Positions 1 to 64,000 of a stretch of DNA of 64,000 nucleotides are shown here, in pieces. The notes beneath the pieces were generated by a model. The model saw nothing but the letters and a program-made list of their open reading frames with translations. It was not told the DNA's origin and ran no database searches. The position numbers and the translations under genes are program-made. The stretch is from Mugil cephalus (taxonomy: Eukaryota; Chordata; Actinopteri; Mugiliformes; Mugilidae): the NCBI RefSeq assembly GCF_022458985.1, contig NC_061785.1, positions 1,729,816-1,793,815 on the forward strand, read 5' to 3'. Position 1 is the first letter of the stretch. Each line of letters starts with the position of its first letter.

Positions 1-607
1 TCCTTTTTTTTTTTTGAAGACTTTTATATGAAAAACTTTCTTTTTGCCCTGTTCTACTGAAAACAGGTGTCGGTGTACCACAAGGCTCCGGATGAGGACT
101 CTTGTTTTTTTATTTATTGTACCTGCTTCTACTTGATGACAGCCGACGTTAAAAAGAGATAAACAACGCTCTGGTTTCTGTTCCCTTCTCATCAGTAGTT
201 TCTTTTTTATCAGCTCAAACTTAAAGCACAGATAAACCTGTCGTTGCCTCAGCTGATACAAAAACACGAGTAGATCTTCAGGAGCCACGACCTCAAGAAG
301 CCGATGGAGGAACTAGAACCTGAACCTTCTTGTGTTCATTCTTCCTCCAACATTCAAACCAAAACCATTTCCTATATTGGAAATGCATGTTCCTCCTCAG
401 AGTCTCATATTTGGTAGAAAATAAAATCCTGGTAGCAGCTGCAGAGAGTTTCCTGGTTAAGTGTTTGTGCAAAGTTTAGTTTGTTCTGTGAGGAATTAAA
501 TCTGCTGTAGAAATGAGTCCAGACTCGAGTTTTTCTGCAGGGACGAGGGACGTGCTGTTACACGTTCGAAGCCCGAGACAAAAAAACTCACCTGCTTCAC
601 CTCCATT

Positions 608-611
<4 letters not shown>

Positions 612-676
<65 letters not shown>
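612..676. repeat. (CA)n microsatellite
   Basis: Uninterrupted CA dinucleotide array of about 32 units. Open frames across it are repeat translations (HTHT or VCVC runs), not genes. Confidence 0.97.
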
Positions 677-679
<3 letters not shown>

Positions 680-793
680 CTGGACTTTGACCGAAAATGG
701 GAAAACAGCTGGACTCCTTACAGAGACTGAAACTGATTCTGATTGGCCGTCTAACATCAACACACAGCGAGTCGCACACAACCAGCTCAGGAA

Positions 794-832
794 TGTGTGT
801 GTGTCTGTGTGTGTGTGTGTGTCTGTGTGTGT
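794..832. repeat. (GT)n microsatellite, interrupted
   Basis: GT array interrupted by two CT steps, about 120 bp downstream of the CA array and in the complementary phase. The two arrays could pair into a loose hairpin. Confidence 0.93.
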
Positions 833-3699
833 GAAAACCACTTTATCGAGCAAAAACCGAGCGTTTTTTTTCTGTTTATGGCAACACAGCTGAGAGCTGC
901 AGCCTCGTTTCCACCCAGACAAAGCTGGAGTTGAACTGAATCTGATGAAAAGCAGCAAACTAAATCTGAATCGGATCCAGTTTTCATCCACTACAGTAAC
1001 AGCGGCTGCTCCAGACACGGCAGCGAGTGGCAGCGTTTGTTTTTGTCAGTGCAAATTATTTTCTGACCCACTTTTCGTGACAAAAATAAAAGACTGGAGT
1101 GGCACAGTTTGTGTTAATGAAAAATGAATGAATGATAGTAGAATGGTAGAAACGTCCAGCTGATTCCCAGGAAGACTCAAATACCAACGATGTGGCATCA
1201 TTGCCTGTAGCTTTTGGTGCGCGGGGCCTGCAGAAGCAAAAATACAGATAAAATAAACACTTCTAATGAAGTCAGTCTCAGATTTTTAATAAATTATTCT
1301 CTGTATTTCAATATTTCCACATTAGTATTAGTTTTTAACTGGTTGTCTGCAGAGACCTGTCACAACTGTAAACGAATATCTGGATCCAGGATGGTAAATC
1401 ATCACCAGACGACAGATAAAATCATTTAACTGGAAAAAAAAAAGCTCCTGCTCAAAGGATAGAAGAAAGAGCAATGTACGCAATAACGAAATGTAACAAT
1501 AAGTAGAATAAGAACTCACATCAATTTAAAAAATATAACAAACTCTAATCATGGTGCCATGTTTGCGATTCTACAGTGTGACCCTGTGGAGCGGATGCTG
1601 AAATAAATGTTCCACCATTAACGTTCCTATAAATGTTATTAATATGTAAAAGGTCCTCACTTAAATATCCCAGCGTCTACTTCCTTTAAATATCTTAAAT
1701 GATTCTGTAAAATGCTTTGTAGCCCAATCACCTCATCAGTCATGGAGCTGTGTTTACCTTCTCCTCAGCCTCCGTGTTCATACATCACCGTTAAAAGGTT
1801 CAAATTACTATTAAACTAGTCTTACTGTTATTTAGTATTATCATCATAGCATTAGCATGCTAGCCATAATAACTTAGTAGTAACTGAGGTAAAGTTACGT
1901 GTCAGTTAAATGTGTTTATCTACATGGACATGAATTACATGAACACATGGGTTTCACAGTATATATGACGCTAGCTGCTATTTTTCTAAGCCTTTAGTCT
2001 AGATAACTAGCTAGCATAAGGCTAGCATAAGGCTAGGCTAACTTCAAGCTTCATTCATGTGTAAAGTGGTGTTGGGTGTTTTTCAGATCAAGGTTCATTA
2101 ATGATGGTGTGACTTTATTTTTTCCTATAAAATCTTAACAAACGTCAAACAGAGACATTGACATTTACCTCATCACATAATAGAGAGAAATCAGTTTGAC
2201 GTCCAGTTCTTCCTTTTAATCTTCTGCTCCATAACTTTCTCTGTTTTTGTTCACTGGGGAAACGGTGGAGTTTCCTCCGTGTTTTCCTGATCCTGTGCTG
2301 GAGCTGTAGGCTGAGCACTGTGGCATATTTTAACTTTTAATCCAACTTTATTCTCTGTTATTGCCACTTCTCTATGGGTGAATATTGGTTAGATGGATCC
2401 AACATGGCGCCCATGAAACATGTGACCAGCTCAGAACCAATCAGCATAGAGGGACAGATCAGATCCTCCGTTCTCTGGTTGGACCCCTAGACATAGTCAC
2501 CTAGACACCGCATTACCAACGTTAAATTTCAACACTATTAAAATTAGGGTTTTAATGCAGGACAATTATTATTATATAATTAATTATAATTATTATTTGG
2601 AAGCATTATATCCATAGATGTAGATACAAATATCACTCCACTGTTTTTAATTTTTATGAATGAACTGATTAACTTCAGAAAAAACTTTGAAACATACACT
2701 AAACAAGCCTCATGTGTTTCCAAAAGCTTAATTACATTGATTCCTGATTAAATCTCTGACTCTGACTTTGTAATGCCGGTATTTGTTATTAAATAAATAA
2801 ATAAATAAAATCAAAGTGGAGCGGTCGGAGAAGATTCCTCATTAATTTTCATGTGGAAGTGAACCAACCAGTTTACAGTACAAACCAGATGACACGGCAT
2901 CACCTTTCACAGGTAAGAATGAAAACGGAGTTTAATAGGTGCAACTGTTGGTAGTTGCAGTTGATTTTGTTTAAATGTGCTAATTTGTGATTTTATGGGT
3001 TGTTGTTTGGACGGTTGCGCAAATCTAGCTAACGCCTGTTAACGTCACTTGTTGCTAATATGTATGAATATTATCCGGGTAACTGTATATGTAAATGTGG
3101 TGTTTGTATGTGTTTTATGGGGCTGGAATAGCGCTGCTTCAGCCAGACAGTCCCAGGCCTTCTACCACCCTCTACCGCCATCTACCGCCATCTGGTGGTG
3201 CGGTGCGATGTGTCTCCAAGCACATCAGGACATGTGGGAGGTTGAGACCGTGTCCCTGTCTGCTTCTGAGATGTCCTCTCCTCCAGCAGCAGAACAAACT
3301 AAAACATAATATAATGTTCATCAGTGACGTACAGACGTACATATGGATCATTCCTACTATTAGGTGGCATTAGAGTCCCCATGACGTACTATGGCACAGG
3401 GTATTTGGGGTAAAAATGGACTTTATACTTATTACTATTATTACTATTACTATTGCTTATTACTTATTTCTAAAAGCTTGACTTATGTAGTTAACTATTC
3501 TCTACCATCGAATGCAATGATATGTATGCAGGACTAGTTGAAACTAGAATATATATATATTTTTTAATAATATTTAATAAAAATTCAAAGAAATAAATAA
3601 TTCAATAAAATATAAATAATTTAATTGCTATTTGTTTCCCAAATATATTTGTGTGTGTGTGTGTGTGAATAAGAGGCATTAACTTAAGGCACTTAAGTT

Positions 3700-5395
3700 T
3701 AGTCCGTTGCCTTTTATTAGTTTACGGGGCAGATCCGCCACATCCAATATGGCGGACGCGTTGACGTATCGCAGCAACGGACCAAGCCGCTGAATGCGGC
3801 GTCTACGCATCTATGTCTATGGTTGGACCATTGAGTGTTTATACTGGACAAACTCTCTCTAATACACGGCTGTGAAATGTCTGTCCTGTGTCGCCCCCTG
3901 CTGGTTGAACGCAGCTACTACAGTGTTGCTGCAGTTCTGCTCGGTGACCAGCTGGTGGTGCTGTTCACCGGCTTTTGGTTCAGCATCTTAACGGGACGAG
4001 TCTCTGAAACAAGTTGTCAACCTGATATTAATATATTTGATATGAATTCATGTGGATTTATTCAGATTTCCTGTTTTGATGTGACGTCATAAACACAGAA
4101 CGTTCAAGATTTAAGATCCTTGTCAAAAACTCAACGTAAGAGCCACATTGTTAAAGATATAGATATAAATTATGGACATATAGAAATAGATGATAAATAA
4201 TTTGTGATAGTTTTTTATTGTTGTTTTGTTATGTAAAAGGAAATATTTACAAAAACATTATGTATGTGCTTCATGTTGTTTCCCTTTAATTAGACAGAGA
4301 TGACTCCAGGCTTCCTATAGTAGAGCTGTCAGTGTATTAATCATTTATTTTTGTTTGTTTGTTTTCAAACTCAACAACAAACAATACAGCATCATCACTA
4401 GTTACAAAATCTCCAGATGAATGGACCCACTCGACTTCACAGCAGCAAAAACACAATAAATAAAATAAAATAGCAATAAAAAAAGGAATGTGGCAAAAAA
4501 TGATAAATATATAGAAATGTGCAAATAGTGCAAAAATAATGGAAAAAAATTCACGTGCAACGTAAAAATGGAAATCTAATTAGTCAGAGTGTCAGGTCAG
4601 TTTTCCCTTTTCTAAAAAACTTCCCTGACACGTGATAAACTATAAAAGCTTCGCGGAGTTTCCCAGAAATCACCCAGTGGCCGACTGCTGGGACTGGGAC
4701 CGGAACCAGGATGTTATGTCACCACTGCTGCACCACAAACACCCACAGAAAAAAACACCCACACAGAAAACCACGCACTTGGACACATACTTGAAAGGAC
4801 TTTCCACTGTTGACGTAAAGCACACAACACTTCAACAAAGCCCGGCTTCGTTTTGACCTCAGACCTTGGTCGGTCTTTATCATGACCCCAAACATAATGA
4901 AAACCAGACCACACACACACTTATTTCTACTTCTTATCGCTTGAGGACCTACTCCACTTTGTTTTAACTGGAGCCTAAAGCAATAAAAACTGTCTCTGAA
5001 ACAGGACCGGGTCAGGATGTAGGAGCATCGTGTTACTACACGTCACAAAGTGGAGAAAGAAAAGATTTTCACGGGTGAATAAACTCTGGGTTCGTTTGGG
5101 ATCATTTAGGTCGTTTTTCTACTTCAATCAAATTTGTGTTTTGGACCAGGAAGTAAAAACAATCTGGACGGTTTAATGATTTAACTAAACGTTTATTTAT
5201 GCCGGTTGTTCAGGTCTCTAACGAACAAACTCCTATAGTCAGAGTAAATTGATGCTGTTCATGAACATTTTGGAGCTCGTTCATGGTGAAAACCAAGACT
5301 GAAGTTTATGTCACAAAAGGATCAGAATCACTGTGGTTTTGTTCTTGAGGAATCAAAGTTGGTGCAAATATACGAGCATCAAAGCAAGTCTAAGG
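3700..5395. other. Gene-free interval
   Basis: No recognisable coding sequence. It includes short A-rich stretches (about 4440-4560) and a GC-richer patch near 3725-3825. The open frames have no family features. Confidence 0.55.
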
Positions 5396-5735
5396 CCTGT
5401 TTGGTTCCTGCATCATCAAATAGACTTTATTCAGACTGATAGCTCAATTGCTATGAAATAAATTGCAAAAAATAAAAACAAAATAAAAAATAGGAATAAC
5501 ACACTAGACCAGTAATAAAAGAAAAATAGCAGCAAGGTGTAAAATTGCAATTAAATTAAATTAAATTAAATTAAATTAAATTACTTGCCAAGTAAAATGC
5601 AAAATAAAATAAAATAGAAATTGTGGTGTAAGGTGTAAAATTACATGAAATGAAATGAAATAATAATGAAATAAATAAGGTGCCATGTAAAATAAAATAA
5701 AATAAAATAAAATAAAATAAAATAAAATAATTATG
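5395..5735. repeat. A/T-rich pentanucleotide arrays beside a retroelement-tail-like sequence
   Basis: A stretch containing AGACTTTATTCAGACTG (about 5423-5439) resembles the reverse complement of a fish LINE tail (AATAAAGTCT). It is followed by a (TTAAA)n array at about 5550-5582 and an (AAAAT)n array at about 5690-5729. The low-complexity open frames on the minus strand come from these arrays. Confidence 0.6.
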
Positions 5736-6747
5736 GTGTAAGGTGAACAGTTGGATAGATAAAATGGAATATTATAATATAAGGAAATAAAATGCACAAG
5801 ACATTTGTAATTTCTCCAACTGAAAGTAGAATAAAATATCCAGTATATACACAGGAAGTATGTGTGAGGTGTAATGATGTGGATGGAGTAGTCGCTGGAT
5901 TGTCCCAATAAATTCTTGACTTATTTCATGAACCAAATGCTCCTGAAATGCATCATCTGAGTCGTGGAGTTGCATCAGTTCCAGCTCGTTCCTCAGTGGC
6001 TGCAGAACCGTTCTGACGAAGAGGAGGAGCTTTATTCCCTGGAAAAGCTCAAACACGTCACTGTAATAAAATCCATATGTGTCCATTTACATTTAGACAC
6101 AATAAGATCAGCAGCTTCTGGATTGACTCAAAAGAAGAAAGATCCCGACTTTCTAATAATGCGAAAAGTAAATGAACCTGGCAAACGTGTGATATCCTGT
6201 GAGGGGGACATGAACAATGGATGGACTTTCCTCAGGGGGAAATTCCCACCAGATTCCTCCACCCTCCTCTATGAGTCACGGCCCTGAGCAAACAGTGCTG
6301 GAGCTGCAGGTCTGTTTATGAAGAACGTAGCAAGCATGAAACAAACACCACTCACACCGGAGAGCGGAGCAGACATCCACTGGGACTTTAAGCTGCCAGA
6401 TGTTTGATTCATTGTCGGGAATGTGCCAGTGTTTTGGTTTCCTGCCTCATCGCGATGTCTTCCTCAGATGGAGGGGAAATCTGGTCCGGACAGAGAACAG
6501 AAAGTGAAACTAGACAATCAGCTTCCACCCGGGACACGTTAAATCAGACAAGAACAAAACCATCCACGTGCCACATACAGGCAGGAGCAGTGGATTCATT
6601 TAGCAGCTTTGTCCTTCGGTTTGTTCACAGTTACGTCCATGACAGATTCCACCCAATGACCCACATTAGAAAGGTCAAAGCTACCGGCTCCAGTCTCATT
6701 ACTTTGATTTCTGTTATCTACCTTATTTGTTATCGAGACGTGTGACA

Positions 6748-6990
6748 CCTCAGATAAGATAAGACTTTATGAGGAAATTAGGTTGTTACAGTAGCAGGGA
6801 GCAAAATACAAAAAGGTGCAAGAAACAGATACAGAAGGAAGCTCTTTAAATATTTACATGTTGCATCAAGTTTAAGTAGCTTCTGAAAACTGGAAAAATA
6901 AACAACTGGTGTAAACTGAGGCTGAATATAAATAATCATGAATAAAATGACAAACCGTAACAGGAGCTGCACCGGACACTGGAGAAACCT
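6748..6990 (-). mobile_element. LINE 3'-tail-like fragment
   Basis: Read on the minus strand, the segment has a TGCTACTGTAACAACC-type motif followed by a CATAAAGTCTTATCTTATC-type end. That is the layout of L2/Rex1-type fish LINE 3' ends, which finish in short tandem repeats rather than poly(A). No coding sequence remains. The family assignment is inferred from this layout. Confidence 0.45.
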
Positions 6991-6999
6991 GCGCAGCTT

Positions 7000-8460
7000 T
7001 TATTACATCTTGTAGTACGATAGTTCGGCCTTTTGTTTGTTGCGGTTTAAATATGGGGAAGTCTGTTAGCCAGGCCTAGTTTTATGATATTACTTTCCTT
7101 TATTTTGTCTAATCCTTCCCCCTGTTTAGTTTCAGTTAAACCGTCTCCTCTTTCTTTAAACAAACCCCGTTAGCTTCACTGGCTGGTCCCGTGTTAGACC
7201 TTCACACACTCTAACTGATTGATTGTTAAATTGGGACGGTTCCTGTTATTACGCCCGATTTCCATCTCGAGTCCCATCAGCTGGTGAAAAATAAAATACA
7301 AAACATACAAAACAGGAAAAGGAGCATGTAACAACAAGACAAACGCTGTGACCACGATTCATTAATGCAAAGCTGCACATGATTATTTTTTCTCCACTAA
7401 TTTCTAAAACCGAGCATCATCTTTGAACAGAAAGTTCTTTGAAAACCACAACTTCCTCATATGTGGACACTGGGACTATTTCACTATTTGTCTTATAATG
7501 AAGTCACCAGTGTGTGATAAAATATAAACTGCTTCTTTTAATACCTGAACATGGCTGAACAAAGATGGAACAATGAAGTCCCAACGTCCTCAAACGAGTA
7601 TGTGCTAATTAGTGACGTTGTAGCTCGTTGCTATTGATAAAAGTTGTTAAATTTGTGCGTCATATCAAATTAGAAACGTTATTAAGAATAAATAAATAGG
7701 TTGAGGACGTTTTTTAATGAAGCAGAATAAGCTGCAATAAAACCTAAAACGCCCCCGTATGAGGACGCAGGGTCTCAGGAGGTCAAACACGACTGTATTA
7801 CACATTTCTGACTGTCACTCCCACACATGATGACACTACACATTTCTCACATTGCTCATTATTCTTAGTTACACTATAAATGTCCCTTAGTCACTTTTAC
7901 ACACAGAGGGTTATGACCACAGCTCTGGTTTTCTAAAAGATGTTTGTTAAATGAGGTGAAACACAGAAGCTGGTGTAGAGATGTGTGAAAGGAAAAAAAC
8001 AGATATGTGTGCCCTAGAGCAGTTTTCCTAAAACATTCTACATCCTGCTCTGCTGGATCTGCTGGAAAAAGTTTTTAATGGGTTCTTCAATGGGAGGCAG
8101 TGCTTGAAGGGCTGCGAAGCTGTTTAATATTATCCAGGTTTAATCGCTCTTGTTTCTAGAGAATATTCTAGTTATAGATATATAGATATAGAATGGATAC
8201 GTGTTTTTTATTTTAATCTAGAACTTTTAAAGCTTCAGTTCATAGTACATGGATTAATTATTCCAGATTAAACTTCTTAATTTCTTGTTTTAGTTTATTC
8301 TATTTTTGTTTATGTGGATAAATAAACTCAAAAGACAAACCACAAAACCTGTTAACACGTCTCTGTGCAAAGCTAAATTAAATTAAATTGCACAAACTGC
8401 ACATTTATCCAATAATGACCCACGATGAATTAAAAGAAGAAATTAAAAGCAAAGGACAGT
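7000..8460. other. Gene-free interval
   Basis: I see no exon, RNA gene or clear repeat. The sequence is AT-rich without long open frames. Confidence 0.5.
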
Positions 8461-8464
8461 TCAG

Positions 8465-8890
8465 ATAGTTGGTATCGATCCGATACCAAGTAAATACAGG
8501 GCTAGTATCACCAATACCGATACTTTAAACAGCACAACAACAATGAATTGAGTGGAAATAATTAAACAAAAGCAACAATGTAATAATAAATACAGTAACT
8601 GCTCAGAGAAGGAAATGTTGGCTCATTAAGTCGTGTAATTGTCGTCTCTTCCAAGTACCGACACAGTAACACCGGTTGTGCGACGCTGCTGTGATGAAAT
8701 GATTCCAGCGTCAACCTCTGTCCATATCCACCTTTATCTGCAGGTGGAGGTGGAGAAGCTCCTGCAGACTTGGAGAGAAGCTGCTCGAACTCTGTGAGGA
8801 TTAATTTACTGATACTGGAACAAAAGTATCGATCTCAGCACGCTAGTATCGATTCGATGTGGATACTGGCCTTGGTATCGATACTGTCCA
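8465..8890. mobile_element. GATACC/TATCGATAC palindromic element (MITE-like)
   Basis: The left edge carries TATCGATCCGATACC and the right edge has several TATCGATAC and GTATCGAT words, so the borders are rich in self-complementary motifs around a unique centre. There is no coding capacity. It is probably a non-autonomous DNA transposon remnant. The superfamily and target duplication were not resolved. Confidence 0.45.
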
Positions 8891-8894
8891 TATT

Positions 8895-10240
8895 TAGTCT
8901 GAATATTTGAAACATTATTAAAATGCTTTTTGGCTATTTTACACCTTCGTCCTCTGCGTTCCTATTTGGTCCCTAACACACTGTTGATTGCAATGTACAA
9001 TAATGGGACATGAATGAATGAACGCATGCTTCATGAAAGTTTGTTGTGTTTATTCAGCTTTGTGTTACTTACATTTATAGCAACTCAACCAGATGTTTAT
9101 TAGAGACTTTCTCTATTTCCAGTGACAGATTTCACGATGAAAACATTGGCACGTTCTTCATACGATCTGGGCCGTTTCTTTCCACCACATACATCTACTC
9201 AAAAAATTTCCACTTCTGTGCACAGACTACGAGCTGGTTTGAAAAAAATGTGTGTACGTGAGGAGGATTAATGTGGTGTAAGTCGTGACAATCATCCCAG
9301 GCCTGCTGCGACTTGACGGGAGTAGGTTACGCAACTGATTTGCCAGGACTGGCAGCGCGTTACGGTAATGAAATCAATACATCGTGTTGCACAATTCAAC
9401 TCATGCTTCGTTTTTTACATTCGATCCATGCGTTGAATCGGTTTCTTCTTCAGAATTAGAGAAAACACTCGATTTTCTTCCCTCTGTGACTTAACAGTGA
9501 ATCTCAGTTCATGCGAAACAAAACAGGGTGATGTAATGTGTAGTTTTTCTGGGAAGACACAGCTCATATCACTGCACATACATTTCTGGAGGAGGTCGGT
9601 ACATCCCGCAGGCTTCGTTCACAGGGTATCCTCTGCCTCCTCTTCCTCTTCTGCCTACACATGTGAAGCACGTCAGTGATTCATCACAGACGTCAGAGTT
9701 AATAGATTACTGTTCATGTTAGGACAGCGCACAGTCGATGGGAGGTGGAGGCATGTTGCAGCAGGATTCAACTTGATCCCTCTGAGTGTTGCTGCAACAG
9801 CAGGGTGGAACCTTTTGACCACAAAAAAAGTTTATTTTATGCACTTTGCTGAAGAGGAAGTCACATTAAAATGTTTATATACACAACACTATAGATAAGG
9901 CACATGTTACGTACTCTATACATCATATCATGTCATTCAATTCAACCAGAAGCTGATTGATGATGCCTCAACGTTTAAACATCCTTCAGAGTTTTCCGCA
10001 TTGCAATCAAAAGTTTACAAACTTAGAGAGTCATGTCGAAACTGTCCTGCTGTATTTATTTGATACAGACACAGATATGTGATCCGCTGAGGTCCAGGTT
10101 TCTTCACGCACGATGGAAATATGCAGCGTCGCATTCAGACATGACTCAAAACATCTCAGGATTTTCACACAAATCTTGAAACTAGACAAAAAGAAACCAT
10201 TGAAACACATGGAATAGAGATATTTCACAATGTTGTTGTT
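8895..10240. other. Gene-free interval
   Basis: No recognisable gene or repeat. The short open frames at about 9046-9261 and 9497-9679 have no family features. Confidence 0.5.
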
Positions 10241-10740
10241 TCTACTGGATGAAGGTCAGGACTTTGACTTGTTCCTAAACCTTCATCTGGTTCTTCTGGA
10301 GAACCACTGGTGTTCTTGGGCTCCTTGTCTTCCTCCATGACCCAGTGTCTCTTCACATTCAGCTCATGGACTCATGTCCTGACATTTTCTTTTAGAGTTC
10401 ACTGGTAGAATTCACAGTTCATTGGTCCATCAATGATGAGCAGATGCAGCAGAACAGGCCCAAACCAGGACATTAGCGCCCCCATGTTTCATGGAGGGAT
10501 GAGGTTCTGATGCTGGAATGCAGTGTTGGTTCATCTCCAAACATTTAAACCAAACTATTCTACTCTGGTCTCATCTGTCCACTAAACATTGTCCCAAAGG
10601 TTCTTTTTGGACAGAGAGCAGTGTCTTTTCCAGCCTGATGAGGACTGATCCAACATATGTCATATGTTCTGGTCCCAGGTTGAAAAGGTTCTGGGCCACA
10701 AATTTTAGAACTTTCTCATCCATGTATAATAAAGATATGT
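10240..10740 (-). mobile_element. Decayed Tc1-like transposon
   Basis: Phrases such as TCTCATCTGTCCACTAAACA and CAGGACATTAGCGCCCCCATG match the antisense of the transposase catalytic region of degenerate fish Tc1 elements, recognised from general familiarity. No long frame survives. A piece of the same family recurs at about 18,600-18,665, where the run beginning GAAGGTCATGACTTTGACTT parallels 10,251-10,270. Confidence 0.6.
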
Positions 10741-11200
10741 AGCAAAGGGGGACTCAGTTAAAAGCTTAATTAAATGCTGGATCTTGAGCTTGCCCTTAAA
10801 AACATCAGCAGTCTCAGCAGCCCTGAGGTCCAGAGGCCCAGAGGCCCAGAGGTCCTGGCCCTGGTCCTGGTCCTGGTCCTGGTCCTGGTCCTGGTCCTCC
10901 TGCAGGCTGTTCCTCAAGCGTGGGTTGTGATAATAAATGAGGCTTTTCTATTAAAACGCATTTGTCAGTTTCCAGCTTGATGACTCATTGTTTCATTTTG
11001 TTGCTTTTGTTTATATATTGCTTTTCCCCAGTGGGCCTGTCCTTTTCCTTCCTTTTCCTTGGGAATTTTTTTGCTTTAGTGAAAACAGGATTTAGGTCCA
11101 AGTGAAAGTTGTTGCAGAAACATTGCACAAGAAAATATATATATATAAAACTAAGCTTGACTCTGATGAATTGATCAGATTAAGTACGATACGATGTCCA
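10740..11200. repeat. Local duplication, copy 1
   Basis: This segment parallels 13,640-13,990. Shared runs include AGCTTGCCCTTAAAAACAT (AGCCTGCCCTTAAAAACAT in the other copy), TTTCCAGCTTGATGACTCA and TTGCTTTTCCCCAGTGG. This copy ends with a short AGTACGATACGATG, the counterpart of the long GATAC array in copy 2. Confidence 0.75.
10852..10898. repeat. (CCTGGT)n hexamer minisatellite
   Basis: About seven tandem CCTGGT units inside local duplication copy 1, absent from copy 2. Open frames across it read as LVLV or DQDQ runs and are artefacts. Confidence 0.93.
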
Positions 11201-11329
11201 TCACACCGTGGTTGTTGAGTGGATTCATCAACATGAACATCAGCCAATGTGAGAGAGGCCTTTAGCTGCTTAGAAGTTCCCCTGGGTTCCTCTGGTTCCT
11301 CTCCCACTATGATGGAGTGATGTTTGTTG

Positions 11330-11580
11330 GTGGACCACTCCTGTGGAGGGGAACAGTCGTCTTCAATCTGTCTGACTCTCTGTGGATTATTTGTGGCTTC
11401 CAGACTCTTTAGAGATGTTTGTGGAACCTTTTCCAGCCTGATGAGCACTGATCTGACTTGCCCTAGGTGTAAACAGGTGCCAGCCAACATATGTCATATG
11501 TTCTGGTCCCAGGTTGAAAGAGTTCTGGCCCAAAATGTTTAGAACGTTCTCATGCATGTATAATAAAGATATAGAGCCCA
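11330..11580 (-). mobile_element. Decayed Tc1-like fragment, second copy
   Basis: The run CAACATATGTCATATGTTCT and the following GGTCCCAGGTTGAAA repeat those at about 10,650-10,690. Each copy is followed by a GTATAATAAAGATAT end. This suggests a duplicated or twice-inserted element. No coding potential is left. Confidence 0.6.
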
Positions 11581-12539
11581 GTCCTCCTGCAGACATATTT
11601 GGTGCTGCACCAGGTGAAGCACAACTAAGAAAAGCAAGGAAAGCAACTGCATTCTCTTCATTGTTGGCCACGAGATTAATCTTATTTAAGTATTAAAGGC
11701 AACATCTCATAAAGGATCGGGAGAGGAGGTGATGGCCACCTTAAACTACAGCAGCTTAGATTTACGTTGCAGTAAGAGATACTCTAACGTCTGGCAGCCC
11801 TTTATTTCTCACTTTGAACATGAATTTCCATCAGCTCCAACATAATTCTGGTTAATTCTATTCTGGTGGTAGATGATGCATCTTGTTACTGTCTTGTCTG
11901 TAGTTTAGACCTGTATTAATGATGTACTGATGATGTATTAATGATGTGTGTTTTGAGTCCTATGTTGAATTGAATGATTGTCGTTTGAATTTCAAACTCA
12001 CAAAGCTTCAACCGAGGCAAATCAAATCAAATTGAGACAAATCAAATTATTTAAAGGAACTAAACGAGGAACCGAGTCTCGTCACATTGATGTAAACTCT
12101 TCTGGAAACATGGACTCTGATTTGACCTTGAAATTAGCATGTCGAGCTGCGCCTCCCTGTTAGGTAATGTCTTGCTTTCCTTTCTTTGTCTCCCGTGTGA
12201 AAATCTGGTGATATGAATCATTTTAATGAAGACATGGATGTTATGTGATTGCGAAGGGCACAAAAACACCTTGAAGTTGACTCATTGAACATATTGTATC
12301 TTTGGCCTGTACCAGATAATGACAGTTGTTCTGGGTTGTTTCAACATGACTCTGGCTCTGTCATGTTGGCACTCATTTGATATCAAAAAAAAAAAAAAGA
12401 AAATAATAATAAAAAAAAACACACGTACACCTCTAGTCTGTGGGCGGAGCTCCTCCAGCTTTGACTCCATTGGTTCAATAAGAAGCTTCTACAGTATCAC
12501 CAGATTTATTTCATCCAGTGAAGACGATGTCAGAGTCTG

Positions 12540-13010
12540 ATCACTGATCAGAGCTTCTCTGTGGGGTTCAGGTCTGGACTCTGGTCTGGTCTCATGCTCC
12601 CTGAACCTCTTTCACCATCTGAGCCCCATGAATCCTGGTGTTGTCCTCCTGGAATATGGAAGAAAAACTCCACGGATGGAAGAACCTGGTCTTCAGCGTC
12701 CAGTCTTTGTGCTGCTCCCTAGCAGACTGGAGCCTTTTTTCCCGGTTGTCCTCCCTGATTAGTGGTTTTCTGTTCAGTCCCAGTCCCTTGAGTTCCCTTC
12801 ACATTGTCCATGGTGTGAAATGCTCTTCCTTCCACTATTAAACACAGCCCTGAGTTCTACTGCTGTTTTTCTACATTTCACCATCAGTCAGGATTTATTT
12901 CTTCCTGGTAGACAATGATTCTCCACCATCCTTCCAGTCTGTCTCTGGCTCTGAATTATTAGCTCAATTAAATCCAGGTGTTTGTTTTGGCCAGACTGTG
13001 TATTTGACCA
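12540..13010 (-). mobile_element. Decayed Tc1-like transposon
   Basis: Antisense transposase-like phrases (for example TGTTGTCCTCCTGGAATATG at about 12,640) run toward an edge at about 13,000 containing TTTTGGCCAGACTGTGTA, resembling a Tc1 inverted-repeat end. The element is degenerate and has no surviving transposase frame. Confidence 0.55.
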
Positions 13011-13639
13011 CTAAATCTTTTATTATGTTATTTGTCAGTGAATCAGTGTTGCACTGGAACTCAATCTAAGTCCTCGGTACAGACGTCATCAGCTGCTCTT
13101 TGGTTTGAGAGAAACCGACAAAGAGTCATTTGTTTAATCCTGATTTCTCAACAGTTGCCTTTGTGCTCACGACCAGCTGCAGGAATTCTAATTTCTTTTT
13201 AAACAAATAGAAATCCATTTCTATCAAAGGCTCTGAGTCTTTCTGCAGCCACACATGAAGAATGATTGAAAGTATTTGATTATGTCAAACGTGGATGAAT
13301 CTTCTCATCGTCCATCATGATTACTGTTTCAATATGTGTCTAATCAGATCAGTTGCAGCATCAAATTAGTTCTGTCACAAACGGAAAAACAACTGAGAAA
13401 AGAAAAAGACTTGAAGCCACAACGTGGGAGCGTTCCCTAGAAATCTGATACCACTATTTTCTTGAAATCCGCCTTCACTCAGCGCAGATTAAACTAATCA
13501 GCACTGTGTAAATCTCTCTGCATTTCTCTGAGCGTCAGCCTGGGTAAATGTTCCAGCGTCTGAGCATCAACAGACATGTCTGTTGTCTTACATGATCTCA
13601 ACAATTAAACCAAAAATCCCCAGGACAGCAGCCCCGTAG

Positions 13640-13990
13640 CATAAAACATATGATATGAAAAAGCTTGAGCCTGCCCTTAAAAACATTCTCAGTGGCCCTG
13701 AGGTCCTGAGGTCCAAGCTGTTCCTCTGGGCCGTAAAAATAAAATGAGGCTTTGCCATTAAAATGCACTGAATTGTTTCCAGCTTGATGACTCACTGTGC
13801 ATTAGTTCCTTTTATTTACAATTGCTTTTCCCCAGTGGACCTGTCCTTTTCCTTAGAAATTTATTTTTGTGTGTCCATAAAAGCGAAGACAGGGTTTAGG
13901 TCAAAGTGAAACTAATCACACAAGCATTTCACAAAGAGTAATTAAAACTAAACTTGACTCTCTGAGTGCTCATTAACTGACCAAATTCAA
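13640..13990. repeat. Local duplication, copy 2
   Basis: Partner of 10,740-11,200, with about 2.8 kb between equivalent points and several small indels. It lacks the CCTGGT hexamers and runs directly into the GATAC pentamer array. Confidence 0.75.
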
Positions 13991-13992
13991 TG

Positions 13993-14150
13993 TGATACGA
14001 TACGATACGATACGATACGATACGATACAATGTGATACGATACGATACGATACGATACGATACGATACGATACGATACGATACGATACGATACGATACGA
14101 TACGTTACGATACGATACGATACGATACGATACGATACGATACGATACGA
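13993..14150. repeat. (GATAC)n pentanucleotide array
   Basis: About 30 GATAC units with two variant positions (GATACAATGT near 14,026-14,035 and TACGTTACG near 14,101). It reads through in both directions as an artefactual IVSYR or IRYDT peptide repeat. Confidence 0.97.
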
Positions 14151-14154
14151 TGGG

Positions 14155-15392
14155 CAGATACCTGTTCACGAGTGTGAAGGACAGACTTAGTCCTGTGTCC
14201 AGAGCCAACATGCACAAGTACAAGGACCTGGACGTAAAGGTGAAACAAGTTACAATTAAAAATGAACCTGAGAGGCTACAGATAGAGAAAAACACCAGAA
14301 TTCATTTTATTTATTTAAATAAGAAACAAATATTGCAGGCGTTTTTATTTTAAATTTGATTACTCATGTGTTTAGAACATTAAGCTTTATTAAGTTCCTT
14401 CCTGCCGTCTGGATTTGCTCTGAGGAAGTTTTTGAACTTTCATCTCATTACAGCCCAGTGACCCGTCCAGTTCCCTGCAGACTTCTCCTGTTTGTGAGCT
14501 GGCTTCCTCATATGCCCCTATCATTCTGCCTCCTGTCATCTCTGTAACCTTTTGTGTTTCCCGTAACTGATAAGTGATAAAGAATACACAGACTTTTTCT
14601 TAATCGCTCCTCCATAGAGCGCGGTGACTCACTGAAAGCCGTTGACTCAGAATGCGCTTGTCTCTAATCAATCTCTCTTCTGCATGGGGGCAAATAATAA
14701 AAGCACCGTAGGTTTCAAGGACATAATCGGAGTGATCTGCTTATTTGCTTCAGGTGATTCAAACACGCACAAACATGACCTTCTGCCCTGCTGACATCTG
14801 TGAGATAAAATGTTTTTCCACATTAAAACATTAGTTGGGACTTGTTGTCGTGCGCATGCATGATTACTTTCTTCTTTAATGTACGACAAAAGCTTGTGAG
14901 GAGAAGATTTGCAGCACAGCAGCAAGACGTCTGCTCACTCTGCTCCTCTAAACCTGCAGCCAAGTATCAAACGTAATAGACTTGTTATTTTAGTTTATCC
15001 ACAGGAAGCAGAATTACGGCAGGAAACGACTGCGTCATGTCTCTGAAGAGTTTCTAAGTAACAGGAACACATTTTCATTCGTCTTCTTTAATCGCTCACA
15101 TGCTTGAGTAATTTTTATCTCCACAGGAAGGTTAAAAAGATGAGTCAGTGTTCCTCTTCTCTATTTTAGATTCACTGCTGCTGATGGTCAACATAATTTT
15201 GTGTGACGATGGTCTAACAAATGGAAAATTGTGCGATTGGAATCTGTAACACGATGAGTCAATGTTTACAGCTCTGAGATATGAGATGATTTTATCCGTC
15301 GGCCTGTAGCTCAGTCTTATCTGGACATTTAGACGCGGTTCAGGTCCATCAGCTGATGACCCCAAAAAAAGTTTAAAAAGATTAATTTGAGA
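14155..15392. other. Gene-free interval
   Basis: I see no supportable exon or RNA gene. The open frames lack family features. Confidence 0.5.
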
Positions 15393-15476
15393 CTATTATT
15401 ATTATTATTATCATTGTTATTGTTATTGTTATTGTTATTATTATTATTGTTATTATCATCATCATCATCATCATCA

Positions 15477-15531
<55 letters not shown>
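15393..15531. repeat. Compound ATT/GTT/ATC trinucleotide microsatellite
   Basis: TTA units change to TTG and then CAT units and return to TTA, giving a compound trinucleotide array. Confidence 0.95.
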
Positions 15532-15533
<2 letters not shown>

Positions 15534-15539
15534 GACTTA

Positions 15540-17680
15540 AGTGACTTTGGATGTTGATCTCCTGGTGGGTTAACAGAGAAAGAGCAATGGAGATGAATGA
15601 ATGAAAGAAATAATTATTAAAAACAAACCAGCAGGATAAAGCTCCACGAGTTTGTTTTAGTGCAAAAAAAGAACAAGTAACTTAGGAGAAAGTTTACATT
15701 CAATAAACTATCCTTTAAAAAAATGAAATCACTAAGTGTAAATAAGTGTAATTTGGGCTCATTTCTGTGGACGAATTAGACAAAGAAGTTATTTTAATTG
15801 GAAAATCGTAGTTTTTCATGTAACTTGCTGTGGGCCAGATTAGACCATCTGGAGGCCATGATAAGAATAAAGTTTGACATAAAATAATTAGTCTTTACTT
15901 TTAAACATATTACAATTTAAGACAAATAAAGAACAAAAATACAACCATCGCTCTATTTTAAACAAAGCAGTTAGAATCATTTCTTAAGATCCAAAATCCT
16001 GTTTCTTTTCTTGTCTCTTTTTAAGTTGTAACTTAGATGTTTGTTCCTCTCAGCCGTTCACTGAACTCATGGCTGAATAGTTTCATTTTCTTAAAAACGT
16101 GATGTTGCTGAGTGTCGTCCGTTTTCGTGTCAGAACAGATCCGATAATTCGTCTCCAAACAGGTTTTCCGGGCAAAGTGTCTTCATCTTGTTGACATTTA
16201 AGTTGTTGTGGTGTGACCACAGAGGTTTTCTCCACAAACCGAACGTGATCAGACACGAGACCTTTATGTAAACTAAGACATTTACATATCAAGATAAACA
16301 GCATCAGAGCAACAACTAAACCAAACTTCTCACCAGTGTCTCAGGCAGCGATGAGCACATTCATTTAATGCTGTCAGTCTGTTGACTTTAGTCTGTTTAC
16401 TTGTCAGCACTAAAATACAAAAAGTGTTTTTGATGCTGAGTAGTTGTAAATGTTCCATATAAACACCACAGTGAAAATAAACAGGCCCAAACTGAGAGAG
16501 GCAGAATATTCGACCATGTAGACGGTGACTCTGAATGAAGCCAGGATCCGTTCTGTCCGGACGTTAACTCCCGTTTGAGGGACGTTTGTTTTTAACAACA
16601 ACCCTTTATCTCACGCTTCGATGGTAGAAAAAAATACAAATATTAAATTGTTTAAAGGGTCCATCAAAAATGAATTGAAGCGGACATAAACTGAAGTGTG
16701 GAACAAGTTGAGAACCGTAGGAAAACCCTGAGGGCCGACTACTATGAGGGTCAACAGCACAGTAGCAAAAGTGGAAATGAGCCCACAAACTCTCCGAATC
16801 AAGCTGTTGCTTTAAAAGTGTAAAAACAATCGTAACCAATATGCAGATGAGACGAGGGATCAGTCACATGATGTTTTTACATGTCAGCATCAGATCAGAA
16901 TATATCACCTCACATGTAAACAGCTGAAACCTTCCAACCCTGTGCAACAAAGCTGACAAACTGCTCTAACCTGAACGCCCACTTTTTATTTTAAATCACC
17001 GTCACTGTTACTTAAAACACCAACATCCTTTTGTCCCTCAATTCTGCAGAACTTTAATACTAATTAGTGCATTAATTAGTCAAACCATTAGAGTGTTTAA
17101 TCAGATTAATCTCAGAGTTGCTGTGGATTAATTTAGATTCATGTTAAATCTCATGAGCAAACAGACTCCAGACAGAAGAGAATATATCTGCACTAATATG
17201 TTGATGAAACACCTTCAACAACATGTGTCCACATGAATGTGTCCCTGTTGCTACGGAGACAAACTAACTTGTGGACATTGTCCAACCAGAGGAGAGCTGA
17301 CGCTTCTTATTGAGAACAGTGTCTCCCAGTGAACAGTGGCTGCAGGAGTGGACACATATTAGCAGCAGCATTGGCAGCTTGTCTTTGTCCTGGTTTGTCT
17401 TGGTTTGTCTCCAGCTGTTAGCCGCGTTAGCCCAAGTGCTAGCAGAATCCCCGGCTAACGTATGCTTGGCTTGGTTCATGTGCTGTTTGAAGCTGGAAAG
17501 AAAACTGTGATGATACTTTATGTGTCTCCACTGGTCCCTCTTTGTTTCTTTGTCCTCAAATGTCCCATGGAGAGGACCAACGTGCTGTTTAGCGTCTTCC
17601 ATCTTTATGGGTTGGTTCTGCTGCCTGTCACTACCGGATCAGCTGGTGCTAACGCTAACGCTACTTGGACAAACTAAGAC
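15540..17680. other. Gene-free interval
   Basis: No recognisable gene. Short open frames on both strands near 16,600-16,840 and 17,260-17,600 show no known domain and no splice or start context that I could support. Confidence 0.5.
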
Positions 17681-17683
17681 ACG

Positions 17684-17736
17684 TGTCACACTTTCAACAA
17701 GGTGTTGGGAACATTCCTCCGAGGTTTTGGTCGTTC
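17684..17736 (-). mobile_element. Tiny Tc1-like fragment
   Basis: The runs TTTCAACAAGGTGTTGGGAA and ACATTCCTC...GAGGTTTTGGTC match the start of the fuller element at 21,213-22,030 (about 21,298-21,340). Only about 50 bp remains. Confidence 0.7.
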
Positions 17737-17770
17737 TGCTGCAGATGCTTCATTTACGAGGGATAAAGTA

Positions 17771-17774
<4 letters not shown>

Positions 17775-17822
<48 letters not shown>
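17775..17822. repeat. (GT)n microsatellite
   Basis: Pure GT array of about 24 units. Confidence 0.96.
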
Positions 17823-17824
<2 letters not shown>

Positions 17825-17943
17825 CGGCTTTAATCCAAATCTAGTGGCTGCTCCAGATACCAGAGCACTGACAGGACGAGGTTTCTTTCATAATGATGGA
17901 TTTACTTTTTTGCAGCCGAGGGCTGGAATGTGGAGTCAACAAG

Positions 17944-17946
<3 letters not shown>

Positions 17947-18026
<80 letters not shown>
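17947..18026. repeat. (GT)n microsatellite
   Basis: Pure GT array of about 40 units, only about 125 bp from the previous GT array. Long pure GT tracts can adopt Z-DNA. Confidence 0.96.
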
Positions 18027-18029
<3 letters not shown>

Positions 18030-18030
<1 letters not shown>

Positions 18031-20604
18031 CTGGTCTGTAATCACATGTTTTCTGAGAAATGAATCATCCAACTCCTACACATCTTGTCATTAGAGGAAC
18101 TTTATCTGCTCTACTATTATTCTTGCAATTACAACCGAAGCCTGCTCCCAGTGCATCTAGACAGAAAAAAAAGATGAAAGAGCTTAAATAGGTCTATAAA
18201 GATAATTCTATTATATAAAGCTTCTGTATTAATGTATTTGACTTGTTTTAAGTGACAAGAGTTTCTTATTTCATCCCTGAACATGTTAAAAACACAGAGT
18301 TAAGTCTTTGGTTCTTTTACTTGTTTTAAAATATCTCAGGAAGTCAGATGTTTTCGTTCCGCTGTTGGATCCTTTAGCTCATTCCTTCCTTCTCTTTTTT
18401 GCAGTGTGTCGCAACAACTGAGGTTGAGCTGCATGCAGTGATGGTGCCGAATGTAGGTGTCTGGACGTAATTGTTTCCCGTATGTGCTGAGAGCTTCTCC
18501 TGATAAAATGTGTGTGGTCACTTCTGGTCAGTCGGAGGAATCTGATCCCGTTCCTCAGAACAGAACCAGTTGAGTTGTGAGATGTTGGTGGTTTCTGATG
18601 CTACAACATTTCTGTTGAATGAAGGTCATGACTTTGACTTGTTCCTAAACATTCATCTGGTTCTTCTTTAATTCAAACATTCATGGACATATATATAAAA
18701 TCGTCCTCTGATTACACAATAGTCACAGAATAAAGCGACGATAGTTAATAAGAAGAAGAACAGAACAGAATCCGGTTTTCTACTGAACCATAATAACTCA
18801 CATCTGAGACGTGTCTTTGAGACTTTGGTCCTTTTTACAGATTCTTTTTGCACAACAATCTGCTCTTATGCACTTAACAGTTACATTATATTCTATTCCT
18901 TTTTTTTTTTAGCATTATTTTCTAATACGTCCAGTCAGACTGCTCTTATATTTCTGTATATTTTGTACATTTTTGCAAATGTAATAATATCTCTTATTGT
19001 TTTTGTATATGTTTCTTATCAATGTTAACAACTAATGCAGCACTAACAGGAGAAATGAATAGTTATTGTGACAAAAAGGCAATAATTGGTTTTAATGTAG
19101 AACAAACTGTCACTGTTTTTCATCGTTAACAGAAACACTTCTGGACTCTGACTGTAATGACCTTGTGACCTACGAGTTGGTCGTCTCTGATTTGTAATAT
19201 TGGCTCCGTCTTCCTCATGAATCATCAGGTTGAACAAAGCCGAGGCGAAGGGACCTTCCACGGATTTTATCACCACTGATGAAGCAACACCTGCAGTGAC
19301 TGCGCCTTCCTTAGGTATGTTATGCTTTCAACAGGGAGTTCATAATGAGTAGAAACACAGCGTGTCGTCATCCGCCGCTCTAAACTCCAGAGCTCTGTCA
19401 GTTATTAAGGACACGCGTCAGGTTAGAGAAGAGAGAGATGGTTCAGTGAAGGAGGAAACGCCAGTGAAATAATCAGCAGCCGAATACTTAAAATGAAGCA
19501 GCAGCGTGACTGTGTGTTTCTGCAGAACTGGTTCATGTTGCTGCTGTAGTTGAGTCAACGCGACTCATAGAAGATCAGTTCTAATAAATGCATTTAATTG
19601 AATTAAATTATTAATTAATTAATAATTAATAATTAACATGTGTAACTGTGCATAGTTTACTTATCATTTACTTCTCTGAAGGACCTTATGAAGCACTGAA
19701 ATAACCGGTTTGTAAATACTACAGATACCAATGAATAATTAGAAATAATTGAGAATATAAAGTCACCTCCGGAGGTTGTTGCCTTTGGCTCGACTTTTAT
19801 TCTGCATTTTACTTAAAATTTATAAAAGCTTTTATGCGCTTTTTATATGTTATACAATCGTATGTCTGTGTGTGTGTATATATATATATATAGTTGTGTC
19901 TTTTGTGTGACTCTCAGGAAGCTCCTGTGTGTTTATGCACAAATAAAAGTTCTTGATTCTTAAATAAAGTGGATTTAACTGGAAGTGGAGCTTCATGAAG
20001 GATGAATTAAGCAGAAAACGTGTCAACACGGAGCCACATCGACTGAATCGATCTGAGGATGAAGCTGTTATTATTCATTGGTTTCACAGGCTATAAATAG
20101 ACCTTTGGTTTGCATCATGCCGGATGTTTAGCAGCTGCTCTCGCGTGGGAGAAGGTGAGATTTAGTTTTTTATTGTGGGCAGCCTTGCCCAGATCATTAA
20201 TGAGTTCAGGAGTAATTAGAGCAGAATGGGAGTGTGTCTGAAGTGTTTAATGAAGGCGTGACTCAGCCAACTGACAGATTTTAACACTCGGCTGAGGATG
20301 CAACTAATCGGCTGAGGATGGGAGAGGCTTCATTATCACTGTCACGTTTATTAGCATTAGCATTAGCATTATTATTAACCAGCCAAGTCTCAACCACAGA
20401 TGAAACCTCCTCAGACGTTCTCATACTTACAGCTCCGTCTGTTGGGAACGTGTGTTGTTTTCAGAACCAGATTTGATCTTTGAGCAGTTTCTCACAAAAA
20501 AAGTTGAACACAATGAACACTTTCTGTTTCCAAAATGTCTGAAGGCGGAACGAGGAATTTACTGGAGGAACTCCAGAGAACAGGCACATACTTTAGTCTT
20601 ATTG
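18030..20604. other. Gene-free interval
   Basis: No supportable gene. It contains a short Tc1-like remnant at about 18,600-18,665 and a small TA-rich palindrome near 19,590-19,640. Nothing else stands out. Confidence 0.5.
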
Positions 20605-20665
<61 letters not shown>

Positions 20666-20690
20666 GGATGGATGGATGGATGGATGGATG

Positions 20691-20766
<76 letters not shown>

Positions 20767-20801
20767 TCTCTTTCCTTCCTTCCTTCCTTCCTTCCTTCCT
20801 T
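20605..20801. repeat. Compound GATA/GGAT/TTCC tetranucleotide microsatellite
   Basis: A GATA array (20,605-20,663) is interrupted by about eight GGAT units (20,664-20,694). GATA then resumes to about 20,766, followed by a TTCC array at 20,771-20,801. Confidence 0.97.
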
Positions 20802-21212
20802 TAGAGATGAATCACAGCAGAAAGAAATTAAATGATAATTCTCCAGAACGTCTTCCAGATGTTTGCGGGTTTTTGTTTTGGGATGAAGCTCTGACAGAGC
20901 CGGGTTGTTCTGCTCAGGATGTTACGAAACCTCTTCCCAGAGGCGATGTGGGAGAAGGGACCATTGTGGAGCTGAGTGGGGTCTCGGATGATGAGGTGGA
21001 CTCTTTCAGATTCTCATCACTCTCAGCGGCTCCGGTGTTAACGACAAACGATCGTAGCAGAGGGGAAATGACGGTAAACACCTCGGTGTCAGGTCTTATG
21101 TCAGGTGTTATCGGAGGTGGAGAAGCCTGAACACCCTCTCACCAGACGATAGACTCCACAGAACGCTACAGGAAGTGAAGCCATACGTCTGTGGCTTGTG
21201 ACAGATGCGCCA

Positions 21213-22030
21213 TGTGCCACTTTATTAGGTACACCTCGCTAGTAAAAGGTTGGACCCCCTTTTATCTTCAGAACTGCCTTAATTCTTGGTGTCACACTTT
21301 CAACAAGGTGTTGGGAACATTCCTCAGAGGTTTTGGTCCATATTCACATGATGACATCACACAGTTGATATTTGATCACATCTATGATGAGAATCTCCTG
21401 TTCCACCACATCCCAAAGGTTCCTCTGTTGGACTGAGATCTGGTGACTGCGGAGGCCGTTGGAGTACAGTGAACTCATCGTCATGTTCCAGAAACCAGTT
21501 TGAGATGATATGAGCTTTGTGACATGGTGCATTATCCTGCTGGAAGTAGCCGTCAGAAGATGGTCCACTGTGGTCATAAAGGGATGGACATGGTCAGCAA
21601 CAACACTCAGGGAGGCTGTGGCATTTAAACCATGACCCCCCCCATCATTACACCACCACCACCACCAGCCTGAACCGTTGATACAAGGCAGGATGGATTC
21701 ATGCTTTCATGTTGTTTAAATTCTGACCCTGACGTCTGAATGTAGCAGCTGAAATCGTCAGACCAGTCAACGTTTTTCCAGTCTTCTCTGAGCCTGTGTG
21801 AAGCGTAGTCTCAGTTTCCTGTTCTTAGCTGACGAAAGTGCAACATCCAACAACCAGACCACGTTCAGAGTCACTTAAATCCTTTTTCCTCCTCATTCTG
21901 ACGCTCGGTTTGAACTTCATCACCTCTACATGAAAAAAAGCACTGAAATGCAGCCATGTGATTGGCTGATTGGCTGCTTGTGTTAACAAGCAACTGAACA
22001 GGTGTACCTAATAAAGTGGCAAGTAAGTGT
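21213..22030 (-). mobile_element. Tc1/mariner-like transposon, internally deleted
   Basis: Terminal inverted repeats are visible: CCACTTTATTAGGTACACCT at 21,217-21,236 and its complement AGGTGTACCTAATAAAGTGG at 22,000-22,019. On the minus strand, the frame at 21,344-21,577 still contains LWDVVEQEILI, the C-terminal motif of Tc1 transposases. At about 0.8 kb it is shorter than a full element, and the reading frame is broken. It is a dead copy of a family that is widespread in teleosts. Confidence 0.85.
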
Positions 22031-22136
22031 AGAACGTATGGTGTTCTATCTGTGTTTATCTATCAATTTTATGATGTAGTTGTACCTTAAGCTGTGTTGA
22101 AGGGGTCAAATTATTGTACATTATGGGATTTTTGGA

Positions 22137-22206
22137 TTTATTGATCATACAGAGATTATCGTACAAATACGATAATTATCGTACAAATACGATAATTATC
22201 GTGCGT
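22137..22206. repeat. Short palindromic tandem repeat
   Basis: About two and a half copies of a roughly 20-bp unit built on CGTACAAATACGATAATTAT. The unit contains the self-complementary core ATAATTAT. Function unknown. Confidence 0.7.
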
Positions 22207-22515
22207 CTGGAAACACTGAGGACTGTTCCAACCAGACAGAGACCGTTGATATGATTCAGACTCAGACGTGATATTAGAGACAGTTTGTCTGGTTTATTTT
22301 AATGATGAGCGATGAGGCAATAATGATTCCACACACTGGTCCGAGATAGAAATATTTAATTAGACTTTCACTTTCCACTCCGCTCTCCTCGTCTGTCTCA
22401 TCTTTCCAAGCGTTCAGGTTTTTCCAGGTTTTGTGTCACATATTTGTTCAAAGTTAAGAGGAAAAAAAAAAAGAAAACAGGATCCGAGACCAGTTTGTTC
22501 ATATTCTTCACTTGT

Positions 22516-22521
22516 TTTATT
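22516..22521 (-). promoter_or_regulatory. Candidate poly(A) signal of ch25h
   Basis: AATAAA on the minus strand, about 800 bp past the ch25h stop codon. If used, the 3' UTR is about 0.8 kb. The stretch between stop and signal has no other gene. Confidence 0.45.
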
Positions 22522-23287
22522 CTTGGATTAGATTTCACATTTATAAATATTAGAAAACAAACAAAAAGAAAAAAGAAAATATAAAAGAGAATTCAGGTTT
22601 GACATTCCACAGTCACATTTTACTTTTTACTTCAAACAAACCAACCAAGTCATGACGCATTCGTTTCCTTCTCATAGAAATATTCACACTTTCATTTTAC
22701 TCTCTGTATATTCGTCCTCCATCTACGCCTCCATCTCTTCACACGTTCACTCTCTCTCGTTTCACTTTCCTCCTGCATCCTTCCATCCTTTCTTCAGCTT
22801 CGTACAATAAAACCAACTGCACATAAAATAAACACCTCTTTACAAACTGTGGCTCATGTGTAAGTTCAATATTCAGTAGATATGTTCAATGTGAAAATTT
22901 TTCTCTTGTTTAAACATCATCTTTGTCACTCATTTACAACGCGTTCGACTCATAACAGTTCAAAATTAATGCCCAAAGCTCACATCATCCCACACATTCA
23001 TTCCCACCCTCCTTCTTCCACTCTAGTGGTATCTCCTAAACTTTAGTGCAGCGACGCGTCCAAACCGACACGACGCCAGGAGCTAAACGTTAAACATAAA
23101 TATCTGAATAAATAATAGCTTTGAATATTCTGTATAAAAGTGTAAAAGTCTTTTAATGTAAAAGACGATGTGAGGTGAACCAGTTCATCTCATCAGTCCA
23201 GAAACTCCTCCAGGAAGAATCCAAGAACCTTTAAAGGAATCCGTGACTTTTCTCCGCCATCATCACACCAGTCCTTCAGAGTCCAGA

Positions 23288-23303
23288 CCCCCCCCCCCCC
23301 CCC
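23288..23303. repeat. C16 homopolymer in the ch25h 3' UTR
   Basis: Sixteen consecutive C on the plus strand (poly-G in the mRNA), 19 bp past the ch25h stop codon. Such runs are prone to length error and can form quadruplexes. Confidence 0.9.
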
Positions 23304-23321
23304 AACCTCGTCCTCATCGGT

Positions 23322-24391
23322 TCAGTCCTGTGTGCACAGGGTCCCAGCCAGCCGGTCCCAGTGGGTGAAGTAGGGGGCGTAGTTGCACTTGGACTTGAGG
23401 TGGTGGAGGTCGTGGTGGCGAGCACCCCCGTACAGCCCGAAGGGCACCAGGCGGTGAGTGGCCCAGGGCAGGTCGTAGCCGCAGTGGTCCTCCACCGACA
23501 GCCAGATGTTGACCACGAAGAAGGCCAGCTCGGTGAGGGGGTGGCAGCCCAGCAGGAGGGGGTTGGAGGCGGCGAAGAAGCCCAGGCTGAGGGTCTCCCA
23601 GGCTCCGGAGTACTCGGCTGTGAGGGCGGAGGTGGAGGTGTAGGTGTGGTGCACCTGGAGGAGGAGGAGGAGGAGGAGGAGAAACATGAGAAGCTGGACA
23701 AGAACACTTTAACTTTTTCTGTCTTTTTTATTTTATAAATAAACTTTACTTTATTTTACTTTATTCCAATAGATTTCTACCTATATTTATGCTACTTATT
23801 TATTTGATTATTTTTGTGCAATTATTACTGTCTTAATTTTTTTAACCACTGGCTGCAGATACTAAAATGCATTTTACGTGCATGTGACATTTTATCTAAA
23901 ATCTAAATTCTAATCCAAGAAAATAAATCTCTTCATCATCATCATCGTCGTCATGGCGTGGTACCAACCTTGTGGAAGGTGCGGTAGAGCCAGGGTACTC
24001 TGTGGTGTAACAGGTGCCAGGCGAAGCTCTGGAAGTCGAAGAGGAGCAGGCAGACCAGCACCTGAGCCAGCAGGCTGGGCAGCCCCGGGGCGTCCCGGGG
24101 CAGGTGGACCGGCCGCAGGTACCAGTGCAGCACGGTGAGGGGGAAGATGAAGACCACGTGGTTGTAGAGCGTCAGAGCCAGGCAGGTGCGCACCGAGCTC
24201 CAGGACACCGCGCTGTCCGGCTGCAGCTTGAACCTGCGCACCAGGGAGCAGCGGGAGGACAGGACGTCCAGCAGCAGGAAGGGCAGACAGAAGGACAGAT
24301 ACACGGACAGAGAGAAGAGCACCGGGAAGAAAGGCGAGTGCAGCAGAGACGAGTGTCCCAGCAGGAAACTCCACAGAGGCTGTAGCATCAT
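23322..24391 (-). CDS. ch25h: Cholesterol 25-hydroxylase, two exons
   Basis: This is an ER-membrane di-iron hydroxylase of the fatty-acid hydroxylase superfamily. It converts cholesterol to 25-hydroxycholesterol, an interferon-induced antiviral oxysterol. Exon 1 is 24,391-23,969 (141 codons) and exon 2 is 23,654-23,322 (110 codons plus stop), giving 251 aa, close to the usual family size. The 314-bp intron has GT and AG ends. The three histidine boxes are intact: HLLHH (residues 126-130), HKVHH (140-144, created by the splice) and HHDLHH (221-226). [10 protein letters not shown] (196-205) is also typical. Hydrophobic segments lie near residues 21-43, 70-90 and 105-123. The start is the first of two adjacent ATG codons. 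It is divergent from the IFIT cluster, about 2 kb away. The intron is odd, because mammalian CH25H is intronless. Confidence 0.93.
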
Positions 24392-24447
24392 CGTCCTGTC
24401 GCTATGTCGGTTCAGTCTTTAGTGCTGCTCTGAGTGGGAGCGATGGG

Positions 24448-24490
24448 GATTTATTCCAGCTGAGGCCCGCCCCAAGACCATATATGTACT
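24448..24490 (-). promoter_or_regulatory. Candidate ch25h core promoter
   Basis: Upstream of the ATG on the minus strand are an AT-rich GGAATAAATCC (about 60 bp upstream), a GC box GGGGCGGG (24,466-24,473) and a TATATGG motif near 24,480. Spacing suits an Sp1 plus TATA-like promoter. No canonical ISRE was found close by. Confidence 0.45.
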
Positions 24491-26305
24491 GCTACTCCTC
24501 TCACCCTCATGCAGACTGGAAACAGGGCAGAGCGACAGTTAAAGCCCTGAGACAAAGAGTCAAAAGCCCAGTTAATTAAAGTGAATTATCGTGGGTGCAC
24601 AGTTTCTGTCTTTACCTCCCACATCATTTCAGCGACACTTTCTTTCATTTGTGACCTGAAACACTTGGTCTCCACTTGTGGTTCTTAGGAGTGTTTCTTA
24701 TGCATTATTTCTTGTGGATGAATAAAGTCTAAGTCTAAGAGACTCAATTAAGAAATAAAGACAACTATGAAGAGTAGATGAGATGATCCCTCATTTGCGG
24801 TGCAGCAGCAGCAGCAAACAGTCTAAGCAGTGAAAGGAAAGTGAACATAAGCATTAGTTGCACATGTGTGATCTACTGGGAGCAGGAACGTGATAGATAT
24901 GGTATCAGTGTGAGGGCTGGTTGACGGAGCTTACAATAAACACAGGGAGCATTTCTTTGTCTTGTTTCCTGGTTCTGTGTTTCCATGCAGCAGTTAAACA
25001 TCTGTGACATTATCACGGTGATTTAAATAAATCCTGTTAAAACTGAAACGTGATTCTAGTCTCAGCCTGTCTCCAATGCAGTCTGCTCATCAATGCATAT
25101 TAGAAACTAAAATCAGCTGTTAAATGCAGCTCAGACTGTTTCTGGTGAGTGTTTGCGCGGATGAAGAAGAGGATAGAAACTGTGCAGCACAGCGACACCT
25201 GGTGGTTCATTGAACTCACAGCCTCTCGGACTCCATTCATATAGTGTAACACAGAGACACTGACGCCAGAATCAATGAACCCAACCAGGATGTGTTGGGA
25301 TGGTGGGAGGGAGCTGGAGAACCTGGAGGGAACCCACACCTACACGGGGAGGACACGGGAACTCCACAGAAATATGTGTTTTCATTCTCACCTGAAACTA
25401 AACCTGGGAAACCTGAACGACAAAAACAAGGAAAGTTTTCCAGAGTGGAAAATAAAATTTCATGTGTAATTAAATAACCATCAAACCGCAGCATTTAAAA
25501 CCAGACAAACCAGCCTGTGTGATTATTATTGCATCAGCACTCGTCCCCTAAAGGAACCAGACAAACCGTGTCTAACATCACGTCTGAGGCTCATCCAGAT
25601 CAGCCGCTTCTCTCTGCGTTTGTGTCCTGATGATCTAAAGTCATTTCTTCACTTCTTCCAATCAAAGGGTGTTTTGTTGTGTACTTCAGGGACTTGTGGT
25701 TTGTTTTGTTGCTTTTGTCTGTGGTGGAAACTGAGACGCTGCCGTCCAAGACTCCACAATGGTCAAAGAAAGACTCACAACGCTGAGCTGATTCAACTGT
25801 TGTGTAGAAGTTATCACCTCCTGCATTTAAAAAAAGGTTTATTGCATGAAAGAACAATGTGAAAAACTGGAATCTGAGGGAGCTTCAGGTGAGAATCTCC
25901 TCTCGCTCAGCTCCAACTCTCACACATGGTCAATGACCTTTAACCTAACAACTTTAGGAGGACAATATACTACACAACAAGAGAACCACAACCAGCCTGT
26001 GGGGTTTAATTTAATCTGTTTCACTGTGCGTCTTATGACCAGAAAGTGACTCAAGAGGTTACACAGACAGAAAAATGAGCTCAAATGACACAAAATAAGA
26101 ATAAAGACACAAAAAAAGCAACCAAAGAGAGAAACGAAAAGATTTACAACAGACAAACAAAAGAAAAAGACCCAAAGAGGCAGAAAACAACCAAACATTT
26201 ACTTATTTCTTAATTAATGACGTTACAATCTTCGTCCTCTCAGCAAAGTCTCGTCTTTACATGATTTCAGGGGGAGCCGTGAAGGCATCACCCGGCCATT
26301 CTTTT

Positions 26306-26319
26306 AGTTTCATTTCTTC
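26306..26319 (-). promoter_or_regulatory. ISRE/IRF-E-like site, unit A
   Basis: AGTTTCATTTCTTC, 115 bp upstream of the unit A start codon. It reads GAAATGAAACT on the other strand, with a spacer one base shorter than the canonical GAAANNGAAACT. Its place upstream of every unit and of genes 2 and 3 supports a role. Binding is inferred. Confidence 0.5.
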
Positions 26320-26420
26320 GTGGGTCTGAGTTTCTGTGCAGCCTCTGATCATCACTAACTTCATAAACTCATCACCAGTGAGGAGGCCTCTGATTTCCAG
26401 CTGAGCCTGAACGTCTCAAC

Positions 26421-27396
26421 ATGAGGTCAGTTTGCTCCAGTTGTTAAATGAAATGAACCTTAAAGAAGTTGATTGTTTTACTATTATTATTACTGTTGTT
26501 ATTTTTATCCTTGTTATTTTTAACCTAAACTGATCTAAAATCAATAACTTAACTCAGACCCAGGTGAACTCAGCTGTGGGTCTTTAATAAGGGATTTGAG
26601 TCATTATTCACTAATAATGTTACGGCTCACTTCCTGTTACAGCCTCGGTGCATGCTGGGAAACGTAGTCGTTTCCACAGGGAGAAAACTGGACCATTATC
26701 TAGATTATTCTGATTATCAGAGATTAAAAAACATGATTTCAGTCGGAAATGTAGATGATGTCGGTTTATAGAGCTGTAATTATTCTATAACTCCCCGTAT
26801 ATGAGTAATTATAATTAGTTATTATAATTAGTTATGCCAGAAATAAAGAGTTGTAGTGTTCAGTTAATGTTAAGTTTTTTCCACCCATTACTGCACATGT
26901 AAGTGAAATGTTATTTCATCTTTTGTGTCATTTCTTTTTTTATTTATATGTTTGTATCATTTGCATGTTTCATGTTTCCCCCTTTAGAAGACAAGTCTGT
27001 TCACATTATAAACGTGTGTAAAAACCATATTCCATTTTATTTTACTGGATAACACTTCTGTTTTATTTGATTTTAATCTTCTTTTTACCTGTGGTTTTTA
27101 ATGTTGCTCTCTGCTCAGGTGCTGGATTTAGGGACGTGAGCATCAGCTCTGTTTGTAGATGGTGTCGGTGAATTGTCGTCACAGTGGAAACGTTTTTTTT
27201 AATCTTTTCCTCACACTAACTGCAGCAGCTCCCTGAAGTCCAGACTGGGGCGACTGCAGAGTCGGTTCACCTGGGATCTGAAGGGGGAGGACATGGACCT
27301 AGAAAACCTCAGCACTCGACTCCAGGAGCACATAGATCTCCGGTTAGGGAAGCGCGGAGCCGTGGCTCGATCTTACGGCTTCTTGGCCTACGTCAG
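26421..27396 (+). pseudogene. IFIT gene head A (exons 1 and 2 only)
   Basis: Exon 1 gives ATGAG (26,421-26,425) before a GTCAGT donor. Exon 2 is 27,226-27,396 (171 nt), following CAGCAG, a tandem acceptor. Together they encode a 58-residue IFIT N-terminus (motifs RFTWDL, GAVARSYGFLAYVR). A GT donor follows, but exons 3-10 are missing before the next unit. Unspliced read-through would add a hydrophobic, AT-rich-encoded tail. It may be a dead fragment, or an alternative promoter and 5' exon set for IFIT gene 1. Exon 2 looks identical in all three units. Confidence 0.7.
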
Positions 27397-29201
27397 GTAC
27401 AGTGGACTTCAGCTTCTATACAGAGGTCTGCAGCTTCTCCATTTTTACAAAACATGGATTAAGATTATTTATTTCACTAGATTTTTACCTATAATTCTTT
27501 TTATTTTATTATTTATTTTCATTTTATTCTGTTGCATTCCTTTTTATTTTATCTTTCTTTGTACTTGTGGTTCTTAGGAGTGTTTCTTATGCATTATTTC
27601 TTGTGGATGAATAAAGTCTAAGTCTAAGAGACTCAATTAAGAAATAAAGACAACTATGAAGAGAAGATGAGATGATCCCTCATTGCGGTGCAGCAGCAGC
27701 AGCAGCAGCAGCAAACAGTCTAAGCAGTGAAAGGAAAGTGAACATAAGCATTAGTTGCAGATGTGTGATCTACTGGGAGCAGGAACGTGATAGATATGGT
27801 ATCAGTGTGAGGGCTGGTTGACGGAGCTTACAATAAACACAGGGAGCATTTCTTTGTCTTGTTTCCTGGTTCTGTTTCCATGCAGCAGTTAAACATCTGT
27901 GACATTATCACAGTGATTTAAATAAATCCTGTTAAAACTGAAACGTGATTCTAGTCTCAGCCTGTCTCCAATGCAGTCTGCTCATCAATGCATATTAGAA
28001 ACTAAAATCAGCTGTTAAATGCAGCTCAGGCTGTTTCTGGTGAGTGTTTGCGCGGATGAAGAAGAGGATAGACACTGTGCAGCACAGCGACACCTGGTGG
28101 TTTGTTGAACTCACAGCCTCTTGGACTCCATTCATATAGTGTAACACAGAGACACTGGCGCCAGAATCAATGAACCCAACCAGGATGTGTTGAGATGGTG
28201 GGAGGGAGCTGGAGAACCTGGAGGGAACCCACACCTACACGGGGAGGACACGGGAACTCCACAGAAATATGTGTTTTCATTCTCACCTGAAACTAAACCT
28301 GGGAAACCTGAACGACAAAAACAAGGAAAGTTTTCCAGAGTGGAAAATAAAATTTCTTGTGTAATTAAATAACCATCAAACCGCAGCATTTAAAACCAGA
28401 CAAACCAGCCTGTGTGATTATTATTAGATCACCACTCGTCCTCTACAGGAACCAGACAAACCGTGTCTAACATCACGTCTGAGGCTCATCCAGATCAGCC
28501 GCTTCTCTCTGCGTTTGTGTCCTGATGATCTAAAGTCATTTCTTCACTTCTTCCAGGCAAAGCGTGTTTTGTTGTGTACTTCAGGGACTTGTGGTTTGTT
28601 TTGTTGCTTTTGTCTGTGGTGGAAACTGAGACGCTGCCGTCCAAGACTCCACAATGGTCAAGGAAAGACTCACAACGCTGAGCAGATTCAACTGTTGTGT
28701 AGAAGTTATCACCTCCTGCATTTAAAAAAAAGGTTTATTGCATGAAAGAACAATGTGAAAAACTGGAATCTGAGGGAGCTTCAGGTGAGAATCTCCTCTC
28801 GCTCAGCTCCAACTCTCACGCACAGTCAATGACCTTTAACCTAACACCTTTAGGAGGACAATATACTACACAACAAGAGAACCACAACCAGCCTGTGGGG
28901 TTTAATTTAATCTGTTTCACTGTGTGTCGTATGACCAGAAAGGGACTCAAGAGGTAAAACAGACAGAAAAATGAGCTCAAATGACACAGAATAAGAATAA
29001 AGACACAAAAAAAGCAACCAAAGAGAGAAGCGAAAAGATTTACAACAGACAAACAAAAGAAAAAGACTCAAAGAGGCAGAAAACAACCAAACATTTACTT
29101 ATTTCTTAATCAATGACGTTACAATCTTCGTCCTCTCAGCAAAGTCTCGTCTTTACGTGATTTGAGGGGGAGCCGTGAAGGCATCACCCGGCCATTCTTT
29201 T

Positions 29202-29215
29202 AGTTTCATTTCTTC
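29202..29215 (-). promoter_or_regulatory. ISRE/IRF-E-like site, unit B
   Basis: AGTTTCATTTCTTC, 115 bp upstream of the unit B start codon, the same as in unit A. Confidence 0.5.
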
Positions 29216-29316
29216 GTGGGTCTGAGTTTCTGTGCAGCCTCTGATCATCACTAACTTCATAAACTCATCACCAGTGAGGAGGCCTCTGATTTCCAGCTGA
29301 GCCTGAACGTCTCAAC

Positions 29317-30298
29317 ATGAGGTCAGTTTGCTCCAGTTGTTAAATGAAATGAACCTTAAAGAAGTTGATTGTTTTACTATTATTATTACTGTTGTTATTT
29401 TTATCCTTGTTATTTTTAACCTAAACTGATCTAAAATCAATAACTTAACTCAGACCCAGGTGAACTCAGCTGTGGGTCTTTAATAAGGGATTTGAGTCAT
29501 TATTCACTAATAATGTTACGGCTCACTTCCTGTTACAGCCTCGGTGCATGCTGGGAAACGTAGTCGTTTCCACAGGGAGAAAACTGGACCATTATCTAGA
29601 TTATTCTGATTATCAGAGATTAAAAAACATGATTTCAGTCGGAAATGTAGATGATGTCGGTTTATAGAGCTGTAATTATTCTATAACTCCCCGTATATGA
29701 GTAATTATAATTAGTTATTATAACTAGTTATGCCAAAAAATAAAGAGTTGTAGTGTTCAGTTAATGTTAAGTTCTTTCCACCCATTACTGCACATGTGAG
29801 TGAAATTTTATTTCAGTTTTTGTGTCATCATTTCTTTTTTTATTTATATGTTTGTATCATTTGCATGTTTCATGTTTCCCCCTTTAGAAGACAAGTCTGT
29901 TCACATTATAAACGTGTGTAAAAACCATATTCCATTTTATTTTACTGGATAACACTTCTGTTTTATTTGATTTTAATCTTCTTTTTACCTGTGGTTTTTA
30001 ATGTTGCTCTCTGGTCAGGTGCTGGATTTAGGGACTTGAGCATCAGCTCTGTTTGTAGATGGTGTCGGTGAATTGTCGTCACAGTGGAAACGTTTTTTTT
30101 TTAATCTTTTCCTCACACTAACTGCAGCAGCTCCCTGAAGTCCAGACTGGGGCGACTGCAGAGTCGGTTCACCTGGGATCTGAAGGGGGAGGACATGGAC
30201 CTAGAAAACCTCAGCACTCGACTCCAGGAGCACATAGATCTCCGGTTAGGGAAGCGCGGAGCCGTGGCTCGATCTTACGGCTTCTTGGCCTACGTCAG
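29317..30298 (+). pseudogene. IFIT gene head B (exons 1 and 2 only)
   Basis: Exon 1 is ATGAG at 29,317-29,321 and exon 2 is 30,128-30,298 (171 nt). It encodes the same 58-residue N-terminus as unit A, with intact donor and acceptor sites. No exons 3-10 lie before unit C. As with head A, it is either a truncated copy or an alternative 5' end that could splice onward into unit C or exon 3 of gene 1. Exon 2 begins and ends in phase 2, so such splicing keeps the frame. Confidence 0.7.
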
Positions 30299-30471
30299 GT
30301 ACGGTGGACTTCAGCTTCTATACAGAGGTCTGCAGCTTCTCCATTTTTACAAAACATGGATTAAGATTATTTATTTCACTAGATTTTTACCTATAATTCT
30401 TTTTATTTTATTATTTATTTTCATTTTATTCTGTTGCATTCCTTTTTATTTTATCTTTCTTTGTACTTGTG

Positions 30472-33258
30472 GTTCTTAGGAGTGTTTCTTATGCATTATT
30501 TCTTGTGGATGAATAAAGTCTAAGTCTAAGAGACTCAATTAAGAAATAAAGACAACTATGAAGAGAAGATGAGATGATCCCTCATTGCGGTGCAGCAGCA
30601 GCAGCAGCAGCAGCAAACAGTCTAAGCAGTGAAAGGAAAGTGAACATAAGCATTAGTTGCAGATGTGTGATCTACTGGGAGCAGGAACGTGATAGATATG
30701 GTATCAGTGTGAGGGCTGGTTGACGGAGCTTACAATAAACACAGGGAGCATTTCTTTGTCTTGTTTCCTGGTTCTGTTTCCATGCAGCAGTTAAACATCT
30801 GTGACATTATCACAGTGATTTAAATAAATCCTGTTAAAACTGAAACGTGATTCTAGTCTCAGCCTGTCTCCAATGCAGTCTGCTCATCAATGCATATTAG
30901 AAACTAAAATCAGCTGTTAAATGCAGCTCAGGCTGTTTCTGGTGAGTGTTTGCGCGGATGAAGAAGAAGATAGAGACTGTGCAGCACAGCGACACCTGGT
31001 GGTTCATTGAACTCACAGCCTCTTGGACTCCATTCATATAGTGTAACACAGAGACACTGGCGCCAGAATCAATGAACCCAACCAGGATGTGTTGAGATGG
31101 TGGGAGGGAGCTGGAGAACCTGGAGGGAACCCACACCTACACGGGGAGGACACGGGAACTCCACAGAAATATGTGTTTTCATTCTCACCTGAAACTAAAC
31201 CTGGGAAACCTGAACGACAAAAACAAGGAAAGTTTTCCAGAGTGGAAAATAAAATTTCATGTGTAATTAAATAACCATCAAACCGCAGCATTTAAAACCA
31301 GACAAACCAGCCTGTGTGATTATTATTGCATCAGCACTCGTCCTCTACAGGAACCAGACAAACCGTGTCTAACATCAGGTCTGAGGCTCATCCAGATCAG
31401 CGGCTTCTCTCTGCGTTTGTGTCCTGATGATCTAAAGTCATTTCTTCACTTCTTCCAGGCAAAGCGTGTTTTGTTGTGTACTTCAGGGACTTGTGGTTTG
31501 TTTTGTTGCTTTTGTCTGTGGTGGAAACTGAGACGCTGCCGTCCAAGACTCCACAATGGTCAAAGAAAGACTCACAACGCTGAGCAGATTCAACTGTTGT
31601 GTAGAAGTTATCACCTCCTGCATTTAAAAAAAAAGGTTTATTGCATGAAAGAACAATGTTAAAAACTGGAATCTGAGGGAGCTTCAGGCGAGAATCTCCT
31701 CTCGCTCAGCTCCAACTCTCACGCACAGTCAATGACCTTTAACCTAACACCTTTAGGAGGACAATATACTACACAACAAGAGAACCACAACCAGCCTGTG
31801 GGGTTTAATTTAATCTGTTTCACTGTGCGTCTTATGACCAGAAAGGGACTCAAGAGGTAAAACAGACAGAAAAATGAGCTCAAATGACACAAAATAAGAA
31901 TAAAGACACAAAAAAAGCAACCAAAGAGAGAAACAAAAAGATTTACAACAGACAAACAAAAGAAAAAGACTCAAAGAGGCAGAAAACAACCAAACATTTA
32001 CTTATTTCTTAATTAATGACGTTACAATCTTCGTCCTCTCAGCAAAGTCTCGTCTTTACGTGATTTCAGGGGGAGCCGTGAAGGCATCACCCGGCCATTC
32101 TTTTAGTTTCATTTCTTCGTGGGTCTGAGTTTCTGTGCAGCCTCTGATCATCACTAACTTCATAAACTCATCACCAGTGAGGAGGCCTCTGATTTCCAGC
32201 TGAGCCTGAACGTCTCAACATGAGGTCAGTTTGCCCCAGTTGTTAAATGAAATGAACCTTAAAGAAGTTGATTGTTTTACTATTATTATTACTGTTGTTA
32301 TTTTTATCCTTGTTATTTTTAACCTAAACTGATCTAAAATCAATAACTTAACTCAGACCCAGGTGAACTCAGCTGTGGGTCTTTAATAAGGGATTTGAGT
32401 CATTATTCACTAATAATGTTACGGCTCACTTCCTGTTACAGCCTCGGTGCATGCTGGGAAACGTAGTCGTTTCCACAGGTAGAAAACTGGACCATTATCT
32501 AGATTATTCTGATTATCAGAGATTAAAAAACATGATTTCAGTCGGAAATGTAGATGATGTCGGTTTATAGAGCTGTAATTATTCTATAACTCCCCGTATA
32601 TGAGTAATTATAATTAGTTATTATAACTAGTTATGCCAAAAAATAAAGAGTTGTAGTGTTCAGTTAATGTTAAGTTTTTTCCACCTGTTACTGCACATGT
32701 AAGTGAAATTTTATTTCATCTTTTGTGTCATCATTTCTTTTTTTATTTATATGTTTGTATCATTTGCATGTTTCATGTTTCCCCCTTTAGAAGACAAGTC
32801 TGTTCACATTATAAACGTGTGTAAAAACCATATTCCATTTTATTTTACTGGATAACACTTCTGTTTTATTTGATTTTAATCTTCTTTTTACCTGTGGTTT
32901 TTAATGTTGCTCTCTGGTCAGGTGCTGGATTTAGGGACGTGAGCATCAGCTCTGTTTGTAGATGGTGTCGGTGAATTGTCGTCACAGTGGAAACGTTTTT
33001 TTTTAATCTTTTCCTCACACTAACTGCAGCAGCTCCCTGAAGTCCAGACTGGGGCGACTGCAGAGTCGGTTCACCTGGGATCTGAAGGGGGAGGACATGG
33101 ACCTAGAAAACCTCAGCACTCGACTCCAGGAGCACATAGATCTCCGGTTAGGGAAGCGCGGAGCCGTGGCTCGATCTTACGGCTTCTTGGCCTACGTCAG
33201 GTACGGTGGACTTCAGCTTCTATACAGAGGTCTGCAGCTTCTCCATTTTTACAAAACA
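30472..33258 (+). repeat. Tandem unit C, continuous with IFIT gene 1
   Basis: Third copy of the unit. It follows units A and B until about 33,258, then departs at ATTAAGAT: units A and B run into an AT-rich tract, whereas unit C continues into genuine intron 2 and exon 3. Unit C therefore holds the real 5' end of gene 1. Confidence 0.9.
32105..32118 (-). promoter_or_regulatory. ISRE/IRF-E-like site, IFIT gene 1
   Basis: AGTTTCATTTCTTC, 115 bp upstream of the gene 1 ATG. It is the most likely interferon-response element of the intact gene in this block. Confidence 0.5.
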
Positions 33259-36200
33259 TAGATTAAGATGCAGAAGTGATTATTTAAGGATTGAAACAAC
33301 CCTTTTCCTCAGGCATCTCCAGGGTAAACCAGACGAGGCGCTGTCACTTCTCAGCCAATCAGAGGAGGAGACCAGGGAGTGTTATGGTGAGGACTGTGAG
33401 CGGAGGCTCATCGTGACGTACGGAGACATGGCCTGGCTCAAATACCACACCGGAGACTCCACACAGTCACAAAGCTACTGCCAGAGAGTGGAGGACATCC
33501 TGGTAGGAACTAGTGCTGGAAGGTTCAGCTCTTTATTTAGCATCATTCTCACTTTTGTTTAAAATTTAATTCACATTGAAAAGAATCGACCTCTGGTTTG
33601 AACTGTGATCTTCATCCTCTGTCTCTCTACAGGTGAAGCATCCCACCGCTTCCTCAGCAGATCTCCACCCAGAGGTGCTTGGGGAAAAAGGCTGGACCTA
33701 CCTTAAGTTCTCCAGGCCCTATTACCCCAAAGCCGTGGACTGTTTCCGTGAAGCGGTGAAGCTGCAGCCTGAGGACAGCGAGTGGAACGCCGGCTATGCT
33801 ATCGCCCTGTACCGCACAGAGAAGGTCAGAACACATTTCTCTTAGTAAAACAAACCGTGAGACATCCAGCGTCACTGGGCCTTCGCACGAAGCTGCACTT
33901 TTTTAACATTTTCTCTGTTCATATTAAGTGTTTTATCTTTGTGTGCCTTTAGGCGCAAAGGAGCAAAATTTCATTATGTTCTCCTCTTTGTTTTGTTTTT
34001 ATCTGAGTAATTCTAAGCAGTGAACTGACAAGAGTTTAATTTACAGAGGGTTTCAGCAGCACGTGAAGATGAGGAGTCGCCTGCGATGAATCAGATTCGC
34101 CGAGCCCTGGAGATCAACCCTGAAGATGCTGTTCTGCTGTCCATGCTGGCTCTGAAGCTGGCCGCCTACCAACGATGCCAGGAGGCCGACAAGCTAGTGG
34201 AGCGAGCCCTGGAGATCGACCCCGAAAACCCTCATGTCACCCGCTACATAGCCATATACCTTCGTAACCAGGCACGTCAGACTTGAATCAACTCCTAAAT
34301 GCTCAGAGGCTCTGTTTGTCGGTCCCAGTGGTCGCAGGCTAAACAGATCCTCACAATATCCCCAAACTAGATGAGAGGTAAAATCCTTCCAATGTTCAAA
34401 AGCAACTGAAACACTAAAATGTTCAAAACATTAAATAGCAAATCCAAACATTTCTGTTTGGAGCTGTTCCACCTTTATTTACAGTCTATGAGCCTGAATT
34501 CCCTCCAGGGATGCGCCACTAGGGGCCTCTGTTTCTATCTTTTCTGGCTGATCTGGTGTTGGAGTGAAACCTCTTTTGTTTCTGTCCTTTCACACCAGGG
34601 GAAATGCAATCGGTCTATTGATGTGCTGCAGCGAGCGCTGAAGAGGTCCAGTCAGTCAGCTTTCATCCACCATCAGCTGGCCCTCTGCTACATGATAAAG
34701 AAGCGCGGCCACAAACCAGGAAGTACATGCAAACATAACGTATAAATGTACTTTGTTATCACATGACGGATGCCACATGAACCACGTTTAATTACACTCC
34801 TCCAGATGATGTGCAGCAGTGGAGGCGTCAGAGTATTGAGCACCTCGAGGAGGCTGTCAAGATAAAACCCTCATTTCACATCGCATTGGCTGACCTGGCA
34901 GAGCTGTGTGTAGAAGACGGAGATTTCACCAGGTACTCACATCATGCACAAACACTGTAGTCCCTTTATTCTTGTCTTCTAGTTTGAAAAGAAACGCCTC
35001 TCAGGGCTTTTCTCTCTGTTTGTGTCCAAGAGCGGAGGCGTTGTTCCAGCAGGGACTTCAGATGGCACCAAAGTTAGAGAAAGACATCAGTCAAAAGTTC
35101 CACTTCCGCTATGCTAAATTCCATCACTACCACACCAATAACGAGGCTGACGCTATCTCTCACTACACCAAGGTAGGTTTCGAAGGGGCAGAGTCAGAGT
35201 GGGGGATAAAAACTCTGTGGGAAGTTAGTGCAGACATTTCTTACTGGAAAGTCAAAACATGACTACGTACATACCATCACTGCATCCTTTAGTGTCTCCT
35301 GCTGTCTGTTAGTTAAATGTGAGGGTTTTTAGATACATCATGTAGCTGTAGAATATTTGGAGCTACAAGCTGGAGCTTTCTATTTTAGAGAGTATTGATA
35401 TGTTCTCAATTAAATTAAAGTTTGTTAATGTCATGATAACAGACAGTTCATAGGCGTTGAGTTTCAACGGACACAGAAAAAAAAAAAAAAACCTCTGCAT
35501 AAACTGGATGTTCCTCCAGCCAATCAGAGACATTCAAACTAACATTCAGCCCAATTTGACGTCAGGGAGCCCAGAACGGTAACATCACGACACAACAATC
35601 TACCAACAACTCAAAATTCTTCCGTTTGTTCTTGGTGCAAAGACGAACAGGTACATAAAGTATTTACATTTAATGAACTGATCCTTTTACAAGACAAATC
35701 CCAGAGCACTGCTGCCATCTACTGTTCAGTTCTGGGTCTCACTGTCCTGTTATATTTACATCTTTTCATCATATTGAGAAAGTAACCACTACTACTAATA
35801 TTCACAACACACGACATATCGTAAAATGGCAAAAATCAAAGAATTCATTATTCTCTTTCAGCATAAAAGTTGTCTTCTTCATGGCATAACATCTATTAAT
35901 GTCTCTGAACCGCTGGCCCACATTAGGCCACATGTCCATGAGAGTTTATGTCTCAGTTTGACCGAGGTGGTTGGATATAACCCCAAAATTAAAGGTTCAG
36001 GATCAAAGGGAAGCTTTACGCCCAACACTTTTTCGTATAATTTGTGAGATCTTCCACCAGAAGCTTGGATGAATGACAGTCTTAACACTTTTCAACATGT
36101 TTTACAAACCAGTTCATCAGTTGTTTGTGTTTGAAATTTCAGGGTCTGCTTTTAGCAGCGGATACGGGGGACGGGCGACAATGTGCAAAGGTGAGGTGAA

Positions 36201-36570
36201 TATTACAAATCCTGAGGGTGGACAAAAAACACAATCATCGTATCCCCAACCAGCTTTAACGCCATGGATCAAAGCTTCACGCTGCCATGAGTCAGGATTC
36301 ATCTGAATTTCATCTGAAGACACCTTGAATAGACACAAATTAACCTTGAGATGTTTCTCTTCTATTCTCCTCCAGAAGCTAAAAGAGATTGCAGATCAAC
36401 GCCTTGAAGGAGACAAGGATGATGGGAAGGCGTTCGCTCTGTTAGCTGTGGTGGCCAAAGCTCAGGGTGACAAGAAGGAGGCTGCAAACTTTTACGAGAA
36501 AGCTTTGGACTGCGAAGAAAACGACGAGTATCTGTCTGCTCTGTGTGAACTGAGGATGGAGCTGGACTGA
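32220..36570 (+). CDS. ifit: IFIT gene 1, ten exons, 472 aa, intact
   Basis: This is a cytosolic interferon-induced TPR protein. Mammalian members bind foreign 5'-end RNA or translation factors. Exons: 32,220-32,224; 33,030-33,200; 33,313-33,502; 33,633-33,824; 34,047-34,271; 34,599-34,722; 34,806-34,932; 35,031-35,172; 36,143-36,190; 36,376-36,570. The phases are consistent throughout and the frame ends at TGA. IFIT hallmarks are RFTWDL (near residue 17), [16 protein letters not shown] (near 54-69), AWLKYHTGD, and TPR helices such as AVDCFREAVKLQPEDSEWNA, ADKLVERALEIDPENP and IDVLQRALKRSSQSAFIHHQ. The length suits the family. Intron 5 appears to start with GC (CAG|gcacgt) rather than GT. It is the most divergent of the four paralogues, for example in exons 6, 9 and 10. 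Predicted by eye; not confirmed by RNA. Confidence 0.9.
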
Positions 36571-36779
36571 GAAAAGTCGAGAGCCACTTTTAAGAGTAGA
36601 TCTTCATCAGTTTGCTGTCATCGCTGCTCTGTGTCGTGGCTCTGTGTCTAGGGTTTCCCCCCTTTTGGTTGCTTCATTGGTTTCTCTTTGTGTGCTCTGC
36701 CCTGGTTCGTTTCACCTGTGTCTCACTGGTGTAGATATAGGCCTGTCTTTCAATTAGTTTCCCTTGGATCTGGGAGTTA

Positions 36780-36785
36780 AATAAA
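36780..36785 (+). promoter_or_regulatory. Poly(A) signal, IFIT gene 1
   Basis: AATAAA 210 bp past the stop codon and just before the transposon at 36,828. It gives a 3' UTR of about 0.23 kb. Confidence 0.6.
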
Positions 36786-36827
36786 ACTCCATGTTAATAA
36801 GCCATGCATGACTTTCTTTACCAAACA

Positions 36828-37827
36828 CCAGAGGCCGGTATCACGAAGCAAGCTCAACTTATCCGGCTTTACTACAACTTATCCAGCTGAACCCATCCAG
36901 AAAAGTGACGATCTGGATATCATGACGCTGGTTATCAGCTCACTAACTCAATCCAGGTTTGTCTTGTTGTGAATCATATGAGGGCGGGTTCCAAGGCAGC
37001 AGAACAATCACAATCATGAGGCTGATCCACCAGCAAAAAGGAGCAAAGACTGATTCTCCTCAGATATGAAGAAGAAAAAGTAAATCTCACTCGAAATCTC
37101 GAAAAGTCAAACATTGCTGCTGCACTGAGGAGACGCCATAAGGCATGCTAAAGGACTGCCGATTGCATAAATGCGCAAATTACACATCAATGGCTCAATT
37201 AGTTTAGAGTTAATGAAGGCACGAATCCCAATCACTGCGCTGCATAGACGAATCATGTGTATGACAATTAGTGTCATTCCCCCAGATGTAAGAAGAACGT
37301 GGGAGCAGATAAAAACCAAGCACAAAAGCATCATTTCATCTACTTAATTCTATAATACTACATCGGTGATAATAAAGCTGGAAGCTGATGCCCCAGTTAC
37401 ATCATATCAATACATCAGGTTGTTGTCCTGAATGAAATGATCCTGGTTCTGAGCTGTGTTTGAGCTAAAACATCCTCTTCTTTGAGTGATTATCTCCTGG
37501 AAGATGCGTTCTTCTCGCTCTTCTCGGGGTTTGGGCTCATTGACTGCATATACTTTGGGCTTCAATCTCAATCGGGTTTTCGATGAAAGGGCACCTGATT
37601 CTTTTCCTGAACAGCTGATTGGCCGGTGGGTGGAGGAGCCTTTCATGGGATTCAGATAAATCCTGACAGTCATCCTGACCCGAAGCAGGTTAGCCGTTCG
37701 GAGTAGGTTACCGTGGTAACGTAGCTTGATAAGAATGAATTCAGTTTATCTGATACCGGAAACCCAGGCTTAACCCTGAAGTTACCTCGCTAAACCAGTA
37801 ATCCTGCTTCCTGATACAGACCTCTGG
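36828..37827 (+). mobile_element. PIF/Harbinger-like DNA element, about 1.0 kb
   Basis: The ends are inverted copies. The left end starts CCAGAGGCCGGTATCACGAA. The right end, complemented, starts CCAGAGGTCTGTATCAGGAA. Inside, VRRTWEQIKTKHKSI (about 37,286-37,330) resembles the Myb/SANT-like protein of PIF/Harbinger elements. No full gene remains. The same family lies in the opposite orientation at 47,228-48,179. The target duplication was not resolved. The superfamily call rests mainly on the Myb-like piece. Confidence 0.6.
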
Positions 37828-37919
37828 TGATAACATAACAGACATGACAGCGCATCATTTGGCTATAATTATAGACTCCATGATTCCTACATCATCTGCA
37901 CCGTGTTCATGCTTAGTGG

Positions 37920-38170
37920 GACCTTTTTGACCTATTATATGTGTCTTTGTGTCATTTCGCGTCTCCTTGCTACATTTTTGTCTTTTTTGGTTGTGGTTTG
38001 TCTGAGCTGTGTCTCTTTGTGTCATTGTGCCAGCTTTGTTGTTTTTCTCTAAGGCATCACTCTGAGCTTCGCCTCACTACCTTCAGTCACTCCGTTCATT
38101 CAGAGGTTCGTCTGAACATGACTCCAGTTACAAAAACATATACACTTGATATTTGTGCTAAATTGTACAT
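37920..38170 (+). repeat. Degenerate TGTCTCTTTGTG-type repeat upstream of IFIT gene 2
   Basis: Imperfect, irregular repeats of GTGTCTCTTTGTGTCATT. Related blocks precede gene 3 (about 48,280-48,560) and gene 4 (about 56,950-57,310). The block therefore belongs to the IFIT duplication unit, and each one lies within about 0.5 kb of the next IFIT exon 1. Confidence 0.7.
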
Positions 38171-38297
38171 GTTATAATTAAACTCAACTTATTTTAAGCT
38201 GTTTTGCTCCTGTTCTTGACTATTTTTACTTATCTGAGGCGACAGTGAACTCATCGTTACTTCTGTCATCATCTGCCCCAACCCTACTTAACTTTTA

Positions 38298-38310
38298 AGT
38301 TTCATTTCTC
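38298..38310 (-). promoter_or_regulatory. ISRE/IRF-E-like site, IFIT gene 2
   Basis: AGTTTCATTTCTC, 90 bp upstream of the ATG. The position and sequence are shared with gene 3. Confidence 0.5.
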
Positions 38311-38356
38311 GCTCACTCTTCCTCAGTCATCGACTCAAATCACTGCACAAACTCCA

Positions 38357-38362
38357 TATAAA
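38357..38362 (+). promoter_or_regulatory. TATA box, IFIT gene 2
   Basis: TATAAA only 31 bp upstream of the start codon. Normal TATA spacing would put transcription start within a few bases of the ATG. Confidence 0.5.
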
Positions 38363-38387
38363 GGAACCAGATTTTTCAATCATTAAA

Positions 38388-41300
38388 ATGAGGTAAGTTT
38401 TCATGTTCCAGTCTCATCTTTATGTGTAACTGTCTCGTGTGTAATTATATTATTATATTATATTGTTATTAAATGTGTTACATTCAGTAGATGCTCAGTG
38501 GATGATTTAGATGACTTAATGTGTACTTGTGCATGTACATGGGTGTATCTGTTACTTTGTATATGATGTCTATGAATAAAACTTTGTTACGTTCTTCATG
38601 ACTTTTTCCTTTAATAAAAAAATACGAGCTTTGTGGGTTCAGCTCTCCACACTGAGCCATTTTTCCTGACATGTCTGAGCATGAACGTTAGATGAAATAA
38701 CAAACAATGGTATTAATTATTCAGCTTACCAACGGTTTGATCTGTCACGGGGCTGATTGTGTAACTTTTGTGAAATCACTCTGAGCATGGTTCCCACACA
38801 TTTCAAATTAAATCATCTGGTGAAGAGCTTTATGTGCGTGTGAGTGATGAGTGATACGTATGCAGCGTTCCCAGTCTTCTCCTCGCCAATGTCCGATCAC
38901 TGGCCAACAAAATGGACGAGATTCGGCTGAGGATTGTCTCGCGGAGGATGGACAGCTGTGTGGCCGTCATCACGGAAACCTGGCTGGACAACAACACACC
39001 CGACGCCGCGGTGGAGCTGGCGGGACGCTCTTTGTTCCGAGCAGACCGGACTGCAGCCTCTACTAAATCCAGAGGTGGAGGACTTGCGCTCTACGTACAC
39101 AACTCCTGGTGTACAGCCACTCACGTCATCGGAACGCACTGCACACCTGATCTGGAATACCTGGCTGTGAAATGCAGGCCATTCAAGACGGTGAGAGAGT
39201 TCTGCTCCATCCTGATCATAGCTGTTTACATTCCACCGCGGGCTAACGCTAAGCTAGCGCTAGAGGAGCTGTACTGTCTGATCAGCAGGCAGATGAACTC
39301 CAACCCAGAGGCAGCTGTGATTGTGGCTGGAGACTTCAATCATGTGAATCTCAAAGCAGTGCTTCCAAAATTCTACAAGTCCATACACTTTCCAACCAGA
39401 GACATAACACACTGGATCAAGTTTACTGCAACATCTCAGGAGCTTACAAGGCTGCAGCAGCTCCTCACCTGGGCTCATCTGACCACATCTGCGTGCAGCT
39501 GATACCAGCATACAAACCTCTGATCCACAGGACAAAACCAACCACCAAAACAGTTCAGGTATGGACTGAGGAGGCTTCTTCAGCACTACAGGACTGTTTT
39601 GAACTCACTGACTGGGAAGTGTTCAAAGATGGCTCAGACCTGGAGGCCTACACATCATCTGTCCTGGACTATGTGCAGTTCTGCACTGATGCTGTCCTAC
39701 CCACAAAGTCCATCAAGGTGTTTCCCAACCAGAAACCATGGTGTGACAGCACAGTGCGGTCTCTACTCAAAGCTAGAGACGCAGCCTACAGGTCAGGTGA
39801 CAGGCTGGCCTATAGCAGGGCCCGGAGGGAGCTGAAGAAGGGCATCCAGCAGGCCAAACACAGATACAAACAGCGCATCGAGGAGCACTTCACCGACAAC
39901 AACCCGCGTGAAATGTGGAGAGGCATCAGAACCATAACAGACTACAGGAACAGCAACCAGCAGTTCAACCACGACCCCCTTCTGCCTGACACTTTAAACA
40001 GTTTCTTTGCACGCTTCGACACACCTGGCAGCAGAGAGACTGTCCAACCTCCACAGCCAGAGGAGCAGCCCCAGCCCCTCGTCCTGCAGCAACACCAGGT
40101 CAGCGCCACGCTGAGGAGGATCAACATCAGCAAAGCTGCAGGACCAGATAAGGTGTCAGGTCGGGTCCTGAAGCTGTGTGCCCATCAGCTGGCTGGAGTC
40201 TTCCTGGACATTTTCAACCTGTCCCTGCAGCTCGCTTCAGTTCCTGTCTGCCTCAAGTCCTCCATCATGTGCCGGTGCCAAAAAAATCCGCTGTCACCTG
40301 CCTCAACGATTACCGTCCTGTTGCTTTAACACCGGTAATCATGAAGTGCTTTGAGAGGATGGTCTTAAGTCACATCAAGGACGTTATCCCTGCTACTCTG
40401 GACAGACATCAGTTCGCCTACAGGGAGAACCGATCGACAGAGGACGCAGTCTCATTAGCACTGCACACGGCCCTGACTCACCTGGAGCATCCTAACACCT
40501 ACGTCAGGATGTTATTTGTGGATTTCAGCTCAGCTTTCAACACTGTGATCCCAGACAAGCTGACGCTGAAACTCCACAACCTTGGACTGTCTGCCTCTCT
40601 GTGCTCATGGATTAGAGACTTTCTCACCCACAGGCCACAAGTGGTGAGAATTGGGGACCGTACATCATCTACACTGGTCCTGAGCACAGGGACACCGCAG
40701 GGATGTGTGCTCAGCCCGGCCCTCTTCACCCTCTTCACACATGACTGCACTGCCGTTCACCCCACAAACATGGTTGTGAAGTTTGCAGATGACACCACCG
40801 TAGTGGGTCTCATATCGGACAACGACGAGACTCACTACAGAGAGGAGATCCAGCACCTGACAGGATGGTGTTCAGACAACAACCTTGTCCTGAACACCAG
40901 CAAGACCAAGGAGGTCATCGTGGACTTCAGGAGATCCAGGAGGAAGGAACACACCCCTCTCCTCATTCATGGGGAGGAGGTGGAGCGGGTGGACAACATC
41001 AAGTTCCTTGGCATCCACATCACATCTGACCTCACTTGGTCCACGCATACATCTCACCTGGTGAAGAAGGCCCAACAAAGGCTCTTCTTCCTCAGGAAGC
41101 TGAAAAGGACTGGACTCTCCTCTCAGCTTCTACAGAGCCACAATAGAGAGCATCCTCTGTCTGAGTGCAACAGTGTGGTATGGGAGCTGCACTGTACAGG
41201 ACAGGAAGGACTTGGCCCGGGTGGTGAAAACCGCACAGGGGATTGTTGGGAGTCCTCTCCCACACCTGGACTCAATATATGACAGCCGGGTCCAAAGGAG

Positions 41301-44300
41301 GGCTGGCCGTATAGCTGCAGACCCCACCCACCCAGGCCACGAACTGTTTGTGCCTCTTCCCTCCAGGAAGAGGTTCAGGAAAATAAAGACCAACACAAAC
41401 AGACTGAGACACAGCTTCTTCCCCAGAGCTGTGAAATCCATCACCCCATCTCCTCACATACCCCCCCATCCAGAGACTGAGCATTAAACCCCTGCAGATG
41501 CCAGATAGACTCTGATACTGCACTGCACCTTGTCTAAACATGCTGCTATACATGCAATATTCATACTGGTCACTTTAAATATCCTTGATTGCACTACTAC
41601 CTCTCATCTCATCTTATTTTATTCTTAAATTCTATTTTTTATTTTAACTTGTTATTCTGTTTTATATTTCCTATTCTATATTTATATTATTTATATATCT
41701 CAGGTCTGTACATTTATACCAAGAGCTGCTGAACAGAATTTCGTTGTGCCTTGCATAATGACAATAAAGATTCTTGATTCTTGATTCTGTTGTGCTGGTG
41801 CTGCAGTGATGCTGCTGAGGATCTGGTCTGCAGGCTGGAGAAGCTGCAGAGTCGCTTCACGTGGGACCTGAAGGAGGAAGACCTGGAGCTGGACGACCTC
41901 AGCAATCAGCTGCAGCACGATAGAGACCTGAAGCTGGGGCAGCGGGGGGCCGTGGCCCACTACTACCGCTTCCTGGCTTATGTGAGGTATGCAAAGTTGT
42001 ATTCTGATTCACAAATGGGTGGACGACCAAGTCCCCGACAGCCTCCAGATAAAGTGACTGTTCTGAAAGTGTTGAGAACGAAGAGAAAGAAAGACGAGGA
42101 AATGAGAAAGTGTGTCCTCCTCTTCCTCCTCAGGTATCTCCAGGGTAAACCAGACGAGGCGCTGTCACTTCTCAGCCAATCAGAGGAGAAGACCAGGGAG
42201 TGTTATGGTGAGGACTGTGAACGGAGGCTCATCGTGACGTACGGAGACATGGCCTGGCTCATATACCACACCGGAGACTCCACACAGTCACAAAGCTACT
42301 GCCAGAGAGTGGAGGACATCCTGGTAGGAACATAGACTCAGACCTCTGTCTGATAAACATGTTGCATCAAACAGAAATGTAAAAGCATGTTGGAACTGAC
42401 TCTCTGCAGGAGAAGAATCCAGCCGATTCCCCTTCTGACCTCCTCCCAGAGGTGTATGGAGAGAAAGCCTGGACCTTCCTCAAGTTCTCCATGTCCTACT
42501 ACAAAAAAGCCATTGCGTGTTCACTCAGGGCCTTGAAGCTGCAGCCGGACGACTGGGAGTGGAACAACTGCTACGCTATCGCCCTGTTTCGTACAGAACC
42601 GGTACTTTACTGACTCCTCTTATGGAGCCTCATCCATCCTAGTTCACGCTAAACACGAACTAGTTAATTTCAGTTTGTGACCTAGTTCAAGTTCATAGTT
42701 TTTCATAGTTTTTCACATTTTGTAATTTTTTAACATACAGGCCCCTCCAAAACTATTGGAACAACAAGGCGAATTCCCATGCTTTTGTTGTTCACTGAAG
42801 ACATTTGGGTGGAAGATGAGTATAAGGCCAGAGTTCAGCTTTGATTTCCTGGTATTTTTCCTGCTCAGTTGGGTTAAGGTCAGGTGATTGACTTGGCCAG
42901 TCTAAAACCTTCCTTCCCCTGATGAAGTCCTTTGCTTTGTTGGCAGTTTTCTTTGAGTCATTGTCCTGCTGCATGATAACATTCCCCCCGATTAATTTGG
43001 ATGCATTTCTCCGTAAACTGACAAAATGTTTCTGTACACTTCAGAATTCATTCTGCTGTTACCAGCATCAGTTACATCATCCGTAAATATTAATGAGCCT
43101 GTACCATCACGCCCAGGCCATGACATTACCTCCACCAGGCTTCACAGATGAGCTTATGCTTCGGATCATGAGCAGTTCCTTTCTTTCTCCACCCTTTGGC
43201 CTTTCCATCACTGTGGTGGAGATTAATCTTGGTCTCCATAAGACTGTGTTCCAGAACTATTGTGGCTCATCTCCGTTCTTTTTTGCATGCTTCAATCTGG
43301 CCTCTGATTCTTCCTACTGATCAGTGGTTTGCATCTTTTGGTTTGGCCTCTATATTTATGCTCTCAGAGTGTTCTTTTGTTCTTCTTTTGTCTTTTGATG
43401 TTTTGGGGTTTTTCTTCACAACTGTCACAACATTTCTGTCATCAACTACTGTTGTTTTCCTTGGCCGACCTGTTCCACGTCTGTTGCTCAGTTCACCAGT
43501 AGCTTCTTTCTTATTCAGGACATTCCACATTGTTGTGTAGCTTTACCCAATGTTTGTCCAATGGCTCTGATTGGTTTTCCTTCTTTTCTGACATAGACAG
43601 CTCTCTGGTCTTTATGTTGGTTTATCATCTTTAACAAGAAATTCATACTTTATAGGATTCAACCCAGGCCAAAAAGTAGACAAGTAATGCAGCCATTTAA
43701 TGTTTGAACAATCAACCTTAAAGGCAACACCTGGTCAACAAGAAACACCTGTCAGTCACATGTTCCAATAGTTTTGCAACAAAAACAAGGGAATTTGCCT
43801 TGTTGTTCGAATACTTTTGGAGGGGACTATAGTTCATAATTACAAAATATGAACTGTGAACTTGAACCAGCATGCATTCATTTTTTTCCTTTTTGCTTTT
43901 TAAAAATAACCCTTCCCCTAATCCTAGCACTCCAGTGTTTGTGTGGGTCAGTGTATGTCCACAGTTGGCAAAATCATGTTCACAATTCACAAAAATACCA
44001 ACACGTTCATGCACAACACTGTCCATCCCCATCAGTGAAATGATTTCACTGGCTAATTCTGCCTCATCTGTTGCATGAACTAATGTACTCATCAAATTGT
44101 CTCCAGCCGACTAACTGAGGTCTTTTATGCAGAACGATTTAAAACGGTATCCTGAAGAGTCGCCAGTCACCACACAGCTTCGTCGGGCTCTGGAGATGAC
44201 CCCCAACGATGGCGTCCTGCTCTCCTTGCTGGCTCTGAAGCTGCTCCACTACCAGAAACATGAGGAGGCTGATGGTCTGGTGAAGAAGGCCCTGGAGGTC

Positions 44301-46104
44301 GGATCCAGGGACCCTCAAGTTATCTACCATGTGGCCAAATACTATTACAAGCGGGTAAATTCACACATCATCTGTAGTTTGGAAGTGGTCGTTGTTCCTG
44401 AGAAGCTGGATGGATGATGTTCTACACAGTCACTGAAGGAAGGAAAGTGGTCTTGTCTTTCTAATGAATGACCTCTCTGTTACCTTTAAAACCGCCTCTC
44501 TTCCAGCGCAAGCTGGATCAGGCTATAGATCTTCTGAAGGGAGCGCTGGAGAGAAATAGTCGGTCAGCATTCATCCACCATCAGCTGGCCCAGTGCTACA
44601 GAGATAAAAAGAAGGAACTGTTCTCAAAGAAGCCCAGACCAGAGGAAGGTACTGTACGACTACACTGTTCCACTTCACACTCTGTTCAGACCCAGACTCC
44701 TGACTTCTGCAGGCAACCAGACTGAAAGAGTGGTCGTCTCTTTGTGTCTCTTAGGGATGGGCAGGTTAAACGTTTATTTATTATATAATTTGTGGTTTTG
44801 ATTATTTTATAAATGTTCTCAGTTAAAAATGTCTGAACCACAAGTTTCTCCACAAACAAGTAGTGTAACAACACAACATCTGTCACTAAATAATGTGTAA
44901 TGAGTAACTGCTCAGTAAAAGTGTTCTTATCTACCAGAGCTGCAGCGTTTCAGGCGTCTCAGTATTTACCACCTGGAGGAAACAATCAAGCTGAGGAAGG
45001 GCTTTAACCACGCCAAGGCTGATCTGGCTCTGCAGTACGCAGAGGACTCTAACAGAAGGAGGTGAGTATTTGGTTCAGTATTAGACAGACAATCACAGAG
45101 ACAAACAAAAATCCTGAAGACACAGGAGCTAAAACTATCAACGAGGTGTAGGTGTGTTATTTTGTATACTGTCTTTTCAGAGCTCAGGAAATGTTCAATG
45201 AAGTTTTGGAGACATTGGAAGAGGAGTCTGGGATCATCTACCAGTTCATCTGTCGGTCCTACGCTGAGTTCTGCCAATACCACATCACTGACTGGGATCT
45301 TGCCATCACCTACTATAAAAAGGTACAGCTGGCCCTAACCATAACTGGCCCTACCAGACCCTAACCCTACCAGACCCTAACCCTACCAGGCTCTAACCCT
45401 ATCAGGCCCAAACCCTACCAGGCCCTAACCCTGTTACTGTGGGACTTTAAAGTCAATCCAGCACCCACAAAGAAGAAGACAATAAACAAAGACACAAGGC
45501 TAAAGGGATACACATATTCATCTCTCTCCATATTTTCCTGTGTTGTTTCCAACAGGCTCTTAAGTTCAACAGCTCCACTTCAGATGGACGATGGTGTGTC
45601 AAGGTTTGTCCCTTTCTTACTGCTGCTCACGCAATCTTTCATTATCTTTCTATAAAACACTTTAAAAACAACACAGTTGGCCAATGTTCTGTACACATAC
45701 AGAACATCATAGATGTCAGAGTCTCTTGCTTTAGGCAAGAGACTCTGACATCTTGTTAAATGAGAAACCCCTCTATGATGCAAGCTGTGGCATCACAATG
45801 ATTCTATTGAGAGAAGTTTTGAATGGCCCTCAACTGTCTTTGATAACATGCAAACATGTGACTCTAGCTCGTACCGTTAAACTGAACAGGAAGTATCATT
45901 CCACAGAAGCTGAAGCAGATAGCAGAGCGACGTCTCGATAGAAGGCCTGGAGACGCCATCGCCTACGGGATTCTGGGAGCTGTGGCCAAAGCAGAGGGTC
46001 ACCTGAAGGAAGCAGTCAGATACTATGAGAGAGCTCTGGAAAGAGACGCAAGTAACACAGAGTATCTGTCGGAGCTGTGTGAGCTGCGTCTGAACCTGGA
46101 CTGA
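38388..46104 (+). CDS. ifit: IFIT gene 2, ten exons, 480 aa, intact
   Basis: This interferon-induced TPR protein is closely related to genes 3 and 4. Exons: 38,388-38,392 (ATGAG); 41,807-41,986; 42,134-42,323; 42,410-42,601; 44,133-44,354; 44,507-44,648; 44,938-45,061; 45,181-45,322; 45,556-45,603; 45,907-46,104. All junctions are GT-AG and the frame runs to TGA. IFIT features are [47 protein letters not shown], and TPR helices such as [20 protein letters not shown] and [20 protein letters not shown]. The exon and phase plan is the same as gene 1. Intron 1 (3.4 kb) contains a dead LINE and intron 4 a Tc1 remnant; both are in the introns, so coding is unaffected. A poly(A) signal lies at about 46,580. 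Splicing was inferred by eye and agrees across paralogues. Confidence 0.9.
38866..41787 (+). mobile_element. L2/CR1/Rex1-type LINE, 5'-truncated and frameshifted
   Basis: This non-LTR retrotransposon has only its ORF2-type gene left. The start lacks an initiator and begins at the endonuclease motif [19 protein letters not shown] and [12 protein letters not shown] follow (apurinic endonuclease). The reverse transcriptase part has [31 protein letters not shown] and the catalytic FADD (40,782-40,793). At least three frame changes (near 39,495, 40,250 and 41,170) make it dead. The 3' end has AATAAAGA followed by ATTCTTG repeats at about 41,764-41,787, with no poly(A). It lies in the sense orientation within intron 1 of IFIT gene 2, about 20 bp before the exon 2 acceptor. 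Exact family placement needs alignment. Confidence 0.9.
42738..43829 (-). mobile_element. Tc1-like transposon remnant in IFIT gene 2 intron 4
   Basis: The ends are inverted repeats flanked by TA. The left end carries CCCCTCCAAAACTATTGGAA (42,742-42,761) and the right end, complemented, carries CCCCTCCAAAAGTATTCGAA. Minus-strand frames keep a DNA-binding domain piece at 43,321-43,530 ([12 protein letters not shown]) and the C-terminal catalytic part at 42,792-42,974 ([22 protein letters not shown]). The middle is degenerate, so it cannot encode active transposase. Genes 3 and 4 lack it at this place, so it arrived after the duplication. Confidence 0.85.
45331..45433 (+). repeat. Telomere-like CCCTAA/CCCTACCAGG minisatellite, gene 2 intron 8
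   Basis: About six imperfect units alternate CCCTAA with CCCTACCAGG, starting a few bases past the exon 8 donor. Gene 3 has a longer version and gene 4 only traces. Confidence 0.85.
45685..45753 (+). repeat. Two adjacent perfect hairpins, gene 2 intron 9
   Basis: TGTTCTGT (45,685-45,692) pairs with ACAGAACA (45,699-45,706). The 19-bp arm AGATGTCAGAGTCTCTTGC (45,711-45,729) pairs with its exact complement at 45,735-45,753 across a 5-base loop. The matching gene 3 intron has the left arm (with one base different) but not the right. Confidence 0.9.
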
Positions 46105-47227
46105 TTCCTCGAAGGGTCCAGAGTGAGAGGTTCGTTATCTCGTGTTTGACACCACTGCACAAACCAGTTATTAAAACATAGACTGCCACTTGCTGGAAGG
46201 CACATTTCAGGACAGGGATGACTGCAAATGAAATAAGTCTAAATTGACGCTAAATGATTGTATTCAGATAAAATGCCCCTTGCAGCATATTCATTGTGGT
46301 TGTGGCATATCTATGATTTTAGATTTTAGATCAGTGTCTCATTTCATTTAACAAGTTTTAAGTTTGCATGGAAATATTAACAAATCAATGTGATTTTATA
46401 CATGTCATATATGATATTTACTATGGTTCTACATCATCTCTGGGTGATTGGCTTGTTGTGTGCTTCTCTTAATAGGTCAGATTGAAAAAATCTGTCAAAA
46501 TGTTTAACCAACAAAATGAAATAAAGAAATTCTGTTTCATATGTTGTACTGTTCCATCTGGTCTTTGCTTCTTCCGGCCAATAAACACGACTCTGTCACG
46601 ATGGTGGGTTTTATGGGAGAAAACATGTGACCAACAGATCGGGGCATGAAAAGCTGCTGGCCAGCAGACCTGCCTCCATGGCTGCCTCCCTGTTGGGGCC
46701 CTCGTGGCTCGGTGAGGGCCGACAAAAACTAGCTGGAATTCAAGTTCTTGGTAATAAGAAGTAACTCGGGACAAGAATGACGCAACAGCGGTTGGAGAGC
46801 TTCTCCTTTTAAAAAAAGTAAAAGTAAAAGTACCTTTTGCACTATGTATATACTTGTAAGAGAAAGTTAGAGAATTGCTTGCTCTAATACTTGTCTATCG
46901 ATATGAGCTTTTTGTTTGTATAATCTGTCCCATCTGCCATTATATAAAATCACCACTTCCCATGGTCTCACAGAAAAACAAACCAAACAACAACAAACAA
47001 GAAAAAATAAAAATACCTTCTTAATTCAGTTGATTGTGTAGCTCTCTTTGTATTTGAGGATTTTGCGCAGGTCTTTGTGGTAGCGTTGTGTCTTTGGTTG
47101 TGATGATTCATCAGGGCAGTCCCTCCTGTCCCTGTGCGTGTTGTCAGACTTCCCCTGTTTGTTTCAATTCCACGTGTTTCTCTCCCCAGTCTGTGTTGTG
47201 GGTGTGCATTGGTTGTGGTTACTCTCC
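46105..47227. other. IFIT gene 2 3' UTR and spacer
   Basis: Candidate poly(A) signals are AATAAA at 46,520-46,525 and 46,580-46,585; the second is shared with gene 3. No further gene is visible up to the transposon at 47,228. Confidence 0.6.
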
Positions 47228-48179
47228 CCAGAGGCCGGTGTCACGAAGCAGGATTTCAGACTTACTTACGTTTCTGGTTTCATGAAGCTGGATTCATTCT
47301 TATGTAGCTACGTTACCATGGTAACTTACCCTGAAGAGCTAACCTGCTTCAGGTCAGGGTAACCTTCAGGATTTATCTGAATCCAATAAAAGGCTCCGCC
47401 CACCGGCCAATCAGCTGTTCAGGAAAGAATCAGTGCCCTTTAATTGAAGACCCGATTGAGATTGGAGCACAAATCATGAGAAGAACGTTTTGACATGAAC
47501 GCATCTTTCAGGAGATAATCACACAAAGGATTTTTAGCCATTTGTCCCCGCTGAGCTCAAACACAGCTCAGAATCAGGATCATTTCATTCAGACCAACAA
47601 CTTGATGTATTGATATGATGTAACTGTGGCATCAGCTTCCAGCTTTATTGTTGCCCAGGTAACATTATAGAATTAAGAAATTATGTTTTTGTGCTTGGTT
47701 TTTAGCTGCTCCCATGTTCTTTTTACTCCAGGGGGGTCACATCTGGGGGATGAGACTAATTCATCTATGCAGCGCAGTGATTGGGATTTGTGGCTTTGTT
47801 AAATGTAAACTAATTGAGCCACTGATGTGTAATTTAGACATTCATACAATCTGAATCCTTTAGCATGCCATTTGGCGTCTCCTCGATACAGCCGCAGTGT
47901 TTGACTTTTCAGTGAGATTTACTTTTTCTTCTTCATATCTGAGGAGAATCAGTCTTTGCTCCTTTTTGCTGGTGGATCAGCCTCATGATTATGATTGGTC
48001 TGCTGCCTTGGAACTCGCCCTCATACGATTCACAACAAGACAAACTGGGTTGAGTTAGCGAGTTTTAACCAGTGTCATGATACCGCTTATCCACAATGTC
48101 ATTGTTGTGGATAGGTTCAGCTGGATAAGTTGGAGGAACCCCGGGTAAGTTGAGCTCGCTTCGTGATACAGGCCTCTAG
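47228..48179 (-). mobile_element. PIF/Harbinger-like DNA element, inverted second copy
   Basis: Same family as 36,828-37,827 but in the opposite orientation. The left end is CCAGAGGCCGGTGTCACGAA, and the right end is CTTCGTGATACAGGCCTCTA. Internal runs such as CCACCGGCCAATCAGCTGTT are the complement of the first copy. It has no intact gene. Confidence 0.6.
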
Positions 48180-48279
48180 TGTCTCTACATTCACCGTGTC
48201 ACAACAAAATTCTTGAATTTGGGACTATTGGTTCTGATCACAGTGGAAACCATAACATTTGGTAACTTGTTGAGTCTTA

Positions 48280-48560
48280 TTGTGTGTAGTTTTCTGTCTC
48301 TATTTTCATTTTGTGTCTCTTTCCAGTATCTTCTTTTGTGCCTTATTGGTTGCTCTCTTGGTTTTGTCCTCCTAATGTCTCTTTTGTGGTCTTTATGTGT
48401 CTCTTTGCAGACTTTTGTTGTCTCACGGTGCCAACATTGTGTCTTTTTGTGGTCTCCTTCCTATATGTTTTGTCTTTTTTGGTTGTGGTTTGTCTTAGCT
48501 GTGTCTCTTTGTGTTTCATTTTGCCTGTTTTGTTGTTTTTCTTTAAGGTATTACCCTCAA
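48280..48560 (+). repeat. Degenerate TGTCTCTTTGTG-type repeat upstream of IFIT gene 3
   Basis: Counterpart of the block at 37,920-38,170, with irregular TGTCTCTTTG and GTCTTTTTTGGTTGTGG units. The Cys-rich frames across it are artefacts. Confidence 0.65.
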
Positions 48561-48757
48561 TCACTCCATTCACTCAGAGGTTCGTCTGAACATGACTCCA
48601 GTTATAAACATTTACACTCAATATTTGTGATAAATTGTACATGTTATAATTAAACTCAAGCTATAATAAGCTGTTTTGCTCCTGATCTTTTTTTTTTTCT
48701 GAGGTGACAGTGAATGCATCATTACTTTTGTTTCTACCCCCACTCAACTAACTGTTC

Positions 48758-48770
48758 AGTTTCATTTCTC
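48758..48770 (-). promoter_or_regulatory. ISRE/IRF-E-like site, IFIT gene 3
   Basis: AGTTTCATTTCTC, 91 bp upstream of the ATG, matching gene 2 in sequence and position. Confidence 0.5.
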
Positions 48771-49069
48771 CTCACTCATCCTCACTCATCGTCTCACATC
48801 ACTGCTCAAACTCCAAACGTAAAGGAACAAGATTATTCGGTTGTTAAGATGAGGTAAGTTTTCATGTTCCAGTCTCATCTTTATGTGTTATTATCTTATG
48901 TGTAATAGTACATTATTACTAGATGTATTATATATTATATATCAGTTTGAGAGAAGAGTAAAGGAAGACAAACCTCCCTCTGAATGAGGAAGGTGGATAG
49001 AGATACATTCACAGTAAATGAGAAATGAAACTTGATCAATCACAGTCCAGAATCTCCATGCCCTGGATG

Positions 49070-49402
49070 ACTGTGATCTCATCTCATCTTCTACGGCTTA
49101 ATCCTAGCTAGGGTCGCAGGGGTTGTTGGAGCCTATCCCACCTGTCATTGGGTGAGAGGTCTGGACAGGTCTCCAGTCCATTGCAGGGCTAACACATAGA
49201 CAAACAACCATTCTCGCTCACACTCACACTTAGGGTCAATTTAGAGTCACCAATCAGCCTAACGAGCACGTCTTTGGAGGTGGGAGGAAACAACACGGAC
49301 ACAGGGAGAACATGCAGGGAGAAAGGCCCGAGCTGGACTCGAACCCTGTTATTCTCACTGGGAGGCATCAGCGCTAACCACTCATCCAATGTGCCGCCCA
49401 TT
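49070..49402 (+). mobile_element. Common fish interspersed repeat (SINE/LINE-tail-like), gene 3 intron 1
   Basis: Contains ATGCAGGGAGAAAGGCCCGA, CGAACCCTGTTATTCTC and GTGCCGCCCA, the recognisable end of a very abundant teleost repeat. Part of the same repeat type is in each 2.9-kb unit (GGACACGGGAACTCCACAGA). No coding sequence. Confidence 0.6.
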
Positions 49403-49407
49403 ATGAC

Positions 49408-49570
49408 TTCAATTCAATTTTTTTTATATAGCGTCAACAACAATACAATTGTCTCAAGACACTTTACAAAAAACAACCTGAAACCTCCAGAGCAGCCTCA
49501 GGGCGACAGTGGCAGGAAGAAACCTTGAGTAGAACCAGCTCATATGGAGGAACCATCTGTCTAAGGCCAG
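49408..49570 (+). mobile_element. Interspersed repeat fragment, gene 3 intron 1
   Basis: Contains TCAAGACACTTTACAAA and GGCGACAGTGGCAGGAAGAA, phrases of another abundant teleost repeat. Its superfamily is not determined here. Confidence 0.5.
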
Positions 49571-49599
49571 CTGGGTAGAAACAGAGACTTCCTCAGAGT

Positions 49600-50400
49600 T
49601 GTTCGATGTTTTGCTGGACTGTCTGTAGGTACAGAGTCTCTGGCTGTCTGCGAATGTTCGGGTACCGCACCGCTTGAGGGAGAGTGATACTGTTCACCTG
49701 GTAACCTTGACGACCTTTAGCACCACCTGGTGTGATCGGTTGGGCCGGTCAAGGTGGACCTTTGCAGTTGGTGTGGTCACCATGTTGACACTGGTCTGGG
49801 TCTGCCGGATCGAGTCATGCAGAATGGTGAGGTCCAGTTCTTTGCACGTCTTGCAGGGGGGCCTCAAATTAGTAAGTGGCCAAGCTTCAAGTGGCCAAGA
49901 AGCACTTGATACTTATATTGCTCAGTCAGGCGTCCATGACTGCCCATCAGGTTATCCAGGGCCATCTTGAGAAAGACAAGGTCACTATCATGGTCATGTT
50001 CGAATACTGGCAGTTAACAGCACTGCTGGTAAGATGTGGTACTGCAGTGGGTCCTGAAGTGGGCTGTTGTGGGCCCAGATACCAGGAGTAGTCACAGAGA
50101 CTTGGTGTGACATCGTAGGGAGCTCAGTGTGAGTAGGCATGATGTGTATCACCTGGTAGCGGGTGCATTGCAGGAGCAGTGACAGTATGTTGAGCTGATG
50201 GAGGCTGTATGTTATGTGGTGCAGGAGGAGGCACAAAAAGAGGCAGCTGGAGTAAGTGTCCTGGGTGTGATGACTTGGGCATGGAAGCTATGTGCCCAGG
50301 TCTTTCAGTTCTACAGGGCTGTGAGCTGGGTGGATTATAGGGCGACTCACAATGGCAGGATGGTTAGAAGGTGGTGAAGAGTTAGATGGTTGGATGATGA
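49600..50400 (+). other. Unassigned, repeat-like intron sequence
   Basis: GC-richer than the surrounding intron and absent from genes 2 and 4. Open frames at about 49,674-49,970 and 49,876-50,091 are short, overlap in different frames and match no family I know. It may be a decayed retroelement inside gene 3 intron 1. Confidence 0.35.
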
Positions 50401-52992
50401 AATGCGTTTACTCACGTGACAAACTTTGGAACGTAGGAGGACTGGGTCAGGAGTATAATCCTCACTTGTTATCAATAACCTGTCATCCTGCTGTTGTGTT
50501 GGTGCTGCAGTGATGCTGCTGAGGATCTGGTCTGCAGGCTGGAGAAGCTGCAGAGTCGCTTCACGTGGGACCTGAAGGAGGAAGACCTGGAGCTGGACGA
50601 CCTCAGCAATCAGCTGCAGCACGATATAGACCTGAAGCTGGGGCAGCGGGGGGCCGTGGCCCACTACTACCGCTTCCTGGCTTATGTGAGGTATGCAAAG
50701 TTGTATTCTGATTCACAAATGGGTGGACAACCAAGTCCCCGACAGCCTCCAGATAAAGTGACTGTTTTGAAAGTGTTGAGAATGAACAGAAAGAAGACGA
50801 GGAAATGAGAAAGTGTGTCCTCCTCTTCCTCCTCAGGTATCTCCAGGGTAAACCAGACGAGGCGCTGTCACTTCTCAGCCAATCAGAGGAGGAGACCAGG
50901 GAGTGTTATGGTGAGGACTGTGACGGAGGCTCATCGTGACGTACGGAGACATGGCCTGGCTCAAATACCACACCGGAGACTCCACACAGTCACACAGCTA
51001 CTGCCAGAGAGTGGAGGACATCCTGGTAGGAGCATAGACTCAGACCTCTGTCTGATAAACATGTTGCATCAAACAGAAATGTAAAAGCGTGTTGGAACTG
51101 ACTCTCTGCAGGAGAAGAATCCAGCCGATTCCCCTTCTGACCTCCTCCCAGAGGTGTATGGAGAGAAAGCCTGGACCTTCCTCAAGTTCTCCGTGTCCTA
51201 CTACGACAAAGCCATCGAGTGTTCACTCAGGGCCTTGGAGCTGCAGCCGGACGACTGGGAGTGGAACAACTGCTACGCTATCGCCCTGTTTCATGGAGAA
51301 GTCTGTACAGCCACTCAGTCCATCTGACTCCTCTCACGGAGCCTCATCCATCCACAGTGTTGTGCAAGTTCACACTAAACAGGAAGTAGTTGAGTTCAGT
51401 TTGCACAGATTAAAGCGAACTAGTTCAAGATCATAAATCACATTTTTGAGTCTATGAACTATGTTCCTCTTTCATCTTTTAGCTGCATCAGTCATGATGT
51501 TTGCCTTAAAACCGCACATCAACTGGCAGCTGTCGTAAAACCTTTTGTGTTTTTCTTGAATGGTGGTGAACATCGTTATTTCCTCCAGATTGAGTGAAAC
51601 TCACGTCCACGTTCACAATAGGAAAAACCATGCATTCAGTTCACAATTCAAACAAATACGGATGTGTTCATGCACAACACTGTCCATACCCATCAATGAA
51701 TCTGGATTGAATCTGAATTCTGTCTCATCTGTGACTGTTGCATGAACTAATGTACTCATCAAATTGTCTCCAGCCGACTAACTGAGGTCTTATATGCAGA
51801 GGGATTTAAAACGGTATCCTGAAGAGTCGCCAGCCACCACACAGCTTCGTCGGGCTCTGGAGATGACCCCCAACGATGGCGTCCTGCTCTCCTTGCTGGC
51901 TATGAAGCTGCTCTTCTACCAGAAATATGAAGAGGCCGATGGTCTGGTGAAGAAGGCCCTGGAGGTCGGAACCAATGACCCTCAAGTTATCTACCATGTG
52001 GCCAAATACCTTCGCAAACAGGTAGGTTCACACATCACCTGTAGTTTCGAAGTGGTCGTTGTTCCTGAGAATCTGGATGGATGATGTTCTACACAGTCAC
52101 TGAAGGAAGGAAAGTGGCCTTGTCTTTCTAATGAATGACCTCTTTGTTACCTTTAAAACCGCCTCTCTTCCAGCGCAAGCTGGATCAGGCTATAGATCTT
52201 CTGAAGGGAGCGCTGGAGAGAAATATTCGGACAGCTTTCATCCACCATCAGCTGGCCCAGTGCTACAGAGATAAGAGGAGGGAACTGTTCCCAAAGAAGC
52301 CCAGACCAGAGAAAGGTACTGTACGACTACACTGTTCCACTTCACACTCTGTTCAGAACCAGACTCCTGACTTCTGCAGGCAACCAGACTGGTTGGTCGT
52401 CATTTTGTGTCTCTTAGGGATGGGCAGGTTAAACGTTTATTTATTATATAATTGATGGTTTTGATTATTTTATAAATGTTCTCAGTTAAAAATGTCTGAA
52501 CCACAAGTTTCTCCACAAACAAGTAGTGTAACAACACAACGTCTGTCACTAAATAATGTGTAATTAGTAACTGCTCAGTAAAAGTGTTCTTATCTACCAG
52601 AGCTGCAGCGTGTCAGGCGTCTCAGTATTTACCACCTGGAGGAAACAATCAAGCTAAGGAAGGGCTTTAACCACGCCAAGGCTGATCTGGCTCTGCAGTA
52701 CGCAGAGGAATCTGACAATAGGAGGTGAATATTTGGTTCAGTATTAGACAGACAATCACAGAGGCAAACAACAATCCTGAAAACACAGGAGCTTAAACGT
52801 TCAACGAGGTGTAGGTGTGTTATTTTGTATACTGTCTTTTCAGAGCTCAAGAAATGTTCAATGAACTTTTGGAGACATTAGACGAGGAGTCTGGGAACAT
52901 CTACCAGTTCATCTGTCGGTCCTACGCTGAGTTCTGCCAATACAACATCACTGACTGGGATCTTGCCATCACCTACTATAAAAAGGTACAGC

Positions 52993-53128
52993 TGGCCCTA
53001 ACCATAACTGGCCCTACCAGACCCTAACCCTACCAGGCTCTAACCCTACCAGACCCTAACCCTACCAGGCCCTAACCCTACCAGGCCCTAACCCTATCAG
53101 GCCCAAACCCTACCAGGCCCTAACCCTG
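52993..53128 (+). repeat. Telomere-like CCCTAA/CCCTACCAGG minisatellite, gene 3 intron 8
   Basis: Same repeat as gene 2 intron 8 but with about two more units, so copy number has changed since the gene duplication. Confidence 0.85.
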
Positions 53129-53998
53129 TTACTGTGGGACTTTAAAAGTCAATCCAGCACCCACAAAGAAGAAGACAATAAACAAAGACACAAGGCTAAA
53201 GGGATACACATATTCATCTCTCTCCATATTTTCCTGTGTTGTTTCCAACAGGCTCTTAAGTTCAACAGCTCCACTTCAGATGGACGATGGTGTGTCAAGG
53301 TTTGTCCCTTTCTTACTGCTGCTCACGCAATCTTTCATTATCTTTCAATCAATCTGTACTTATAAAACACTTTAAAAACAACACAGTTCTGTACACATAC
53401 ATCAGAGTCTCTTGCTTTAGTAACGACATCTTGTTAAATGAGATACCCCTCTATGATGCAAGCTGTGGCATCACAATGATTCTATTAAGAGAAATTTTGA
53501 ATGACCCTCCACTGTCTTTACTAACATGCAGACATGTGCCTCTTGATCTCTTACTTTAAACTGAACGGGAAGTATCTTTCCACAGAAGCTGAAGCAGATA
53601 CTAGAGAGGCATTTCAGAACACGTCCCGAACACAGCATCGCCTACGGGATTCTGGGAGCTGTGGCCAAAGCAGAGGGTCACCTGAAGGAAGCAGTCAGAT
53701 ACTACGAGACAGCTCTGGAAAGAGACGCGGGTAACGCCGAGTATCTGTCGGAGCTGTGTGAGCTGCGTCTGAACCTGGACTGATTCCTCGAAGGGTCCAG
53801 AGTGACCAGAGTACCTATCTATGAGTTTAGGTCATTTATCACTGATACATTTTAAGTTTTAAGTTTGCATGGAAACAAATAGATGTAATATTATACATGT
53901 CATTTATGATATTTACTGATATGATATTTACTACAACTACATATAAATGTATATTTATATGTATGTATTGTTCCATCTGATCTGTACTGCTTCAGGTC

Positions 53999-54004
53999 AA
54001 TAAA
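53999..54004 (+). promoter_or_regulatory. Poly(A) signal, IFIT gene 3
   Basis: AATAAA followed by CACGACTT, in the same context as the gene 2 signal at 46,580, about 215 bp past the stop codon. Confidence 0.55.
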
Positions 54005-54268
54005 CACGACTTAACATGTAGTAACCCTGTAGCTGCAGCTTTATTTCTTCCTAATTCGTCCCATTTAATCGTTAAACACAGACTGAACGCAAAGATAGAG
54101 AAGGTGGACTGCGGTTTGGTTCACGGCCAGATAAAACGTGCGATTTAGTCGTGTAAGGGTTAAAAAGGGACTTGAGCAACATTATTATGCAACATCCTGG
54201 GATGCAGATATAACCCCCTACATCTGAGTTTCATGTGGGTAAACAAACTCTGTGTGCAGTATGTGGCT

Positions 54269-54314
54269 GGGTGTCCCCAGCCACCTGCAGACCCCCAGGT
54301 GGCTGGGGACACCC
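54269..54314. repeat. Perfect 19-bp inverted repeat
   Basis: GGGTGTCCCCAGCCACCTG (54,269-54,287) and its exact complement at 54,296-54,314 enclose 8 bases. It is GC-rich and would form a stable hairpin. Confidence 0.9.
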
Positions 54315-54372
54315 CCAACACTCCCCTGTGATCCCATGGACACAGCCTTTCAGGTAGAAGCTTCAGAGGCAG

Positions 54373-54575
54373 ATGGGCCCCCACAAGGCTGTGGGCCCAG
54401 ACAGCGTATCCCACATTTTTAAATCCTCCATCATTGTACCAGTTCCAAAAACAATGGACCACATGGTCCAAAGCACGACCGACCCCCTCCAGTTCACCCA
54501 CCGCCCCAACCGATCAGTGGCCGTTAAGTCTACATCACATCCTGCAACATCTGGACAGCAAAGGGACGCTGTCAG
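54373..54575 (+). mobile_element. LINE reverse-transcriptase fragment
   Basis: Reads KSSIIVPVPKT (about 54,421-54,453) and, after a frame change, PLQFTHRPNRS (about 54,485-54,517). These resemble the finger region of L2/Rex1-type reverse transcriptases. Only about 200 bp remains. Confidence 0.65.
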
Positions 54576-54577
54576 GC

Positions 54578-54652
54578 AGGGGAGTGGAGGTTTTAGGTGA
54601 GGACCCAGATGCAGGACTATTGATGAGGCAGGATCTCCAAAACAAATGCAGG
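54578..54652 (+). mobile_element. Fragment of the repeat at 55,013
   Basis: Shares TGAGGACCCAGATGCAGG and GATGAGGCAGGATCTCCAAA with 55,042-55,090. It is a short partial copy. Confidence 0.6.
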
Positions 54653-55012
54653 CATGGACTGCCGGTGTGGCGAAGGGCTCAGGAACGGTCCGGGGTGCAA
54701 GCCCTGGGACTGTGGGGGCAGGTGCAGGAGCAGTGATCTCCCTCACAGCGGGGAAAAGGTTAGCGGAGGCGGTCGGGTGGCAGGCAGATCGGCCTGTCCG
54801 GAGCTGCATGACCACAGGTCTGCCTTCCTGGCAGCTAAGAGGGATCTGCTTCCCAGTTGGAGCCCTGCTGGCCAGGCGAGTTCCCTTAGACAGGGGCTGG
54901 AACTCCGGCATGAGCCAGGGCTGGCTCCCGAGCATACGTTCTTTGTAGTACTCACCTCATTTGCTCTGCCTTATCAAAAATAAAGTCTGCTGGGTCCATA
55001 CTGGTTGCGTCG

Positions 55013-55556
55013 TTTTGTCAGGTAGGGGAGTTGAGATTGTAGGTGAGGACCCAGATGCAGGGCTATTGATGAGGCAGGATCTCCAAAACAAAAAGATATT
55101 TAATGATTAACAAAAGGCGCTGCGCACAGCAAGTAAATTCAAAATCCAAAAACCAAAAGAAATCATCGAACATGGCTAGGTAACATGGAACAAGACGTGG
55201 AACAAGAACGAGGAAACATGGAACATGAGAAGGAACATGACAAGGAACGTGACAAGGAACATGACAAGGAACATGACAAGGAACATGACAAGGAACATGA
55301 CGTGGAGACATGAAGGTAACATTAACGACACTACAAGGAACAAAGGGAAAGGCAGGGCTATAAATACACATGAGGACTGAGGGATGACAAGACACAGGTG
55401 AGACACATGAGGACAATCAACGCAGGTGAGACAAATTAACAATCAAGAGACAAGGAGGCACAAGACTTGAAACTAGGAAACATGACAAAATAAAACAGGA
55501 AACTTCTAAACGTGATCACAAAATAAAAGACAGACACAGAACCTTGACAGGCGCAC
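55013..55556 (+). mobile_element. Interspersed DNA repeat with internal minisatellite
   Basis: Starts near TTGTCAGGTAGGGGAG and ends near AACCTTGACAGGC, giving short imperfect inverted ends (TTGTCAGG and CTTGACAG). It carries no gene. The type is not determined. Confidence 0.45.
55225..55305 (+). repeat. (GACAAGGAACAT)n 12-bp minisatellite
   Basis: About six tandem units of GACAAGGAACAT with single-base variants, inside the repeat at 55,013-55,556. The frames HVPCHVPC and FLVMFLVM are artefacts. Confidence 0.92.
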
Positions 55557-55789
55557 GTTAGGACACTTTTAGTGGATCACAGATCTGCCTTTAATACCTG
55601 ATGTAACTGTTATACTTAGTCATTAAAGTCTGACTTAGTCAGACTTTAATGATCCACAAGGGAAATGGCTTGGTCAAAGTAGCTTAGTCGTTATAAAAAG
55701 ATGAGCTGTTCTCCAGCTGGACAGAGTTTGGTTTAAGAGAAGTTCTGTAGTGTTCACTTTGAATTAGTCTGATGGAGAATGAGCTCCTC

Positions 55790-56227
55790 TGACCCTCTAG
55801 TGTTTGTCCATAATGGAGTGCAGTTTATTCAGTGTCCTCCTGTCCCTCCCTGAGACAAGTGTCTCCAACTCTCTACCGATCACGTGTCCAGCCTTTAGGA
55901 TCAATTTGAACTACTCCCCCAACAGACCACAGCAAAGAACAGGACACTCACTACAACAGACTGGTAGAAAGACTCTAGTAACTCACTGCACACGTTGAAA
56001 GACCTGAGCTTCCTGAGGAACTAGAGTCCACTCAGGTCCTTCTAGTCCACAGCATCACTGTTGTCCCTCCAGTCCAGTCTGTTGTCCATGTGGACTCCCA
56101 GGTTCTTGTAGGGGTCCACTACATCGACCTCCAGGCCCTGGATGGTGATGGGCTCCACTGGTGTCCTCTTCCTCCTGAAGTCAATGACCATCTCCTTTGT
56201 CTTGTCCCAAACTAGGAACACATGCAA
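55790..56227 (-). mobile_element. LINE reverse-transcriptase C-terminal fragment
   Basis: The minus strand reads TKEMVIDFRRKRTPVEPI, then VDPYKNLGVHMDNRLDW. This is the region after the catalytic motif of L2/Rex1-type reverse transcriptases, equivalent to [17 protein letters not shown] in the LINE at 38,866. Downstream codons (LFFL, LRSFNV-like) continue in broken frames. It is a dead fragment of a different LINE family from the intron 1 element. Confidence 0.75.
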
Positions 56228-56477
56228 GCCTTAGTCTGTTCACGCAAAGAGATTTAGTTTATCTGTATTATTCATTTATTATTTTTGGCGTGGTCATAGT
56301 TCTGTACGGTATGAAGAACACCTGCAGAAACAGAAAAAATAAATCTGGAACAGGTGGAGCTGGACATTAAAAGGAGACTTTAAGTACCACACAAGATCAT
56401 TTATTGGCAAAAAATCTGAATTCAGCACTGAAGTTGAGGACAAGATATTGGTTATATATTACTCTCTGACCAATCGG

Positions 56478-56528
56478 TAGAATAGAATAGAATAGAATAG
56501 AATAGAATAGAATAGAATAGAATAGAAT
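56478..56528. repeat. (AGAAT)n pentanucleotide array
   Basis: About ten units of AGAAT, followed by GTCCTTTATTTTCATTACAG. The arrangement looks like a minus-strand LINE 3' tail with an expanded terminal repeat. Confidence 0.93.
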
Positions 56529-56899
56529 GTCCTTTATTTTCATTACAGTGTATAACCAGACTGGAGAGTTTCTTCTTTTCAGTGAAAAACACAAGTAGCT
56601 CTACACAAACTAGTGCAAAAAGGTTCTATGTACTTTACAAGAGAAGAGAGTTAAAATACTAATTAAATCGTGTGAAATATGTTTTTTTATATATATATAT
56701 ATAAGATGTAAACATGTCCTGGACACGGTTGGACAAGTGTGTGAGACTTCAGGTTGGCGATGGCTCTTAGAAACAAACGGTCTCTGATGTGTGTGCAGCG
56801 CCTCCTAGAGGGCAACAGCTCAAACAGCTGAGAACTGTCACCACTTCTCAACAACAAATATAAAACCAGCTTTCTAATTCAGTGTGTTGCTTTGATTGC

Positions 56900-57310
56900 G
56901 CAGGTTTTAATCTACTTGTGGACTTGACGCAGCTCTTTGTGGTAGGGTTGTGTCTTTGGCAACTTATTGTGTCTCATTGTGTGACATTTTGTGTCTTTTT
57001 TGGGTGCTCTCTGTCTCTTTGTGCCACAGTCATTCATTGTCTCATGCTGCCAACGTTGTGTCCTCTTGGTTGCTCTCTTGGTCTTTGTAGTCCTGATGTC
57101 TGTCTGTTTGTGGTCTTTATGTGTCTCTTTGTAGTCATTTGTTGTCTCACGGTGCCAGCATTGTGTCTGTTTTGACCTGCTGTGTCTCTTTTTGGTCATT
57201 GTACATCTTCTTGCTTTATTGTTTTGGTCGTTCTGGTTGTGGTTTGTCTTTTCAGTCTTGATATCTGTGTCTTTGTGTGTCATTTTGTCTGTTTTGTTGC
57301 ATTTCTCTGA
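56900..57310 (+). repeat. Degenerate TGTCTCTTTGTG-type repeat upstream of IFIT gene 4
   Basis: Third example of the block preceding genes 2 and 3, with irregular GTGTCTCTTTGTAGTCATT and TTGTCTCACGGTGCCAG units. Confidence 0.65.
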
Positions 57311-57397
57311 GTTGGGCTCCACCAACCTCAATCACTCAGCGGTTTGTCTGAACACGACTCAGTTAAAAACAGTTACAGGCGACAGCGAACGCTGTTC

Positions 57398-57411
57398 GTT
57401 TCCTGTTTCCT
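57398..57411 (-). promoter_or_regulatory. Candidate IRF-type site, IFIT gene 4
   Basis: CGTTTCCTGTTTCC, 66 bp upstream of the ATG. It differs from the element of genes 1-3: the two GAAA cores are three bases apart. Gene 4 may respond differently to interferon. Confidence 0.35.
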
Positions 57412-57463
57412 GTCCTCACACAGACTACACACACAACAGGAACCAGATTATTCAGTCATTAAA

Positions 57464-60400
57464 ATGAGGTAAGTTCATGTTCCTGTTTTTAATTGAATTG
57501 TATTTATTTTTAACCTTTAGGTCATTACTAAATTTTAATTATAATTCATAAAGTTGTTTTAATCTCCTCAACTTCAAAGTGGTGAGGCTGGGATACCGTT
57601 ACTCATTGTGTGTGTGTGTGTGCTTGTACAGCTATCTTTCTGAGAACCAATTTGTGCAAAGTGAGGACATTTTGGCCGGCCCTCACTTCTTTGGTTGTTT
57701 TGAAGGTTAAAACTCAGTTTTAGGGTAAAGGTTACAGTTAGGTTATGGTCATGGTTTATGGTTAGGGTTGGGGGCTAGAGAATGCATTATGCCAACGAGT
57801 ACCCATACAAGAACGTGTGTGTTTACATACATGTGTGGCCTTTTTTGTTGTTGTGTTTATGCAAAGCATAAATCAACATCTTTTGTATGAAAAGTGCTTC
57901 TGAGGACAAGAATGTCCACTTGAAGGAGTAAAGGCAGATGAACCCCTCTCTGAACAGGGGGGGTGGATGGAGAATCATTCGCCGTAAAACATGATTATAG
58001 ATGAGAAAGGAAACAATCACAGGCCAGAATCTCGTTAGCAGAGTCTCGTCTTTTAGAACCGAAGACAAGTCCAGTTGTCGTTGTTTTATCTTAATATTTC
58101 AATCTACCATGTCCTGGATGACATAACATCCATAGTCACATGTTATCAATAACCTGTCGTCCTGCTGTTGTGTTGGTGCTGCAGTGATGCTGCTGAGGAT
58201 CTGGTCTGCAGGCTGGAGAAGCTGCAGAGTCGCTTCACGTGGGACCTGAAGGAGGAAGATCTGGAGCTGGACGACCTCAGCAATCAGCTGCAGCACGATA
58301 TAGACCTGAAGCTTGGGCAGCGGGGGGCCGTGGCCCACTACTACCGCTTCCTGGCTTATGTGAGGTATGCAAAGTTGTATTCTGATTCACAAATGGGTGG
58401 ACAACCAAGTCCCCGACAGCCTCCAGATAAAGTGACTATTCTGAAAGTGGTGAGAACAAAGAGAAAGAAAGACGAGGAAATGAGAAAGTGTGTCCTCCTC
58501 TTCCTCCTCAGGTATCTCCAGGGTAAACCAGACGAGGCGCTGTCACTTCTCAGCCAATCAGAGGAGGAGACCAGGGAGTGTTATGGTGAGGACTGTGAGC
58601 GGAGGCTCATCGTGACGTACGGAGACATGGCCTGGCTCAAATACCACACCGGAGACTCCACACAGTCACAAAGCTACTGCCAGAGAGTGGAGGACATCCT
58701 GGTAGGAACATAGACTCAGACCTCTGTCTGATAAACATGTTGCATCAAACAGAAATGTAAAAGCGTGTTGGAACTGACTCTGCAGGAGAAGAATCCAGCC
58801 GATTCCCCTTCTGACCTCCTCCCAGAGGTGTATGGAGAGAAAGCCTGGACCTTCCTCAAGTTCTCCATGTCCTACTACAACAAAGCCATCGAGTGTTCAC
58901 TCAGGGCCTTGAAACTGCAGCCGGACGACTGGGAGTGGAACAACTGCTACGCTATCGCCCTGTTTCGTACAGAACCGGTACTTTACTGACTCCTCTTATG
59001 GAGCCTCATCCATGCCCAGTTGCAGTGTTTCCATCTAACATCTAGAGCTAAAACATTTTTACTATCTCATGAGGTGGTTTTTCAGACATATTGATATTAC
59101 GTTAGTTGACCTCTTCTTGCATCTCTCTCGCTCTATAATTTCAACAACTTTGTTGTGGCGCCCCTGGGTAAGAGATATTTTGCACCGAGATATTTCATGT
59201 GTCAGCAGCCCACTTTTAGTTTTGTCCTAAGGCTGAACATCTTTAATACCTCCAGGCTGAATGAAACTCACGTCCACGTTCACAGATGGAAAAATTATGT
59301 GTTCAGTTCTCAATTCACAAAAATATGAGCATGCACAACATTGTCCATCCCGGTCACTAAAATAATTTCACCATCTAATTCTCAGTCACCTGTGCAGAGC
59401 GATTTAAAGCAGCATCCTGAAGAGTCGCCAGCCACCACACAGCTTCGTCGGGCTCTGGAGTTGACCCCCAACGATGGCGTCCTGCTCTCCTTGCTGGCTC
59501 TGAAGCTGCTCCACTACCACAAATACAAAGAGGCCGATGGTCTGGTGAAGAAGGCCCTGGAGGTCGGATCCAGGGACCCTCAAGTAATCTACCGTGTGGC
59601 TGAATACTATTACAAGCGGGTAAGTTCAACATGCAAACGTGCAGTACATAGATGACTGCAATTTTTCAATGCAGCTAACTTCTCGTTGTGATTTAGAGAA
59701 GTAACTTTGATCCCTTTCGGATGACCCCCTCAGGGAAACTGTATTTCCAGCAGGTATACACAAAAAAAGAAATAAGAGAAATAAACGATGTACAATAAAC
59801 AGCCCCCTGCGACCCTAGTGAGGATATGCCGTAGTAGAAGATGAGATGAGATGAGATGAGAATAAATAGCAAACTCTTAACAGATTCAATTACAAATAAC
59901 AAATATTGCACAGTAGGTGGGTGGATGGCTACCACTACTCCTTTCCTTCTGTCCTCTGTGGTCTATTTCCTCCTCCCACCGAGTGAGGAGTTGTAGAGCC
60001 TGATGGCATGAGGAACAAAGGAGTTCCAGAGTCTATTAGTCCTGCACTTGGGAAGGAGCATCTTGTAAACCCAACCCTAACCCTAACCCTAAGTACCTGA
60101 AGTGACATGCGTCGGCCAGTGCAAACCCTTAACTCGTCATTCCAAACACCTGCCCGGGGTGTAGCATCGAGATAATCTCTAAGACCTAACCTTAACCTCC
60201 AACCCCGTATTTGTAAACTGTTTTACTCAGATAAGTGGACAGAACACACACTGAGATCCAGGACTAAACAGCACCTAAAACAAAAGGAAAAATTTGGAGT
60301 TGTCCTCACTTATAGGTTATTATTCTGTTGTCTGGCCCACTTGAGATCAAACTGGGCTGAATGTGGCCCCCAAACTCTATAGTATAGTCTGTACATTCAC

Positions 60401-62228
60401 TGAAGAGACACTTGGAAGGAAAGTGGTCTTGTCTTTCTAATGAGTGACCTCTCTGTTACCTTTGAACCCGCTTCTCTTCCAGCACCAGCTGGATCAGGCT
60501 ATAGATCTTCTGAAGGGAGCGCTGGAGAGAAATAGTCGGTCAGCGTTCAACCACCACCGCCTGGCCGAGTGCTACAGAAAGAAGCAGAGGGAACTGTTCC
60601 CAAAGAAGCCCAGACCAGAGAAAGGTACTGTACGACTACACTGTTCCACTTCACACTCTGTTCAGACCCAGACTCCTGACTTCTGCAGGCAACCAGACTG
60701 AAAGAGACGCTATTGTGTGGTCGTCTCTTGATGGTCGTTTTGCATCTCTTTGGAAGTGGGCAGGATAAGTGTTTTTATTTACTACATAATTAATGTTTTT
60801 GATTATTTCACCAATGTGCTCAGTTAAAAATGTCTGAATCACAAGTTTCTCCACAACTCTGTCACCAAAGAATGTGTAATGAGTAACTGCGGGTAACTGT
60901 GGCATCTGGTGTTCTGGGCATGTCCCACCGGTAGGAGGCCATGATGGAGGGATTACATCTCCCGTCTGGCCTGTGAGTGCCTGGGTATTCCTCCAGAGGA
61001 GCTGGTGGAAGTGGCTGGTGAGAGGGCCTGGATAAGCAGAAGACGACGAGACGAGACAGGAGTAACTGCTCATTAGTGTGTTCTTATCTACCAGAGCTGC
61101 AGCGTTTGAGGAGTCTCAGTATTTACCACCTGGAGGAAACAATCAAGCTGAGGAAGGGCTTTAACCACGCCAAGGCTGATCTGGCTCTGCAGTACGCAGA
61201 GGACTCTAACAGAAGGAGGTGAGTATTTGGTTCAGGATTAGACAGATGCTGAGATTTGTTTCTTCTAGAAAGGCAATGAAGCCATCAGAGAAACCAATCC
61301 AATCCAATTTATTCACAAAGCACACTTTTAAATAAACCCGAAGGGTTACAATAAAGTAATTTACACACAATAAAACAAAGAGAGACCTGAGAGATCAGCT
61401 GGGTGTGTAGGGGTGCAGAAGCTCAGAGAGGTGCAATGGGGGAGGGCCATGTAGGGATTAAAAAGCCAATAGAGGGATTTTAAAATGAATTTTGGGATGG
61501 ACTGGTAGGCACTTTAGTGAAGCTAAAATCAATTAAATGTGCTCAAACTTTCTTGTGCCAGTTAAAAGACGTACAGCTGCGTAGGCTAGATGCTGTACCA
61601 GTTGAAAGCATGCAATAGATCCATATAAAGGGCATTGCAGTGCACTTTGCAGTTTACTGGAAGCTACTTGCTCATTTTCACCACAGCTTTAATATGGCCT
61701 TCGAGCTTAAGATCTGCATCTACTTTACCCCCAGACCACATGCAATAAGTTTGATATACGGTGCCAAGGAACAGACAAAATAACCACGGAGGCAGACAAA
61801 GACACAGGAAGTGGTTTAAGAGAAGTGAAACTATAATCTGGGTGACTTTCAGTGTGGCAAAGGTGCATTAGTTTGTATACTGTCTTTTCAGAGCTCGAGA
61901 ACTGTTCAATGAAGTATTGGAGACATTAGAGGAGGAGTCTGGGAACATCTACCAGTTCATCTGTCGGTGCTATGCTGAGTTCTGCCAGTACCACACCACT
62001 GACAGTGAAAAAGACCTTGCCATCACTTACTATAAAAAGGTACAGCTAACCCTAACTAACTCTAACCTTAACTGACCCCAACCCTGTTACTGTGGGATTG
62101 TTAACATTTGAAAAGAACAATAATAATAAGAAGACAGAGAAAGACATGAGGCTAGACGTTGTCTGTGTTGTTTCCAACAGGCTCTGAAGTGCAACAGCTG
62201 CAATTCTGAAGGAAAGTACTGTGCAAAG
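57464..62228 (+). CDS. ifit: IFIT gene 4, exons 1-9 visible, 3' end outside the window
   Basis: Interferon-induced TPR protein, close to gene 2. Exons: 57,464-57,468 (ATGAG); 58,185-58,364; 58,512-58,701; 58,786-58,977; 59,398-59,619; 60,483-60,624; 61,095-61,218; 61,892-62,039; 62,181-62,228. All phases fit and no stop is met, giving about 417 residues so far. Exon 8 is 6 nt longer than in genes 2 and 3: TDSEKDLAI replaces TDWDLAI. Exon 9 reads ALKCNSCNSEGKYCAK. The usual 198-nt exon 10 was not found before 64,000; a Tc1 element fills most of that intron. Intron 1 is short (716 bp) and free of the LINE. Introns 5 and 7 hold interspersed repeats. Whether the gene is complete cannot be judged here. 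Confidence 0.88.
59750..60120 (-). mobile_element. Interspersed repeats in gene 4 intron 5
   Basis: A GATGAGATGAGATGAGATGA tail follows GCGACCCTAGTGAGGATA, a common teleost repeat end. It interrupts a second repeat containing TGTAGAGCCTGATGGCATGA and TCCTGCACTTGGGAAGGAGC. No coding sequence. Confidence 0.5.
60068..60091 (+). repeat. Short interstitial telomere-like repeat
   Basis: About four consecutive CCCTAA-type units (AACCCTAACCCTAACCCTAA) in gene 4 intron 5. Confidence 0.85.
60903..61065 (+). mobile_element. LINE 3'-end fragment (RTE-like) in gene 4 intron 6
   Basis: Contains TCTGGCCTGTGAGTGCCTGG, CAGAGGAGCTGGTGGAAGTG and CTGGATAAGC, the familiar 3' end of an abundant fish LINE. It sits about 30 bp before the exon 7 acceptor. 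Confidence 0.55.
61290..61640 (-). mobile_element. Interspersed repeat in gene 4 intron 7
   Basis: Contains CCAATTTATTCACAAAGCAC, GTGCTCAAACTTTCTTGTGC and TTGGGATGGACTGGTAGGCA, phrases of a widespread teleost repeat. It is non-coding. Genes 2 and 3 have a much shorter intron here. Confidence 0.5.
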
Positions 62229-62600
62229 GTTTGTCAGCTTCTCTTTCCTTTATCATCTTTTTACATTTGAATATTTTCCCAGTTTTGATTCAGTGTAACT
62301 TTGCATCAGAGCTTTTTTCTGATCATATTTCAGCCCAGTGGTGATTTTGTCTTGGAAATTCTGATGGGGCCATGCAGAAAAATGTTATAATCCAGAAATG
62401 CCATAATCAACAGCCTCACAACAAAAAAACACAGTGGCAAGGGAGAGAGGGGTCCACAGCACCCAACAACAGACAGGTGACAACAAAATCGCAGCTGAAT
62501 AATGCCATCACACAAACGACACTAATCTGATCACATAACATATTTGATCAGATTGGCGTATCAGTAGCACCACCAAATGGCATTGTTCAAAATCTCACTA

Positions 62601-63720
<1,120 letters not shown>

Positions 63721-64000
63721 GAGTGAATCCCAATCATGGATTTGTAACGTAATGACCCTGTTCCTTTAACCAGACACATCGATTTGGGGGGAACATCACC
63801 TTAGAAACATATTTTCACAGTGGACTTTGGAGCAGAAGCTCGATCTTGTGAGGAAGAGCCGGTACTAGCTAGTCTGACCCAGTTCTAATGTTCAACTTTT
63901 AAATATTCTGTCTAGAGAAAACATCTCAAAATCAAAGAGATGAAGTCCAATACCTCATTTGAATGGTGACACGTTAAAGCTGGCGGTCTTTGAATTACCG
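63721..64000. other. Right edge of the window, presumed intron 9 of IFIT gene 4
   Basis: No exon 10 (which should begin AAGCTGAAGCAGAT or similar) is visible. There is no other feature. Confidence 0.4.

Follow-up and report, generated by a model that had tools for sequence, protein, structure and literature searches.

Described IFIT genes and intron gain in teleosts

Mammalian IFITs are two-exon genes according to Liu et al. 2013 (PMC3688568), as the earlier note on this locus had assumed, and in IFIT1 and IFIT5 a 5-nt ATG-bearing exon 1 is followed by a phase-2 intron 1. Two exons were assigned there to 46 of 60 IFITs, and a 2026 review still describes the family as typically two-exon (PMC13197388). 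Among the genes credited with more than five exons in PMC3688568 are zebrafish IFIT5A, platypus IFITB and dog IFIT5L. The only zebrafish exceptions named there were IFIT17B (three exons) and IFIT5A, so the chr12 IFITs of zebrafish, which still have four of the common neighbours around them, should have two exons. Zebrafish IFIT5A is comparable to the genes described below as a many-exon fish IFIT, by exon number rather than by intron positions, but it lies on chr5 with a single common neighbour and has a long predicted C-terminal extension (PMC3688568). The same paper considers the fish subgroup II line to have probably been lost from 'advanced' teleosts. The vertebrate CH25H genes treated in PMC3324826 were intronless.

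A teleost precedent is that of slc26a1 and slc26a2 of Eurypterygii, in which long coding exons were split by lineage-specific intron gain, taking slc26a1 from two exons to seven (PMC12357937). Teleost intron gain in long exons has also been documented in PMC2746811 and PMC3151243, with a further teleost precedent in PMC7541902.

Split IFIT genes beside ch25h

In the window (the whole 64,000-nt stretch of Mugil cephalus DNA that was analysed), four tandem IFIT genes were modelled, each opening with the 5-nt exon ATGAG directly followed by a gt donor and continuing in nine more exons (Table 1). The models were built from reading frame, splice signals and homology rather than from cDNA, and on these grounds the four ten-exon genes proposed in the earlier note at 32220-62228 were borne out. 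The end point given for the array is correct for exon 9 of gene 4, but exon 10 of that gene lies beyond the window, starting 333 nt past its end (C16:1794148-1794345, equivalent to window positions 64333-64530). All modelled introns are GT-AG apart from a single GC-AG intron, the fifth of gene 1. Residues 4-470 of gene 1 aligned to human IFIT5 residues 8-481 (E 1.3e-75), and residues 8-478 of gene 2 to residues 9-481 (E 1.6e-66). The split genes are true IFIT genes at a probable IFIT locus beside ch25h.

Table 1. Features modelled in the window, in window coordinates.
Feature	Position	Strand	Exons	Remarks
ch25h	23322..24391	-	24391-23969, 23654-23322	251 codons; gene model
Truncated IFIT copy	26421..27396	+	26421-26425, 27226-27396	exons 1 and 2 only
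Truncated IFIT copy	29317..30298	+	29317-29321, 30128-30298	exons 1 and 2 only
IFIT gene 1	32220..36570	+	32220-32224, 33030-33200, 33313-33502, 33633-33824, 34047-34271, 34599-34722, 34806-34932, 35031-35172, 36143-36190, 36376-36570	10 exons, 472 aa, intact; full-length human IFIT5 match
Exon 3 homogenisation tract	33306..33510	+		99.5% identity with gene 4 over 205 nt (blastn)
IFIT gene 2	38388..46104	+	38388-38392, 41807-41986, 42134-42323, 42410-42601, 44133-44354, 44507-44648, 44938-45061, 45181-45322, 45556-45603, 45907-46104	10 exons, 480 aa, intact; PDB match
IFIT gene 3	48849..53783	+	48849-48853, 50511-50690, 50837-51025, 51112-51300, 51800-52021, 52174-52315, 52601-52724, 52844-52985, 53252-53299, 53586-53783	10 exons; frame broken by a single missing base in exon 3
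IFIT gene 4	57464..62228	+	57464-57468, 58185-58364, 58512-58701, 58786-58977, 59398-59619, 60483-60624, 61095-61218, 61892-62039, 62181-62228	9 of 10 exons inside window; 482 aa counting all ten

Like mammalian IFIT1 and IFIT5, these genes have ch25h as a neighbour, are modelled as full-length TPR proteins and carry an exon 1 of ATG plus two bases ahead of a phase-2 intron 1, a feature present in all four genes and in two upstream fragments. They differ in that the remaining coding sequence, typically a single exon in IFITs, is divided by eight extra introns. The intron phases (2,2,0,0,0,1,2,0,0) were exactly the same across the nine introns of genes 1 and 2, and gene 4 has the same phases across its eight introns inside the window, its ninth ending outside. 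Gene 3 is the exception to the claim that positions and phases are shared by all four: its exon boundaries correspond to those of the other genes, but exon 3 is 189 nt rather than 190, with a base absent near 50923 and 13 stops in the joined frame, and the phases fit only when the missing base is ignored. Exon 4 of gene 3, as modelled, is also one codon shorter at the 3' end, with a changed donor. In genes 1, 2 and 4, seven of the eight internal introns fall in the identical column of the protein alignment and intron 6 is offset by one column in a gapped loop. This is the pattern of teleost intron-gain genes, in which several introns of conserved position and phase interrupt a formerly long exon. 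We judge that three genes agreeing at so many intron sites is not a coincidence.

The introns were considered to be older than the separation of gene 1 from genes 2-4, as had been proposed, because of these shared columns and phases, the 40-66% identity of gene 1 introns to those of the other split genes, and a dS of ~1.0 outside exon 3. Two features had been overlooked previously. Exon 3 is 98-99% identical among the split genes and its dS is 0.00-0.03 versus 1.00-1.02 elsewhere; judged from these comparisons, exon 3 is homogenised among the genes. In addition, both fragments consisting of exons 1 and 2 sit upstream of gene 1.

Gene 1 keeps 7 of ten IFIT5 RNA-binding residues, genes 2 and 4 retain only 4 and 3, and human IFIT1 and IFIT2 have 9 and 5 of the same residues, the ten being the 'high' entries in column a of Table 5 of PMC9677429, several of which are weaker in its other column. 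The spliced proteins would be expected to fold as IFIT TPR superhelices, and the residues kept by gene 1, whose mRNA would need nine splicing steps, suggest that its protein probably binds 5'-triphosphate or cap-0 RNA, as do IFIT5 and IFIT1. The 400 nt preceding each of genes 1-4 contained no canonical ISRE (GAAANNGAAA or TTTCNNTTTC); GTTTCATTTC was present at -114, -89 and -90 upstream of genes 1, 2 and 3, respectively.

Compact IFITs and ch25h paralogues in the same genome

There were 26 IFIT matches on another chromosome (C6), 20 of which lie in open frames that run for 438-502 codons without a stop. Among 21 C6 loci, ATGAGGTGAG was identified upstream in 12 and an exon-2 acceptor with the frame behind it in 19. 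These compact genes resemble the split genes in their ATGAG exon 1, IFIT homology and tandem expansion, but have a single long coding exon, the frame continuing uninterrupted through all eight extra-intron positions. They also score lower against human IFIT5, at 104-109 bits versus 258 and 228 bits for the split genes, with 22-25% identity and a match that stops near IFIT5 residue 417-427, and they keep 0-2 of the ten RNA-binding residues (15 compared). An ISRE core was found at one of 15 candidate exon-1 sites from 12 compact loci (L014, -302), several of which had short upstream sequence. Further divergent IFITs in the genome could have escaped the searches.

The intron reported in the neighbouring ch25h is real as a gene model: it is a single 314-nt, phase 0 intron between codons 141 and 142. 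Four ch25h paralogues cross that point in a single open frame, one on C13 (62% identity), two on C10 (51% and 47%) and one on C19 (50%). The possibility that the copy in the window was the only split one was rejected, as a distant paralogue on C8 (pieces 53% and 34% identical) is also split. Since the C8 intron is elsewhere, at codon 131, introns seem to have entered the ch25h family more than once. Short ch25h matches were also present on C2 and C15. The contrast drawn in the earlier note, of neighbouring genes compact in mammals and intron-rich here, could not be upheld, given the two-exon IFITs and the four uninterrupted ch25h paralogues of this same genome. Matches to PANK genes were on C4, C13 and C17, none near either IFIT cluster, so of the two neighbours compared, ch25h and PANK, only ch25h ties the split locus to the mammalian gene order. 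Two long-exon Sulfate_transp genes were matched in pieces only, as expected for slc26a1 and slc26a2 in Eurypterygii.

Gain or loss of the introns

We consider it probable that the ancestor was a two-exon gene and that the eight introns were gained in its long exon in a teleost lineage; the gene models, their agreement between copies, the coexisting compact genes and the common exon 1 are observed, and direction, timing, number of events and function are what we infer. The ancestral gene would have had an ATGAG exon 1, a phase-2 intron and one long coding exon, into which eight spliceosomal introns would have entered ahead of the divergence between gene 1 and genes 2-4; the adjacent ch25h would likewise have gained one intron and the compact branch would have stayed two-exon. 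Gain is favoured over repeated loss because the ch25h intron has no counterpart in four paralogues and because gain in long exons is documented in teleosts. The direction was argued from paralogues in this genome and from the literature, unlike that of slc26a1/slc26a2, which was shown over 81 vertebrates (PMC12357937); the latter are also transporter genes, with five new introns rather than eight. That eight introns in one gene exceeds the five reported for slc26a1 counts against gain. Pattern searches for an outgroup gave 55 matches in viral contigs, with no relative among them, and 37 in genome contigs, along with one irrelevant bacterial TPR match (29% identity).

In the phylogenetic tree the split, compact and human IFITs formed three clades with support of 100/99 or better. 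The midpoint fell on the compact branch, which grouped the split genes beside the two-exon human genes; however, as the compact branch is long (1.65, with a tool warning on long branches meeting) we regard midpoint rooting as weak and do not take it as proof.

The tree also bears on the reverse course, which we judge unlikely, namely that the ten-exon layout is ancestral and that two-exon IFITs arose once or several times (mammals, the compact genes, zebrafish) when the eight 3' introns were lost by way of a reverse transcript, leaving the split genes as survivors. Reverse-transcriptase-mediated loss is expected to remove 3' introns and spare the 5' one, and the first intron is indeed the sole intron common to split and compact genes. 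Furthermore, as PMC3688568 describes IFITs of more than five exons in zebrafish, platypus and dog, some split IFITs may be older. A single loss would be enough if the root lay on the branch of the split genes, but under the midpoint root the same layout must have been reached by at least two independent losses, and the ch25h paralogues point to insertion.

That the exons are relics or modelling artefacts of genes not expressed as modelled is very improbable: gene 3 is frameshifted and the two upstream copies are 5' fragments, but three frames are intact (Table 1), splice sites are consistent, the IFIT5 match is full-length and dN/dS is ~0.40 for gene 1 versus gene 2 or 4 with exon 3 left out.

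Returning to intron gain, we suggest, with less than even confidence, that the split genes, linked to ch25h, are orthologous to mammalian IFIT1/5 (fish subgroup II). In this reading they survive in 'advanced' teleosts but are masked by intron gains that came in a regional burst, affecting ch25h as well as the IFIT ancestor, and the 5'-RNA pocket was lost from the compact IFITs. No earlier description of a ten-exon IFIT was found in the open-access literature; one may be in print in subscription fish-immunology journals. Split members may have been overlooked by surveys of fish IFITs. If confirmed across teleosts, the locus would be a case of eight introns gained by one vertebrate gene, for which the compact paralogues of that genome serve as controls. 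The timing of insertion and joint gain in neighbouring genes could then be tested directly, as could any cost to an antiviral response gene of having to be spliced during infection.

Exon structure of the C16 IFIT genes

The exons of genes 1-4, four tandem IFIT genes, were located by eye on the sequence and then by script. The genes form a head-to-tail array, all on the + strand, in which exon 1 consists of ATGAG, with a splice donor directly after it, and is followed by nine further exons whose boundaries set intron phases of 2,2,0,0,0,1,2,0,0. The earlier note had described four paralogues with this layout, and the layout stood when placed by script, with two amendments: gene 3 has all ten exons, but a missing base in exon 3 breaks its frame, and it may be a pseudogene or carry an assembly error; and exon 10 of gene 4 lies just outside the window, so that 62228, originally given as the end of the array, marks where exon 9 stops. 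Gene 1 and gene 2 are both whole and intact inside the window, and gene 4 is intact with its last exon. All modelled introns are GT-AG, the sole exception being intron 5 of gene 1 (GC-AG), where genes 2-4 have a GT donor.

Genes 1-4 are IFITs by sequence similarity. Residues 4-470 of the gene 1 protein align with human IFIT5 (phmmer, E 1.3e-75, 258 bits) and the protein also matches human IFIT1 (E 2e-69), the gene 2 protein likewise aligns with both, and the proteins of genes 1, 2 and 4 are 31-32% identical to human IFIT5. The gene ch25h lies ~8 kb from the IFIT genes. PMC3688568 describes five neighbours common to vertebrate IFIT loci, ch25h and PANK among them; a genome search found no PANK near the split IFIT locus. 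Transposon-like open frames were also seen, within and beyond gene 2 (Table).

Table. Positions of the features described (window coordinates unless a contig is named)
Feature	Position	Details
ch25h	23322-24391	single intron, codons 141/142
2.9 kb units	24674-33269	three tandem copies, ~98% identical
IFIT gene 1	32220-36570	472 aa
IFIT gene 2	38388-46104	480 aa
IFIT gene 3	48849-53783	
IFIT gene 4, to end of exon 9	57464-62228	482 aa with exon 10
Gene 4 exon 10	C16:1794148-1794345	
GC donor, gene 1 intron 5	34272-34273	
Exon 3 tract, genes 1 vs 4	33306-33510	205 nt, 99.5% identical, blastn
GTTTCATTTC, gene 1	32106-32115	at -114
GTTTCATTTC, gene 2	38299-38308	at -89
GTTTCATTTC, gene 3	48759-48768	at -90
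LINE-like open frames	38855-41487	gene 2 intron 1
Frame matching RVT_1	40152-41282	in the LINE-like element
Tc1-type transposase-like open frames	42792-43040, 63160-63765	- strand, by eye
C6 IFIT clusters	C6:27.27-27.33 Mb, 28.15-28.21 Mb	
C13 ch25h paralogue	C13:15817116-15817856	

Compact IFITs on C6 and the human IFITs

When the gene 1 protein was searched against the assembly (634.8 Mb, 24 contigs, the window being C16:1729816-1793815), at least 53 matches were found, at least 27 on C16 (the split locus and gene 4 exon 10) and at least 26 on C6, in two clusters; these counts are lower bounds, the best candidates alone having been scored. Stop-free open frames of 438-502 codons were present at 20 of the 26 C6 matches, the remaining six comprising two with an internal stop and four in frames of 153-337 codons. 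Exon boundaries were inspected at 21 of the 26 loci. At 19 of these an acceptor, CAG|TGCT, was followed by a coding frame (423-458 codons at 17 loci, 317 and 291 at the others), and the two loci with no located acceptor were minus-strand matches read without reverse-complementing; ATGAGGTGAG was found upstream, inside the retrieved flank, at 12 of the 21. Based on these open frames, acceptors and upstream ATGAGGTGAG copies, we conclude on sequence grounds that Mugil cephalus has both ordinary two-exon and ten-exon IFITs, with a 5-nt exon 1 common to both. The contrast previously drawn between IFITs compact in mammals and intron-rich here does not hold, given this two-exon family in the same genome. 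The C6 loci represent a large tandem expansion.

The split genes are nearer than the compact C6 genes to mammalian IFITs: against human IFIT5, phmmer gave 258 bits for gene 1, 228 for gene 2, and 109 and 104 for two C6 loci, L008 and L018, whose top human matches were IFIT2 (118 bits) and IFIT1 (106 bits), respectively. In a tree of three of the four split proteins (gene 3 omitted), 15 of the 19 compact proteins and three human IFITs, the split, compact and human proteins formed three clades, each with support of 100/99 or better. Midpoint rooting served just to draw the tree; it fell on the long C6 branch, with a tool warning that long branches meet, and three clades lacking an outgroup cannot place the IFIT root. 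Retention of RNA-binding residues was scored at the ten IFIT5 positions rated "high" for the effect of mutation by pull-down (PMC9677429, Table 5). Gene 1 keeps seven, gene 2 four and gene 4 three, compared with nine in human IFIT1, five in human IFIT2 and 0-2 in the 15 compact proteins; gene 1 alone therefore stands out, genes 2 and 4 being at or under the IFIT2 level.

Age and origin of the introns

In genes 1, 2 and 4, seven of the eight internal introns each fall at an identical alignment column, and the eighth is off by one in a gapped loop. In alignments, the introns of gene 1 are just 40-66% identical to those of genes 2-4, and with exon 3 excluded gene 1 differs from genes 2 and 4 by a dS of 1.00-1.02 (dN/dS about 0.40). 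These common columns, diverged introns and dS values date the introns as evidently older than the split of gene 1 from genes 2-4, as the earlier note had proposed for the local duplications. Exon 3 is 98-99% identical in nucleotides between gene 1 and genes 2-4 (dS 0.00-0.03), with flanking introns 52-54% and 65-66% identical and exons 2 and 4-10 at 44-74%, which we read as probable gene conversion confined to exon 3. The tract common to gene 1 and genes 2-4 is sharp and conversion-like.

We favour gain of the split-gene introns rather than their repeated loss elsewhere, based on the midpoint root, the ch25h paralogues, the two-exon majority of IFITs and precedents for intron gain in teleosts. 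According to PMC3688568, 46 of 60 IFITs have two exons, and the zebrafish exceptions that it names are just IFIT17B and IFIT5A, so by elimination the IFITs on zebrafish chr12, where four of the common neighbours lie, would be two-exon. Teleost intron gain in long exons is described for serpins (PMC2746811), MC2R/MC5R (PMC3151243), mtnr1b (PMC7541902) and slc26a1 (PMC12357937), which in Eurypterygii rose from two exons to seven, a long exon being cut by gained introns as proposed for the split IFITs. C19 and C5 each have a Sulfate_transp gene of few, long exons that was matched in four pieces, the pattern expected for slc26a1/slc26a2 of Eurypterygii; the two are probably these genes and are consistent with, though not proof of, that lineage. 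In gene 1, six of the eight internal intron sites read MAG|R, which does not separate gain from loss because introns generally tend to sit there.

The intron claimed for ch25h is present in the gene model. Four paralogues elsewhere in the assembly (identity 62% on C13, 51% and 47% on C10, 50% on C19) run as one open frame across the codon 141/142 point, which undercuts the view of ch25h as an intron-rich counterpart of a compact mammalian gene, and a fifth, more distant paralogue on C8 has an intron at codon 131, phase 2. In a family that is otherwise intron-free here, two introns at separate positions speak for insertion. The vertebrate CH25H genes examined in PMC3324826 have no introns, its relevant passages including no fish CH25H. 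That the IFIT introns are ancestral and were repeatedly lost in two-exon IFITs is the less likely reading, though the counts of more than five exons reported for zebrafish IFIT5A, platypus IFITB and dog IFIT5L (PMC3688568) weigh against gain; the midpoint root, which places the split genes with two-exon human IFITs, would require at least two losses, and the ch25h introns also argue against it. Many-exon IFITs have been described before, and intron gain in teleosts is an established type of event.

Promoters and predicted function

No canonical ISRE was found within 400 nt upstream of genes 1-4. GTTTCATTTC, which looks like an ISRE with a spacer one base shorter, is kept upstream of genes 1-3 though the gene 1 flanks scarcely align with the others. 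Each 2.9 kb unit carries the promoter and first two exons of gene 1, and only the last unit runs on into the gene. Since exon 2 (171 nt) has phase 2 on either side, the additional copies of exons 1 and 2 could supply gene 1 with alternative 5' ends and leave its frame unshifted.

A search of the open-access literature found no description of a ten-exon IFIT, and as far as that literature shows, the novelty lies in a family of ten-exon IFITs that shares its genome with a compact sister family and adjoins a ch25h with an added intron. The proteins of the split IFITs would fold as TPR superhelices, and gene 1 is the best candidate among them for binding RNA 5' ends in the manner of IFIT5/IFIT1.
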